A program made the translations under genes and the position numbers. Source: a virus. Taken from it: DNA of 36,721 nt. Positions within the stretch are counted from its first letter, which is position 1; each line of letters opens with the position of its first letter. Positions 1-36,721 of the stretch are shown in pieces. The stretch is taken from the IMG/VR virus record IMGVR_UViG_3300032294_000354, positions 1-36,721 of that record. The stretch is one strand, 5' to 3'. Under the pieces are notes generated by a model. That model saw nothing but the letters and a program-made list of their open reading frames with translations, searched no databases and was not told where the DNA came from.

Positions 1-123
1 ATCCGCTTCTTCAAATTTGATAATCCTTCGATCAGCAGCATTGTTGGTCTGTCGGAAGGCACGACTGTTAGCGATGGCTCGGATCAACGTCAGTTGACCC
101 TGTCCACAGTTGAAGCGACCCTC
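1..123. repeat. Terminal direct repeat, left copy (circular closure)
   Basis: These 123 bases are identical to positions 36599-36721, and both lie inside the major capsid gene in the same frame. Joining the ends restores one uninterrupted capsid frame, so the sequence is a circle of about 36,598 bp (circular, circularly permuted or concatemeric in nature) and not a linear piece with unrelated ends. A coding repeat of this size is more likely an assembler overlap than a biological terminal repeat. Confidence 0.93.
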
Positions 124-882
124 CAGCAGTACGGCAGCCAGGTCGTTCTCACGGACGTATTGCTCGCGACGGAATTGTTCAACCACCTCGCCCAGGCCAC
201 CAAACAGTTGGGTGAAGACGCTGCTCTGCATGCGGACACTCTGTGTCACCGCGCGCTGATCCAGGACTCTTCCACCTCTACTGGCACAAACGTTGCCACG
301 AAGTCGTATGCTCGTTATGCCCAAAGTGGCACGAACGGCACGACCTTCGCGACCAGCTCTGTTGCTAACAGCGCAATCACCGCCACCGATCTACTCGACG
401 GCGCGACTGCCTTGTTCATCAGCCGTGCGCCCAAGATCAAGGATTCTTACGTCCTTGTCGCTCACCCTGCGGTCATTCGTGACCTCCAGCAGGATGACGA
501 TTGGTTGAAGGTTTCGAGCTACTCGAACCCTGAAGCCATCTTCAAAGGTGAAATCGGTTCGCTGTTCGGCTGCAAAGTCGTTTCCAGCACCAACGTTCAG
601 ACATTTGCAACTGCTGCTGCTGGTGTGGCTAACGCTGCTACGGCATCTGCTGCTGTCTATGGCAACTTGCTCTTGGGCGGAAACTCCTTTGGAGTTCCCA
701 GCCTGAACTCAGTTGTTGCTTCTGGCTCGCCCTTCGCACCGAAGGTCACGATCCTTGACGCTGCTGATAAATCCGATCCTTACGGCCAGCGCGTAGTAGC
801 GTCCTTTAAGACGTTCTATGCTGCCAAACAATTGGATACTACGTTCTTCCGCGCGATCTTCGCGAAGTCGAACTACAGCTAA
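1..882 (+). CDS. Major capsid protein, N4-gp56 family (3' part; begins at 36452)
   Basis: The frame is open from base 1 and continues the frame that leaves the right end, giving a protein of 342 residues in all, normal for this family. It forms the icosahedral shell. Recognisable features of the N4-gp56 group are the basic/aromatic strand IRFFKF, the glycine-acid turn LSEGTTVSDG, the segment TLQQYGSQVVLTDVL and the following helix with GEDAALHADTL. A TTG at position 94 is only an internal codon. The gene follows the scaffold gene directly, and a strong hairpin (927-952) lies just downstream, as expected for a highly expressed capsid gene. The family call is from pattern recognition; HK97-like fold is established for the family. 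Confidence 0.9.
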   Translation: MRFFKFDNPSISSIVGLSEGTTVSDGSDQRQLTLSTVEATLQQYGSQVVLTDVLLATELFNHLAQATKQLGEDAALHADTLCHRALIQDSSTSTGTNVATKSYARYAQSGTNGTTFATSSVANSAITATDLLDGATALFISRAPKIKDSYVLVAHPAVIRDLQQDDDWLKVSSYSNPEAIFKGEIGSLFGCKVVSSTNVQTFATAAAGVANAATASAAVYGNLLLGGNSFGVPSLNSVVASGSPFAPKVTILDAADKSDPYGQRVVASFKTFYAAKQLDTTFFRAIFAKSNYS

Positions 883-926
883 ACAATTAAATGGGAACCC
901 TAGTAATCGCTATGGGTCCTCGGAAA

Positions 927-952
927 GCTGGGGAGGGTAAAACCTCCCCAGC
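927..952 (+). terminator. Hairpin after the capsid gene (terminator or attenuator)
   Basis: A perfect 10-bp stem (GCTGGGGAGG / CCTCCCCAGC) closes a 6-base loop GTAAAA 45 bases after the capsid stop codon. It is followed by CTCTTCC, only moderately T-rich, so it may be a partial terminator or an mRNA-stabilising 3' structure that raises capsid over downstream expression. Its presence argues that the next gene starts after it, at 972, and not at the ATG at 891. Confidence 0.7.
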
Positions 953-971
953 CTCTTCCAACGGAGATCAA

Positions 972-1262
972 ATGAAAGAAGGAATGAATAAAGTTGGCGG
1001 AATGAAAATGTCGAAAGGCATGGTCATGCTGCCATTGTCGATGCTTGAAGTTAATGATGGCGGAGACAATGTTCCTCCCTCTGAAGGTGATGAAGTTGAA
1101 CTCAGCGGTGTTGTTCAAATGGTTAAGAACGGAGCTGCATACATCAAGGTCAATGAGGCCATGATCGAAGGCGAATCCGAGAATAACGAAGAGGACAACA
1201 TGTCTGAGGAGGACAAAATGCGTGAGCTGGCGAAGAATGCCGACGAGGAGAACTACAGCTAA
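972..1262 (+). CDS. Small acidic head-region protein, unknown function
   Basis: It encodes 96 residues, met-rich and basic at the start (MKEGMNKVGGMKMSKGM) and strongly acidic at the end. The middle (GDEVELSGVVQMVKNGAAYIKVNEAMIEG) looks like a small beta-barrel as found in capsid-associated proteins. The start at 972 has GGAG five bases upstream; the earlier in-frame ATG at 891 has none and lies before the capsid hairpin. The stop overlaps the next ATG by one base (TAATG). Position between capsid and small structural genes suggests a virion or decoration role, which is inference. I do not recognise a named family. Confidence 0.7.
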   Translation: MKEGMNKVGGMKMSKGMVMLPLSMLEVNDGGDNVPPSEGDEVELSGVVQMVKNGAAYIKVNEAMIEGESENNEEDNMSEEDKMRELAKNADEENYS

Positions 1263-1543
1263 TGCCTATTTACCAGTACACCGATACCAGAAATGGTTCA
1301 GTCGTTGAACTGGAAAAATCAGTAGCTGAAAGGGACTCAGTCCCTAAGTATCTGAAGCGGTTTACTGTCCCACAACGTTTGGCTCTTGTTGGCGTTGGCG
1401 ATCCCCTCGACAACCCACTTGGGTCCAATAAAACAAATATTATGAAGGGGTACTACCGCCAGGAACAAAAACTTGGCAGTAGATTCAAAAGCGAATTCAG
1501 CGCGGATCAAGTGAAACGCGCCTGGAGTCGCAAAGGAGATTAA
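1262..1543 (+). CDS. Small protein with FmdB-like N-terminus but no zinc ribbon
   Basis: This 93-residue protein opens with MPIYQYTDTRNGSVVELEKSVAERD, which resembles the first strands of FmdB-type zinc-ribbon proteins (MPIYEYxC). The cysteines that bind zinc in that family are absent, and there is no cysteine in the protein at all. The C-terminus is basic (RFKSEFSADQVKRAWSRKGD). It is coupled to the gene before by TAATG. It could be a head-completion or regulatory protein that kept the fold without the metal; function is unknown. Confidence 0.65.
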   Translation: MPIYQYTDTRNGSVVELEKSVAERDSVPKYLKRFTVPQRLALVGVGDPLDNPLGSNKTNIMKGYYRQEQKLGSRFKSEFSADQVKRAWSRKGD

Positions 1544-1547
1544 CAAT

Positions 1548-1742
1548 ATGGCTAATGAGTTTCAACGCAGTCCGATTAAAGCGAAGAATAGGGCGGTTCG
1601 TTTTGATGCCCAAGGCTTCACCAACGTTATTGAGTTTACGGCAAGCTCCAGCGGTGGCACAGTTAATACTGTTGCAACCGCTCCTGCTTCCTTGAACGTG
1701 ACCCTTAACGGCACTTCTTACAGAATTGCCCTGCACACCTAA
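1548..1742 (+). CDS. Small structural-type protein, unknown
   Basis: The product is 64 residues with a basic N-terminus (RSPIKAKNRAVRF) followed by a Ser/Thr/Ala-rich beta-strand pattern (VIEFTASSSGGTVNTVATAPASLNVTLNGTSYRIAL). AAAGGAG lies eight bases before the ATG. It overlaps the next start by TAATG. Composition and position between capsid and tail genes suggest a minor head or decoration protein. No family recognised. Confidence 0.65.
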   Translation: MANEFQRSPIKAKNRAVRFDAQGFTNVIEFTASSSGGTVNTVATAPASLNVTLNGTSYRIALHT

Positions 1743-1990
1743 TGTCACGTGCATTAGACAGATTCCAGGGTGAATATGGCTTTGTTGCCACTACCTCAAC
1801 AGGTACGGCGCAAACTGGAGCCTTTTGGGCAATTCAAACTCTTGCTGATACCACGTTTAGTGCGCTAGGTGGAAACTATACTGGCACGCTAACTGGCACG
1901 ACTATCCCTGCTGGACTCACCATTTATGGTGCGTTTGATGGGTATACTGTCGGTACTGGCAAGGTTCTTGCCTACAAGTCCGCTGCCTAA
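1742..1990 (+). CDS. Small Gly/Thr-rich structural-type protein, unknown
   Basis: It encodes 82 residues with few charged residues apart from the first ten, rich in Gly, Thr and Ala, with alternating hydrophobics expected of beta structure (TTIPAGLTIYGAFDGYTVGTGKVLAYK). This pattern is common in small virion proteins that follow the capsid gene in metagenomic podophages. Translation is coupled to the gene before it (TAATG). A near-perfect hairpin follows the stop, marking the end of the head-gene group. Confidence 0.65.
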   Translation: MSRALDRFQGEYGFVATTSTGTAQTGAFWAIQTLADTTFSALGGNYTGTLTGTTIPAGLTIYGAFDGYTVGTGKVLAYKSAA

Positions 1991-1998
1991 ATCTTGTG

Positions 1999-2037
1999 AT
2001 TCTTCCGCTTCGATTCAATAGATCGAGGCGGAAGAAT
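1999..2037 (+). terminator. 16-bp stem-loop between head and tail genes
   Basis: The arms 1999-2014 (ATTCTTCCGCTTCGAT) and 2022-2037 pair over 16 bp with a single G-U wobble and a 7-base loop TCAATAG. It sits in the only gap between the small head genes and the tail fibre group. Downstream is TGCATTTAATTAT rather than a clean T-tract, so it may be a leaky terminator or a processing/stability element that lowers transcription of the next genes. Because both arms are nearly symmetric it could act on either strand. Confidence 0.7.
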
Positions 2038-2050
2038 TGCATTTAATTAT

Positions 2051-2869
2051 ATGCCACAACTTGGATTAGGATTAAGGGCCAATGTTTCAAGCTCTAGTCT
2101 ATATGATGGAGACGCTGCTTCGTATTTTACAAGAGCAGGCGTAACGGATGCCACGGCTAAAGCGCAGATTAATGAGTTTGTAAAGGGCGTGAAGGATTTG
2201 GGTCTTTACAACAATATGGTTTCCCTGCCTTTCCGTTCCGCACAAAATGCTGGAACTGGAACGATTGCTTATAGCCTGGGTGGGTTGGGGATTTATAATG
2301 GCACTCTGAGCGGGACATTGCTTCCAACTTGGGGAACAGACGGATTAACAAATTCTATTAATGGCTTTGTAAGATCATTAGTTCCTTGGTCAACTACGCA
2401 TTCTGGATTGGCAGTTTACAGTCAATCCTCAACCGCTGGCCTTCAAACTATAATGCAATTTGGAGACGGCTTGGGTGGTGCAGCAAATGGCAGACGTTCC
2501 AATATGCGATTAGATGCAAGTTTGAATTTATTTAATGGCTCATTTACTTCCTACGCATTTGGTCCGTCTAGTCTTAATGCGTTCAAAATGTCTGGTTACG
2601 GACTTGTGTCTGCCTCAAGTCTTTTGGGGTATAATGACGGAGTAACGTCAACAGTTTCGGCCTCACCAATTTCAATAGCAGGTGGCACAGCAACAAATAA
2701 CTTTAATATCCTATCTGTTGGAGGGCCAGCAGGCGATGTTTCTGGTCAATTCTTTGTCGGAACTTCTGCTTTCGCTTCTGCATTTAATGTGCAACTTTCA
2801 TCTGGTGAATTTTCATCTTTCTACACTCTCTACAAAAACACTCTCGGATCTGGCCTGGGATTGCCCTAA
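2051..2869 (+). CDS. Gly/Ser-rich putative tail or adhesion protein
   Basis: The product has 272 residues, begins MPQLGLGLRANVSSSSLYDGDAASYFTRAGV, and is rich in Gly, Ser, Asn and Leu with almost no Lys, a typical virion beta-sandwich composition. A helical stretch (ATAKAQINEFVKGVKDLGLYNNMV) near residues 35-60 precedes strand-rich sequence that reads like a concanavalin/LamG-type jelly roll (SGLAVYSQS, MRLDASLNLFNGSF, GSGLGLP). It lies upstream of the tail fibre, and its stop overlaps the following lipoprotein start. A host-binding or fibre-associated role is inferred from composition and place. It has an A/T-ending codon bias like the neighbouring fibre gene. Confidence 0.65.
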   Translation: MPQLGLGLRANVSSSSLYDGDAASYFTRAGVTDATAKAQINEFVKGVKDLGLYNNMVSLPFRSAQNAGTGTIAYSLGGLGIYNGTLSGTLLPTWGTDGLTNSINGFVRSLVPWSTTHSGLAVYSQSSTAGLQTIMQFGDGLGGAANGRRSNMRLDASLNLFNGSFTSYAFGPSSLNAFKMSGYGLVSASSLLGYNDGVTSTVSASPISIAGGTATNNFNILSVGGPAGDVSGQFFVGTSAFASAFNVQLSSGEFSSFYTLYKNTLGSGLGLP

Positions 2870-2991
2870 TGCCAATCCTTTTCATCGCTCTCTTGCTGTG
2901 TTCATGCTCACCAAAGCACGAAGACAAAAACGATCTTCCACGCTACTCCGACATGGGAGCTGCTACCGACGCAGGCAAAGTTAAACCATGA
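2869..2991 (+). CDS. 40-residue lipoprotein (outer-spanin-like)
   Basis: A short gene locked between two others: its ATG overlaps the stop before it (TAATG) and its TGA overlaps the next ATG (ATGA). The product begins with the hydrophobic stretch MPILFIALLLCSCSPK, a lipoprotein signal with candidate lipobox cysteines at residues 11 and 13, then a short hydrophilic tail of about 27 residues (HEDKNDLPRYSDM...). Size and layout fit Rz1-type outer spanins, or a small moron lipoprotein. The adjacent gene encodes a coiled-coil membrane protein, so a two-part lysis unit is plausible but unproven. Confidence 0.65.
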   Translation: MPILFIALLLCSCSPKHEDKNDLPRYSDMGAATDAGKVKP

Positions 2992-3212
2992 GCGAAGACC
3001 AAGTTTGGAACATAGAATTGAAGCTCGCCAGGATGGAGGAGCGTCAGGTTCAGCTTTACGGAATGGTCGAAAGGTCACTTGCAAACTACGCAGACATTGC
3101 TAATAAGGTTAATGCGCTGGAGCATCTAAGGACTAAGATACTAGCCCTCTCTGGCGTTATTGGCCTTATATGTTCAATGGCTTGGGACGTAATCAAAAAT
3201 AGGAATAACTAG
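2988..3212 (+). CDS. XhlA-like coiled-coil protein with C-terminal membrane segment
   Basis: The 74-residue product has a heptad-rich helix (residues 1-48: WNIELKLARMEERQVQLYGMVERSLANYADIANKVNALEHL) and one membrane segment (ILALSGVIGLICSMAWDVI, about 50-68) followed by a basic end. This is the architecture of XhlA/haemolysin-type phage lysis accessory proteins and of some small i-spanins with inverted order. It overlaps the upstream lipoprotein by ATGA, suggesting joint action at the envelope. Holin accessory function is inferred. Confidence 0.65.
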   Translation: MSEDQVWNIELKLARMEERQVQLYGMVERSLANYADIANKVNALEHLRTKILALSGVIGLICSMAWDVIKNRNN

Positions 3213-3220
3213 GAGAAAAT

Positions 3221-4507
3221 ATGCCGAATTTTACAGCAGGAACCAGCTTTGGTGCAAACGACACAGTAACAAATACGAAGCTTAACGCTTTGATTGCGGA
3301 TGCTACGATTAACCCTGAGTGTGTATTAAACATCAACTCTGGCACGATTGGAACGCTTTCCTGCACTAGGGGAACCATTGGAACGTTTAATAGCACAACT
3401 GGCACAATCCCAACTCTTACGGCAGGAACGACTACATCTACTTCTGCAAACATTACCAATGGTACAGTTCAGACCCTAACGGCCAGCACGCTGACAGGCA
3501 ATCTTACTGGTGGTACATACTCTGGAACTTTTTCTGGATCGATTGGAACTTCATGCAATTTTACAGTTGGAACTATTAATAATTTCACATCCTCAAGCAA
3601 TGCATCAATATCTGGAATTTCATTTGGAACAGGGAATCCATCTGGATCTGGATCTGGAAATACAGCTGTTGGATTTCAAAGTCTTGGAAGCAATACAACA
3701 GGTGAATTAAATTCTGGATTTGGATCGATCTCACTAAGGGCAAACACTACTGGAAGCTATAATTCAGCATTTGGCATTTACTCATTAGAAAGAAATATTG
3801 GCGGATCGTTTAATTCAGCATTTGGAGTATCTGCGATGGATTCAAACACATCTGGCCAAGGCAATAATTCATTTGGTGTTGGCTCTTTAAATGGAAATAC
3901 AACTGGATCTTTTAATTCTGCATTCGGAAATTCATCCTTAAATTCATCTTCAACATCAACTGCAAATACTGCATTTGGAGATAGCGCTCTATTCAACACA
4001 ACAGGTGCTGGACATTTAAACACGGCAATTGGTTACTTTGCTGGAGAGGCAAACACAACTGGATCAAATAATACATTTATTGGAAATCGTGCGTCCAATA
4101 CAACTGGTGGTGTTACAGCATCAAATACAATTGTTCTTGGAAACTCTGCAATTACAACTTTAAGATGTCAAACCCAAACAATTACTTCACTATCTGATGC
4201 CAGGGACAAAAGCAACATTGAGGAAATTCCAGTTGGCATTGATTTCATCAAGGACCTTAGACCAGTTAAATTCACATGGAACCAGCGTGATGGGATGCGC
4301 GTTGGACTAACTGATGCTGGATTTGTTGCACAAGAATCACTCGATGTGGTCAATAGGCATAATGCGGATTGGATTGGTTTGGTTGACAATCAAAATCCAG
4401 ATCAAATTGGGATGTCCTATGGCAAATTAATTCCAGTACTCGTCAAGGCAATCCAACAACTCTCTGCCAAGGTAGACAGCCTAGAAGCACAACTGGCCAG
4501 CAAATGA
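3221..4507 (+). CDS. Tail fibre with YadA-head-like repeats and S74 endosialidase chaperone domain
   Basis: This 428-residue protein should form the trimeric host-binding fibre. AGGAG precedes the ATG. Residues 1-30 (FGANDTVTNTKLNALIADATI) resemble an anchoring start found in other fibres. A Thr/Gly-rich shaft follows, then about eight imperfect repeats of the type N-T-A-x-G-x-x-[AS]-L-x-x-N-T-T-G (about 145-295), like trimeric autotransporter head repeats. From about residue 324 the intramolecular chaperone begins with SDARDKSNIEEIPVG; the Ser-Lys pair of the S74 family is present, so self-cleavage just before that Ser is expected. A C-terminal coiled coil (LVKAIQQLSAKVDSLEAQL) ends it. Codons here are strikingly A/T-rich relative to neighbours. 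Confidence 0.88.
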   Translation: MPNFTAGTSFGANDTVTNTKLNALIADATINPECVLNINSGTIGTLSCTRGTIGTFNSTTGTIPTLTAGTTTSTSANITNGTVQTLTASTLTGNLTGGTYSGTFSGSIGTSCNFTVGTINNFTSSSNASISGISFGTGNPSGSGSGNTAVGFQSLGSNTTGELNSGFGSISLRANTTGSYNSAFGIYSLERNIGGSFNSAFGVSAMDSNTSGQGNNSFGVGSLNGNTTGSFNSAFGNSSLNSSSTSTANTAFGDSALFNTTGAGHLNTAIGYFAGEANTTGSNNTFIGNRASNTTGGVTASNTIVLGNSAITTLRCQTQTITSLSDARDKSNIEEIPVGIDFIKDLRPVKFTWNQRDGMRVGLTDAGFVAQESLDVVNRHNADWIGLVDNQNPDQIGMSYGKLIPVLVKAIQQLSAKVDSLEAQLASK

Positions 4508-5448
4508 CGATCACCGAAATCGCTCAGTTTGCAGGCGAAAAGATCGGCAAGACCGATGCTGATACTATCACGTTCCTGCAAAAGTCAGCAGCCCTAAACT
4601 ATCGGCGCGTTTGGAACTTTGCGCCCTGGCGCGAGACTGTTACCAATTCGACGTATGGGATTACGGATGTTGCGCAGGTTATTCTATCTGGAGCAGATGC
4701 AACAACATCGAATGGAACTTATTTCAGAACATCATTTGGAACAAATCAATTTAATGCAACAACTGGAAATAATTATATTCATTTAGTAGGCTCTGAATGG
4801 AATGTGTTTGATAGCAGCTTAAGTGCAAATACTTATTTCACAACTGGAACTGACCTAACGCAATGGAATCCTGATGCAGGAATACCAACACTTGTAGCAC
4901 CAAACTCATCAATAACATTATCACGCACAGTATCCCTTGGCACAAACGTAGAAACCCCCCTCTCCATTGCTTGGGGAGATTTTGAGCTTACCCCAATGGA
5001 TCTTGCAACAATTATATCGCAGGATGCCGATCTTCTCGACATTAACAGAACTGGCACACCGCAATCGTATTACTTTAAGGGACGCAACTCTTCTGGTATT
5101 GCGGAAATTGATGTTTACCCAGGACTAGATACAACCAGCACAACCACTTTAAAAGTTATCGAAAAGCTTCAATGCCTTACTCGCTCAAACTACATTGTGG
5201 ACTTTCCCCCAACCAGCAACGCCATTGGTGACGAGCTTCGCCTTCCGCATGTCAGTCATGTCGTACTTGCCTTGACGCATGCAGATGCACTTGAGCGTGA
5301 GCGTCAGTACGGAAAGGCACAACTTGTTGTTCAGACTGCAAATACCGACCTGGCATCTATGGCTAATTACGAATTAAGCCAGGTTGGCGGAATGAAGCAG
5401 ATCACCCCAACCTCTCTTGGCGAACTTGGTTTAGAAGAGATCATCTAA
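4504..5448 (+). CDS. Head-tail adaptor/connector protein with inserted domain
   Basis: The 314-residue product resembles tail adaptor proteins (P22 gp4/T7 gp11 type) that dock below the portal: helical start [43 protein letters not shown], a central strand block [21 protein letters not shown] with an aromatic YYF turn, and the helical end [25 protein letters not shown]. Residues about 60-140 interrupt it with a Gly/Asn/Thr-rich module ([41 protein letters not shown]) of a kind seen elsewhere in phage structural proteins. Its stop-start overlap with the fibre gene is ATGA. Function is inferred from fold pattern and its place beside the nozzle gene. Confidence 0.72.
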
Positions 5449-5452
5449 AGCC

Positions 5453-7309
5453 ATGCCGTACTTCACGGATGCAACAGATGATGTATTGTCGGTAGCTGTC
5501 ACGCCAAGTTTTGATGGTGGCCAGGTATCTGGCATTAGCCCCAATCTTATTGCGGATAATGCAGCCTCCGAGCTGCTCAACATGACCATTTCGCCAAATG
5601 GCAACCTTCAGACTCGCCAGGGCATTGAGACAGTTGCGACAAGCTTTTCTACGGCCAATACAATTCAGGGTATGTTCTATTTTGATACGCCAAACATTGA
5701 GGAAATTATTGTTGCAACAGGCGGATCTATTTATAAATACAATACAGGCTCAAGCACGTTCTCGACTACTGGCGGAACAGTTGTAAATTCCACAAATCAA
5801 CTTGAGTTTGCACAGCTGATCAACAAATTATATTGGACAGACGGATCAAGCAATCTCCAGTTTACCGATGGTACAGACAACCATAGGCAGGGGACTAGTA
5901 TTGCATCAATTACTGTTACAAACGATGGAAGTGGATATACAAGCGTTCCTACTGTAACAATTGGAACTCCAACGGCTGGATATGGAACAACAGCAACCGC
6001 AATTGCAACTGTTGTAAACAATAAGGTTACGGCAATAACAGTAACCAACGCTGGGTCTGGATACTTGACTGCTCCATCAGTTACAATTACTGGCGGAGGC
6101 GGAAGCGGAGCAACAGCTACAGCAAACATTTCAACTCAATTGGCCCCTTCTGGACTTCGTTTAATCAAGTCATTCACGAACAGGCTGTTCGCAGTAGGCA
6201 CAGGCGAGCAACGAAACACTCTTTACGCCTCTGACATTCTCGATCCAGAGATATGGAAGACCACCAATTCAATCATTGTGGGTGGAGACGATGGTGAAGA
6301 TATTATCGCAATCCAGCCTTTCTACGGATTCCAGATCATCGTGTTCAAGAGGAACAAGATCTACCTGGTTAATGTCACCCCAAGCACGACTGTGACATCA
6401 GGAACGAGCGTATTGTCGCTTACCAATAGCGCAGCAGAATGGACTGTTCAGACAATTTCAAATAGGATTGGTTGTATCGCAGGCAGATCAGTTGCGCTCG
6501 TAAATAAGGATGTATTCTTCTTGGCTAATGACGGCATACGATCAGTCTCAAGGTCTTTGGCGGATGATTTCTCGACAGTTGGCCTCACAATAAGCGAGCC
6601 AGTCAAGGACATCATCGCAAGGATCAACAGAAGCTTTATCAACACTTGTAACGCAACATTTCATAATAATCGATACCTGCTTGCTATACCTCTAGATTCC
6701 GCAACAAATCCAAGCCACATATTGGTGTACAACTCAATCTTCAACTGCTTTGAAGGCTTGTGGGAAGTTGCAGCAGCAAGGATGGTTGAGACAAGCTTTA
6801 CTTCTGGATTTTCAACGAACACAATTAAGCTTTGCATAGGCACAGGCAACTCAAGGATTGGTCACCTCACCGATTACAGGGACTCAGATTCAGTTGACAT
6901 CAATACAGGGTTCCAAGATTTTGGTGCTGGCTATACGAGCAGGGTGATCACCAAGGCATATGAATTTGATGATCGATTTGCGTTGAAGTACGGATCGCAC
7001 TACGAGATTGAATTCTTCAATTCTGGATCAACAAACGCAACGATAAGTATGCGCAGGGATACGGATGGTAACGATATTGTCCTTGGCACGAATGTTGACA
7101 CAACCTCACCTGACGGATTGACGCTCCCATTTACGCTCCCAGCGACACTAAGCGCGAAGGTTGTCAAGCGCAGGGCGGATAGCCTTAGGTCATACGACAA
7201 GTGGCGCAATATCAAGATGAAGGTTGAGGCTGCTAGTAGGAAGCTCTCCATTCGAGGAGTCATTATGGCAGCGAATCCAGACACAATTCAGATTCAGCAA
7301 AACATATGA
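5453..7309 (+). CDS. Tail nozzle / stabilisation protein (beta-propeller, P22 gp10 / T7 gp12-like)
   Basis: The 618-residue protein has the regular strand-turn pattern of podovirus nozzle propellers: [33 protein letters not shown] at the start, then repeated blades ([111 protein letters not shown]). Two tandem GSGY modules are inserted at about residues 150-227. The C-terminus ([25 protein letters not shown]) matches the closing barrel. It follows the adaptor by four bases and overlaps the next gene. It would close the short tail. Confidence 0.8.
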
Positions 7310-7692
7310 CCCAGGTAGAGTTTCTTGAGAAAAGTGGCGTTTCCGAGGCGATGTGGCCTAACTTTAGGGAATGGGTGGCATGGTTTGATAAGCAGGGACT
7401 TATGGGTACATTAAGGAACAGGAATGATGAGATTTTGGGTGTTGCCCTAGCTAGGTGCGTCAATAGTGGCTCTGAAGTAGGTCACTACGTCCACGACGAG
7501 CATGGAGACAATATCTTTGTTGACTTGTGTGCTACTAGTGGTATTAGAAATGCTGAGTCGGTAGCCCCACTCAAAGGCTTGCTATTGATCCTGTTGGATC
7601 GATTCGGACCACGCAAGCGCATAACTTTTAAACGTTTAGGCAAACCAAAGGAGTACGATTACAATACATTTATGAGAAAGGCATTGAACTAA
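7306..7692 (+). CDS. Conserved virion-operon protein, possibly acetyltransferase-like fold
   Basis: The 128-residue product overlaps the nozzle gene by ATGA and precedes the ejection proteins. The pattern helix ([15 protein letters not shown]) - strand ([21 protein letters not shown]) - strand with histidine/acid residues ([18 protein letters not shown]) - helix ([17 protein letters not shown]) - strand (RITFKRLG) reads like a small GNAT or HlyC-type acyltransferase fold. I do not see a definite acyl-CoA loop, so enzymatic activity is doubtful. Proteins at this place in related podophages are virion-internal or maturation factors. Confidence 0.6.
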
Positions 7693-7693
7693 T

Positions 7694-8170
7694 ATGGGCG
7701 GATCACCCTCAATTCCATCACCGCCCCCACCGCCAGACCCAACAGCAGTAGCGCAGGCTAATGCTGAAATGTATCGCAAGAACATTGATACCTATATCGA
7801 GAAATCTCCTGCTATGGCCGAGCTTGAGAACAAGCTTCGCATGCAGTATATGCCCCAGCAGCGCGAATTGGAAAGGCAGTTATCCTCACTTGACCAAGCT
7901 GCTTCCGTTAAATCAAACCTTGAGCTGGAACGTCAGTACGGCGCACAGCGCACCCTGGAATCGCTTCGTAGGCAGTACGAGTACTCGCCAGAAGCGTTTG
8001 CCTTGAACAAGGGTCTTGGTCAGCAGATGACAACTCAGTTTGCTCGTCTTTATGGTCAAAGCCCATACGGCGCAGTTCAACCAGAAGTCGCGTTCTCACA
8101 GGGCGCAGCTCCTGTCGATTATTTTTCAACCATTGGAACAAATATTTCCAATCCGAACATGAGTGCTTAA
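7694..8170 (+). CDS. Internal virion/ejection protein, small
   Basis: It encodes 158 residues that begin MGGSPSIPSPPPPPDPTAVAQANAEMYRKN, a proline spacer typical of the first of the podovirus ejection proteins, then a long helical region rich in Gln, Arg and Leu (residues 30-110; MPQQRELERQLSSLDQAASVKSNLELERQYGAQRTLESLRRQY). Such proteins are packed in the head and injected with the DNA. It is followed directly by two larger proteins of similar composition. Gene order (nozzle, small protein, ejection set) supports the call. Confidence 0.68.
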   Translation: MGGSPSIPSPPPPPDPTAVAQANAEMYRKNIDTYIEKSPAMAELENKLRMQYMPQQRELERQLSSLDQAASVKSNLELERQYGAQRTLESLRRQYEYSPEAFALNKGLGQQMTTQFARLYGQSPYGAVQPEVAFSQGAAPVDYFSTIGTNISNPNMSA

Positions 8171-8171
8171 T

Positions 8172-9767
8172 ATGGCAGTATTATCAAAACAAGAATTTTT
8201 TAATCAACAATACAAGCCAAGCCTTGGTGGCGATGCTGGACTTCTTTCGCTTTATCCGAGTGGCGGAAGAAGCCCAGGCAATGTAGACGGAAGTCCTAGA
8301 GTTCCTGACTACAACCAATTCCTAGCTGGTGTTTCCACCTATTCCCATAGGCATGACGGCAAAGTTTATACAATGTCCGCAAAAGACCCAGCAGGAATGG
8401 CCAAGAGTTTCGATAATGCGTACAACAAGTACTTGGCAGACGAAGAGTATAAGTCCGCAGCAGCAGTAGCAGCCAGAAAGCTTGACGAAAGCTACACCAA
8501 GCAAGCAGGCGAACTAAATACTGCTGCTGGGCAGATTAGGGCTGGAGCAACTGGATTGAGCGGAGCATTATCCGCACTCTCTGGAGCCAGAAACTATGGC
8601 GCGTCCAACCTTGGCACAAGGCTCAACTTTCAGGTTTCAGACGATCAGATCATAAACGATTACAACGAGGCAAAACTAAATTCGCTCAAGTCGGTTCTTG
8701 ATCGAGGCAATACTCAGATTGTCGGCATTAACGACAAGATTGTTTCAACCAACGAATTGCTTTCAAAGTTAAAAGCTGATGACGTAAGGCGCGCTCCGCT
8801 TGAGGCATCGCTTAAAACGCTCAATGAAGACATTAAAAGCGTAAATGAGGCAATCACATCATCGCAGACTCAAATTGCAAATTTTAAACCAATCACCGCA
8901 TTGGATACAACTGGCCAGAAGGAAATCACTTCTTTTAGGGAATTCTTAAAACTTCCAGAGGAACGTGCTAGCGATCAGCTAAAACAGATTGATCCGAAAG
9001 CTTACGAGACTGCCGTTGCTCTTGGCGAGAAATACAGGAAATTAGCAACTGAGGAATTGCCTGCAACTAAATCGCAACAGACCGAAGACTTGCGAAGCCA
9101 AATTGAACAAGAAGCCTTAAACCAATTAAGGCTTGGCTCTACGCTTGGCGCGGACGAGCGCAGGCAGTACGAGCAGGCAGCTCGCGCAGCTCAGACAGTT
9201 CGAGGCAACATCTTTGGTGTCGCGCCTGCTGTGCAAGAAGCTGTTGAATCTGGTGCTGCAGGCGAGGCTCGCAAGCTTGCAAGATTCGGAGCAGCCTCTC
9301 AGTTCCTATCTTCTGGGCAAACAACTGGTGACGCGCTACAGCGCGATATCGCACTCCGCGATGCGTTGCTACAGACAAGGCTTGGATCTGCTGCTGGTTT
9401 TGTTGCTGGTGGTCCATCGCTTTACAATCTTGGTAGTGCAAGGACTGCACAACAGAACGCTGCGTTCCAAGGCTACATTCAAGCCAATCAGGCACTTCCT
9501 GGTAGCTTTGGCCAAGGGGCAAGCACAGCACAACAATTTTATCAAACAACTAATCCAAATGCTCCGCTTGCACTACAGCAAACCGCTGCGTCACTTTATA
9601 ACACGCTGGCGAATTATCAGGCCAGCACATATGGAAATTATCTACAAGCGCAAAGCCAGCAACCATCTGGAGCTGCTCAATTCGCGCAGATCGCTGGTGG
9701 CATTGGAAATCTTGCTTCGCCAATAACAAGCGGATTTAAATCATATTCACTTGGCGGAGTAGCGTAA
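8172..9767 (+). CDS. Internal virion (ejection) protein
   Basis: The ATG at 8172 (MAVLSKQEFFNQQYKPSLGG) was chosen over a GTG nine bases upstream that lies inside the preceding gene; the TAATATG junction is the same as for the gene before. The 531-residue product is helical, rich in Ala, Gln and Leu, with coiled-coil stretches (residues about 170-240 and 280-330) and Ala/Gly-rich helices (AAGEARKLARFGAASQF; AGFVAGGPSLYNLGSA) that could insert in membranes, ending AAQFAQIAGGIGNLASPITSGF. This composition and the genomic position fit P22 gp7/gp20- or T7 gp14/gp15-like ejection proteins. No catalytic motif is visible. Confidence 0.7.
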   Translation: MAVLSKQEFFNQQYKPSLGGDAGLLSLYPSGGRSPGNVDGSPRVPDYNQFLAGVSTYSHRHDGKVYTMSAKDPAGMAKSFDNAYNKYLADEEYKSAAAVAARKLDESYTKQAGELNTAAGQIRAGATGLSGALSALSGARNYGASNLGTRLNFQVSDDQIINDYNEAKLNSLKSVLDRGNTQIVGINDKIVSTNELLSKLKADDVRRAPLEASLKTLNEDIKSVNEAITSSQTQIANFKPITALDTTGQKEITSFREFLKLPEERASDQLKQIDPKAYETAVALGEKYRKLATEELPATKSQQTEDLRSQIEQEALNQLRLGSTLGADERRQYEQAARAAQTVRGNIFGVAPAVQEAVESGAAGEARKLARFGAASQFLSSGQTTGDALQRDIALRDALLQTRLGSAAGFVAGGPSLYNLGSARTAQQNAAFQGYIQANQALPGSFGQGASTAQQFYQTTNPNAPLALQQTAASLYNTLANYQASTYGNYLQAQSQQPSGAAQFAQIAGGIGNLASPITSGFKSYSLGGVA

Positions 9768-9768
9768 C

Positions 9769-11124
9769 ATGGCCGATCTAGTACAGTTCGGACCATTTAC
9801 TGTTTATAAAAGCCCAGCCTACGAAGAGGCTGTAAGGCAGAAGCAAGCTGATGTCGCAACTGAGCGAGAGACAAAGAAGATGCAGCAGGACTACCTGCGC
9901 TCGCAGATTGAGAAGTTTAATGCGGAACAAGAGTATCTAAAAAGTCCAGAAGGACAAGCCGCGCTCCGAGCCGAGAGAGAGAAGGGAATGCTTGGGGTTG
10001 AGAAGCTGAGAGGCGAAATTGCATCCGAAGAAGAGAAGCGCAGAAAGGCATCTCCTGAGTACGCGCCAATCGAGGCTGCTCGTCTCAGCGGACTAAGGAG
10101 CGCGCTGGAGCAGGACTTGACAGCGCAAAATGAGCTAATGTCTTCCGCTGGCGAGCGGGTCAAAAACTTGAAGTCTGCATCAGCCACATTGCCAGAAAAT
10201 GTTCCTGGACCTGTCATGCAGAAGGATATGGCAGCTCAAATGATGCGCCCTGCGCTAGAGCTTGAGGCCGACATGCGCAATAGGGCAATTGGAACAGAGG
10301 CTGCACAGGCTGCGACTAGCAGGCAATTGGGAGAACTTGTTGGGACGCTGCCAGTACCAGAGGGTCTTGGTGGCGGAACAGTTCCAGCCACAGCGAATAT
10401 TGGATCAATTTACCAGCAGAGATTGGAACAACTCGTTCCGATGAAGGCGAAGGCTATATCTTATATTAATTCATTTCCAGAAGGTTCACCAGAACGCATG
10501 GCTGCGGAGCAGACCATTGGCAAAATGTCTGGATACGAAGATGCTCAGACCAAGAAGATCGCTCAGAACGCACTCAAAATCCCTGGGCTTGAAGGAATGG
10601 CAAGCAGCGAGAAATCTGCCAATGAAGTTCGCGGACTTGTGCCAAACTTTGTCTCATCTGTTGGTGGAATCGACGAACTCCTTGACCTTGGCAATCAAGT
10701 TCAAACAGGCGATGTTTTGGCTAGGCCAAGGCTTATGGCTCGCGCGGACGCAATCAGGACAGCCCTTGCTGGACAAATGCGTATTGCAATCGGTGGTCCT
10801 GGCACGATGACGCAGGAAGACAGGAACGTGTTAATGACCGCAATTGCCGATCCTACTGCCGTGATTAACTTTGCTGCGCCAGAAAGACTAGGTGAGCTAA
10901 AGAAGGTCTTAGCAAGAAAGTTTGTTGCTGATGCTCGCGCCAATGGATTTGGAGTTAAGTCAGTTCAATCCGTTCTTGATGCCAATGCAGATCCAGAAGA
11001 TATTGGTTCATTCGGAATGAAGAAAAAGAGCGCATTTAAGACTGAGGCCGAAGCTCGCGCTGCTGGGATGCGTGATGGAGATGTTGTAAATATAAATGGT
11101 CAGCAATTCAGACTAGCCCCATAA
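9769..11124 (+). CDS. Internal virion protein, coiled coil
   Basis: The 451-residue protein starts with MADLVQFGPFTVYKSPAYEEAVRQKQADVATERETKKMQ and carries a charged coiled coil to about residue 130 (Lys/Glu/Arg/Leu heptads). The remainder is helical with Ala-rich segments and a short C-terminal strand module (EAEARAAGMRDGDVVNINGQQFRLAP), a small beta hairpin seen at ends of phage structural proteins. It sits between two other large ejection-type genes in one operon. Function is inferred from context and composition. Confidence 0.65.
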   Translation: MADLVQFGPFTVYKSPAYEEAVRQKQADVATERETKKMQQDYLRSQIEKFNAEQEYLKSPEGQAALRAEREKGMLGVEKLRGEIASEEEKRRKASPEYAPIEAARLSGLRSALEQDLTAQNELMSSAGERVKNLKSASATLPENVPGPVMQKDMAAQMMRPALELEADMRNRAIGTEAAQAATSRQLGELVGTLPVPEGLGGGTVPATANIGSIYQQRLEQLVPMKAKAISYINSFPEGSPERMAAEQTIGKMSGYEDAQTKKIAQNALKIPGLEGMASSEKSANEVRGLVPNFVSSVGGIDELLDLGNQVQTGDVLARPRLMARADAIRTALAGQMRIAIGGPGTMTQEDRNVLMTAIADPTAVINFAAPERLGELKKVLARKFVADARANGFGVKSVQSVLDANADPEDIGSFGMKKKSAFKTEAEARAAGMRDGDVVNINGQQFRLAP

Positions 11125-11131
11125 TAAAACA

Positions 11132-13255
11132 ATGGCACTCATACCAGTAAATAGTAAGGGTGAGGAGATTGCGGTTGAAGCTCCAGCCACTCAAGACAGA
11201 AGCATTCCAGAGATGGTGGGTAGACAGGCTGGACTAATCGCTCGCGAAGCGATTACTCCTGCGACTGTTGGTGCTGTTGGTGGGGCAATAGCAGGCGCGC
11301 CATTTGAGGTTGCTGCCCCTGCTGCTCGCGTTGGTGCTTCTGGCGCATTCTTGGCCGATATCGGCGCAAAGGTTTACAATTCGCTCGTTGCGCAGGGTGA
11401 CGAGAAGAGAAAAGTACCAGAACTCAGCGCAGTTCTGGAGGATATCAAGAATCAGATTGGCCTGCCCAAACCAGAGACTCCGCTTGAGCGCATTGAGTCC
11501 AGGGTTGTGGGTGGAGTTGCCGAGATGGTTCCGCTCGTTATGGGTGGTCAAGCTATGGCTGGGATGAAGGGCGCGCCCAGGGCAATCCAGAAAATAGGCG
11601 AGATACTTGGTGCTTCGCCAAGGACGCAGGTTGCTGGTGCTGCACTTGGATCTGGAGCTGCTGCTGCTGCTGGAGAAGCTGGCGCAAGTCCGCTGGAGCA
11701 AGGGATTGTTGGATTAGCTGGAGCTGTTGCTCCTTCGCCAATTTCAAGAATGGCTCAAGTAGCATCTACTGCCAGCAAGCTTGGAGTTTCACCAATCCCA
11801 GCAATGATCGCTGGAACGGCTGGGGCAACTGAGACATCTAAAAATTTCATATTAAGAATGCTTCGCGGTGGCAAGACTCAGGAGCAGATTGCCAAGAATA
11901 TTGAGCTATATGGTCAGGCTGGAACTACACCTACCCTGGCACAAGCAGTAGAGAATCCGTTGACCCAAGCAATCGAAACAAGCACAGGAAGATTCCCAAG
12001 CGGAATGACTGCAATGCGCGAGAAGGGCATGACACAACAAGCCGAAGTTGGCAAAAGGGTTGAGGAACTAAGGACTCAGCTATCGCCAATTACGGAACCA
12101 GTTGAGGCAGGCAAGGCAATTCAGAAGGGATTCTCTGAGGTGTTTGTGCCCAGGGCGAGGCAGACCCAAAAGGCTCTTTATAATCGTTTTGACCAATACA
12201 TGCCAGAGCGCACTCCGATTAATTCGGACGAGACTATGGGTAAATTGTATGAGTTCACCAATAGGCTTGGCAATGCCTCACCAGAACTGCAAGCTTCAAT
12301 TTCCAATACGCAACTAACATCGCTTTTGGGTGGGCTTGAGGAGACAAAGAGATTAAGCCCATCTGGAGAAATTCCGTTTAACGTATTGCGCGATCTGCGT
12401 TCTTGGGTTGGCGAGAAGATAGCTACAGTTGACCTTGCTCCAGACGTACCCAAGGCGCAATGGAAGAGTCTATACGGAGCATTGTCGAAGGATCTTGAGA
12501 ACGCAGCAGCTCAACAAGGTCCAGAAGCTCAAGCTGCATTCAAGAAGGCAAATGTTTATACCAAGAAATTCCACGACACAATGGATTCAATCCAATCTGT
12601 GATTCTAAACAAGAATCCAGAGGATGCCTATCAAGCAGTAATCAGCGGATCTCGCAATGGACCAACCAAGCTTCGCGAAGTATTCAACGCAGTACCTAAG
12701 GACGCTCAGAAGGCCGTATCTGCTGCCTACATTTCAAGGATGGGTAAGGCTGTTGCTGGCCTACAAGACGAAACAGGCGATGTGTTCAGTACTGCAAAAT
12801 TCCTACAGAACTACGGCAAGCTTGATAATGCTTCAAAGGACATCTTGTTTGGCAGGTTCGGAAGCAAATTTAAGAATGACATGGAAACAATCGCAAAGGT
12901 CTCCAACAAGATCAGGGAAAGCACAAGCATTGTGGCGAATCCATCTGGAACTGCTGGTGCTGTCGTTGTTCCTGCCACGATCACAAGCGGAGTTGGATCA
13001 GTCGCTGCTGGCAAGTTTGGATTTGCATCTGGCATCCTTGGCACACTTGTCGGTGCGAACCAGGCTGCTCGACTATTCACCAACCCTGAGTTTGTAAGCT
13101 GGCTTGCCACAAACGCAAATAAGCCAGTTTCCAACACATCCGCAGCCATCGCCACCCTAAACAAGATTTACGAAGCAAACCAAGATCCAGACATCAAGGA
13201 AATTCACGATGCCCTCCGCAATCAAGCGGTTGAGCAAGAAATCAATAAGAAATAG
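11132..13255 (+). CDS. Large internal virion / DNA ejection protein
   Basis: At 707 residues this is the largest protein in the window. Long Ala/Gly-rich hydrophobic stretches (TVGAVGGAIAGAPFEVAAPAARVGASGAFLADIGAKVY; AGAALGSGAAAAAGEAG; VVPATITSGVGSVAAGKFGFASGILGTLVGA) alternate with charged helices, typical of the biggest podovirus ejection protein that spans the envelope during DNA entry. I see no lysozyme or transglycosylase motif, so the murein hydrolase found in T7 gp16 is missing or divergent. The start has no Shine-Dalgarno, but the ORF is uninterrupted and follows the previous gene by seven bases. Confidence 0.7.
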   Translation: MALIPVNSKGEEIAVEAPATQDRSIPEMVGRQAGLIAREAITPATVGAVGGAIAGAPFEVAAPAARVGASGAFLADIGAKVYNSLVAQGDEKRKVPELSAVLEDIKNQIGLPKPETPLERIESRVVGGVAEMVPLVMGGQAMAGMKGAPRAIQKIGEILGASPRTQVAGAALGSGAAAAAGEAGASPLEQGIVGLAGAVAPSPISRMAQVASTASKLGVSPIPAMIAGTAGATETSKNFILRMLRGGKTQEQIAKNIELYGQAGTTPTLAQAVENPLTQAIETSTGRFPSGMTAMREKGMTQQAEVGKRVEELRTQLSPITEPVEAGKAIQKGFSEVFVPRARQTQKALYNRFDQYMPERTPINSDETMGKLYEFTNRLGNASPELQASISNTQLTSLLGGLEETKRLSPSGEIPFNVLRDLRSWVGEKIATVDLAPDVPKAQWKSLYGALSKDLENAAAQQGPEAQAAFKKANVYTKKFHDTMDSIQSVILNKNPEDAYQAVISGSRNGPTKLREVFNAVPKDAQKAVSAAYISRMGKAVAGLQDETGDVFSTAKFLQNYGKLDNASKDILFGRFGSKFKNDMETIAKVSNKIRESTSIVANPSGTAGAVVVPATITSGVGSVAAGKFGFASGILGTLVGANQAARLFTNPEFVSWLATNANKPVSNTSAAIATLNKIYEANQDPDIKEIHDALRNQAVEQEINKK

Positions 13256-13263
13256 GGTGTGCT

Positions 13264-13827
13264 ATGAGCGGAACAGAAGTAGATCCGCTCCTATTGGCTG
13301 CAATTGAGACAGTCAAGCTTGAGGGTAGGTTCGATCACAACGGCAATTTGGCGATCTACAAGTTGCCAGACGGAGATGGTGGTGGAAGCTACGAGATAGC
13401 TGGGATCAATGACAAATACCATCCAGAAGAATTCAAAAAGCTCTCAGAGTTGCCAGCGGAAGAAAGGGCGAAAGAGGCAGCGCGATATATCAAGGAATAC
13501 ACCAGCCCACTCATATCCAAATTGCCTAAAGTCATGCAAGCATTCACACAAGATCTCGCGTTCAATAGAGGGATGGGCGGTGCAACAAGGTTTATCCAGA
13601 GAGGGCTAAACGCTCTCAAGATTAAGGTGGATGTGGACGGCAAGATTGGTCCGAAAACTTTAGAGGCAATCAACAAGGTTCACCCACGCGCTTTAATGCA
13701 GGCCATGAGTCAGGCGCAATTGGATTACGAATACGAATTGGCCTATAACGACTCAAGCCGAAAGAAGTTTATCGCTGGACTTGAGAACAGGATAAGGAAT
13801 CGGCAGGCGATGTGGGGGGTAGGCTAG
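13264..13827 (+). CDS. Endolysin, GH108-type muramidase with peptidoglycan-binding C-terminus
   Basis: The 187-residue product fits the N-acetylmuramidase (GH108) plan: a helix ending in the catalytic glutamate (IETVKLEGRF, Glu at about residue 20; the family has EGG), a glycine-rich turn (DGDGGGSYEIAGIND) matching the GGxTxxGI signature, then a helical second domain (FTQDLAFNRGMGGATRFIQRGLNALKIKVDVDGKIGPKTLEAIN) matching PG_binding_3. No signal peptide is visible, so a holin should release it. It ends the late operon; its TAG overlaps the stop of the convergent gene in a CTAG palindrome. The EGG to EGR change is unusual but keeps the catalytic acid. Confidence 0.8.
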   Translation: MSGTEVDPLLLAAIETVKLEGRFDHNGNLAIYKLPDGDGGGSYEIAGINDKYHPEEFKKLSELPAEERAKEAARYIKEYTSPLISKLPKVMQAFTQDLAFNRGMGGATRFIQRGLNALKIKVDVDGKIGPKTLEAINKVHPRALMQAMSQAQLDYEYELAYNDSSRKKFIAGLENRIRNRQAMWGVG

Positions 13828-14213
13828 TGCGGAAGAAGAAGGGGGCGAAGAATAGTATTGCCAGCCCCAATGCTCGCGCCGTCCGATCCAATAAGAATAA
13901 GATTCAGTCCGCTACCAACATTAACAAGTGCGCTGTCCGTTCCAACGTAGCTGCTGCCAGCCTTAACGACAGCACCTCCACCAGGCTTGAGGTAGCTCCC
14001 ACCAGCTTGGACGTAAGCACCCTCAGGGGTAAGGAGTGTGTCTCCTGCTTTGACAAGCGCGCCACCAGCACCCACAGCGGAATTCCCAGCAAGCACATGC
14101 GTACTGCTACCTCGATAGACGGCAGCCACAATTTCCTGGCTCAAGCGGTCATCCGCGAGACATGTAAACGCAGTAGAGAGGGCAAGCGCGATAAGTGTGT
14201 TTGTTGTTTTCAT
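13824..14213 (-). CDS. Secreted protein of ~7-residue beta repeats (moron)
   Basis: This is the only leftward gene between 1 and 26 kb. The 129-residue product has a clear signal peptide (MKTTNTLIALALSTAFTCLA, cut before DDRLSQ). Residues about 45-115 are tandem units of about seven residues with the form [GS]-[AS]-[LYV]-[VL]-x-[AP]-[GD]: GALVKAG, DTLLTPE, GAYVQAG, GSYLKPG, GAVVKAG, SSYVGTD, SALVNVG. Such a period suggests a thin beta-solenoid or amyloid-like stack outside the cytoplasm. No Shine-Dalgarno precedes it, but a promoter with -10 six bases from the ATG does. The overlapping rightward ORF has unnatural composition. Function unknown; superinfection exclusion, surface masking or host conversion are possibilities. 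Confidence 0.72.
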   Translation of the reverse strand: MKTTNTLIALALSTAFTCLADDRLSQEIVAAVYRGSSTHVLAGNSAVGAGGALVKAGDTLLTPEGAYVQAGGSYLKPGGGAVVKAGSSYVGTDSALVNVGSGLNLILIGSDGASIGAGNTILRPLLLPH

Positions 14214-14219
14214 TTTTCT

Positions 14220-14247
14220 AGTATCTGCTAAATTAGGAGTACGTCAA
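14220..14247 (-). promoter_or_regulatory. Leaderless-type promoter for the secreted repeat protein
   Basis: On the minus strand TTGACG (14247-14242), a 16-base spacer and GATACT (14225-14220) stand six bases before the ATG at 14213. The expected start of transcription coincides with the A of the ATG. The -35 element lies within the leader of the divergent gene at 14250, so the two transcription units share this interval. The same spacing recurs at 26576, 29172 and 34553. Confidence 0.65.
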
Positions 14248-14249
14248 CA

Positions 14250-14633
14250 ATGAAATTAACATCACGGCAAATAGGTGCGGTAGGGGTGGCTCGCGTTACT
14301 GGCGCGTTGTTACGCTGCGGGTATTCGGTATTGCTGCCTTACGATGATTACGCTGGTTACGATGTGGTGGCCGAGAAGAACAATAAGTTTTATCGCATTC
14401 AGGTTAAAACTGCACAGACTGTAGAGTCTGGGCGCACCAAGTATCGGTTTACTACTAGCGTAGGGAATGGGTTCAACATACCAAAGAGGGCTATTAGTGG
14501 TGTGGATTACGTTGCATGTTGGGGGATGAATGATGACTTGTTCTGGTTGTTGCCAATTGCCAAGTGCAAAAGCATAACAACCAAGCTTTGTCCGTCGACA
14601 GGAGGGGGTTGGCGTGTATTTAAGAACCTATGA
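14250..14633 (+). CDS. PD-(D/E)XK endonuclease-like protein (PDDEXK_5 type)
   Basis: The 127-residue product shows the compact core of this nuclease group: N-terminal helix (RQIGAVGVARVTGALLRCG), then GYDVVAEKNNKFYRIQVKTAQ with Asp 38 and the Gln-x-Lys at 51-53 that replaces Glu-x-Lys in many members. AGGAG lies eleven bases before the ATG. It begins the rightward early/middle operon and overlaps the next small gene by ATGA. In related phages such proteins are resolvases or degrade host DNA; here the substrate is unknown. Confidence 0.72.
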   Translation: MKLTSRQIGAVGVARVTGALLRCGYSVLLPYDDYAGYDVVAEKNNKFYRIQVKTAQTVESGRTKYRFTTSVGNGFNIPKRAISGVDYVACWGMNDDLFWLLPIAKCKSITTKLCPSTGGGWRVFKNL

Positions 14634-14809
14634 CCGAGAAGGAGGCATGGGAATATTTTGATGATGGCTTGAAGGGCGCACAGTCTTTTGATGAGGCGGT
14701 GGAGTGGGTGAAGAAGAATCAAAAGATGGTCAGGAAGTTGACCATGCAGGCAATGATTCGCAAGTTTGATGAGGATATTAGTCACGCTAATAAAACTTGG
14801 CTTAATTAA
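14630..14809 (+). CDS. Small charged helical protein, 59 residues
   Basis: It starts with the ATGA overlap at the end of the nuclease gene and ends at 14809. The product MTEKEAWEYFDDGLKGAQSF... continues as one long amphipathic, Lys/Glu/Asp/Trp-rich helix pair ending HANKTWLN. The overlap and protein-like composition support it. It could bind or regulate the nuclease with which it is coupled; this is inference. No family recognised. Confidence 0.65.
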   Translation: MTEKEAWEYFDDGLKGAQSFDEAVEWVKKNQKMVRKLTMQAMIRKFDEDISHANKTWLN

Positions 14810-14854
14810 AAATAGATCTCGACGCGCCCTGGGTTGGCCTGCTAAAACCAACAA

Positions 14855-15301
14855 ATGGGCAAAATTAACAGCAGGGCAAAGGGTGCAGCAGGGGAGCGTG
14901 AATTAGCGAATTATCTTCGCGAGCAGGGATGGCAGAAGGCTCGCCGTAGTCAGCAATACGCTGGCAATCCAGAGGGTGGGAGTGGAGATGTGGTGTGTGG
15001 GAATTTCCCATTTCATATAGAGGGGAAGCGTTGCCAAGCTTTAAAGCCAGAGGAATGGATAGAACAGTCGAAGCGTGATTGCCCAGCAGGCAAGATCCCA
15101 GCGGTGTTCTTCCGCCGTAATGGCCGTAAGGAATGGCTTGTTATTTTAACCGCAGACAGCGCGTGCGAATTAGCTAGACAAATCGCGCCTGCCAATGTCA
15201 CTATCGAATATGCACCAAATCAACCAACACACACAACAGTCGCGAAAGGATTTTATGTACAAGAACAATCTGATCTCTCAACTATTAACCCCAACAAATA
15301 A
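14855..15301 (+). CDS. Holliday-junction-resolvase-like PD-(D/E)XK nuclease
   Basis: The 148-residue protein starts MGKINSRAKGAAGERELANYLREQGW, then RRSQQYAGNPEGGSGDVVCGNFPFHIEGKRC. This gives the Hjc/VRR-like set: Glu 14, Asp 45, and Glu-x-Lys at 56-58, followed by a helix and the strand KIPAVFFRRNGRKEWLVIL. It should cut branched or structured DNA during recombination or packaging. No Shine-Dalgarno is seen; TAAAAC stands six bases before the ATG with a TCGACG further upstream, so it may be a further leaderless start, though a poor one. Confidence 0.75.
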   Translation: MGKINSRAKGAAGERELANYLREQGWQKARRSQQYAGNPEGGSGDVVCGNFPFHIEGKRCQALKPEEWIEQSKRDCPAGKIPAVFFRRNGRKEWLVILTADSACELARQIAPANVTIEYAPNQPTHTTVAKGFYVQEQSDLSTINPNK

Positions 15302-15377
15302 GAATCTGTTTTCAGTCCTAGTCCAACTCACACCTGACACAAAAACCAAAACCAAAAAAAAGAAAGGTACGAAATAA
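15255..15377 (+). CDS. Possible 40-residue basic protein
   Basis: An ATG at 15255 has AAGGA four to five bases upstream and the frame runs to a TAA that abuts the next gene's ATG. The product (MYKNNLISQLLTPTNKNLFSVLVQLTPDTKTKT...) ends in a Lys-rich tail. It overlaps the resolvase gene by 47 bases. Support is the ribosome site and exact abutment; against it are the low-complexity tail and size. Confidence 0.35.
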   Translation: MYKNNLISQLLTPTNKNLFSVLVQLTPDTKTKTKKKKGTK

Positions 15378-16022
15378 ATGAGCCTAACACTAAGTGAATC
15401 GGCAAAAGCAACGGAACGTCAACTGCCAGAGGCAGGATCGACGATGGGAGTCTTGGTCCAATTGATTGACATGGGACTCCAAGAAACCAATTGGGACGGC
15501 GAGAAGAAGATGTCTCCCAAAGTGAGATTGACCTTCGAATTGCCTGACCAGGTGATTGAGGGAGAGGTGGTGGAGAACGGCAAAACCACAAAGGTTACCA
15601 AACCTATGATGGTTAGTCTTGAGTTGACTCGCTCGCTAGGGGAGCGCGCAACACTCCGCAAACATCTTGAGTCCTGGCGCGGTGCAGCCTTCACGTCGAA
15701 GGAGCTGGCCTCGTTCAGCCTCAAGAATCTGCTTGGCAAAGCAGCCCTGCTTACATTGATGCACAAAACCTCGCAGGCAGGCAGGCAGTATTGCGCCATC
15801 AATGCGATCAGCAAGTTGCCCAAGGGCATGACTGCTCCCAAGGAGTCGGTTGGCTCGCAGATATTCTACGAGATTGAGAGTGGTCAGAACGAAGTCTTCG
15901 CTGCTCTTCCAGAGTGGCTACAGGACAAGATTCGCGCCAGCAAGGAGTTCCAGATGGCAGCAGGGAAACCTACCGCCAGCAAGGCTGAACTTGACGCAGA
16001 CGGCAACCAGGTTCCGTTTTAA
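15378..16022 (+). CDS. Single-strand DNA-binding-like protein (OB-fold type)
   Basis: The 214-residue product matches a conserved phage protein type placed next to recombination nucleases: LPEAGSTMGVLVQLIDMGLQETNWDGEKKMSPKVRLTFELP (five-strand OB-like barrel), then LELTRSLGERATLRKHLESWRGAAFTSKELASFSLKNLLGKAALLTLMH and ALPEWLQDKIRASKEFQ. It probably coats ssDNA in replication or feeds the adjacent RecB-like nuclease; the ssDNA role is from fold pattern and context, not from a diagnostic motif. The ATG directly follows a TAA. The acidic C-terminal tip (AELDADGNQVPF) resembles SSB tails used for protein contacts. Confidence 0.65.
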   Translation: MSLTLSESAKATERQLPEAGSTMGVLVQLIDMGLQETNWDGEKKMSPKVRLTFELPDQVIEGEVVENGKTTKVTKPMMVSLELTRSLGERATLRKHLESWRGAAFTSKELASFSLKNLLGKAALLTLMHKTSQAGRQYCAINAISKLPKGMTAPKESVGSQIFYEIESGQNEVFAALPEWLQDKIRASKEFQMAAGKPTASKAELDADGNQVPF

Positions 16023-16027
16023 ATTAT

Positions 16028-16849
16028 ATGGCACTTACTATTACCAGTAAGGAGCCATCGACAGCTAGACTTGTTCAAACCGAGTCTAGCGGTCATTGGT
16101 ATACCGAAGACGGAAAATCTGCTCACGTTGTAATTGGGAAGAACGGCAACGAGCGAAATACAACTGTGGCAGATGCCAGGAAGATGGGTTTATATCCTAG
16201 CGTCACTTCGATTTTGTCTATTTTGGATAAGCCCCAATTGACCAACTGGAAAATTGAACAAAGTATCATGGCATCGCTTACCTTGCCAAAGGAGGAAAAT
16301 GAAACGCTCGAAGATTACGCTCGAAGAGTGGTTAAGGACTCTAAAGAGTCAACATCGAAAGCAGCTGAGCATGGCACGCGAATGCACGAACAAGCCGAGA
16401 ATATCCTCATGGGACGCGCTGTGTGTAAAGATGAAGATCTCCAGCCCTACATCGCGACCTTCAAGAAGTGGGCGGACGAAAACGTAGAGAAGACCTACTG
16501 GTGCGAGAAGGCTCTGGTTGGCGCAGGATACGCTGGTCGCTGTGACGCATATGTGAAGCTTAAAGGAATTGGTGACGCGATCATCGATCTCAAAAACCGC
16601 AAGGTGAATCCCAAATATGATCCGTTCTATGAAACCTCAGACTGTCCGCAGTTGTGGGCCTATAGGACAGCGAGCGAGAATCCCAAGGCAGCGTGCGTAT
16701 CCATCGTGCTTGCTTCGAATGATTCGAGCAAGCTGATGACAAGGGTGTGGGAAGATGACGAGCTGTACCAAGCTGGGATCGCATTCAATGCCCTCTTGAG
16801 GGTATGGGCTTGGGTAAAAGGTTATACCCCTCCTGGGATGAAGTTATGA
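16028..16849 (+). CDS. RecB/lambda-exo-like PD-(D/E)XK exonuclease
   Basis: The 273-residue protein contains the RecB-family nuclease series: YPSVTSILSILDKPQLTNWK near 56-75, AAEHGTRMHEQAE with His 120, Glu 160 (YWCEKALVGAGYAGRCDAYV) and Asp 173, the catalytic Asp 187-x-Lys 189 (IIDLKNRK), and the closing QLWAYRTA (Gln 208, Tyr 212). Next to the SSB-like gene it should provide 5'-end resection for recombination. There is no annealing-protein gene of Red-beta type in sight unless the preceding protein serves. It overlaps a 23-residue ORF by ATGA. Confidence 0.82.
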   Translation: MALTITSKEPSTARLVQTESSGHWYTEDGKSAHVVIGKNGNERNTTVADARKMGLYPSVTSILSILDKPQLTNWKIEQSIMASLTLPKEENETLEDYARRVVKDSKESTSKAAEHGTRMHEQAENILMGRAVCKDEDLQPYIATFKKWADENVEKTYWCEKALVGAGYAGRCDAYVKLKGIGDAIIDLKNRKVNPKYDPFYETSDCPQLWAYRTASENPKAACVSIVLASNDSSKLMTRVWEDDELYQAGIAFNALLRVWAWVKGYTPPGMKL

Positions 16850-16917
16850 TCGACCCAGCAGATGTCTTATGGTTAGAGTCGTTACTGGACCAATTCTATA
16901 GGAGACTTGCAAAATGA
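16846..16917 (+). CDS. 23-residue micro-ORF coupled on both sides
   Basis: The ORF MIDPADVLWLESLLDQFYRRLAK starts with an ATGA overlap at the end of the exonuclease gene and ends with an ATGA overlap at the start of the next. It would form one amphipathic helix. AGGAG for the next gene lies inside it. It may act as a translational relay or be a true microprotein; only the double overlap and a natural composition support it. Confidence 0.45.
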   Translation: MIDPADVLWLESLLDQFYRRLAK

Positions 16918-17210
16918 CTGCACCGACAATCCAAGAGATGGGCAACGCTGCACAGGAAATCGTGTGGCGCGTGATGGGTAAAGGATCGGATAAGTCTGGT
17001 TATGGAGATTGGCTGGAGAAGGATCGGCCTACCCACGATTACCATATCGCCAGGGCTGTTCGCCACCTGGCCACGGCACAGATGCAGCTCCATAAATCAA
17101 TGCCTTGCCCTGATAACAGCGGAGAAACAAGCGTTGACCACTTGGAGCGTGCGCTGGTAAGATGCCTGTTCACGTTGGCACAAATAAAGAAAGAGGTAAC
17201 AAGATTATGA
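16914..17210 (+). CDS. Conserved-type helical phage protein, unknown
   Basis: The 98-residue product is all-helical: IQEMGNAAQEIVWRVMGKGSDKSGYGDWLEKDRPTHDYHIARAVRHLATAQMQLHK, a short loop with two acidic residues, then SVDHLERALVRCLFTLAQIKKE. The His-x-x-x-Ala-x-Arg-His-Leu and Asp-His-Leu-x-x-Ala pair loosely recalls small helical phage proteins of the DUF5664 kind, some of which are linked to nucleotide hydrolases; I cannot confirm this. AGGAG stands nine bases before the ATG. Confidence 0.65.
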   Translation: MTAPTIQEMGNAAQEIVWRVMGKGSDKSGYGDWLEKDRPTHDYHIARAVRHLATAQMQLHKSMPCPDNSGETSVDHLERALVRCLFTLAQIKKEVTRL

Positions 17211-17479
17211 TTATGGAAGATGTAAGTGTTGATTTTGAGTTTAATGGAGAAAAATATACTGCGTATGGCAACGCAGAGATTGATACGATTACAGAAGATA
17301 TTGGTCCAGTCGGATACAGGGAACATTGTTACGCCGAGGTGGTCAACAATGTGACTATGTCAAAAATCGAAATCTCAACTGCTACTGAAGACATTAAAAA
17401 TCCAGATAAGGATTTGTTGGAAAAGGCTGATGATCTCTTGTCCATCCAGGCAACAGAAGATTTTGACGCTGGCAAATGA
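17207..17479 (+). CDS. Small acidic protein, unknown
   Basis: The start at 17207 (MIMEDVSVDFEFNGEKYTAYG) overlaps the previous stop by ATGA; an in-frame ATG at 17162 would lie deep in the previous gene. The 90-residue product begins with a beta hairpin and has an acidic end (NPDKDLLEKADDLLSIQATEDFDAGK). It overlaps the next gene by ATGA. The pattern VSVDFEFNGEKYTAYGNAEID resembles small phage proteins of unknown role. Confidence 0.65.
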   Translation: MIMEDVSVDFEFNGEKYTAYGNAEIDTITEDIGPVGYREHCYAEVVNNVTMSKIEISTATEDIKNPDKDLLEKADDLLSIQATEDFDAGK

Positions 17480-17877
17480 GAACATTGGCCATATTGGCCA
17501 TTTTTATTTTATCAACGTCTATGGCATCCAATGTCATGGTCGATGTGCAGCCACCCAAGAAGAAGATCAAGGTGCGCGTTACTGGATACTGGCCAGGTGA
17601 GGACTATTACACCAGTAAGCTGCAAAGTAGCGAGGGTGTGCGCCTCAAGGCTGGACGGCATTGCGCCACCGACCACAGGGTCATACCAGCATGGAGCAAG
17701 GTAAATATAGTGGGATCTAAACAGGAGTGGGTTGTGGTGGATACAGGCACGGCAGTCATTCAGAGGAAGGCTAGTGGGTCAAGCAAATTACCTGTTTTAG
17801 ATTTATTTTTTAAATGTGAAAAAGATTACGAAAAAGCTCGACTGCCTAAATACGCGACAGTAGAAATCAGTAAATGA
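17476..17877 (+). CDS. Secreted 3D-domain (MltA/RlpA-like double-psi barrel) protein
   Basis: The 133-residue product has a signal peptide (MRTLAILAIFILSTSMA) and a domain reading VRVTGYWPGEDYYTSKLQSSEGVRLKAGRHCATDHRVIPAWSKVNIVGSKQEWVVVDTGTAV...VLDLFF. The Asp-Thr-Gly and the later Asp-Leu-Phe-Phe correspond to the aspartates of the 3D fold used by lytic transglycosylases and cell-wall proteins. It would act on peptidoglycan in the periplasm. Unlike the endolysin gene at 13264, it lies in the early/middle operon with glycosyltransferases, so a role in the infected cell's wall or in preventing superinfection is as likely as lysis. Confidence 0.75.
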   Translation: MRTLAILAIFILSTSMASNVMVDVQPPKKKIKVRVTGYWPGEDYYTSKLQSSEGVRLKAGRHCATDHRVIPAWSKVNIVGSKQEWVVVDTGTAVIQRKASGSSKLPVLDLFFKCEKDYEKARLPKYATVEISK

Positions 17878-18056
17878 CAATCTTATCAAAAATATTTTAT
17901 TACCTGGGCGATTTTGTTAGCATCACGCTGCTGCCACTAGGGGTGGGATGGAAGCTTTACCAAAAGCTAATGCTTATATCGGTGGACTTAGACAAAAACT
18001 TTGATGTGTGGAAGGAAGCTAAACCCAGGAAAAAAAGAAAGGCCAAGAAAAAATGA
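17874..18056 (+). CDS. Small membrane protein with basic tail
   Basis: The 60-residue product has a hydrophobic N-terminal half (ILSKIFYYLGDFVSITLLPLGVGWKLY), one membrane segment, and a Lys/Arg-rich end (KEAKPRKKRKAKKK), giving an inside-positive tail. It overlaps both neighbours by ATGA. It follows the secreted 3D protein, so it may help at the envelope. No family recognised. Confidence 0.62.
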   Translation: MTILSKIFYYLGDFVSITLLPLGVGWKLYQKLMLISVDLDKNFDVWKEAKPRKKRKAKKK

Positions 18057-18241
18057 AGCTAGGAAAAATAACATTTGGAAAATCAAAGCCAGCACCAAAG
18101 ATGGTTCTTGTGGATATAACTTTTGACGATAAAACTGGAAATGAATTATTTAAGGCAGGCTTAAAGCTTTTGAAGGCTGACAGAGATGCCGTCATTGAGT
18201 ATGTCATCAAGAGGGCATTGTCATATTCTGTAAAGAAATGA
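18053..18241 (+). CDS. Small basic protein, unknown
   Basis: The 62-residue product is basic at the start (MKLGKITFGKSKPAPKMVLVDITFDDKTGNELFKAG) and ends in an amphipathic helix (DRDAVIEYVIKRALSYSVKK). The arrangement of two strands and a helix could be a small DNA- or RNA-binding fold of the ribbon-helix kind, but no diagnostic residue is visible. ATGA overlaps bind it to both neighbours. Confidence 0.6.
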   Translation: MKLGKITFGKSKPAPKMVLVDITFDDKTGNELFKAGLKLLKADRDAVIEYVIKRALSYSVKK

Positions 18242-18918
18242 AGCGCGCATTAGTCACTCAAGCATTCGGAGATGATTGGCAGAAGATTTTAAGCATTACT
18301 CAGCCTAGGATGGAAGCGTACGCAAAGAAGTACGCGATTGACTTCATGGCAATTGATAAGCCAGTTACTCAGCCAGTTCAATACTCGAAGCTGGCAATCG
18401 GAAACATTATGCTCGCCAGGGGTTATGAGCAGGTCATGTTCTTGGACGCTGATGTGCTTGTGACAAACGACTGCGAGGATCTTGGTGGTCCTGACTCTGA
18501 TGGCAGTCAGCACTTCTTCTGCGCATTTGACGAGGGAGAGTTTCTGGATAGGAAGCAGGGGATGGTGGATCTTGCGAAAGGTTTTGGCGGAAAGATCACG
18601 CCGAGGTTCTACGTCAATACTGGCGTATTCGTAGTGAGCAATAAGTTCCTTGGCCTATTCTCATGCCCTCCGTTTGGTTGTTACCCCAACCATTTTGGCG
18701 AACAAACCTGGATGAACATCCAAGCGCATTTGTGGGGCATGGAGCTGACTCCGCTCGACCCAGCTTACAACTGCATGACCAGCGTCGAATCCCATTTTGG
18801 ATTGGATAGGTACAAGGATGCCTATATTATCCACTACGCTGGACAGTCGAATGATCTGGTTAAGTTAGCTGGCCAGATCCAAGAAGACGATGCCAAGCTG
18901 AAGGAAGCTGGACGATGA
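18238..18918 (+). CDS. GT8-like glycosyltransferase (GT-A fold)
   Basis: The 226-residue enzyme has the nucleotide-sugar signature of GT-A transferases: LVTQAFGDDW at the start, YSKLAIGNIMLARGYEQVMFLDADVLVTND with the metal-binding Asp-x-Asp at 70-72, FYVNTGVFVVS (acceptor side), GEQTWMN (Glu-Gln pair) and YIIHYAGQS at the end. This order matches GT8/glycogenin-like retaining enzymes. It is complete and short for the family. Target is unknown: lipopolysaccharide, virion proteins or modified DNA. A second, GT-B enzyme lies at 21955. Confidence 0.8.
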   Translation: MKRALVTQAFGDDWQKILSITQPRMEAYAKKYAIDFMAIDKPVTQPVQYSKLAIGNIMLARGYEQVMFLDADVLVTNDCEDLGGPDSDGSQHFFCAFDEGEFLDRKQGMVDLAKGFGGKITPRFYVNTGVFVVSNKFLGLFSCPPFGCYPNHFGEQTWMNIQAHLWGMELTPLDPAYNCMTSVESHFGLDRYKDAYIIHYAGQSNDLVKLAGQIQEDDAKLKEAGR

Positions 18919-19133
18919 CCTTTGTCAAGGTGGTCGAGGAGGCTGGGGCATGGAGGATTCATACCCTTGCAGGCAATGTGATCGGACCGCGCCTACATGG
19001 TGCAAGGCCACCAGAAGGATTGCCACCATTGCAGGATATCTTTGAAACGAAGAGCGAGGCGCAGGCTGCTGCGATGCTTTGGAATACATACGCACATTGG
19101 GTAGCAGCCAATCGCAAGAAGAAGCGTCGATGA
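18915..19133 (+). CDS. Small protein, unknown (72 residues)
   Basis: The product reads MTFVKVVEEAGAWRIHTLAGNVIGPRLHGARPPEGLPPLQDIFETKSEAQAAAMLWNTYAHWVAANRKKKRR: a short beta hairpin, a Pro-rich turn, one helix and a basic end. It is linked by ATGA to the glycosyltransferase before it and to the gene after. The strand-turn-helix form recalls small phage DNA-interacting proteins, but I do not recognise it. Confidence 0.62.
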   Translation: MTFVKVVEEAGAWRIHTLAGNVIGPRLHGARPPEGLPPLQDIFETKSEAQAAAMLWNTYAHWVAANRKKKRR

Positions 19134-19447
19134 TATCCACGCAACTAACTAAGGGCGATTACGACGAGAGGCTACAACAGCTTGCTGGCGAAGTTGCCAT
19201 CCAGGCGATTAAGGACCTTCGCATGCTACGAAGGAGGGGGATTGTGTGCGGTATGAAGCTTGCGCCAGATTGGAGGGACAAGATGATCAATGATGCCTGG
19301 GAGTACAGGAACACGGCAGAGGTGAAGCGACTGCTGAAGGATTTTAGGAATGGAACGATTGGGTGGTGGTGCAGGGCTGCTGGGATTAGGATCGGCAACA
19401 AGACGCTCCTTCGTAGGATGATGGAGGAGAACTATGCAATTTGTTGA
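19130..19447 (+). CDS. Helical basic protein, unknown (105 residues)
   Basis: The ATG at 19130 overlaps the previous stop (ATGA); a longer in-frame ORF from 19079 is less likely. The product MISTQLTKGDYDERLQQLAGEVAIQAIKDLRMLRRRGIVCG... is helical with many Arg and Trp, ending WWCRAAGIRIGNKTLLRRMMEENYAIC. It could be a small DNA-binding protein. A strong GGAGGAG near its 3' end serves the next gene. Confidence 0.62.
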   Translation: MISTQLTKGDYDERLQQLAGEVAIQAIKDLRMLRRRGIVCGMKLAPDWRDKMINDAWEYRNTAEVKRLLKDFRNGTIGWWCRAAGIRIGNKTLLRRMMEENYAIC

Positions 19448-19586
19448 TTTCATTTCGGACGTATTCAGGGTTGTGGCATGGATTGTTTTGATCTTCTCAA
19501 TACTCATTTCGATCCTGGCATTGAGCGCGTACATAGTCTTACAAATAGTTGACATCATAAAGGAGGTTCTAAATGGAGGAAAATAA
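19434..19586 (+). CDS. 50-residue single-membrane-span protein
   Basis: GGAGGAG stands four bases before the ATG. The product MQFVDFISDVFRVVAWIVLI continues FSILISILALSAYIVLQIVDIIKEVLNGGK: one long hydrophobic helix (about residues 13-40) with few charges before it and an acid/base mix after. It overlaps the gene before by 14 bases and the oxygenase gene after by 14 bases and carries the AAGGAGG for the latter. Function is unknown; small phage membrane proteins often act in exclusion or lysis timing. Confidence 0.68.
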   Translation: MQFVDFISDVFRVVAWIVLIFSILISILALSAYIVLQIVDIIKEVLNGGK

Positions 19587-20142
19587 GTTCATTCAAAAGA
19601 CGCTTACCGCATCCGTGGATCGGTACGTCCTAACGCCAAGCCAATGCGACATGATCCGAAACGATGCCGAGGTGATCGGTATGAAGCGCGCGACTGTGTT
19701 GAAGAAGAACGGAAAGACTAGGAATTCATTTGCGCGTACCTGCTCCTCCTGCTGGGTTCCGATGTCGCAGCATTATAAATGGCTGTACGCGATAATGGGC
19801 GAACTTACTGCATCGATTAACAGCGAGTACTGGAGATTTGATATAACTGGAGCGCAGCAGTTCCAGATCCTAAGATACAATCCGCTCCAGCAGTTCTGGT
19901 GGCACTTTGACACATTCTCTGGAAGTGACCGCAAGCTTACGGCGGTGGTCAACTTATCCGCTCCACATGAGTACCTGGGCGGAGGCTTGCAGGTGAAGGC
20001 GGACATAGACAACGCAAGGTTTATCCGCGAGCAGGGTGCGGGGTGCTGGTTTCCGTCTTACATCGAACACAGAGCGCGTGCGCCGATATGGGGTACACGC
20101 TGGGTGTTGGTGGCTTGGTATACTGGTCCTAACTGGAAATGA
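19573..20142 (+). CDS. 2-oxoglutarate/Fe(II) oxygenase (PKHD type)
   Basis: The 189-residue protein shows the double-stranded beta-helix of prolyl-hydroxylase-like enzymes: AQQFQILRYNPLQQFWWHFDTF with His 111 and Asp 113 as iron ligands, RKLTAVVNLSAPHEYLGGGLQV, then GAGCWFPSYIEHRARAPIWGTRWVLVAWYTGP with distal His 166 and Arg 176, which should bind 2-oxoglutarate. Phage members are thought to hydroxylate proteins or DNA, or to modify host metabolism; the substrate is not visible. AAGGAGG precedes the ATG by seven bases. It is followed by ATGA. Confidence 0.82.
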   Translation: MEENKFIQKTLTASVDRYVLTPSQCDMIRNDAEVIGMKRATVLKKNGKTRNSFARTCSSCWVPMSQHYKWLYAIMGELTASINSEYWRFDITGAQQFQILRYNPLQQFWWHFDTFSGSDRKLTAVVNLSAPHEYLGGGLQVKADIDNARFIREQGAGCWFPSYIEHRARAPIWGTRWVLVAWYTGPNWK

Positions 20143-20555
20143 GAGGTTCGAGCGGTATGCATGAGAGCGATACGGACATCGCCAACGAGAAGCGTATTGT
20201 AGAGGCGTTTGCCGATCATTGCGGTGGCAAGGCTAAGTATATGCCTAAAGCCTATCCATTCGATGCGATGATTCTAAGGGGTGATAAGTACGCATTTGCT
20301 GATGCCAGGAAAACTAGCTATGAGATTGGCAGATTTCCAACGCGATGCCTATCGCTCCAAAAGTATATATCCCTAAAGTTATACGCTGCATTCGCGCCCA
20401 CGTTTTATGTGATCGAGTGGGCGGATGCCAGGACCTATTACGAAATCAAGGAGGACAGCAAGCTCCCCATATTCTACATGTCAAGAAACAGCGGTGACCC
20501 TAGAGATAATGAACCATGTGTTCAGATTCCGATTGCTGACTTCAAAAGATTTTGA
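20139..20555 (+). CDS. PD-(D/E)XK-like protein with altered active site
   Basis: The 138-residue product follows a known small phage fold: NEKRIVEAFADHCGGKAKYMPKAYPFDAMILRGDKYAFADARKTSYEIGRFPTRCLSLQKYISLKLYAAF...FYVIEWADARTYYEI. In active relatives the second strand ends Glu-Val-Lys; here it reads Asp-Ala-Arg-Lys, so the catalytic Lys is displaced or lost while Asp in FDAMI is kept. It may bind DNA without cutting it or use the next Lys. The start at 20139 keeps the ATGA coupling; an ATG at 20157 is possible. Confidence 0.62.
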   Translation: MRGSSGMHESDTDIANEKRIVEAFADHCGGKAKYMPKAYPFDAMILRGDKYAFADARKTSYEIGRFPTRCLSLQKYISLKLYAAFAPTFYVIEWADARTYYEIKEDSKLPIFYMSRNSGDPRDNEPCVQIPIADFKRF

Positions 20556-20596
20556 TACAAACAATCTATGACATACACATCTAACTTGCTTCGCTA

Positions 20597-21226
20597 ATGG
20601 CAACGCTCAACGAGAACATCCCATCCTTCAAGGGAATGGTGAGAAAGTCATTCTTCACTAAAGACGAAGCGGACAGGGAGGAATTCTACAACGTCTATGT
20701 ATTTGCCTTGCAGTCTTGCCCTGGAACCATCCTAACCTTTCATGTGATGACTGACTCAGGGATGGTGCGATCCCGCGTTCCGCTATCAGAAATTTATCTG
20801 GATAAACCCACCAACGATATCCCTTTCAACTACAAACAGCTTTGGGATTGCTTTAGCGAGAACGTGACTGTGACCGAGTATAGCTTCCTAGCCTACCATC
20901 GCGCACAGATCCTACTTAGGGACGCGACCAAGGTGTGGGGAACTTACTTGTTCACAGTTGATTGGTTTAATAATCCCTACAGCGATGAGCCGTCCGATTA
21001 CAAATGCGGTCACGTCTTCGCTGGCGATGATGGGTACTTGCTGTGCATGCCCAATAACCGAATCTTCTGGCGCGACTCGAATTGGGTTACCAAGAAGTTG
21101 CCAGACAACTTAAAGCAGTTTCGAGTTGATACCGAACTGCCCAGCGTAGAGAATCAGAGTGACAAGTGGGTGACGGAGGATACGGATTCGTTTTACTATG
21201 ATCTTCGCAAGGAGGAGACAACGTGA
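20597..21226 (+). CDS. Conserved phage protein of unknown function
   Basis: The 209-residue product has a distinctive pattern I associate with hypothetical proteins of aquatic phages: MVRKSFFTKDEADREEFYNVYVFALQS, FHVMTDSGMVRSRVPLSEIYLDKPTNDIPFNYKQLWDCFSENVTV, TYLFTVDWFNNPYSDEPSDYKCGHVFAGDDGYLLCMPNNRIFWRDSNWVTK, SDKWVTEDTDSFYYDL. It is rich in aromatics and looks like two beta domains. No catalytic motif is clear. A 41-base gap precedes it, and I see no Shine-Dalgarno; its gene end is overlapped by a GTG start. Confidence 0.75.
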   Translation: MATLNENIPSFKGMVRKSFFTKDEADREEFYNVYVFALQSCPGTILTFHVMTDSGMVRSRVPLSEIYLDKPTNDIPFNYKQLWDCFSENVTVTEYSFLAYHRAQILLRDATKVWGTYLFTVDWFNNPYSDEPSDYKCGHVFAGDDGYLLCMPNNRIFWRDSNWVTKKLPDNLKQFRVDTELPSVENQSDKWVTEDTDSFYYDLRKEETT

Positions 21227-21423
21227 AATCAGTTTATAAATACGCACGGCTGGAGGTGAATGCGCTGGCCGAGATGCTGGACAAGAACGCCTGCCAGCCT
21301 GGTCGGTTGCTGGAAACAAATGTCTCGCCCCTAGCGTGGATTATGAATCAGATGCTCTACGACAGGTTTCATGGTAATGGCTGGAAGCTGAATTTACTTA
21401 CAGGAGCTTTTGAAAAAGTATGA
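21223..21423 (+). CDS. Small protein, unknown, GTG start
   Basis: A GTG start overlaps the previous stop (GTGA) and is preceded by AAGGAGGAG with good spacing. The 66-residue product MKSVYKYARLEVNALAEMLDKNACQPGRLLETNVSPLAWIMNQMLYDRFHGNGWKLNLLTGAFEKV is mainly helical with a C-terminal hairpin. It overlaps the next gene by ATGA. No family recognised. Confidence 0.62.
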   Translation: MKSVYKYARLEVNALAEMLDKNACQPGRLLETNVSPLAWIMNQMLYDRFHGNGWKLNLLTGAFEKV

Positions 21424-21608
21424 CTATAGGGGCTAGAGACAGATTGAGATGGTCGCGCGACATGCTTCTTATCGCACGCAACAAGCTTGCCATAGAGAGG
21501 GATCGCGTTTCTCATGGCCACGCAATAGATATGATTCAGATCATTACGATGGTGGATGCAGCGGCTTTGATAGCGAAGGAGATATTGGAAGATGAAAAGC
21601 AAGGATGA
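21420..21608 (+). CDS. Small helical basic protein, unknown
   Basis: The 62-residue product (MTIGARDRLRWSRDMLLIARNKLAIERDRVSHGHAIDMIQIITMVDAAALIAKEILEDEKQG) is two helices with Arg-rich first half and acidic end. It overlaps both neighbours, by ATGA upstream and by 17 bases downstream. The nearest good ribosome site is AGGAG about 13 bases upstream. Function unknown. Confidence 0.58.
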   Translation: MTIGARDRLRWSRDMLLIARNKLAIERDRVSHGHAIDMIQIITMVDAAALIAKEILEDEKQG

Positions 21609-21780
21609 GTTGGCAATGCAAGTGAAGAAGGAATGGGATGAGCAGGGATATAGATGGAGGCTGTGGGTCGAAGCTGGCGGATTTAGGTCCGAGATATTTT
21701 GTTATGAGTGGAATGAGAACGAATACTTTAATTGCGTCAGAGAGCTGGTGAGCCACGCCTACCAGATGCAGGGCGTGTAA
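21592..21780 (+). CDS. Small aromatic-rich protein, unknown
   Basis: AAGGAG stands ten bases before the ATG. The 62-residue product (MKSKDELAMQVKKEWDEQGYRWRLWVEAGGFRSEIFCYEWNENEYFNCVRELVSHAYQMQGV) is a helix, two strands and a helix, rich in Trp and Tyr. It overlaps the preceding gene by 17 bases. It could be a small inhibitor or regulator; nothing in it identifies a family. Confidence 0.58.
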   Translation: MKSKDELAMQVKKEWDEQGYRWRLWVEAGGFRSEIFCYEWNENEYFNCVRELVSHAYQMQGV

Positions 21781-21823
21781 AAAGGATTGACGCAGCAGAA
21801 CGAAACAATAGAAAGGAACACCA

Positions 21824-21958
21824 ATGAACGTAATTAAAGAATGGATTCTTGTCGGAGCAGGATTGGCAATAGGAAAGCTTCTTGTTGCCATTGCGGTTAT
21901 CACAGTAGTCACAGCGATTCTTGCTGTGTTCTTTATTTGGGAGGAGAGATCAAAATGA
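21824..21958 (+). CDS. 44-residue single-membrane-span protein
   Basis: AAAGGA lies about seven bases before the ATG. The product MNVIKEWILVGAGLAIGKLL continues VAIAVITVVTAILAVFFIWEERSK: one uninterrupted hydrophobic helix of about 30 residues and a charged end. Its TGA overlaps the glycosyltransferase ATG. The gene is short but has all features of a real one. It may anchor the next enzyme or act in the envelope. Confidence 0.66.
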   Translation: MNVIKEWILVGAGLAIGKLLVAIAVITVVTAILAVFFIWEERSK

Positions 21959-23097
21959 AACTATGGAAAAATAATTCACCAGCAGTCCACGTTGTGGACG
22001 ATAATAAACTGTGGCCACGTTGTAGCTACATCCTGCCTGACGAGCTGACCAACCCTCCATTCAACGATGCCATCCCTGTTCCGCATAAGATCAAGCCCTA
22101 CTACCCTGGAAGATCCGAGGGTGGGTCTACTGCCGTATACCGAGCTGGAGCAATCGGTGACGCAATCATGGCCACGGCAATTGTGCGCTACCTAGTGGAC
22201 ACCTCTGGAGGTACAGTCGATATCTATTGCCCTGCTCGCAACATGGCGTTGTTTGCTGGTCTAGGTGCGAATGTGTATCCGCTGCCACCTACCGAGGAAG
22301 CATGGGGTTCATACTCAGCCCACGTTCCGCTCGACGATCTATTCTCAGGTAAGGTTGGCAATACGGAACTAGGAACTGGTCCAGGTTGTCACTACGATAG
22401 GATTTATAACTGGATGGGAGCAGAGGGGATTGTGGCGGACATTACTGGTAAAGTTGGAGATGTTAAGCTTGTCGATCCTAAGTACAAACATCCACACCTA
22501 TACGTTGTCCAGCCTGACTACGAGGAGCTGAAGAAGATGGGACGCTTGCCATTGCCTAGCCCCTACTTCGTCTACCACGTTTCGTCCTCTGGTCCGACCC
22601 GCACCTATCCGCCTCAGTTGGGTAAGCTGGCGGTGCAGGCGTTGCTGGAAGAGTTTCCCAAACATCACGCTGTCATTATTGGATTGGATCGCGCAATCGA
22701 TTTCCATGTCGATCATCCGCGAGTTGTCGATCTATTCAACGCGACATCCAGCGTGCGATCACTATTCCCAATTGTGCATGATGCAGACTTCGTTGTCGCA
22801 CCTGACAGCTCTGTCAACCACATGGCAGCAGGATTGGACACGGCCTGCGTGTCGCTATGGGGTTCATACGACCCAATGGATCGGTGCAAGTATTATCCTA
22901 AGTCGTATCCAGTATTCGCTCCTGAAGTTTGTCCACATGCTCCATGCAGACCACACGGCGCGCTACCGCAAGCCAAGTGTAAGGACGCAAGTAATAAGAC
23001 GAAAGGCACGCAGTATTGGTGCAACGCTCTTCGCAACATAACCGCCGAGATGATTGTAAATAACGCCAAGAAGGCGATGCAGCCAGAGAAGGTTTAA
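21955..23097 (+). CDS. GT9 (heptosyltransferase-like) glycosyltransferase
   Basis: The start at 21955 has GGAGGAG nine bases upstream and overlaps the previous stop; a longer in-frame ORF from 21841 would read through the small membrane gene. The 380-residue GT-B enzyme has the N-terminal phosphate loop AGAIGDAIMATAIVRYLVD, the inter-domain strand FVYHVSSSGPTRTYPPQLGKLAVQAL, and the donor-binding segment DFVVAPDSSVNHMAAGLDTACVSLWGSYDP. The His before the Ala-Ala-Gly run is usual for GT9 enzymes that add heptose to lipopolysaccharide core. A cysteine/histidine cluster near the end (VCPHAPCRPHG...CKD...YWC) is unusual and may bind metal. Suggests alteration of the host surface. Confidence 0.8.
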   Translation: MKLWKNNSPAVHVVDDNKLWPRCSYILPDELTNPPFNDAIPVPHKIKPYYPGRSEGGSTAVYRAGAIGDAIMATAIVRYLVDTSGGTVDIYCPARNMALFAGLGANVYPLPPTEEAWGSYSAHVPLDDLFSGKVGNTELGTGPGCHYDRIYNWMGAEGIVADITGKVGDVKLVDPKYKHPHLYVVQPDYEELKKMGRLPLPSPYFVYHVSSSGPTRTYPPQLGKLAVQALLEEFPKHHAVIIGLDRAIDFHVDHPRVVDLFNATSSVRSLFPIVHDADFVVAPDSSVNHMAAGLDTACVSLWGSYDPMDRCKYYPKSYPVFAPEVCPHAPCRPHGALPQAKCKDASNKTKGTQYWCNALRNITAEMIVNNAKKAMQPEKV

Positions 23098-23185
23098 ACA
23101 ATCCCCGCATGGTGCGCAGGGAGATCCTGCGACTAGGCGTGTGTGTGCTGACATGAAACAAAGGGGATGTTTTTAAAGATTGTTG

Positions 23186-23213
23186 TTGCACTTCAAATTT
23201 TATTAGGAACAAT
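23186..23213 (+). promoter_or_regulatory. Candidate leaderless-type promoter for the replication genes
   Basis: TTGCAC at 23186, a 16-base spacer and AACAAT (23208-23213) stand six bases before the ATG at 23220. The -35 is weak, but the spacing equals that of the four TTGAC promoters. No well-spaced Shine-Dalgarno is present. The 122-base gap it lies in (23098-23219) also holds a 6-bp hairpin CGCAGG/CCTGCG at 23115-23131 and an 18-codon hydrophobic ORF (23167-23223) that I would not call a gene. Confidence 0.4.
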
Positions 23214-23219
23214 GCCGAA

Positions 23220-24161
23220 ATGATCACACCACAACAAAAAGCAGAATCGGTAGTCGGACCAGTAGAATGGCAGTCGGAACATCACGGCCTATGCCGTTGC
23301 CCAGGTGAGGCTGCGCACACCAGCAATACGAGAGTGAGGGACACAACTGTATTTGTTGACTCAGTCCCAACGATCTTCTGCTGGCACACAAGTTGCCAAG
23401 CATTCAGGAGTGAGGCGAACTATAAGCTGCGCAAACTAATTTTAAACGATCCGCTGTACAGACCGCTTGTTCCGCCGATGTCAACCAGCGGAACTAATCC
23501 GATGAAGCTGGTGATTGAGAAGGATGCTGAGAGTGAGATAATCCAGCGAATCGCAGTCATTGCACAATCCAACCGAGCAAGGTACTTGGCACATTATAAT
23601 TGGGACCCAGCCGATATGTTTGACCAATCGCCAGCAAGAGTTGGTGATGAGCCAAGCGATCAGTACAAAACATTTGTTTCGCTATTCCAACCTAACGACA
23701 TCGTGTGGATCGGAGCAGTCAAGGATAGTGGCAATCATCCGCAAAACTTCCGCGCTGCTTCCGAGTGGTTGAAGTTGGATGAGCCAGTGGGGCAGTTCAT
23801 TACTGGATCGGCATTCAAGGAGGGAACGATCAGCAGGTCGAATGATAATGTTGAGGTTCGCAGATTCCTGGTGGTGGAGAGTGATGAGCTGTCGAAGGCA
23901 GAGATCGGCGCGGTGTTCCAGCTTATGCGCGATCTATTCAAGATGAAGCTTTATGCGGTTGTCGACACGGCAGGCAAGAGTCTTCATGGTTGGTTTGATG
24001 CCATACCCAATCCTGAGTGGGAGAAGCAATTGAAAGCGTTCTTGGTTCCGATGGGGTGCGACCCCGCAACATTTAAACCCAGCCAACCTGTGAGGGTTGC
24101 TGGAGCAATGAGGGATGAAAAAACACAGAGCCTGCTTTGGTTCTGCAAGGAGGGGAAATAA
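23220..24161 (+). CDS. AEP-type primase with N-terminal zinc-binding region
   Basis: The 313-residue protein begins with a likely zinc site (Cys 25, Cys 27, His 33 ... Cys 54, His 56, Cys 59) as in primases. The catalytic part shows the archaeo-eukaryotic primase series: motif I at FLVVESDEL (Glu 220, Asp 222), a helix, the strand YAVVDTAGKSLHGWF with the Ser-x-His at 254-256, and the later basic VRVAGAMRDE. It should make primers (RNA or DNA) for replication. It lies directly before the RepA-like ATPase, as in plasmid and phage primase-helicase pairs. No separate DNA polymerase gene is seen, so its own primer extension plus host polymerase would be needed. Confidence 0.72.
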   Translation: MITPQQKAESVVGPVEWQSEHHGLCRCPGEAAHTSNTRVRDTTVFVDSVPTIFCWHTSCQAFRSEANYKLRKLILNDPLYRPLVPPMSTSGTNPMKLVIEKDAESEIIQRIAVIAQSNRARYLAHYNWDPADMFDQSPARVGDEPSDQYKTFVSLFQPNDIVWIGAVKDSGNHPQNFRAASEWLKLDEPVGQFITGSAFKEGTISRSNDNVEVRRFLVVESDELSKAEIGAVFQLMRDLFKMKLYAVVDTAGKSLHGWFDAIPNPEWEKQLKAFLVPMGCDPATFKPSQPVRVAGAMRDEKTQSLLWFCKEGK

Positions 24162-24162
24162 T

Positions 24163-25179
24163 ATGATCGAGCCAGCAGTAGCATTAGGACTGAAACCATC
24201 TGTGGACCAATGGCCACCGATTAAAACGTATAGTGAATTGCTGACCGATAACATCAAAGAGCCAGATGTGCTTATCGAGGGAATATTGCACCAGGGGGGT
24301 AAGCTGCTCCTTGGTGGAGGGAGTAAGGCGTTCAAGAGCTGGAGTCTGATTGACCTCGCGCTGTCGCTACACTCAGGCACTCCTTGGTGGGGGCAGAAAT
24401 GTACCAAGGCCAAGGTGCTGTTCATTAACTTTGAGATTCAGGAATGGTCGTTCCGCTCGCGTCTCGCTGACGTAATCGCAGCCAAGGAATTGAATGGGAA
24501 GGTGGATGACTTCGATGTGTGGACGCTCAGAGGATATGCAGCCGACTTGACATTGATCCGCCCAATCATCGAGAAGCATATCGAGGGGCGAGGATACCAA
24601 GCGATTATACTTGACCCTAACTATATGTTGATGGGTGACCGCGACGAGAACTCCGCTGGGGATATGGGTGGACTCATGAACGAATTCGAGTACTTGGCAA
24701 CTCGTTATAACTTGTCAGTAATCCTATCCCATCACTTTTCCAAGGGTAATAAGTCCAGCGCAGAGGCGATTGATCGGTTTAGTGGCAGCGGTGTCTTTGC
24801 TCGCAATCCAGACTCGCTTGTAGTACTTACGGCACATGAGGAGGATGAGAAGACGTTCACCTGTGAGATGACCCTGCGTAACTTCCCACCTGTCGATCCG
24901 TTCGTAGTGCAATGGAAGTACCCCATGTTTAGCGTCAACTATAACCTGAACCCTGATGAGCTTAAACAAACTGGTGGAAAGAAGAAGCTGGTAGGCGATG
25001 CAAGGCTGTTAAAGGAGATGGGTTCACGCGAGTTCACGGCCTGCGACCTGTTCCGATTTGTGCAGGAAAAGTTCCAAGTTTCGGAGTCAACCGCCAAAAG
25101 GCATGTGAAACGCATGACACAAGCTGGCAAGATGCTCAAGGAGAATGGGTTATATAGCGCGAATCAGTCGGTTTTTTGA
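24163..25179 (+). CDS. RepA-like RecA-fold ATPase / replicative helicase (AAA_25 type)
   Basis: The ATG at 24163 has AAGGAGG nine bases upstream; an in-frame ATG 48 bases earlier lies in the primase gene. The 338-residue protein carries a Walker A variant GGGSKAFKSW (residues 51-60), usual in this family where Phe replaces the second Gly, then VLFINFEIQEWSFRSRL, a Walker B strand YQAIILDPNYML, and the sensor stretch LSVILSHHFSKGN. The C-terminus (ACDLFRFVQEKFQVSESTAKRHVKRMTQAGKMLKEN) is a winged-helix-like DNA-binding end. It should be a hexameric helicase loading with the adjacent primase. An iteron-like segment begins two bases after its stop. Confidence 0.8.
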   Translation: MIEPAVALGLKPSVDQWPPIKTYSELLTDNIKEPDVLIEGILHQGGKLLLGGGSKAFKSWSLIDLALSLHSGTPWWGQKCTKAKVLFINFEIQEWSFRSRLADVIAAKELNGKVDDFDVWTLRGYAADLTLIRPIIEKHIEGRGYQAIILDPNYMLMGDRDENSAGDMGGLMNEFEYLATRYNLSVILSHHFSKGNKSSAEAIDRFSGSGVFARNPDSLVVLTAHEEDEKTFTCEMTLRNFPPVDPFVVQWKYPMFSVNYNLNPDELKQTGGKKKLVGDARLLKEMGSREFTACDLFRFVQEKFQVSESTAKRHVKRMTQAGKMLKENGLYSANQSVF

Positions 25180-25180
25180 A

Positions 25181-25225
25181 GTGTCAATTCGCGGTGTCAA
25201 AATGGGTTCTTCTACACTAGTGTCA
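25181..25225. repeat. Iteron-like GTGTCA repeats with a 10-bp palindrome (candidate origin)
   Basis: GTGTCA occurs at 25181, 25194 and 25220, so the steps are 13 and 26 bases (one register skipped), and an inverted copy TGACAC lies at 25354. The third copy overlaps the perfect palindrome ACACTAGTGT (25214-25223). The block starts right after the RepA-like gene in the largest non-coding interval (25180-25449). Phased short repeats beside replication genes are what origin or repressor-binding iterons look like; this is inference. Confidence 0.5.
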
Positions 25226-25235
25226 TTCCTATAAT
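25207..25235 (+). promoter_or_regulatory. Consensus -10 overlapping the palindromic operator
   Basis: TATAAT at 25230-25235 is a perfect -10. At 17 bases upstream only TTCTTC (25207-25212) is present, a weak -35, so an activator or the palindrome 25214-25223 between the two elements may control it. A transcript would start near 25242 and meet the hairpin at 25265-25300, giving a short RNA of about 60 bases or reading on into the small genes. Confidence 0.45.
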
Positions 25236-25264
25236 ATAAAAGAACCAGAACCCACGGAGGAACC

Positions 25265-25300
25265 AAGGGAAAGGGACTCCTTAGTCCGTCCCTTCCCCTT
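25265..25300 (+). terminator. Imperfect GC-rich hairpin downstream of the replication genes
   Basis: AAGGGAAAGGGAC (25265-25277) can pair with GTCCCTTCCCCTT (25288-25300) with one bulge on each side, around the loop TCCTTAGTCC. It is followed by TCACC and not by a T-tract, so it may be a weak terminator, an attenuator or part of an origin. The rest of 25301-25413 is GC-rich and contains CACCGC three times (25373-25398) with no credible gene. Confidence 0.5.
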
Positions 25301-25413
25301 TCACCTGCGGTGTTCCGAAGTGAATCTTCAAAGCAGCGGGACCAGAAAAGAAATGACACGGCAGGGGTGGCATCACCGCTTCCACCGCCTTCACCGCCCC
25401 AACCTGCCAAGGC

Positions 25414-25443
25414 TTGGTGATGGGTGGATGGGTGTGGTACAAT
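25414..25443 (+). promoter_or_regulatory. Extended -10 leaderless-type promoter
   Basis: TGGTACAAT (25435-25443) is an extended -10 (TG-n-TACAAT) ending six bases before the ATG at 25450; TTGGTG at 25414 is a poor -35 at 18 bases. The predicted transcript begins at the ATG. No Shine-Dalgarno is visible for the gene at 25450, which supports leaderless initiation. Confidence 0.5.
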
Positions 25444-25449
25444 GTGCGA

Positions 25450-25593
25450 ATGAATAACTCAAAGCCAGGACTCTACGCCAATATCAACGCTCGCCGTAAG
25501 GCTGGAATCAGCAGAAGCAAAGCGAAAAGCACAATATCCCCCAGGGTGTATAAGGTGATGAAAGCGAAAAAGGGTGGATTCGCGCCACGATAG
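25450..25593 (+). CDS. Small basic 'PGLYANI' phage protein (47 residues)
   Basis: The product MNNSKPGLYANINARRKAGI continues SRSKAKSTISPRVYKVMKAKKGGFAPR. The start PGLYANIxARR is a conserved pattern I recognise from many short phage proteins of unknown function, always very basic. It probably binds nucleic acid. The gene has no Shine-Dalgarno but an extended -10 six bases before its ATG. It overlaps the next gene's GTG start by 20 bases. Confidence 0.75.
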   Translation: MNNSKPGLYANINARRKAGISRSKAKSTISPRVYKVMKAKKGGFAPR

Positions 25594-25849
25594 AGAGCTG
25601 CTCAAGCAGGCATACCGCTTCCTTGCCCTGCTACAGCGCGAGAATGCCCAGCTACATGCCGTTCTCAGGCAGCTAGGGCAATTGGTCGATGATATGAACA
25701 ATAACTGCTCCTACGAGGTTTTCGAGCATGAGTGGGCTGAGATCACCCTAGCGATGGCCAAGTTGTCAGAATTCTTTTCCAGCCATCAGAAAGATCTGGC
25801 AGAGCTAAAGGATTCAGATATATTCAATGACGAGGTTGATGAAGTATGA
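25574..25849 (+). CDS. Coiled-coil acidic protein, unknown (91 residues)
   Basis: A GTG start at 25574 gives MDSRHDRELLKQAYRFLALLQRENAQLHAVLRQLGQLVDDMNNN, a leucine-rich helix, then a second helix and an acidic end (ELKDSDIFNDEVDEV). No other start codon before 25695 fits. It overlaps the basic protein before it by 20 bases and the next by ATGA. It could dimerise and partner the adjacent basic proteins. No family recognised. Confidence 0.6.
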   Translation: MDSRHDRELLKQAYRFLALLQRENAQLHAVLRQLGQLVDDMNNNCSYEVFEHEWAEITLAMAKLSEFFSSHQKDLAELKDSDIFNDEVDEV

Positions 25850-26082
25850 GTACACAAGACTTACCCTGCAATAGTCCGAGGCGCACTCCTGGTGCGAACA
25901 AGAAGTTTGTAGTAAGGGCTTGCCAGAATGGGCAGTCCAAGACCATTAGGTATGGTGACCCCAAGATGACCATTAAGAAGGGTAACCCTGACCGCAGGCG
26001 TAGCTTCAGGGCTAGGCACAAGTGTGACTCAGATAAGCCCAGCAAGCTAACCCCACGTTTCTGGTCATGCAAGAATTGGTAA
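25846..26082 (+). CDS. DUF5754-like basic phage protein
   Basis: The 78-residue product KKFVVRACQNGQSKTIRYGDPKMTIKKGNPDRRRSFRARHKCDSD...TPRFWSCKNW follows the pattern of a conserved phage family (KxYxVxVxxGGKKKxIxFGDxxM...RRKSFRARHxC...ARYWSCKxW), which I recall as DUF5754. Conserved Cys, His and Trp residues suggest a small zinc-binding or nucleic-acid-binding domain. It is coupled by ATGA to the gene before. Function unknown; family identification by eye only. Confidence 0.75.
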   Translation: MSTQDLPCNSPRRTPGANKKFVVRACQNGQSKTIRYGDPKMTIKKGNPDRRRSFRARHKCDSDKPSKLTPRFWSCKNW

Positions 26083-26086
26083 TTAG

Positions 26087-26275
26087 GTGAAAACTAAAAA
26101 GGCTTTAAAATCGACGTATTGCCACCCAGGAGCCTCGCCACGCGATCTTTGTAATGAGGACGGCAAAAGCATCATAAACCACAAGAAACATCAAGAATCG
26201 CCTTTAAACGCCAAATCCAAGCTAATCGACCTTGAATTAGGCAATAGAGCCTGCTGCGTTTCAATAGGCAAGTAA
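26087..26275 (+). CDS. Possible small basic protein, GTG start
   Basis: A GTG five bases after the previous stop opens a 62-residue frame (MKTKKALKSTYCHPGASPRDLCNEDGKSIINHKKHQESPLNAKSKLIDLELGNRACCVSIGK). Composition is natural, with four cysteines and two histidine groups, but there is no Shine-Dalgarno and no family resemblance. The frame ends just before the tandem-repeat spacer. It may be a decayed gene. Confidence 0.35.
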   Translation: MKTKKALKSTYCHPGASPRDLCNEDGKSIINHKKHQESPLNAKSKLIDLELGNRACCVSIGK

Positions 26276-26284
26276 TCTGATTTC

Positions 26285-26405
26285 TTGTCCCTTATGGGAC
26301 AAATTTGGATTTTGTAAATCCTAGATTTCCAATTTCGGATTTTTCTTCCTTATGGGACAATTTCTGATTTTTCCCTCCTTATGGGGAAGATTCTGTAGGA
26401 TTCTG
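26285..26405. repeat. Degenerate 29-bp tandem repeats at the convergence of two operons
   Basis: Four imperfect copies start at 26290, 26320, 26348 and 26377 (steps 30, 28, 29). Copies 1 and 3 share CCTTATGGGACAA followed by a T-rich half (AATTT.TGATTTT); copy 4 has CCTTATGGGGAA; copy 2 is the most changed. Copy 1 lies in the hairpin TTGTCCCTTATGGGACAA (26285-26302). The array is very T-rich and lies where rightward and leftward transcription meet, overlapping the end of the leftward gene. It could be a two-way terminator, a protein-binding array or an origin. Confidence 0.6.
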
Positions 26406-26576
26406 TCCAGCACCATTCTGGTCTGCCTGCTTGGCCAATCGATACCGCTCCCATCTAGCAGATACCGCGCGCTGCGCTTGTTCCCTGGTGCGAGCTTTGC
26501 TTATTCCCTTTACGCTTCCGCCCTTCTTCCCCATTGCTGAGAAGTAGGCGCGGACTTGTTCGGTCAATTCACTCAT
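26379..26576 (-). CDS. Small 'KGG/SKART' helical phage protein
   Basis: The 65-residue product MSELTEQVRAYFSAMGKKGGSVKGISKARTREQAQRAVSARWERYRLAKQ... has the GKKGGSVKGxSKARTxEQAxxAVxARW pattern, common in small phage and plasmid proteins and resembling a DNA-binding helix-turn-helix of the KGG type. It has no Shine-Dalgarno but its own TTGACC promoter 34 bases upstream, and a terminator separates it from the rest of the leftward cluster, so it is a one-gene unit. Its 3' end runs into the 29-bp repeat array. A regulator or DNA-binding role is plausible. Confidence 0.72.
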   Translation of the reverse strand: MSELTEQVRAYFSAMGKKGGSVKGISKARTREQAQRAVSARWERYRLAKQADQNGAGQNPTESSP

Positions 26577-26582
26577 GCTGCG

Positions 26583-26610
26583 ATTCTCTTTTAAATTGTG
26601 ATTAGGTCAA
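26583..26610 (-). promoter_or_regulatory. Leaderless-type promoter for the 65-residue protein
   Basis: On the minus strand TTGACC (26610-26605), a 16-base spacer and GAGAAT (26588-26583) end six bases before the ATG at 26576. The -35 lies 34 bases from the ATG, as at 14213, 29172 and 34553. It begins six bases downstream of a terminator, which makes an independent promoter necessary. Confidence 0.62.
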
Positions 26611-26615
26611 TATAA

Positions 26616-26651
26616 TAAAAATCCCTCCCAAGGTTTGGACTTGAAAGGGAT
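26616..26651 (-). terminator. Rho-independent terminator of the leftward operon
   Basis: On the minus strand ATCCCTTTCAAG (26651-26640), loop TCCAAAC and CTTGGGAGGGAT (26632-26621) pair over 12 positions with two G-U wobbles, followed by TTTTA. This is a classical intrinsic terminator, placed 11 bases after the stop of the gene at 26662-26880. Confidence 0.85.
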
Positions 26652-26661
26652 GGTGAAACGT

Positions 26662-26880
26662 TTACCAAATGGGCTTGCAATGCTGCACCAAAAGCTTATA
26701 CGCTCCACGGCTTGGCGCATGATTCGCGATGGCTTGTAGGTATCCAGAAACGAATCCATGCACGTTGAATGAATCCAAGTTTCCGCATCTTCTCTTTGTT
26801 TTATCAAAGCAAAAATGCGCGGCTTCCATTCCGATCATAAATGCTTTTTCATGGTTTTTAGATTCTTTCGTGTTTTTCAT
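26662..26880 (-). CDS. Small helical basic protein, unknown (72 residues)
   Basis: GAAAGG stands about eight bases before the ATG. The product MKNTKESKNHEKAFMIGMEAAHFCFDKTKRRCGNLDSFNVHGFVSGYLQAIANHAPSRGAYKLLVQHCKPIW has a His/Cys/Phe-rich helical pattern. The overlapping leftward ORF in another frame (26607-26807) has no ribosome site. It is the last gene before the terminator at 26616-26651. Function unknown. Confidence 0.65.
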   Translation of the reverse strand: MKNTKESKNHEKAFMIGMEAAHFCFDKTKRRCGNLDSFNVHGFVSGYLQAIANHAPSRGAYKLLVQHCKPIW

Positions 26881-26928
26881 ATTGTGTGCCTTTCATTTTG
26901 TTTTTGTTTAGGTTTAGCTATCGCTTCA

Positions 26929-26965
26929 CCTCTCCCTTCCCCTAGTTAAAGGGAAAGGCGAGGGG
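26929..26965. other. Purine/pyrimidine hairpin between two leftward genes
   Basis: CCTTCCCC (26935-26942) pairs with GGGAAAGG (26951-26958) around TAGTTAAA, and the flanks (CCTCTCC / GGCGAGGGG) can extend the stem imperfectly. It occupies the 88-base gap 26881-26968. There is no T-tract on either strand, so it may be an mRNA-stability or attenuation element. Confidence 0.4.
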
Positions 26966-26968
26966 AAA

Positions 26969-27055
26969 CTACTTGTTTTCTAATATCGTTCCCACTACTG
27001 CGACAAGGATTGCCCCCAAGGCAATCCCTCCTACGAATACCCATGCATCATTCAT
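26969..27055 (-). CDS. 28-residue membrane microprotein
   Basis: The ORF MNDAWVFVGGIALGAILVAV continues VGTILENK: one glycine/alanine-rich membrane helix with short charged ends. It has an excellent Shine-Dalgarno (GAGGAGGTGA) nine bases before its ATG and overlaps the stop of the gene before it by ATGA. These two signals make it more than a chance ORF. Phage proteins of this form are exclusion factors, holin regulators or unknown. Confidence 0.68.
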   Translation of the reverse strand: MNDAWVFVGGIALGAILVAVVGTILENK

Positions 27056-27276
27056 GCCGTCACCTCCTCTCTCGCGCTTGAATTGCGCATGATGTAATTA
27101 ATTGCCCCCATGGTTTGCGCGCTCCAATTATAGCAAACGCGGTCCTGCGCCAAGTTCATTCGAAATATCATCGAATCCTCTTGGCCCATCGTCGCGTTCT
27201 CTACCGCTATTCGTCGAGCCTTTGGGAACTTCCCTAGGGCTGCCTCTATCGCTTCTGCTCTTGTAGCGTGCTTCAT
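27052..27276 (-). CDS. Small basic protein, unknown (74 residues)
   Basis: The start at 27276 (MKHATRAEAIEAALGKFPKARRIAVENATMG) has AGAGG seven bases upstream and overlaps the previous stop by ATGA; the longer frame from 27336 overlaps the preceding gene. The pattern of an N-terminal helix (TRAEAIEAAL), a strand (ARRIAVENATMG) and a C-terminal helical part (YNWSAQTMGAINYIMRN) resembles small phage proteins of the beta-alpha type. Unknown role. Confidence 0.66.
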   Translation of the reverse strand: MKHATRAEAIEAALGKFPKARRIAVENATMGQEDSMIFRMNLAQDRVCYNWSAQTMGAINYIMRNSSAREEVTA

Positions 27277-27446
27277 TCTGTTACCTCTTCCGCGCGCAAT
27301 ATCTCCCAATCTCCACTTGGGGAATCTTCCACCCATTCACCGCCATCTATGTTTGCAGCCTTGTCCAATGCTTCATACTCATCCTTTGCGAATACTTCCA
27401 ATTCATACTGTGTAACACTTTGCGCAATGACTATATATTTTTTCAT
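27273..27446 (-). CDS. DpnD/PcfM-like small acidic protein (57 residues)
   Basis: The product MKKYIVIAQSVTQYELEVFA continues KDEYEALDKAANIDGGEWVEDSPSGDWEILRAEEVTE. The pattern strand-(KYxVxxxxxxxxxxEVxAxDxxEAL)-helix-acidic strand matches DpnD/PcfM-type small proteins found in phages and conjugative elements. AAGGAAAGGA lies seven bases upstream of the ATG. Its stop overlaps the next start by ATGA. The biochemical role of the family is not known to me. Confidence 0.7.
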   Translation of the reverse strand: MKKYIVIAQSVTQYELEVFAKDEYEALDKAANIDGGEWVEDSPSGDWEILRAEEVTE

Positions 27447-27461
27447 TTTGTTTTCCTTTCC

Positions 27462-27731
27462 TTAGTCAACGTATGGGAAGGACAAGTTTTCATCCTTCCA
27501 AGGTTTAATCGTGATTATATAGTGGATACGATTGACAAAGTGATACCCTGCCACAATTGTGGGAACTCCTTTGTCATCGTCCACCAACGTCCAAACGTGC
27601 TTATTGTCTTGAGTACCCACAAAGGCGAGGTCCTCGCCGTAAGTCTCAAACGCCATGCTTCCCTCCTCTCGCATGATGGGAATATAATCGTCAATACTTC
27701 CAACCTGATTTTTATTTAGTGTTTTTTTCAT
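27462..27731 (-). CDS. Conserved-type small phage protein, unknown (89 residues)
   Basis: The start at 27731 has AAGGAG ten bases upstream; the ORF is open further (to 27980), but that part overlaps two other genes. The product has a helix (SIDDYIPIMREEGSMAF), then strands FVGTQDNKHVWTLVDDDKGVPTIVAGYHFVNRIHYIITIKPW. The YHFVNRxxYIIT stretch is recognisable from small hypothetical phage proteins with this fold. Function unknown. Confidence 0.68.
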   Translation of the reverse strand: MKKTLNKNQVGSIDDYIPIMREEGSMAFETYGEDLAFVGTQDNKHVWTLVDDDKGVPTIVAGYHFVNRIHYIITIKPWKDENLSFPYVD

Positions 27732-27871
27732 TTTGTGCTTATCTCCTTTTCCTTTTTTATTATCGCGGTCCACTCCATTCCATTTCGAATCGTCCACAAG
27801 GACGCTCGACGGAACGTAGTGAAACGCGCGAAAAATTGCCCTTGCGAGTTGTAAACGGCGTAAGTTGTCAC
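27728..27871 (-). CDS. 47-residue GTG-started protein
   Basis: This gene fills an otherwise empty 140-base gap. A GTG at 27871 directly follows the TAG of the upstream gene, and the TGA overlaps the next ATG. The product MTTYAVYNSQGQFFARFTTF continues RRASLWTIRNGMEWTAIIKKEKEISTK: a natural beta-beta-alpha-beta pattern (YxVYNSQGxFxARFTTFxxAxxWxxxNGMEWT). GAGGG lies about nine bases upstream of the GTG. Zero-gap and ATGA junctions on both sides support it strongly. Confidence 0.68.
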   Translation of the reverse strand: MTTYAVYNSQGQFFARFTTFRRASLWTIRNGMEWTAIIKKEKEISTK

Positions 27872-28603
27872 CTAGTTTGCCCTCGCAATCGCTAACGCTT
27901 TCTTTTGCTGCGAACCATGGGGCATAAACCCCACGATGACTGATCGGTCCGCGCGTTGACATAGTCCGCACGTTGCGCACGTTATATTATCGCGCGTTTG
28001 CGCGGGACAGATGACAACCTTTCGCCCTTGTGGGGTTGTTCGGTTTACAGGATTCTGATCAGGCAGAATGGTGCAAACAGGACCTATGCCAAGGGCTGCG
28101 AGTTTGTCCGCATGATTTAATCCATTCGCGCTTAGATTAATCGTGAACCCTTGCGCGTTTGCTTCCTTAATCGCTGCACGATTGCTTTGAATTGGTCCCT
28201 CCTGCCCATCCAATACAGGCTTATGCGTATAGGTGAACCCCTTGCGCCCTTGGTTTGCGTTGACCAAGTCCTTCAGCAATTCTAAGGCAATCTCCTGATT
28301 TTTTCCTGCCAAGTCTCCTGCTTGGTTATGTCTCCAAAGTTGACCCCTTGGGAGAGAGCGCAGTTCGCCAAGGAATACTTCCCAAGCGTTGCCCCTTTCT
28401 CCCCTTGAGACTTTGTCCCAATGCCATTTCATGGGGCCAATCACCATGCACCCATTGCCCTTTAAAGGGCAGGAGTCAGGGCAGGTGAATTGAGGGGAGG
28501 TTGAAACAGGTATGGGGCCTGTTTTCGCGTTGTCGCTACTTCTGGTTAGGTGGAAGGTTGGCTTGGGATCATTCAACCCTATAATTTTAGCGGGTCCCTT
28601 CAT
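27872..28603 (-). CDS. Cys-rich conserved phage protein (Gp37/Gp68-like?)
   Basis: The start at 28603 overlaps the previous stop by ATGA (an earlier in-frame ATG at 28615 is inside that gene). The 243-residue product has ordered cysteines: SPQFTCPDSCPLKGNGCMV (three at 40-55), LWRHNQAGDLAG, GFTYTHKP, GFTINLSANGLNHADKL, then KVVICPAQTRDNITCATCGLCQRADRSVIVGFMPHG. This pattern is widely conserved in phages and plasmids. The cysteines suggest a metal or Fe-S centre, and GDL/THKP/NLSAN loops suggest a TIM-barrel-like enzyme; resemblance to radical-SAM-like Gp37/Gp68 is possible but unproven. Confidence 0.75.
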   Translation of the reverse strand: MKGPAKIIGLNDPKPTFHLTRSSDNAKTGPIPVSTSPQFTCPDSCPLKGNGCMVIGPMKWHWDKVSRGERGNAWEVFLGELRSLPRGQLWRHNQAGDLAGKNQEIALELLKDLVNANQGRKGFTYTHKPVLDGQEGPIQSNRAAIKEANAQGFTINLSANGLNHADKLAALGIGPVCTILPDQNPVNRTTPQGRKVVICPAQTRDNITCATCGLCQRADRSVIVGFMPHGSQQKKALAIARAN

Positions 28604-28848
28604 GCTACACCCCACACCTTTTGCTTAATCCATTGCAGGACTTTGTCCGCATAGTAGCAGGTTGTGGAGTTGTTAAGGAACTCCAGAATCTGCCGTTCAT
28701 GGATTCTTCCGAACGCGCCATCGTTTAACAACTCATCGGTGAAGTAGTCGCGAATCTCAAGTTTCACGAACTCACCGCAGCTTTTTGCGCGAATCACTCC
28801 ACCTGCGCAATACTCTCCAATCTTCCATGTTTTCGTTCTTTTTGTCAT
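28600..28848 (-). CDS. Small protein with conserved strand pattern, unknown (82 residues)
   Basis: AAAGGAG lies eight bases before the ATG. The product MTKRTKTWKIGEYCAGGVIRAKSCGEFVKLEIRDYFTDELLNDGAFGRIHERQILEFLNNSTTCYYADKVLQWIKQKVWGVA has a four-strand first half and a helical second half. Related sequences with WKIGEYCxGGVIxxxxxxxxxxIxxxDxxT exist in phages next to the Cys-rich gene that follows here, so the two may work together. Confidence 0.7.
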   Translation of the reverse strand: MTKRTKTWKIGEYCAGGVIRAKSCGEFVKLEIRDYFTDELLNDGAFGRIHERQILEFLNNSTTCYYADKVLQWIKQKVWGVA

Positions 28849-28865
28849 ATATATATCTCCTTTAT

Positions 28866-28946
28866 TTATTTGATCTTCCCCATCAGGAATCCAAAGCAGA
28901 TTCCAGCGAAAAATATTATTGCGATTGTTTGGGGTAGGTTGTTCAT
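28866..28946 (-). CDS. 26-residue membrane microprotein
   Basis: The ORF MNNLPQTIAIIFFAGICFGF continues LMGKIK: one hydrophobic helix and a basic tip. AGGGGGG lies about ten bases upstream of its ATG, at the very end of the preceding gene, and its ATG comes one base after that gene's TAA. It resembles the 28-residue microprotein at 26969 in size and layout. A chance ORF cannot be fully excluded. Confidence 0.55.
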   Translation of the reverse strand: MNNLPQTIAIIFFAGICFGFLMGKIK

Positions 28947-28947
28947 T

Positions 28948-29172
28948 TTAATAAACCCCCCTTTTCACTTCTTCCATTTTCAATTCATAAAGTTTAGTCG
29001 CTGCGCGCAATGTTATCAGAGCATCAGCAACGTCTAAAGTTTCCATTATCTTAATAAGATTCTTATATGCATAAGGGGTATAGTCTCCATTCAACTTATC
29101 TTCCACGCGCTCAGCGTGGGTGCGAGTGACTTGAACCGCACTCGCGTCGGTGTGTGTAGTAATGTTGTTCAT
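28948..29172 (-). CDS. Small helical protein, first gene of the leftward operon
   Basis: The 74-residue product (MNNITTHTDASAVQVTRTHAERVEDKLNGDYTPYAYKNLIKIMETLDVADALITLRAATKLYELKMEEVKRGVY) is helical. AGCAGG is too near the ATG for a ribosome site, but TTGACT/TATGTT stand exactly as in the other leaderless promoters. As first gene under a strong promoter it is likely made early; it may be a regulator. No family recognised. Confidence 0.68.
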   Translation of the reverse strand: MNNITTHTDASAVQVTRTHAERVEDKLNGDYTPYAYKNLIKIMETLDVADALITLRAATKLYELKMEEVKRGVY

Positions 29173-29178
29173 CCTGCT

Positions 29179-29206
29179 AACATACGCAATCGGTTTGAGT
29201 AGTCAA
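29179..29206 (-). promoter_or_regulatory. Leaderless-type promoter of the leftward operon
   Basis: On the minus strand TTGACT (29206-29201), a 16-base spacer and TATGTT (29184-29179) end six bases before the ATG at 29172. It is divergent from the terminase promoter; their -35 regions are only a few bases apart, so one factor bound between them could control both operons. Confidence 0.7.
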
Positions 29207-29210
29207 GGGA

Positions 29211-29238
29211 TTTTTAAAATATATTTTTATGATAGAAT
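29211..29238 (+). promoter_or_regulatory. Extended -10 promoter of the late (terminase) operon
   Basis: TGATAGAAT (29230-29238) is an extended -10 (TG-n-TAGAAT) that ends six bases before the ATG at 29245. The expected -35 is only TTTTTA, so the extended -10 or an activator must compensate, a usual feature of late phage promoters. The start of transcription would be at the ATG. Confidence 0.5.
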
Positions 29239-29244
29239 GGGAGC

Positions 29245-29901
29245 ATGGAAGCGATGCCAAGCGATGCGCCATTGGCGCAGGACAAAGGGAAGAACGGCAA
29301 GCCATCCCTATTTAATGATCAGGTTGCGCAGGAGGTTATTGATGCATGCCGTAGCGGGTTTACGATTGAGAAAGCGGCTGCCTTGGTAGGCTTATCGCCT
29401 AGCACAATAAAATCATGGTGCACTCGCAAGCCTGAGTTTGCGCGTAGGGTGGAGACTGCGAGAAAAAAGCATGAGTTGGCCCTCCTGCGCGACATCGAAC
29501 TAGCAGGTCAAAAAAGTTGGCAGGCTAAGGCATGGATGGCGGAAAGGATATATTCCTATGCGGTCCCTAGCGCGCGCGTGCAGGTTAACGGCAGCGTTGA
29601 GCACGGACTAAGCGCAGGACTAGCGCAGATATTAGCAGGATCTCTATCGAAAAAAGAAAAGCCTGCGCAAGTAATTGAAGCGCAAGCAATTGAAGAGAGG
29701 ATTAGTTTGCCTCATAGTAAACGCAATGCTTATTGTGCGACATTAGAAGACGCGCCAAAAGTTGACGCTGCCAAGCCTGAGGAGTCCGCCATACCTTCCG
29801 CGCCAAAGCGCAAGCGACATGTGCCGATGAGAAGACGGCCAGCGCGCAAGGTTGGGGTAGGGGATACGACCACGCCCCTCCCTACCCCCCCATCCCCATA
29901 A
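29245..29901 (+). CDS. Terminase small subunit-like DNA-binding protein
   Basis: The 218-residue protein lies directly before the large terminase gene. Residues about 25-105 form the usual helix-turn-helix of small terminases: LFNDQVAQEVIDACRSGFTIEKAAALVGLSPSTIKSWCTRKPEFARRVETARKKHELALLRDIELAGQKSWQAKAWMAERIY. It should bind the packaging site and stimulate the motor. The C-terminal part is disordered and basic (KPKRKRHVPMRRRPARK), then Pro/Thr-rich. The first ATG (29245) fits the promoter geometry; an ATG at 29254 has GGAG at good spacing and could be used instead. Confidence 0.75.
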   Translation: MEAMPSDAPLAQDKGKNGKPSLFNDQVAQEVIDACRSGFTIEKAAALVGLSPSTIKSWCTRKPEFARRVETARKKHELALLRDIELAGQKSWQAKAWMAERIYSYAVPSARVQVNGSVEHGLSAGLAQILAGSLSKKEKPAQVIEAQAIEERISLPHSKRNAYCATLEDAPKVDAAKPEESAIPSAPKRKRHVPMRRRPARKVGVGDTTTPLPTPPSP

Positions 29902-29956
29902 AAAAATTTCCATACCCCCCCAAGTATTTGCGACACAAAATAAAAAGAGGTCTATA

Positions 29957-31393
29957 GTGGGCAAAACAACCAAACCCCCCAAGCGCACACCAGAGGAGAT
30001 TTTAGCGGAAATCCAGACACCAGCAGGATTCGCAAAACATGTGCTTGGACTTGAGTTATATGATTGGCAGAGAAAGGTTTTGCGCGACTTACAAGACAAA
30101 GATTGCCGAGTTGCGCTCAAGGCAGCCAACGGATCAGGCAAGACCAGCACAGTAATCGCCTCCATTTTAATTTGGCATGCGTTCTGTTTTAAGGGAAGCA
30201 TCGCTACGACAACCGCTGGCGTTTGGAGGCAGGTCGAGAAACAATTGTGGCCTAGCCTGCGCAAGCACATTGCGCGAGTAGGCGGAAATTGGGAAGTCAC
30301 ATCAGGCGAAATCCGCTACATATTTCCAGACGGCAACATGAGCAGGATCGTTGGCTACAGCGCAACAGACCCAGGGCGAGCGGAAGGGTTCCATGCCGAT
30401 GACCACGACACCATGCCGTTGCTGATTGTGGTGGACGAAGCCAAGTCAATTCCTGACCCACTCTTCGAGGCTCTGTGGCGTTGCCAACCAACTCGCGTAT
30501 TGCTCGCCTCCAGCCCTGGTGCGAGTACAGGCGCGTTCTATCGCGCATTCACCAAGGAATCTGCGATGTGGAAGAAGCACACAGTAACAGCGTTTGACTG
30601 CCCCCACATCACCAAGGCGCAAATCGACGAGGTGATGCAGAGGTACGGCGAGAAACATCCCCTCACTCGCTCAATGGTCTATGGCGAGTTTGTGGATATC
30701 GGATCGGAAAGCTTAGTCATTAACTACAACTCCCTCCAGGGTTGCCAGAACAGCCCACCTGACTTTAAGCCTGGGAGCAGGACCGCTGGGGTAGACTTTG
30801 CAGCAGGTGGCGATTGCAACGTCCTATGCATTCGAGATGGGAACAAGATCCTTCCCATGATTGCATGGCGCGATAAGGACACAATGGCAGCGGTTGGCAA
30901 GTTCATCATCGAGTTTAAGAAGGCTGGGTTAAAGCCAGAAGACATCTATGCGGACGCGAGTGGATTGGGTATGCCGATGTGCGATGCCTTGGCCGAGGCT
31001 GGGTGGAGGGTGAACAGGGTAAACTTTGGTGGCACGCCCAACGATGCTGATGCCTACACCAACAAGTCGGCTGAGATGTGGTTTAACATGTCAAAGAAGA
31101 TTGGGGATCGCGAGATCATCCTTCCAGAGGATGACGATGACCTAATGGCGCAATTGACCTGTCGCAGGACTGTGACCAACAGCAGGGGTAAGCTTGGGGT
31201 GGAATCTAAGGATTCCTTGCGCAGCAGGGGTATAGCCAGCCCTGATCGAGCGGATGCGTTGGCATTGTGCCTGGATGGTGGTAATATCCGCTGGGACTTG
31301 ACTTTCCCCACGGAAAGGCCAACTTGGAAGACGTTAAACCAAATGATGGAGTCGCACGACCCTGTCATGGCTGGCTTTGACGCAGGAGGATAA
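29957..31393 (+). CDS. terL: Terminase large subunit
   Basis: The 478-residue packaging motor begins at a GTG with AGAGG six bases upstream. The ATPase has an adenine-binding YDWQRKVLRDL near 35-45, Walker A AANGSGKT (56-63), Walker B LLIVVDEAKS with Asp 160-Glu 161, and coupling motif LLASSPGA (182-189). The RNase-H-like nuclease shows Asp 280 (AGVDFAAGGDCNV), Asp 333 (IYADASGLG) and a late Asp in SPDRADALALCL. It cuts concatemeric DNA and drives it into the procapsid. Length is normal. It is followed by small membrane proteins and the portal gene. Confidence 0.93.
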   Translation: MGKTTKPPKRTPEEILAEIQTPAGFAKHVLGLELYDWQRKVLRDLQDKDCRVALKAANGSGKTSTVIASILIWHAFCFKGSIATTTAGVWRQVEKQLWPSLRKHIARVGGNWEVTSGEIRYIFPDGNMSRIVGYSATDPGRAEGFHADDHDTMPLLIVVDEAKSIPDPLFEALWRCQPTRVLLASSPGASTGAFYRAFTKESAMWKKHTVTAFDCPHITKAQIDEVMQRYGEKHPLTRSMVYGEFVDIGSESLVINYNSLQGCQNSPPDFKPGSRTAGVDFAAGGDCNVLCIRDGNKILPMIAWRDKDTMAAVGKFIIEFKKAGLKPEDIYADASGLGMPMCDALAEAGWRVNRVNFGGTPNDADAYTNKSAEMWFNMSKKIGDREIILPEDDDDLMAQLTCRRTVTNSRGKLGVESKDSLRSRGIASPDRADALALCLDGGNIRWDLTFPTERPTWKTLNQMMESHDPVMAGFDAGG

Positions 31394-31398
31394 ACACT

Positions 31399-31569
31399 AT
31401 GAATATTTGGAATTGGATTACTTCAAACTGGCAAGAGATCGTTGCTGCCCTAGGCGGTATCGTTCTTGCTGCTCGCATTATTGTTAAACTGACACCGACC
31501 CCAGCGGATGATACGTTCTTGGAAAAGATCGTAAACTTCCTCAAGACAGTCGGACTGAATATTAAATAA
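31399..31569 (+). CDS. 56-residue membrane protein, holin candidate
   Basis: AGGAGGA precedes the ATG with good spacing. The product MNIWNWITSNWQEIVAALGG continues IVLAARIIVKLTPTPADDTFLEKIVNFLKTVGLNIK: one membrane helix (about 13-31), then LTPTPxDD and an amphipathic C-terminal helix. This exact plan (IVKLTPTPxDD) recurs as a small protein in many phages, often near lysis genes. A holin or holin-like role is likely but not shown. It lies between terminase and the spanin-like pair. Confidence 0.72.
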   Translation: MNIWNWITSNWQEIVAALGGIVLAARIIVKLTPTPADDTFLEKIVNFLKTVGLNIK

Positions 31570-31575
31570 TCTTTT

Positions 31576-31764
31576 GTGCTGCGTGCAATCCTTGAGATCA
31601 TCGCAGCCGTCTTTCGCATTATTCCAGGTTGGAAGCAGAAGCGCACTCAGAACCTTGAGAAAGAGTGGCGCAACAATCGCAAAGCTATTGATAGTGATCT
31701 GCGCGGTGAATCTTGGTGGGTGCGCAACAACGACACCAGTAACCCACACGACAGGGATAGTTGA
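31576..31764 (+). CDS. Short membrane-anchored basic protein (inner-spanin-like)
   Basis: A GTG at 31576 starts a 62-residue frame: an N-terminal hydrophobic helix (LRAILEIIAAVFRIIPGW), then a charged helix (KQKRTQNLEKEWRNNRKAIDSDLRGE) and a polar end. Another gene with a lipoprotein signal overlaps it in the +1 frame, which is the arrangement of Rz/Rz1. It is short for an inner spanin, and no ribosome site is clear, so the call is tentative. Confidence 0.48.
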   Translation: MLRAILEIIAAVFRIIPGWKQKRTQNLEKEWRNNRKAIDSDLRGESWWVRNNDTSNPHDRDS

Positions 31765-31894
31765 AGAGCTGATGAAAGATCCGACCTACATTGAGATTCG
31801 TCGCGGTACTCCTGGTGCGCGCGAATGGGCAAGGAAAGCCTTGAATGCGGTCAACGATCTTTCTTATGAACTAAAGACTGAGAGAAATAAATAA
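31655..31894 (+). CDS. Lipoprotein in the +1 frame (outer-spanin-like)
   Basis: From a TTG at 31655 the frame gives MRKSGATIAKLLIVICAVNLGGC, a textbook lipoprotein signal: basic start, hydrophobic core, lipobox L-G-G-C with Cys 23. The mature part is 57 residues (ATTTPVTHTTGIVEELMKDPTYIEI...LSYELKTERNK) and helical at the end. The frame is open from 31574, but upstream codons have no signal-peptide sense. It overlaps the inner-spanin-like gene by 110 bases in the +1 frame and ends just before the portal gene. An outer-membrane spanin role is inferred; the start codon is uncertain. Confidence 0.62.
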   Translation: MRKSGATIAKLLIVICAVNLGGCATTTPVTHTTGIVEELMKDPTYIEIRRGTPGAREWARKALNAVNDLSYELKTERNK

Positions 31895-31895
31895 T

Positions 31896-33764
31896 ATGGC
31901 AACTAATCAAGAGAAGAACAATCGTCGCGGAGATTACTACCAGAGGATTATTGATTGCCTGAACCAACGCGAAACCTGGGAGAACCGCCAGCGGTTGTTC
32001 TATCAAGCTCGCTACTTTGGTGTTCGCCGTAAGGTCAAGCCTTGGCCAACAGCAGCCGACCTGCACGTTCAGTTGATCGACACGGCGATTGAGCGTCTCA
32101 AGCCCTCCTTCGTCAACAGCGCGATTGGCAACGACATTCTCTCCAGCTTCGTTCCGATGCGTCAGCAGTTGACTCCGATTACTGTTACCGCCGAGCGTTG
32201 GTTTGATTACAAAATGCGCGAGCAGTCTAACTTCCAGAAAGAGATTGTGTCCGTCATCGACAACTTGCTTCTCTATGGTCGCGGTGTTGCCAAGGTTGTT
32301 TGGGACGATCAAAACAAGCGGATCGGCTTCGAGGCCATCGATCCTTTTCATTTGATTGTTCCTCAGTACACCAAGGAACTTAAAGACGCAGACTTCATCG
32401 TCCACATCATTTCCACTTCCGTTGATAGCTACAAGACCAACCCTCTCTACAAGCAGGACGAAAACTTTATCAAAACAATTGCTGGCAAGCCAAACAACGC
32501 TGTTGGACTTCGCAGCGAGATCCAAGACGAGATCTATCGTCGCGAAGGCATCACGCAGGAAGCTGAAGAAGATCGGATCATCTTGTGGGAAATGTACACT
32601 CCGTCGAAGGACGGATGGTTGGTTGAGACATTCTCCCCTCTTGTAGTCAACGAGAACGTGCGAAAACCCTTTACCCTCCCATACGAACACGGCGAACCTC
32701 CGTTTGTTGATTTCCCATATGAAATCACAGGTGGCGGTTGGTATAGTCCTCGCGGGGTAGCTGAAATCCTCCTCCCTGGCGAAAACCTCCTAAACAAGCT
32801 CAAGAACTCGCTCTCTGACTATGTAGAGCTGGCCAACCGCCCTGTTTTCGAAGCGCAGAATCCAGTATCGCTGAACACAGCGAACTTGAGGATGCAGCCT
32901 GGTCAGATCCTTCCGCAAGGATTGAAGCCTGTCCAGTTCAGCCAACCTCCGTTTGATTTTCAGAAGTTGATGCTCGACGAGCGTCAGCTTGCAGAGAATC
33001 GTATGGGTAATGCCGACTTTGGTGCTGGCTCGCAGTTTAATTCTGCTGACAGAAAAACCGCTGCCGAGATTCAAGCAATGCAGGGCCAGGCTGCTGCGTC
33101 TGGTGATTTGCGTAATCGCATCTTCCGAATGAGCTTGGCTCACCTCTTCCGTCAGTCTTGGGCGTTGTACGTCCAGTACGCGAAGGAAGATTTGATGTTC
33201 CGTTATGCCGACGATACTGGCGAGATGGTTCCTGAAGGAATCCATGAGCAGTACTCAATTGAGCCGAAGGGCGGACTTGACTTTATCAACCGCCAATTTG
33301 CATTGCAGAAATCAGTTGCTCGCATGCAGATGTTCCAAGGAAATCCCTACATCAACCAAGGAGAACTGGTAAAGTCAGTTCTTGAACAAGATGACCCTAG
33401 TCTCGTTAGAAAACTATTTACTGACCCGCAAGCAGGAGCAGGCGATCAAGCTGAAGATCAAGCGACAGAAATTGCGACCATGCTGGCCACAGGATTCCCT
33501 GTCGCGATTAAACCTAGCGATGATCACAAAGCGCACATATCGGTTCTCTTCGCGTTCAACCAAGCAGCGCAAATGCGTCAGCAGCCAGTAGACCAGAGTG
33601 CGGTTCAGGTTCTTATGGACCACTTGCAACAGCACTTGGCTGCGCTGGAACAGACCGATCCGAATACCTCCAGGGCAATTCAGAAACAACTTCGCGATGC
33701 AGCCAAGCCACAAGTACAACAGCAAGGCCAAGCACCGCAACAAATCCAACCACAGGTAATGTAA
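31896..33764 (+). CDS. Portal (head-tail connector) protein
   Basis: The 622-residue protein lies after terminase and before scaffold and capsid. Features are ADLHVQLIDTAIERLKPSFVNSAIGND, NFQKEIVSVIDNLLLYGRGVAKVVWDDQNKRIGFEAIDPFHLIVP, PFVDFPYEITGGGWYSPRGVAEILLPGENLLNKLKNSLSDYVELANRPVFEAQ, and RMGNADFGAGSQFNSADRKTAAEIQAMQGQAA, which follow the wing, stem and clip plan of podovirus portals, with the Ser/Thr-Ala-Glu-Ile helix usual in N4-gp56-capsid phages. The C-terminal 100 residues are Gln-rich and extended. It forms the dodecameric DNA channel and docks the motor. Confidence 0.85.
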   Translation: MATNQEKNNRRGDYYQRIIDCLNQRETWENRQRLFYQARYFGVRRKVKPWPTAADLHVQLIDTAIERLKPSFVNSAIGNDILSSFVPMRQQLTPITVTAERWFDYKMREQSNFQKEIVSVIDNLLLYGRGVAKVVWDDQNKRIGFEAIDPFHLIVPQYTKELKDADFIVHIISTSVDSYKTNPLYKQDENFIKTIAGKPNNAVGLRSEIQDEIYRREGITQEAEEDRIILWEMYTPSKDGWLVETFSPLVVNENVRKPFTLPYEHGEPPFVDFPYEITGGGWYSPRGVAEILLPGENLLNKLKNSLSDYVELANRPVFEAQNPVSLNTANLRMQPGQILPQGLKPVQFSQPPFDFQKLMLDERQLAENRMGNADFGAGSQFNSADRKTAAEIQAMQGQAAASGDLRNRIFRMSLAHLFRQSWALYVQYAKEDLMFRYADDTGEMVPEGIHEQYSIEPKGGLDFINRQFALQKSVARMQMFQGNPYINQGELVKSVLEQDDPSLVRKLFTDPQAGAGDQAEDQATEIATMLATGFPVAIKPSDDHKAHISVLFAFNQAAQMRQQPVDQSAVQVLMDHLQQHLAALEQTDPNTSRAIQKQLRDAAKPQVQQQGQAPQQIQPQVM

Positions 33765-33765
33765 T

Positions 33766-34515
33766 ATGGCAACCAAAACCACAACTTCAGCAGGAACAAC
33801 CATGAGTCCGATGGACATGGTGCAAAATCCTAATTTTTCATCCTTAATGCGAAATCAGGATTATTTCAATACACTTGCGCAATTGGTAGCAGATCGTCAA
33901 GCGCGAGGTGAAATGCCTAATCTAATGCCAATTGGTGGAACAGGAATTACTGAAGAGCAAAAGAAAAGGCTTTCTCCAGAAGAAAGAAGGAATCTTGACG
34001 AGGCAATAGCAATGCGCCAAAGCGGATCTAGTGGGCCAAATTACCAAGCTCCAAACCGACCCATTGCAACAACTGGAAGTAGAATGCCACAAGCAGGTTC
34101 AAACATTACTCAAATGGAGCCGATCCCCTCACAGGACGAAATTAATAAAAGAATGGAATTTATTAGGACACTTAATGAAAATCCAAGAATCCAAGAGTTC
34201 AGGAGAATTCCACCACCACAAATTGCCAATCAGCAGGGTGTATTTCAAATGCCAGCGCAACAACCGCTTTCAGCAAATGTACCAGTTGTGAATCAATCGG
34301 CACAACTAAGACCACAGATGCAGAACTATAACCAAATGCTTCAGCAGGGAATGCGCAGGAATCAAGACATGAACCAAGCAGTTCAGAACATCGCAGCTCC
34401 TGCTGGTCCAGCCAGAAGTTTCTCTCAGGTTGCAGGTAGAACTCGTCGCATGAACCGCATGTCTAGACAGCCTCGCAACAACTCCCTCGCCCCTAGCAAT
34501 CAGAAGTTAATTTAA
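33766..34515 (+). CDS. Gln/Asn/Pro-rich virion-operon protein, unknown
   Basis: The 249-residue product begins one base after the portal stop. It is largely disordered: helical at about 18-90 (DYFNTLAQLVADRQARGEMPN; EEQKKRLSPEERRNLDEAIAMRQ), then repetitive Gln/Pro/Asn sequence and a basic end (SRQPRNNSLAPSNQKLI). Such proteins in this place may be head-associated or assembly factors. No family recognised. It is followed by an independent promoter. Confidence 0.65.
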   Translation: MATKTTTSAGTTMSPMDMVQNPNFSSLMRNQDYFNTLAQLVADRQARGEMPNLMPIGGTGITEEQKKRLSPEERRNLDEAIAMRQSGSSGPNYQAPNRPIATTGSRMPQAGSNITQMEPIPSQDEINKRMEFIRTLNENPRIQEFRRIPPPQIANQQGVFQMPAQQPLSANVPVVNQSAQLRPQMQNYNQMLQQGMRRNQDMNQAVQNIAAPAGPARSFSQVAGRTRRMNRMSRQPRNNSLAPSNQKLI

Positions 34516-34518
34516 GCC

Positions 34519-34546
34519 TTGACTTTATAGCTACATCCGCTTGTAT
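34519..34546 (+). promoter_or_regulatory. Leaderless-type promoter for the methyltransferase
   Basis: TTGACT (34519-34524) lies 34 bases before the ATG at 34553. With 16-base spacing the -10 is TTGTAT (34541-34546); with 17 it is TGTATT (34542-34547), a better match. No Shine-Dalgarno fits. It starts four bases after the stop of the preceding gene, so it could let the methyltransferase and capsid genes be expressed apart from the terminase promoter. Confidence 0.58.
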
Positions 34547-34552
34547 TGGCGG

Positions 34553-35083
34553 ATGGCAGTACCAGTAATGCGCGATGCATTCCAAGCCGAAGGCTTGGCA
34601 AAACTTTGTAAGTGGGCAAATCAGAATGGCGCGATTGGCAAGTGTGTTGAGATTGGATCATATAGTGGCGAGGGTACTGTGGTACTAGCTGATTATTTTA
34701 AAGAAGTACTGGCAGTAGATCCCTGGGAGAATGGGTACGATCCGAACGATGTGGCAAGCCACCAATGCCCAATGGAAGATGTTTTTAATGCCTTTACCGA
34801 AAGAACCAAGCCTAAGGGCAACGTAACCTTCTCTCGCGGTAAGAGCCTGGATGCGCTTGAGTTTGTTGCCGACGGATCGCTTGACATGGTTTATGTTGAC
34901 GGAGATCATAGGTACGAGGGTGCAGTTGCCGACATCAAAGGATGGTTGCCCAAGCTAAGAAAGGGTGGATGCATGACAGGCCACGACTTCAGCTTCCCAG
35001 CAGTAAGACAGGCACTCTCAGAGACTTTCACAGGCGATTACTTGGCCTTATTCCAGGGCGATAGCTGGGGGTACATAGTATGA
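34553..35083 (+). CDS. Class I SAM-dependent methyltransferase
   Basis: The ATG at 34553 was chosen over an upstream TTG because it fits the promoter spacing. The 176-residue enzyme has motif I VEIGSYSGEGTVVLADY, an acidic strand end VLAVDPWENG, and the later block SLDMVYVDGDHRYEGAVADIKGWLPKLRKGGCMTGHDFSFP, typical of Methyltransf_24 enzymes that act on small molecules or sugars. Its place in a virion operon is odd; it may modify a virion glycan or small molecule. Overlaps the next gene by ATGA. Confidence 0.8.
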   Translation: MAVPVMRDAFQAEGLAKLCKWANQNGAIGKCVEIGSYSGEGTVVLADYFKEVLAVDPWENGYDPNDVASHQCPMEDVFNAFTERTKPKGNVTFSRGKSLDALEFVADGSLDMVYVDGDHRYEGAVADIKGWLPKLRKGGCMTGHDFSFPAVRQALSETFTGDYLALFQGDSWGYIV

Positions 35084-35403
35084 GAAGACTACGCGCAATT
35101 ATGGCCTTTATCCGCCACCAGGAGTGGGTAGACGAGCCTAAGTGGGAAGCGGAGGATGAAAGAGCGTTAACTGGATTCCTTGGCAGCCTAACTGGCAAGA
35201 AGCTTGGACTGATTCTTCTTAACCTTACATTGCGCCAAAATGCCTCCGCAGTAGAGAAAAATGCGGATTCACTTGCAGAGGCTTGTGGATATGCTAAAGG
35301 ATTTCGAGGTTGTGTTGCGACAATTGAGTCGTTATGCAGCCCCAAACAAAACTCGCCCATCCTCGACAGTAGGGATGGGGCCGATGAACCTGCTGTCAAT
35401 TAA
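35080..35403 (+). CDS. Conserved-type small protein, unknown (107 residues)
   Basis: The product begins MRRLRAIMAFIRHQEWVDEPKWEAEDERALTGFLGSLTGKKLGLILLNLTLRQNASAVEKNADSLAEACGYAKGFRGCVATIESL. The pattern (FLxSxTGxxLxxxLxNxxLRQ... CGYAxGFRxxxxxIExL) resembles small phage proteins found next to capsid and scaffold genes. It is linked by ATGA to the methyltransferase. A 7-bp hairpin (CCCATCC/GGATGGG, 35356-35379) lies in its 3' end, before the scaffold gene. Confidence 0.66.
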   Translation: MRRLRAIMAFIRHQEWVDEPKWEAEDERALTGFLGSLTGKKLGLILLNLTLRQNASAVEKNADSLAEACGYAKGFRGCVATIESLCSPKQNSPILDSRDGADEPAVN

Positions 35404-35452
35404 CCTGCTATTCAGAATGACTCCCTGAGTGGCGGCGTAAGAAAGGGTCAAC

Positions 35453-36418
35453 ATGGCGGATTCCAAAGAACCAACTGAACTTGATATGCTGAAGATAGCA
35501 GCAGCATTTGACGCTGGGTTAGATGAAGTACCAGAAGATAATGTTGAGGCTACTAAAGAAGTTAAGCAGGAGGTTGAAAGTAGTGATAACTCGGAGAAAC
35601 CTACGACTCCAGAAAACGCCGAACCAAAATCCACATCGAACGATGCGGTGGTAGATGAAGTCCCTAAGACTGAAACTACATCAACAAGCTCTTTAAAAAC
35701 GCAATCTGATGAACCCAAGTCAGAGTCAGCTTCCGAAAAGAAGCAAAGCAAGTACCAAAAGGCACAGTCTCGACTCGCCAAAGAGTGGGACGATGTCAAA
35801 GCGGAACGTGCAAGACTCCAGGCTGAGAGAGAAGCCATTGAAGCAGCCAAGACTGCAAGGGCTGGTCAAGAAGCTCCTCCAGCAAAGACAGAGGCAAGTT
35901 CTAGCAAGTTTAGCGCGGATGACTATCGCGAAGCCGCAAAAAGCTATCGTGACGAAGGCCGTGATGATCTTGCAAAACTCGCTGAAAGCAAAGCCAACGA
36001 GATTGAAACTGCTGGCAAGAGAGAGAACGAGCAGAAGGCACAGGCAGAATGGAAAAACTCCTGGGACCAAAACCTTTTGCGAGAAGTCGAAGCGAATCCA
36101 GAATTAAAGGATTCTTCGACCAATCTCTACAAAGCAGTATCGACCTTGTTACAGCAACACGCGATTCTTAGGAACTATCCTAACGGAATCAATGATGCTG
36201 TAGGATTGGCAAAGATGAGGCTCAAGGCGGACGCTGCCTCTGACTTGGAAAAGAAGATTGCAAAGTATGAGTCTGAATTGACTCAACTAAGAAAGGCAAC
36301 GACACCTGCAAGCGGTCAACCTTCTGGCCCTGCTCGCGTTAAAGCTTTTCACGAACTCTCCTCGGAGGAGCAAGGGCGTGAATTGATGAAAATGGCAGCA
36401 GAGGCGGATAGATCGTAA
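35453..36418 (+). CDS. Scaffolding protein (putative)
   Basis: The 321-residue protein directly precedes the capsid gene. It has an acidic disordered N-terminus (Glu/Asp/Ser/Thr-rich, residues 1-95), a long charged coiled coil (SKYQKAQSRLAKEWDDVKAERARLQAEREAIEAAKTARAG; about 96-140), helices with Ala/Lys/Glu, and a basic C-terminal helix. This is the usual form of podovirus scaffolds that organise the capsid protein and are lost on maturation. AAAGGG lies six bases before the ATG. The call rests on position and composition. Confidence 0.75.
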   Translation: MADSKEPTELDMLKIAAAFDAGLDEVPEDNVEATKEVKQEVESSDNSEKPTTPENAEPKSTSNDAVVDEVPKTETTSTSSLKTQSDEPKSESASEKKQSKYQKAQSRLAKEWDDVKAERARLQAEREAIEAAKTARAGQEAPPAKTEASSSKFSADDYREAAKSYRDEGRDDLAKLAESKANEIETAGKRENEQKAQAEWKNSWDQNLLREVEANPELKDSSTNLYKAVSTLLQQHAILRNYPNGINDAVGLAKMRLKADAASDLEKKIAKYESELTQLRKATTPASGQPSGPARVKAFHELSSEEQGRELMKMAAEADRS

Positions 36419-36451
36419 AATAGGTTAGTTGTTTAAAAGGAAAATAATAAA

Positions 36452-36721
36452 ATGGCTAATGTAACTACTGGATCTGTCTCTGCGCAGTTCCAAACGTATT
36501 TTTCCAAGATGCTCTTGGAACGTGCGTTACCCTTGCTCCAAATGGAGCAGTTTGCAATGAAGGTGGCGTATCCTTCGAAAACTGGCGGAAATCGTACCAT
36601 CCGCTTCTTCAAATTTGATAATCCTTCGATCAGCAGCATTGTTGGTCTGTCGGAAGGCACGACTGTTAGCGATGGCTCGGATCAACGTCAGTTGACCCTG
36701 TCCACAGTTGAAGCGACCCTC
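36452..36721 (+). CDS. Major capsid protein, N4-gp56 family (5' part; continues at 1)
   Basis: The ATG at 36452 has AAAAGGA about ten bases upstream. The first 90 codons start MANVTTGSVSAQFQTYFSKMLLERALPLLQMEQFAMKVAYPSKTGGNRTIRFFKF, with the helix-turn and 'PLPxxxG-xTIRFxKF' plan of the family N-arm. The last 123 bases equal bases 1-123, and the frame continues from 124 to 882. See the entry at 1-882 for the rest of the protein. Confidence 0.9.
   Translation, partial: MANVTTGSVSAQFQTYFSKMLLERALPLLQMEQFAMKVAYPSKTGGNRTIRFFKFDNPSISSIVGLSEGTTVSDGSDQRQLTLSTVEATL
36599..36721. repeat. Terminal direct repeat, right copy
   Basis: Identical to bases 1-123. Because the capsid frame is continuous over this join, the molecule can be circularised by removing one copy. 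Confidence 0.93.

Follow-up and report, generated by a model that had tools for sequence, protein, structure and literature searches.

The window analysed here is a 36,721-nucleotide stretch of viral DNA (IMG/VR record IMGVR_UViG_3300032294_000354); start codons are named below by position and strand. Its main early leftward operon begins with a 74-aa gene that is predicted to be leaderless (28948..29172, -), of which codons 2-17 form an A/C-rich start cassette, MNNITTHTDASAVQVTR, common to otherwise different proteins. The terminase small subunit gene (29245..29901, +) is read in the opposite direction. Further starts considered are those of a 129-aa gene (13824..14213, -), a 65-aa gene that is the last of the leftward operon and is preceded by a putative internal promoter (26379..26576, -), a Methyltransf_24 protein gene (34553..35083, +), a 47-aa protein beginning with MNNSKPGLYANINARRKAG (start at 25450, +) and the start at 23220+. 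Neither the 129-aa nor the 65-aa product had a match in Pfam or PHROG.

Promoter geometry and Shine-Dalgarno pairing

Four starts carry TTGAC 34 bp before the ATG, with coordinates, hexamers and distances as given in the preliminary description of this DNA. The putative promoter P14213 (14214..14247, -) consists of TTGACG (14247-14242), a 16-bp spacer and GATACT (14225-14220), followed by 6 bp and the ATG at 14213. P26576 (26577..26610, -; TTGACC at 26610-26605, GAGAAT at 26588-26583) and P29172 (29173..29206, -; TTGACT at 29206-29201, TATGTT at 29184-29179) have the same 16-bp spacer and the same 6 bp before the ATGs at 26576 and 29172. P34553 (34519..34552, +), with TTGACT (34519-34524), TTGTAT/TGTATT (34541-34547) and the ATG at 34553, can be read either as TTGACT-16-TTGTAT-6-ATG or as -17-TGTATT-5, so that its -10 may alternatively end 5 bp from the ATG. 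Three more starts were said to keep a -10 in the same place, two of them as an extended -10, and this is indeed the case. P25450 (25435..25443, +; TGGTACAAT) and P29245 (29230..29238, +; TGATAGAAT), each 6 bp before its ATG (25450 and 29245), depend on the extended -10 and lack a good -35. The weak P23220 (23186..23219, +) has AACAAT (23208-23213) 6 bp before the ATG at 23220 and, 16 bp further upstream, a -35-like TTGCAC at -34 (23186-23191), found by eye, which had been overlooked earlier. The elements comprise TTGACA-like and TATAAT-like hexamers spaced within the 15-18 bp of sigma70-type promoters (by the extended -10 only at 25450+ and 29245+), and the -10 lies within the range of 6-8 bp from the start codon expected of leaderless promoters.

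In the gene map, 29172-, 29245+ and 14213- have no same-strand gene near upstream. The starts at 34553+, 23220+ and 25450+ sit within rightward gene runs, with upstream gaps of 37, 122 and 270 bp, and 26576- closes the leftward operon with an upstream gap of 85 bp. As these four sites are operon-internal and the best -10 of the rightward run at 14250+ stands 15 bp off, the earlier proposal of a standard operon-start signal for the genome is too broad.

The starts had also been described as having no usable Shine-Dalgarno (SD) sequence. At a cut-off of -4.5 kcal/mol, none of the seven pairs with the anti-SD, two barely missing it (25450+ at -4.3 and 23220+ at -4.2), whereas half of the other starts (25 of 50) and 20% of random positions do; a rank test of SD strength between candidates and other starts gave P 0.028. 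The promoters could be real and the functional mRNA nevertheless begin further upstream, the ORFs being read SD-independently from leadered read-through transcripts by means of A-rich unstructured starts or coupling, as in SD-scarce bacteria. The four starts within gene runs, the other half of the remaining 50 starts that likewise have no strong SD and the listing of Akkermansia as SD-scarce (PMC10783764) would fit this. It does not account, however, for the 6-bp gap at 29172-, 29245+ and 14213-, nor for the exchange of leader and ATG at the 29172 position described below, and we regard it as improbable.

Spacing statistics within the window

TTGAC lies exactly 34 bp before 4 of the 1205 ATGs of the genome, precisely the four named starts. 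Among 54 ATG starts, a set limited to ATG codons and chosen by the analyst (with the ATGs of the preliminary description adopted for 34553 and 25450), the TTGAC offsets were 34 (four times), 37, 24, 23, 22 and 13. When 54 random ATGs were drawn 20000 times, four agreements were never reached at any offset of 15-60, which bears out the earlier view that they are not due to chance; the accompanying expectation of about one per 1,024 positions is slightly low here, with 103 TTGAC in 2 x 36598 positions. With a generic sigma70 matrix at score 7, gap 6 (the number of bp between -10 and ATG) gave seven matches at the 54 starts, 0.15 being expected, and all other gaps at most one each. At scores 8 and 9, gap 6 retained five and two matches, and every other gap at most one. 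The start at 23220+ scores under the matrix threshold, and one of the seven gap-6 matches is CATAAT before 11132, which had been marked as a mimic. A scan of all ATGs of the window by itself shows no sharp peak, with 6 at gap 6 and as many as 5 at other gaps.

Conservation in related phages

A scan of related phages, as called for in the preliminary description, shows the geometry kept in close relatives and three of the seven promoters missing in an outer clade (relatives with 75-78% terminase identity). In a blind scan of all ATGs, counted as distinct sequences, the close relatives had 57 at gap 6 and 2-34 at each other gap; for the outer clade the figures were 76 and 6-42. Related sequences are not independent of one another. 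Lesser peaks were found at gap 15 in the close relatives (34) and at gaps 5 and 29 in the outer clade (40 and 42). The gap-6 ATGs open an ORF of at least 40 aa in 80 of 99 and 73 of 87 cases in the two sets of relatives.

In close relatives the -35, the -10 and the distance are conserved, while the spacer is variable. The 14213- promoter is present in 16/16 orthologs, three of which have a spacer of 17 and a gap of 7. Of the close relatives scored at 29245+, 21 of 22 show gap 6; the 39 outer ones, scored with a relaxed -10, comprise 30 with a gap of 5-8 and nine with none. The 23220+ promoter occurs in 12/13 close relatives and 0/19 outer relatives, and the outer clade likewise has neither the 26576- promoter (0/30) nor the 34553+ promoter (0/35). 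In 4 of 16 close relatives, a common unrelated upstream sequence at 26576- rebuilds TTGCTA-17-TAATAT-6-ATG. In three relatives (L006, L013 and L015), the 34553 promoter is followed, at an unchanged distance of 34 bp, by another gene, encoding 266 aa (MEMKQFEF...).

These data bear on the possibility that the boxes are chance -10-like sequences in AT-rich gene starts, propagated in the relatives by common descent. The CATAAT before 11132 scores at gap 6 as well, many of the relatives are closely related, and some of their gap-6 matches fall within other genes. Against this stand the 0 of 20000 permutations, the gap-6 peaks at the gene starts of the window and in two sets of relatives, the equal gap after unrelated upstream sequence at 26576- and, among 35 promoter groups with under 80% mutual identity, the 28 that have gap 6 (see below). 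For individual sites, 11132 or 23220 for example, chance may be the explanation; as a general one it was rejected on the gap-6 peaks, the 20000 draws and the promoter groups, and we consider it highly improbable.

In L018, L020 and L023, inspection by eye showed that an inverted repeat forms the spacer of the 34553-type promoter. Such a repeat would suit boxes that are operators of a phage repressor or other regulator sites, held at a fixed distance from the ATG for autoregulation. The window's promoters differ in their spacers, however, yet share -35, -10 and gap, which leaves this idea very unlikely.

Exchange of leader and start codon at the early operon

The strongest support comes from outside the window, where the counterpart of 29172- was collected as 114 distinct regions, of which 78 are ATG-led, 31 are leadered and five fit neither class. 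The leadered regions carry a leader of about 60 nt with an SD word in 31/31. The best promoter at most 14 bp from the edge was chosen and, with several ATGs, the one with the best promoter; on this basis the ATG stands 6 bp past the -10 in 63 of 78 ATG-led regions (other gaps in 6/78), and the conserved 5' edge of the leader (TGTCGAGGG) stands 6 bp past the -10 in 24 of 31 leadered regions (gap 1 in 1/31). Of two controls for the bias of this choice, one was flat and the other slightly raised at 6 (15/109). Grouping the promoters at 80% identity left gap 6 in 28 of 35 ATG-led and 12 of 15 leader groups. In seven pairs of promoters that are 82-97% identical, one member is followed by the leader and the other by the ATG, with a downstream identity of 17-42%; two of these pairs share a nearly identical leadered promoter (L298, L290).

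The leader begins with a hairpin, whose outer helix starts at the first base of the leader (paired in 19/22); the next pair is G-C in 19/22 and A-U in 3/22. Leaderless first genes are homologous to SD-led first genes in 13 of 78 cases, from two protein families. At this position, Met1 of the homolog is T, A or G in 13/13 leaderless forms, and the start of those genes must therefore lie in the cassette. Because leader and ATG are swapped behind near-identical promoters, the most likely start of the mRNA is the A of the ATG or a neighbouring base. A comparative map of +1 between ATG-led and leadered regions is consistent to about one base; since the purine of the leader type is its second base, +1 may differ by one base. 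The SD leader in 31 of 114 early operons, together with the three of seven sites missing in the outer clade, is a further reason not to regard the leaderless arrangement as a standard signal.

Probable host and wider genome scans

The host is probably a Verrucomicrobiota bacterium. The large terminase has matches of 43-49% in six contigs of 48-205 kb, each of which bears a Verrucomicrobiota or Akkermansia title, but also of 47-48% in two contigs below 4 kb with the titles Aquidulcis and Chloroflexota; the nearest named phages are Akkermansia phages (35-37%). A prophage search with the window's terminase alone found nothing. Searching 387 genomes from the phylum of G002 (the genome of L055) for DNA similarity yielded only short, weak and uninformative matches, in 15 of them.

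A positional profile over 800 kb of five such genomes was mostly flat, with too few genes, and an all-ATG scan of the same 800 kb, with 48 at gap 6 versus 25-47 elsewhere, is too weak alone. In 145 genomes of this phylum, the leaderless spacing occurs 1622 times and one lengthened by 6 bp 712 times; the former is in excess in 115 genomes, in deficit in 20 and even with the latter in 10. Sixty genomes of the phylum of a gammaproteobacterium show an excess too (277 versus 167; 41 up, 12 down, 7 equal), and we therefore do not claim the geometry as special to Verrucomicrobiota; comparison of the two excesses gave an odds ratio of 1.37 (P 0.004). The Akkermansia phages Chambord and Chantilly (L049 and L050) show no sharp gap peak in promoter-matrix or all-ATG scans. 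In each, one gene annotated as repressor does have the geometry, with TTGCAA-16-TAATAT-6-ATG (L049, 8781-) and TTGAAG-16-CATTAT-6-ATG (L050, 5533-).

Discussion

We consider it very likely that these elements are leaderless promoters and that, at the early operon, the promoter slot takes either of two 5' modules. Several lines of evidence give good support to leaderless initiation at these starts: the geometry, the weak or absent SD, conservation at a fixed distance, a replaced promoter with unaltered geometry, and the exchange of leader and ATG. With the -10 ending 6 bp before the ATG (7 or 8 in some relatives), a host sigma70-type RNA polymerase would initiate on, or about one base from, the A of the start codon; the mRNAs would then be leaderless and be translated from a 5'-terminal AUG without an SD sequence. 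The earlier placement of the transcription start on or beside this A is thus the most likely one, given geometry, conservation and swap. Of 30 proteins tried, none showed a domain of a phage RNA polymerase or sigma factor. The single promoter slot of the main early leftward operon would accept two interchangeable 5' modules, either the roughly 60-nt leader, in which a 5' hairpin precedes an SD, or a leaderless start cassette whose AUG and approximately 16 A/C-rich codons join the first gene in frame. Exchange would take place between the end of the -10 and +1. The A/C-rich codons may enhance expression.

The lambda cI gene is transcribed from the promoter PRM. Its mRNA is leaderless (PMC3160421, PMC9031893), as predicted here for genes of the window's phage; lambda cI is a single gene, whereas the family of the window has five to seven such predicted starts per genome, including the divergent early and terminase starts. 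The claim that such use is exceptional was overstated: leaderless promoters (PL1, PR2, PL2) are predicted at several operon starts of the cluster O mycobacteriophages, Corndog and relatives (PMC4351075), and 10% of mapped start sites in Akkermansia muciniphila are leaderless (886 positions in replicate 1; PMC4782308). The cluster O promoters concern a mycobacterial host and prediction only, and the passages that describe them mention no exchange of leader and leaderless start at one promoter (PMC4351075). A. muciniphila belongs to the probable host phylum and has the start site at the start codon, in host genes rather than a phage (PMC4782308). In Deinococcus-Thermus, TANNNT directly before the ATG gives leaderless mRNA of bacterial genes, the -10 motif alone being sufficient (PMC12340547), whereas most sites of the window's phage have a -35. 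In E. coli, CA repeats are reported to serve as a downstream enhancer for mRNAs with and without a leader (Martin-Farmer and Janssen 1999, cited in PMC9031893). The 29172 cassette resembles them in sequence, with C/A-rich codons straight past the AUG; unlike them, it additionally encodes a conserved peptide.

Studies of leaderless mRNA mostly compare genes that are unrelated. The related phages described here have near-identical promoters and some homologous first genes, and differ in being leadered or leaderless; owing to such natural pairs, why and when genes become leaderless, and what the first codons contribute, can be tested directly. The rule of a -10, 6 bp and ATG offers a means of finding operon starts, and the start codons truly in use, in such uncultivated phages. 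On balance, we favour the view that the mode of translation initiation is itself a swappable part in these phages, with either a hairpin and SD leader or an A/C-rich leaderless cassette swapped in at the transcription start and joined to first genes that are themselves interchangeable. By recombination a phage would then move between SD-dependent and SD-independent early expression. The switch would perhaps suit it to hosts with different reliance on SD sequences, or let it escape a block of initiation that depends on an SD.

Genome organization

Bases 1-123 of the window are identical to bases 36599-36721; this 123-bp direct terminal repeat makes it most likely that the window is a complete (permuted) phage genome of 36598 bp, closed into a circle. 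Its genes include those for both terminase subunits (small and large), an SU10-type portal and a primase/helicase-like ATPase, along with many small ones; no tRNA genes were found in it. As read from the gene map, one rightward run (+) starts at 29245, passes the junction of the circle and ends at 13827, and a second (+) covers 14250 to ~26275; a leftward operon (-) spans 29172 to 26379 and a lone leftward gene (-) occupies 13824-14213. A DUF7227 protein is encoded at 27872-28603 (-; E 1.4e-89). Three distinct small PD-(D/E)XK nuclease-like genes lie within one run, at 14250 (PDDEXK_5), 14855 (PDDEXK_15) and 20139 (PDDEXK_14), and there are genes for two glycosyltransferases (one of family 8, one of family 9) at 18238 and 21955, for a Methyltransf_24 protein at 34553 and for a 2OG-Fe(II) oxygenase at 19573. 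Between the converging operons (26276-26395), three near-repeats of CCTTATGGGACAA/GGGAAG, one of them a terminator-like match, are perhaps a terminator region.

Promoter-to-ATG geometry

The preliminary description had reported TTGAC beginning exactly 34 bp before the ATG, with a -10-like hexamer, at 14213-, 26576-, 29172- and 34553+; all four boxes and their hexamers were confirmed. Exactly these four of the 1205 ATGs on both strands have TTGAC at -34 (mean across offsets 15-60, 1.6), and four occurrences at one offset in that range were reached in none of 20000 draws of 54 random ATGs. An independent test on 54 ATG starts used a generic sigma70 matrix with E. coli-like weights. Seven matches have a gap of 6 bp between the -10 hexamer and the ATG, against 0.15 expected per gap, with single matches at gaps 5, 8, 14, 15, 21, 27 and 28 and zero otherwise; at two stricter scores, five and then two gap-6 matches were obtained. 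Among the seven is 11132, probably a mimic; the candidate 23220+ is not among them. Both of its boxes (TTGCAC at -34 and AACAAT) are weak, though conserved in 12/13 close relatives. When all ATGs of the window alone are scanned, the peak is blunt (6 at gap 6, at most 5 at other gaps).

A Shine-Dalgarno (SD) interaction of -4.5 kcal/mol or better precedes none of the seven candidates (the four starts, 23220+, 25450+ and 29245+) versus 25 of 50 other starts; two of the seven narrowly miss this cut-off, and a rank comparison gives P 0.028. At 14250+ (region 14226-14250), an extended -10 (TGCTAAATT) ends 15 bp before the ATG, and as AGGAG lies between this -10 and the expected +1, the SD would be absent from that transcript. 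The divergent promoter of 14213- has its -35 ending directly before the same ATG. The leaderless reading of the candidate starts is very probably right; to call it the standard operon-start signal of the genome is too strong.

Conservation in related phages

Relatives were collected by a terminase scan (31 loci, mostly 94-99% identity, one 88%, one 75% and two 27%) and a scan with gene 14213 (16 loci). In close relatives, with gaps of 5 to 8 accepted, the geometry is kept at 14213- in 16/16, three of which combine a 17-bp spacer with gap 7, at 26576- in 16/16, at 34553+ in 14/15, at 29172- in 9/10, at 25450+ in 14/14 scored (3 unscored) and at 29245+ in 21/22 scored (2 unscored). This conservation is partly common descent, but three facts are at odds with mere inheritance. 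Upstream of 26576-, 4 of 16 relatives have a common different sequence in which the elements recur as TTGCTA-17-TAATAT-6-ATG. In three loci (L006, L013 and L015), a different 266-aa gene is preceded at 34 bp by the 34553 promoter, whose spacer varies; in a fourth (L016) this promoter may precede the cut start of such a gene. Finally, a blind scan of every ATG peaks at gap 6 both in close relatives and in the outer clade described below, in the former with 57 distinct sequences (others 2-34, the 34 at gap 15), part of the gap-6 matches in relatives falling within other genes. In L018, L020 and L023, the bases between -35 and -10 of the 34553-type promoter form an inverted repeat that varies in sequence (GCGGTATAACCGC, AGCGCCAATGGCGCT) and may be an operator.

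An outer clade of 64 loci (terminase identity 75-78%) was added by an alignment-based scan. The blind scan again peaks at gap 6, with 76 distinct sequences (others 6-42, the 42 at gap 29). Two lesser peaks, one at gap 15 among close relatives and one at gap 29 in the outer clade, may represent leadered starts; 37/54 and 31/45 of their ATGs, respectively, begin an ORF of at least 40 aa. Before 25450+, 18/21 scored outer loci (ten unscored) have an extended -10 with a gap of 6 or 7, the three misses looking like wrongly chosen ATGs, and a relaxed -10 lies at gaps 5 to 8 before 29245+ in 30/39 scored loci (9 misses; 16 loci without clear start). The promoter is found in 0/30 outer loci at 26576-, where the nine cases displayed have an SD-like word in its place, in 0/35 at 34553+ and in 0/19 at 23220+. 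With the promoter missing at such sites, the set of leaderless genes differs between the clades.

Exchange of leader and ATG at one promoter

The region between the terminase gene and the early operon led by 29172- was looked for in 237 sources, a large share of which are pieces of shared contigs that overlap one another; it was present in 172, giving 114 distinct sequences. The operon start is ATG-led in 78/114, and the best -10 within 14 bp has gap 6 in 63, gap 7 in 6, gap 8 in 3 and lies elsewhere in 6, the ATG with the best promoter being chosen where several were possible. A conserved leader is present in 31/114 (the TGTCGAGGG type in 29 and a second type, TACCAAGGC, in two); all 31 contain an SD word and 30 are 56-63 nt long. 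Its first conserved base lies 6 bp past the -10 in 24/31 and 5-8 bp in 30/31. Five regions belong to neither class, one of which (L265) looks like a leader variant. Random edges further downstream gave a flat distribution, and random edges within the same stretch gave 15/109 at gap 6 and 2-14 at other gaps. When promoters are grouped at ≥ 80% identity, gap 6 is found in 28/35 ATG-led and 12/15 leader groups.

Seven pairs of leadered and ATG-led promoters are 82-97% identical over -40 to -7, after which similarity falls to 17-42%, with the leader in one and the ATG in the other; in most of the pairs it is lost inside the six bases before the leader/ATG point. L298/L302 is the cleanest pair, and the seven are not all independent, as the promoters of L298 and L290 are almost the same. 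The outer helix of the leader hairpin starts from the leader's first base, which is paired in 19/22 distinct leaders; the pair that follows is G-C in 19/22 and A-U in 3/22, and two inner pairs have one double change each. This pairing indicates that a constraint at the RNA level starts at the base where the start codon of other phages starts. We know of no alternative reading that places both edges at the same point. Sequence comparison thus places +1 to about one base, and leadered and leaderless 5' modules are swapped where transcription from a single promoter would begin, as seen in relatives and not in the window itself.

Start cassette of the leaderless genes

The leaderless first genes have their first ~16 codons in common (MNNTNTQTEASAVKVTR and similar) and then encode different proteins. 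Median A/C content of codons 2-17 is 0.69 in the 72 such genes with gaps 5-8, compared with 0.50 in codons 21-60 and 0.58 in SD-led first genes (P 8e-6); codons 2-11 of the window's seven candidates are only slightly higher in A+C (0.70 vs 0.57, P 0.03). In 13 of the 78 leaderless genes (two protein families), the body aligns with an SD-led first gene, starting at its own residue 17-21 and at residue 2-3 of the SD-led homologue. None of the 13 keeps the homologue's Met1, the residue there being T, A or G, and 1/13 has an SD-like word ahead of that place. Hence the cassette replaces leader and SD, and its own ATG must be where its translation starts. By analogy, it may enhance translation as CA repeats after the start codon do in E. 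coli for leaderless and leadered mRNA, according to an excerpt of PMC9031893. The divergent region of L007 has the cassette twice: a 41-aa leaderless gene is closely followed by a second gene with near-identical first codons that lacks both such a promoter and a clear SD ahead of it.

Host and known systems

By terminase, the nearest contigs appear to be those of Verrucomicrobiota: all six of 48-205 kb that match at 43-49% identity are so titled, though two contigs below 4 kb, titled Aquidulcis and Chloroflexota, show 47-48%. The closest named phages are Akkermansia phages (35-37%). Excerpts of two studies give 10% leaderless start sites for Akkermansia muciniphila versus 0.4% for E. coli (PMC4782308) and class Akkermansia as SD-scarce (PMC10783764). 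The leaderless spaced pattern occurs 1622 times versus 712 at control spacing in genomes of the phylum. It is also in excess in 60 genomes of the gammaproteobacterial phylum (277 vs 167), more than the low rate given for E. coli had led us to expect.

In the parts of the sources consulted, leaderless promoters are predicted at several operon starts of cluster O mycobacteriophages (PMC4351075) and, in mycobacteriophage Adephagia, for a single gene (PMC11373665), and a -10 adjoining the ORF is shown experimentally in Deinococcus-Thermus (PMC12340547). The word Verrucomicrobia is absent from the main text of a survey of 953 bacterial genomes (PMC3160421). By title and abstract start, no paper among the matches listed concerns leaderless promoters in Verrucomicrobiota phages or leader/leaderless exchange at one promoter.

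Taken with the pattern counts in the phylum, the leaderless starts and SD scarcity of Akkermansia make it probable that the phage follows a habit already present in its host. The exchange of 5' modules is a more interesting fact than the geometry of the window itself.

Follow-up and report, generated by a model that had tools for sequence, protein, structure and literature searches.

How does a tailed phage replicate its genome without a dedicated DNA polymerase gene of its own? This question is raised by a locus in a phage from a lake, virus record IMGVR_UViG_3300032294_000354, which we studied over its full length of 36,721 nucleotides (positions 1-36,721; this whole stretch is called the window below, and all coordinates refer to it). 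An earlier note, made from the sequence of the window, had proposed a plasmid-like replication module consisting of a primase, a helicase, iteron-like repeats, a palindrome, a TATAAT and a hairpin, with no polymerase. That proposal is supported in part by the present analysis: a plasmid-like origin module of primase, helicase, iterons, AT-rich tract and hairpin, lacking a dedicated polymerase, is well supported, whereas other details differ. The module is probably where a tailed phage that has no polymerase gene dedicated to the task begins its vegetative replication, with the helicase as the initiator.

The first 123 bases of the record are identical to the last 123 bases (a direct terminal repeat), as would be seen if the genome were a 36,598-bp circle or circularly permuted. 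Searches of the larger open reading frames (ORFs) with PHROGs and Pfam identified RusA (14855-15301), an exonuclease (16028-16849), terminase, portal and tail genes. The replication module is flanked by a glycosyltransferase-like gene on one side and by a run of small genes on the other; small genes at 25574-26275 lie downstream, on the same strand as the primase-helicase pair. ORFs at 23220-24161 and 24115/24163-25179 were confirmed. The components of the module are as follows.

23220-24161, + strand: probable AEP-type primase, 313 aa (invariant motifs, hhalign, S-2L-like motif spacing)
24163-25179, + strand: RecA-fold (AAA_25, RepA-related) replicative helicase, 338 aa (PF13481, phrog_2597, Foldseek)
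24997-25161, + strand: predicted winged-helix domain at the C-terminus of the helicase, aa 279-333 (AF2, weak HTH_24 match, helix-word linkage)
25181-25225, + strand: iteron array, GTGTCA at 25181, 25194 and 25220 (array conserved in about 210 related loci)
25230-25239, no strand: AT-rich tract TATAATATAA, a likely duplex-unwinding element
25253-25322, + strand: two-tier stem-loop, 70 nt (covariation, inverted repeat)
25354-25359, - strand: extra inverted GTGTCA copy, no role assigned (word scan)

The order primase, helicase, repeats and stem-loop is repeated at about 210 IMG/VR loci, and is the same in all relatives with enough sequence. A search of 84,980 genomes of bacteria and archaea found no relative of the primase, and INPHARED phages gave no match to it.

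The first protein is likely an AEP-type primase, as judged from profile and motif evidence. Its N-terminus carries a Cys/His zinc region (CRCPGE...FCWHTSC), whose residues C25, C27, H33, C54, H56 and C59 are invariant in 29 relatives, as are the AEP core motifs E220-x-D222, K253-S-x-H256 and D281-x10-R292. The spacing of these motifs equals that of the catalytic residues of the S-2L PrimPol, which are E85, D87, K115, H118, D146 and R157 (PMC8065100). When a profile of the 29 relatives was compared with the fused primases of other phages, it aligned to their AEP domain over 98 columns (hhalign E 1.2e-8), and the window primase gave a weak match (0.0046) to model positions 214-316 of phrog_2597, a "DNA primase" model of 747 positions. 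Pfam searches with the 29 primases returned no AEP family, and a PDB profile search with their alignment gave chance matches only. An AF2 model of the primase searched with Foldseek was set aside (pLDDT 65, no match at E <= 0.001).

The second protein has an AAA_25 (RecA-fold) ATPase domain (Pfam PF13481, E 4e-26) with the P-loop GGGSKAFKS, and matches phrog_2597 at 4e-58 over model positions 337-552. Because the primase and the helicase both map to this model, they appear as split halves of a protein that is made as one elsewhere. The AlphaFold model of the helicase has a mean pLDDT of 64, with higher values in its ATPase core and C-terminal domain, and matches the RecA folds of KaiC and Rad51 (Foldseek E ~5e-8). 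Its link to RepA of RSF1010 (1g8y) runs through a fused homologue from phage EFC-1 (L258), which matches RepA at 1.7e-5, whereas the window helicase by itself reaches only 0.78. The pairing of an AEP-type zinc primase with a RepA-like RecA-fold helicase, as originally suggested, is thus upheld by motifs, hhalign, PF13481 and phrog_2597. Amino acids 279-333 of the helicase are predicted to form a helix-helix-helix-strand-strand arrangement, which is the layout of a winged helix (AF2, pLDDT of the block mostly 76-89), with the recognition helix at aa 308-320. This C-terminal domain has a weak HTH_24 match in Pfam, and among relatives it has changed far more rapidly than the core of the helicase.

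Directly downstream of the helicase gene, GTGTCA occurs exactly where it had been reported, at 25181, 25194 and 25220, with the second and third copies 13 and 26 bp after the preceding copy. The whole window contains 11 copies on both strands, compared with 16.7 in shuffles, so the word is not enriched overall. Five of the 11 copies fall within 25115-25359, and three of 11 random sites would lie that close together with P ~6e-4; other 6-mer triplets are also present in the circle. The array is therefore moderately unusual in one genome taken alone, and the reason to regard it as real is its conservation. Relatives that keep the region carry a short word three to four times after the helicase stop codon, and then an AT-rich tract and the stem-loop. 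The AT-rich tract reads TATAATATAA in the window and usually TATATATATA in relatives, and is likely a duplex-unwinding element.

Two smaller features that had been pointed out here are present in the window, but are not conserved. The 10-bp palindrome ACACTAGTGT (25214-25223) was rejected as an operator, because relatives carry ACACTATGACA or similar sequence at this place. The TATAAT at 25230-25235 was rejected as a promoter, because it has no -35 partner and is usually TATATATATA in relatives; no sigma-70 promoter passes in a scan over the element. A GC-skew minimum had been expected near 25180-25450. Instead, the detrended cumulative skew has its maximum there, at 25206. Because this extremum is a maximum and is close to a switch in gene orientation, GC skew is uninformative about the origin.

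The stem-loop consists of a 3-bp base stem, a symmetric 3x3 internal loop, a covarying 5-bp stem and a GC-rich inner stem (25265-25277/25288-25300) topped by a 10-nt loop. In the window alone, its strength is modest (z = -1.96); however, the hairpin proved to be real on the basis of strong covariation. Across relatives, 98% of stem cells are paired (RNAalifold and direct pair counts). Two-sided changes occupy 61 cells compared with 16 +/- 3.5 in shuffles, counted in the base stem and the 5-bp stem, since the inner stem was aligned poorly by MAFFT. This shuffle control ignores kinship among the sequences. A control that accounts for kinship, in which the pairing is slid by 1-3 columns, lowers the pairing score from 0.59 to 0.22 or less. 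An 18-nt hairpin core lies 85-99 bp after the helicase stop codon in every judgeable IMG/VR match, among the matches listed. Its 20 matches in bacterial and archaeal genomes are chance-like, with none near a relative of the helicase.

The internal loop suggests which strand is structured. It reads GGA/GAA in the window and GNA/GNA in 29 of 33 unique hairpins of relatives; the remaining four have AAA/GAA (two hairpins) or tandem G-A/A-G (two hairpins). Because sheared G-A pairs form only with the + strand sequence, the structured molecule would be the + strand, as DNA or RNA. G-A motifs of the sheared type are stable in DNA. Moreover, G-U pairs account for 11 of about 700 predicted pairs in an unconstrained fold, and their rarity leans toward DNA, short of proof.

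The protein that reads the iterons is likely the helicase itself, by means of its C-terminal winged helix. This assignment draws on a correspondence between the sequence of the recognition helix and the repeat word. The word differs by clade (GTGTCA, CTGTCA, CT[T/A]TCA, CTGACA/CTGCCA or CTGAA), and the copies within one array change in concert. The helix STAKRHVKR goes with GTGTCA, STFYRHLKR or STAYRYLKR with CTGTCA, STFYRYLKR with CT[T/A]TCA, RTVYRYIKR with CTGACA, and RT.YKYI[KE]R with CTGAA. On a tree of 69 primases, for helix and word classes that were defined after the data were seen, we counted 12 changes of helix class, 13 of word class and 13 of the two jointly. Two of the 69 genomes lie off the diagonal, one of them with a mixed array. 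One genome (L042) combines a primase that is 92% identical to that of a CTGAA genome (L050) with a GTGTCA array and a winged helix that is closer to that of the window (79% identity) than to that of L050 (47%).

A second, independent case of helix-word linkage is found in phages in which primase and helicase are fused. In 14 phage records, we examined the sequence that follows the fused gene. Each of them has a stem-loop there that is far stronger than in shuffles (z -3.6 to -7.9), and in 11 the repetition of a 7-mer exceeds that in every one of 40 shuffles. Among Javan prophages of Streptococcus, four genomes with GGGACA/GGACA share the helix SEKTIRRWI or one close to it, and the ATTTTC genomes carry other helices. 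Javan470 and Javan46 share 90% identity over the core but 40% over the C-termini, and their iteron words differ.

These fused phrog_2597 proteins (FP_Lugh, Paenibacillus Hayley, Enterococcus EFC-1, Javan) share with the window a homologous AEP core and a RepA-type helicase. They also have a C-terminal HTH, and their genes are followed by iterons and a stem-loop, in most cases together with an AT-rich tract or palindrome. In both groups, an AEP core followed by an AAA_25 helicase maps to one model, with iterons and a stem-loop beyond it. However, the fused proteins are encoded by one gene and have an N-terminal PriCT-2 domain, whereas the window has two genes and a zinc region instead.

Among better-studied replicons, the module would by analogy work like those of RSF1010, SaPI Rep and pRN1, and it is a member of none of them. 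The oriV of RSF1010 and IncQ plasmids likewise has a RepA-related RecA-fold helicase beside an AEP primase, iterons, an AT-rich tract and a hairpin, and primers of RSF1010 are extended by host Pol III. It combines RepA and an AEP primase with iterons and primase-recognised hairpins (PMC4538821, PMC4234260). The earlier note's comparison with IncQ/RSF1010 is therefore fair as a functional analogy, but the parts differ. No RepC-like gene is present among the scanned ORFs of the window, where the binder is apparently part of the helicase. The window has one conserved stem-loop rather than two ssi hairpins, and its iterons have a 13-bp register and a 6-bp core, unlike those of RSF1010. In addition, the window primase has an invariant Cys/His set, whereas RepB' of RSF1010 has no zinc motif (PMC4538821).

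A parallel to the stem-loop is found in pRN1, whose replication depends on a stem-loop located 3' of the AEP gene; its authors noted a similar stem-loop in phage BIP-1 (PMC4234260). The pRN1 protein ORF904 is also an AEP protein with a C-terminal winged helix. Its stem-loop is about 100 nt long, begins 54 bp past the gene and is conserved more in structure than in sequence. However, pRN1 is an archaeal plasmid with an SF3 helicase, a fused gene and no iterons. For the iterons, the parallel is with SaPI Rep and SCCmec Cch2, whose C-terminal domains bind iterons directly downstream of their own genes (PMC7581432), much as the helicase C-terminal domain here appears linked to the downstream iteron word. 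The helicases of SaPI Rep, Cch2 and pRN1 are SF3 or D5-type (Cch2 is D5-like), whereas that of the window has the RecA/KaiC fold (AAA_25), and the primase arrangement of SaPI Rep and Cch2 also differs. Among phages, the PrimPols of NrS-1, S-2L and BFK20 are likewise AEPs with a helicase, in NrS-1 and S-2L without another phage polymerase, but these are fused proteins to which the window is related only through AEP motifs. A noncoding origin element is also known from S. thermophilus phage Sfi21. In the part of the literature that we covered, we found no description of a helicase-borne origin reader or a two-tier stem-loop in this phage family.

We propose that the helicase would use its winged helix to bind the GTGTCA iterons that immediately follow its gene, open the adjacent AT-rich tract and load there as a RecA-fold ring. 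Unwinding would expose the + strand, which would fold into the two-tier stem-loop, and the AEP primase would be recruited to this structure and lay the first primer. The primer would then be extended, more likely by host DNA polymerase III and possibly by the AEP itself.

Other explanations of the same features must be weighed against this origin model. The helix and the word might track each other only through adjacency, having been swapped as one piece of DNA without any binding. The winged helix and the iterons are 20-100 bp apart and recombination is evident in three genomes (L042, L064 and L034), so joint transfer by one recombination tract could inflate the linkage count. We regard an explanation by adjacency alone as quite unlikely. 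The whole array carries the same new word, for which one crossover is insufficient unless selected; the winged helix diverges much faster than the helicase core; and the pattern recurs independently in the fused-gene Streptococcus phages. Both the concerted change of all copies and this recurrence argue for a functional linkage. We consider it very unlikely that the repeats are operators through which a winged helix regulates downstream genes while replication starts elsewhere. Winged helices are common in regulators, and small genes do follow on the same strand, but the element has no sigma-70 promoter, the array is behind its own gene rather than before it, and SaPI Rep and Cch2 have the same layout with origin function (PMC7581432).

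The stem-loop could instead act as RNA, for example, as a terminator, attenuator or small RNA that ends the primase-helicase transcript, with the repeats as operators. This reading is unlikely. Its place on the coding strand, where the operon ends, would suit such a role, and covariation does not distinguish RNA from single-stranded DNA; however, G-U pairs are rare among the compensatory changes, and no Rfam family matched the stem-loop at the gathering threshold. A short T tract follows the stem-loop in some relatives, but inconsistently, and the element has neither a + strand terminator call nor a promoter. In pRN1, a terminator does lie beside the origin stem-loop, but replication needs the comparable stem-loop and not the terminator (PMC4234260).

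A last question is which polymerase copies the genome from such an origin. Scans of the larger ORFs of the window with PHROGs and Pfam detected no DNA polymerase. Searches for the DNA_pol_A, DNA_pol_B and Pol III alpha families, which gave matches in control genomes, found none in the window genome or in 15 relatives (36-42 kb). The statement in the earlier note that no polymerase gene is visible thus holds for families A, B and C, but the AEP may itself be a phage polymerase, since those of NrS-1, S-2L and BFK20 have polymerase activity. Reliance on host Pol III is not unusual among phages, and we consider this enzyme the more likely source of bulk DNA synthesis, with the AEP itself a possible one. 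With the same origin, the AEP would then be a PrimPol that also copies the genome, and the phage would have its own polymerase, which we judge to be somewhat unlikely. An AEP PrimPol is the sole phage polymerase of NrS-1 and S-2L (PMC8065100), gp43 of BFK20 has both primase and polymerase activity (PMC4538821), and the motif spacing of the window primase is that of S-2L. However, RepB' of RSF1010, a primase partnered with the related RepA helicase, makes primers only (PMC4538821), and the AEP core of the window is short and divergent, with no assignable steric-gate residue.

With even chances, in our estimation, the origin described here represents a distinct and widespread class of replicator, in which a RepA-type helicase carries an exchangeable, origin-reading winged helix and a G-A hairpin loads an AEP primase. 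If so, the winged helix and the iterons would be swapped as a specificity cassette, a sheared G-A hairpin on + strand DNA would be a loading site for AEP primases, and the class would span uncultured split-gene phages from freshwater and fused-gene phages and prophages of Firmicutes. The analysis predicts the initiator and, clade by clade, the word that it binds, and defines a minimal replicon of about 2.1 kb. It applies to a large group of phages in which we found no cultured member, and links this group to cultured Firmicutes phages that are open to experiment. Because helix and word change as a pair, the specificity of an origin could be read from its sequence, and the pairing suggests how relatives that infect the same cell may avoid or create cross-replication.

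In phage records whose primase is a fused AEP-RepA gene (phrog_2597), which combines in one gene the primase and helicase that are split in the window, the region 3' of that gene was read up to about 420 bp past its end. Iterons and a strong stem-loop are present there in all 14 cultured or prophage records (L256-L269), often together with an AT-rich tract or a palindrome, and the repeats exceed those of shuffled sequences in 11 of them. This arrangement is a replication-origin layout, and it carries no annotation in these 14 records.

Other features of the window are as follows.

14855-16849: RusA resolvase, phrog_862 protein and phage exonuclease, consecutively
18238-21226 and 34541-35083: auxiliary genes
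25574-26275, + strand: three small genes, 3' of the proposed origin
26285-26303 and 26342-26360: TTGTCCCTTATGGGACAA and variants of it, a repeated inverted motif at the switch in gene strand
27872-28615, - strand: DUF7227 protein, 247 aa (Pfam, 1.4e-89)

Two of the three small genes encode basic proteins, and one of the three matches phrog_7595 (5.6e-15) and, weakly, DUF5754. The TTGTCCCTTATGGGACAA copies that follow are terminator-like, possibly bidirectional. The DUF7227 protein is conserved and corresponds by match to the C-terminal half of phrog_2554 (529 aa). The auxiliary genes encode a glycosyltransferase of family 8, a 2OG-Fe(II) oxygenase, a member of the phrog_3704 "ferredoxin" family and a methyltransferase-like protein.

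Because its 123-bp ends are identical (1-123 and 36599-36721), the record is consistent with a 36,598-bp circle with the overlap retained, or with circular permutation. The RusA, phrog_862 and exonuclease genes likely form a recombination module, which could generate concatemers once the origin has fired.
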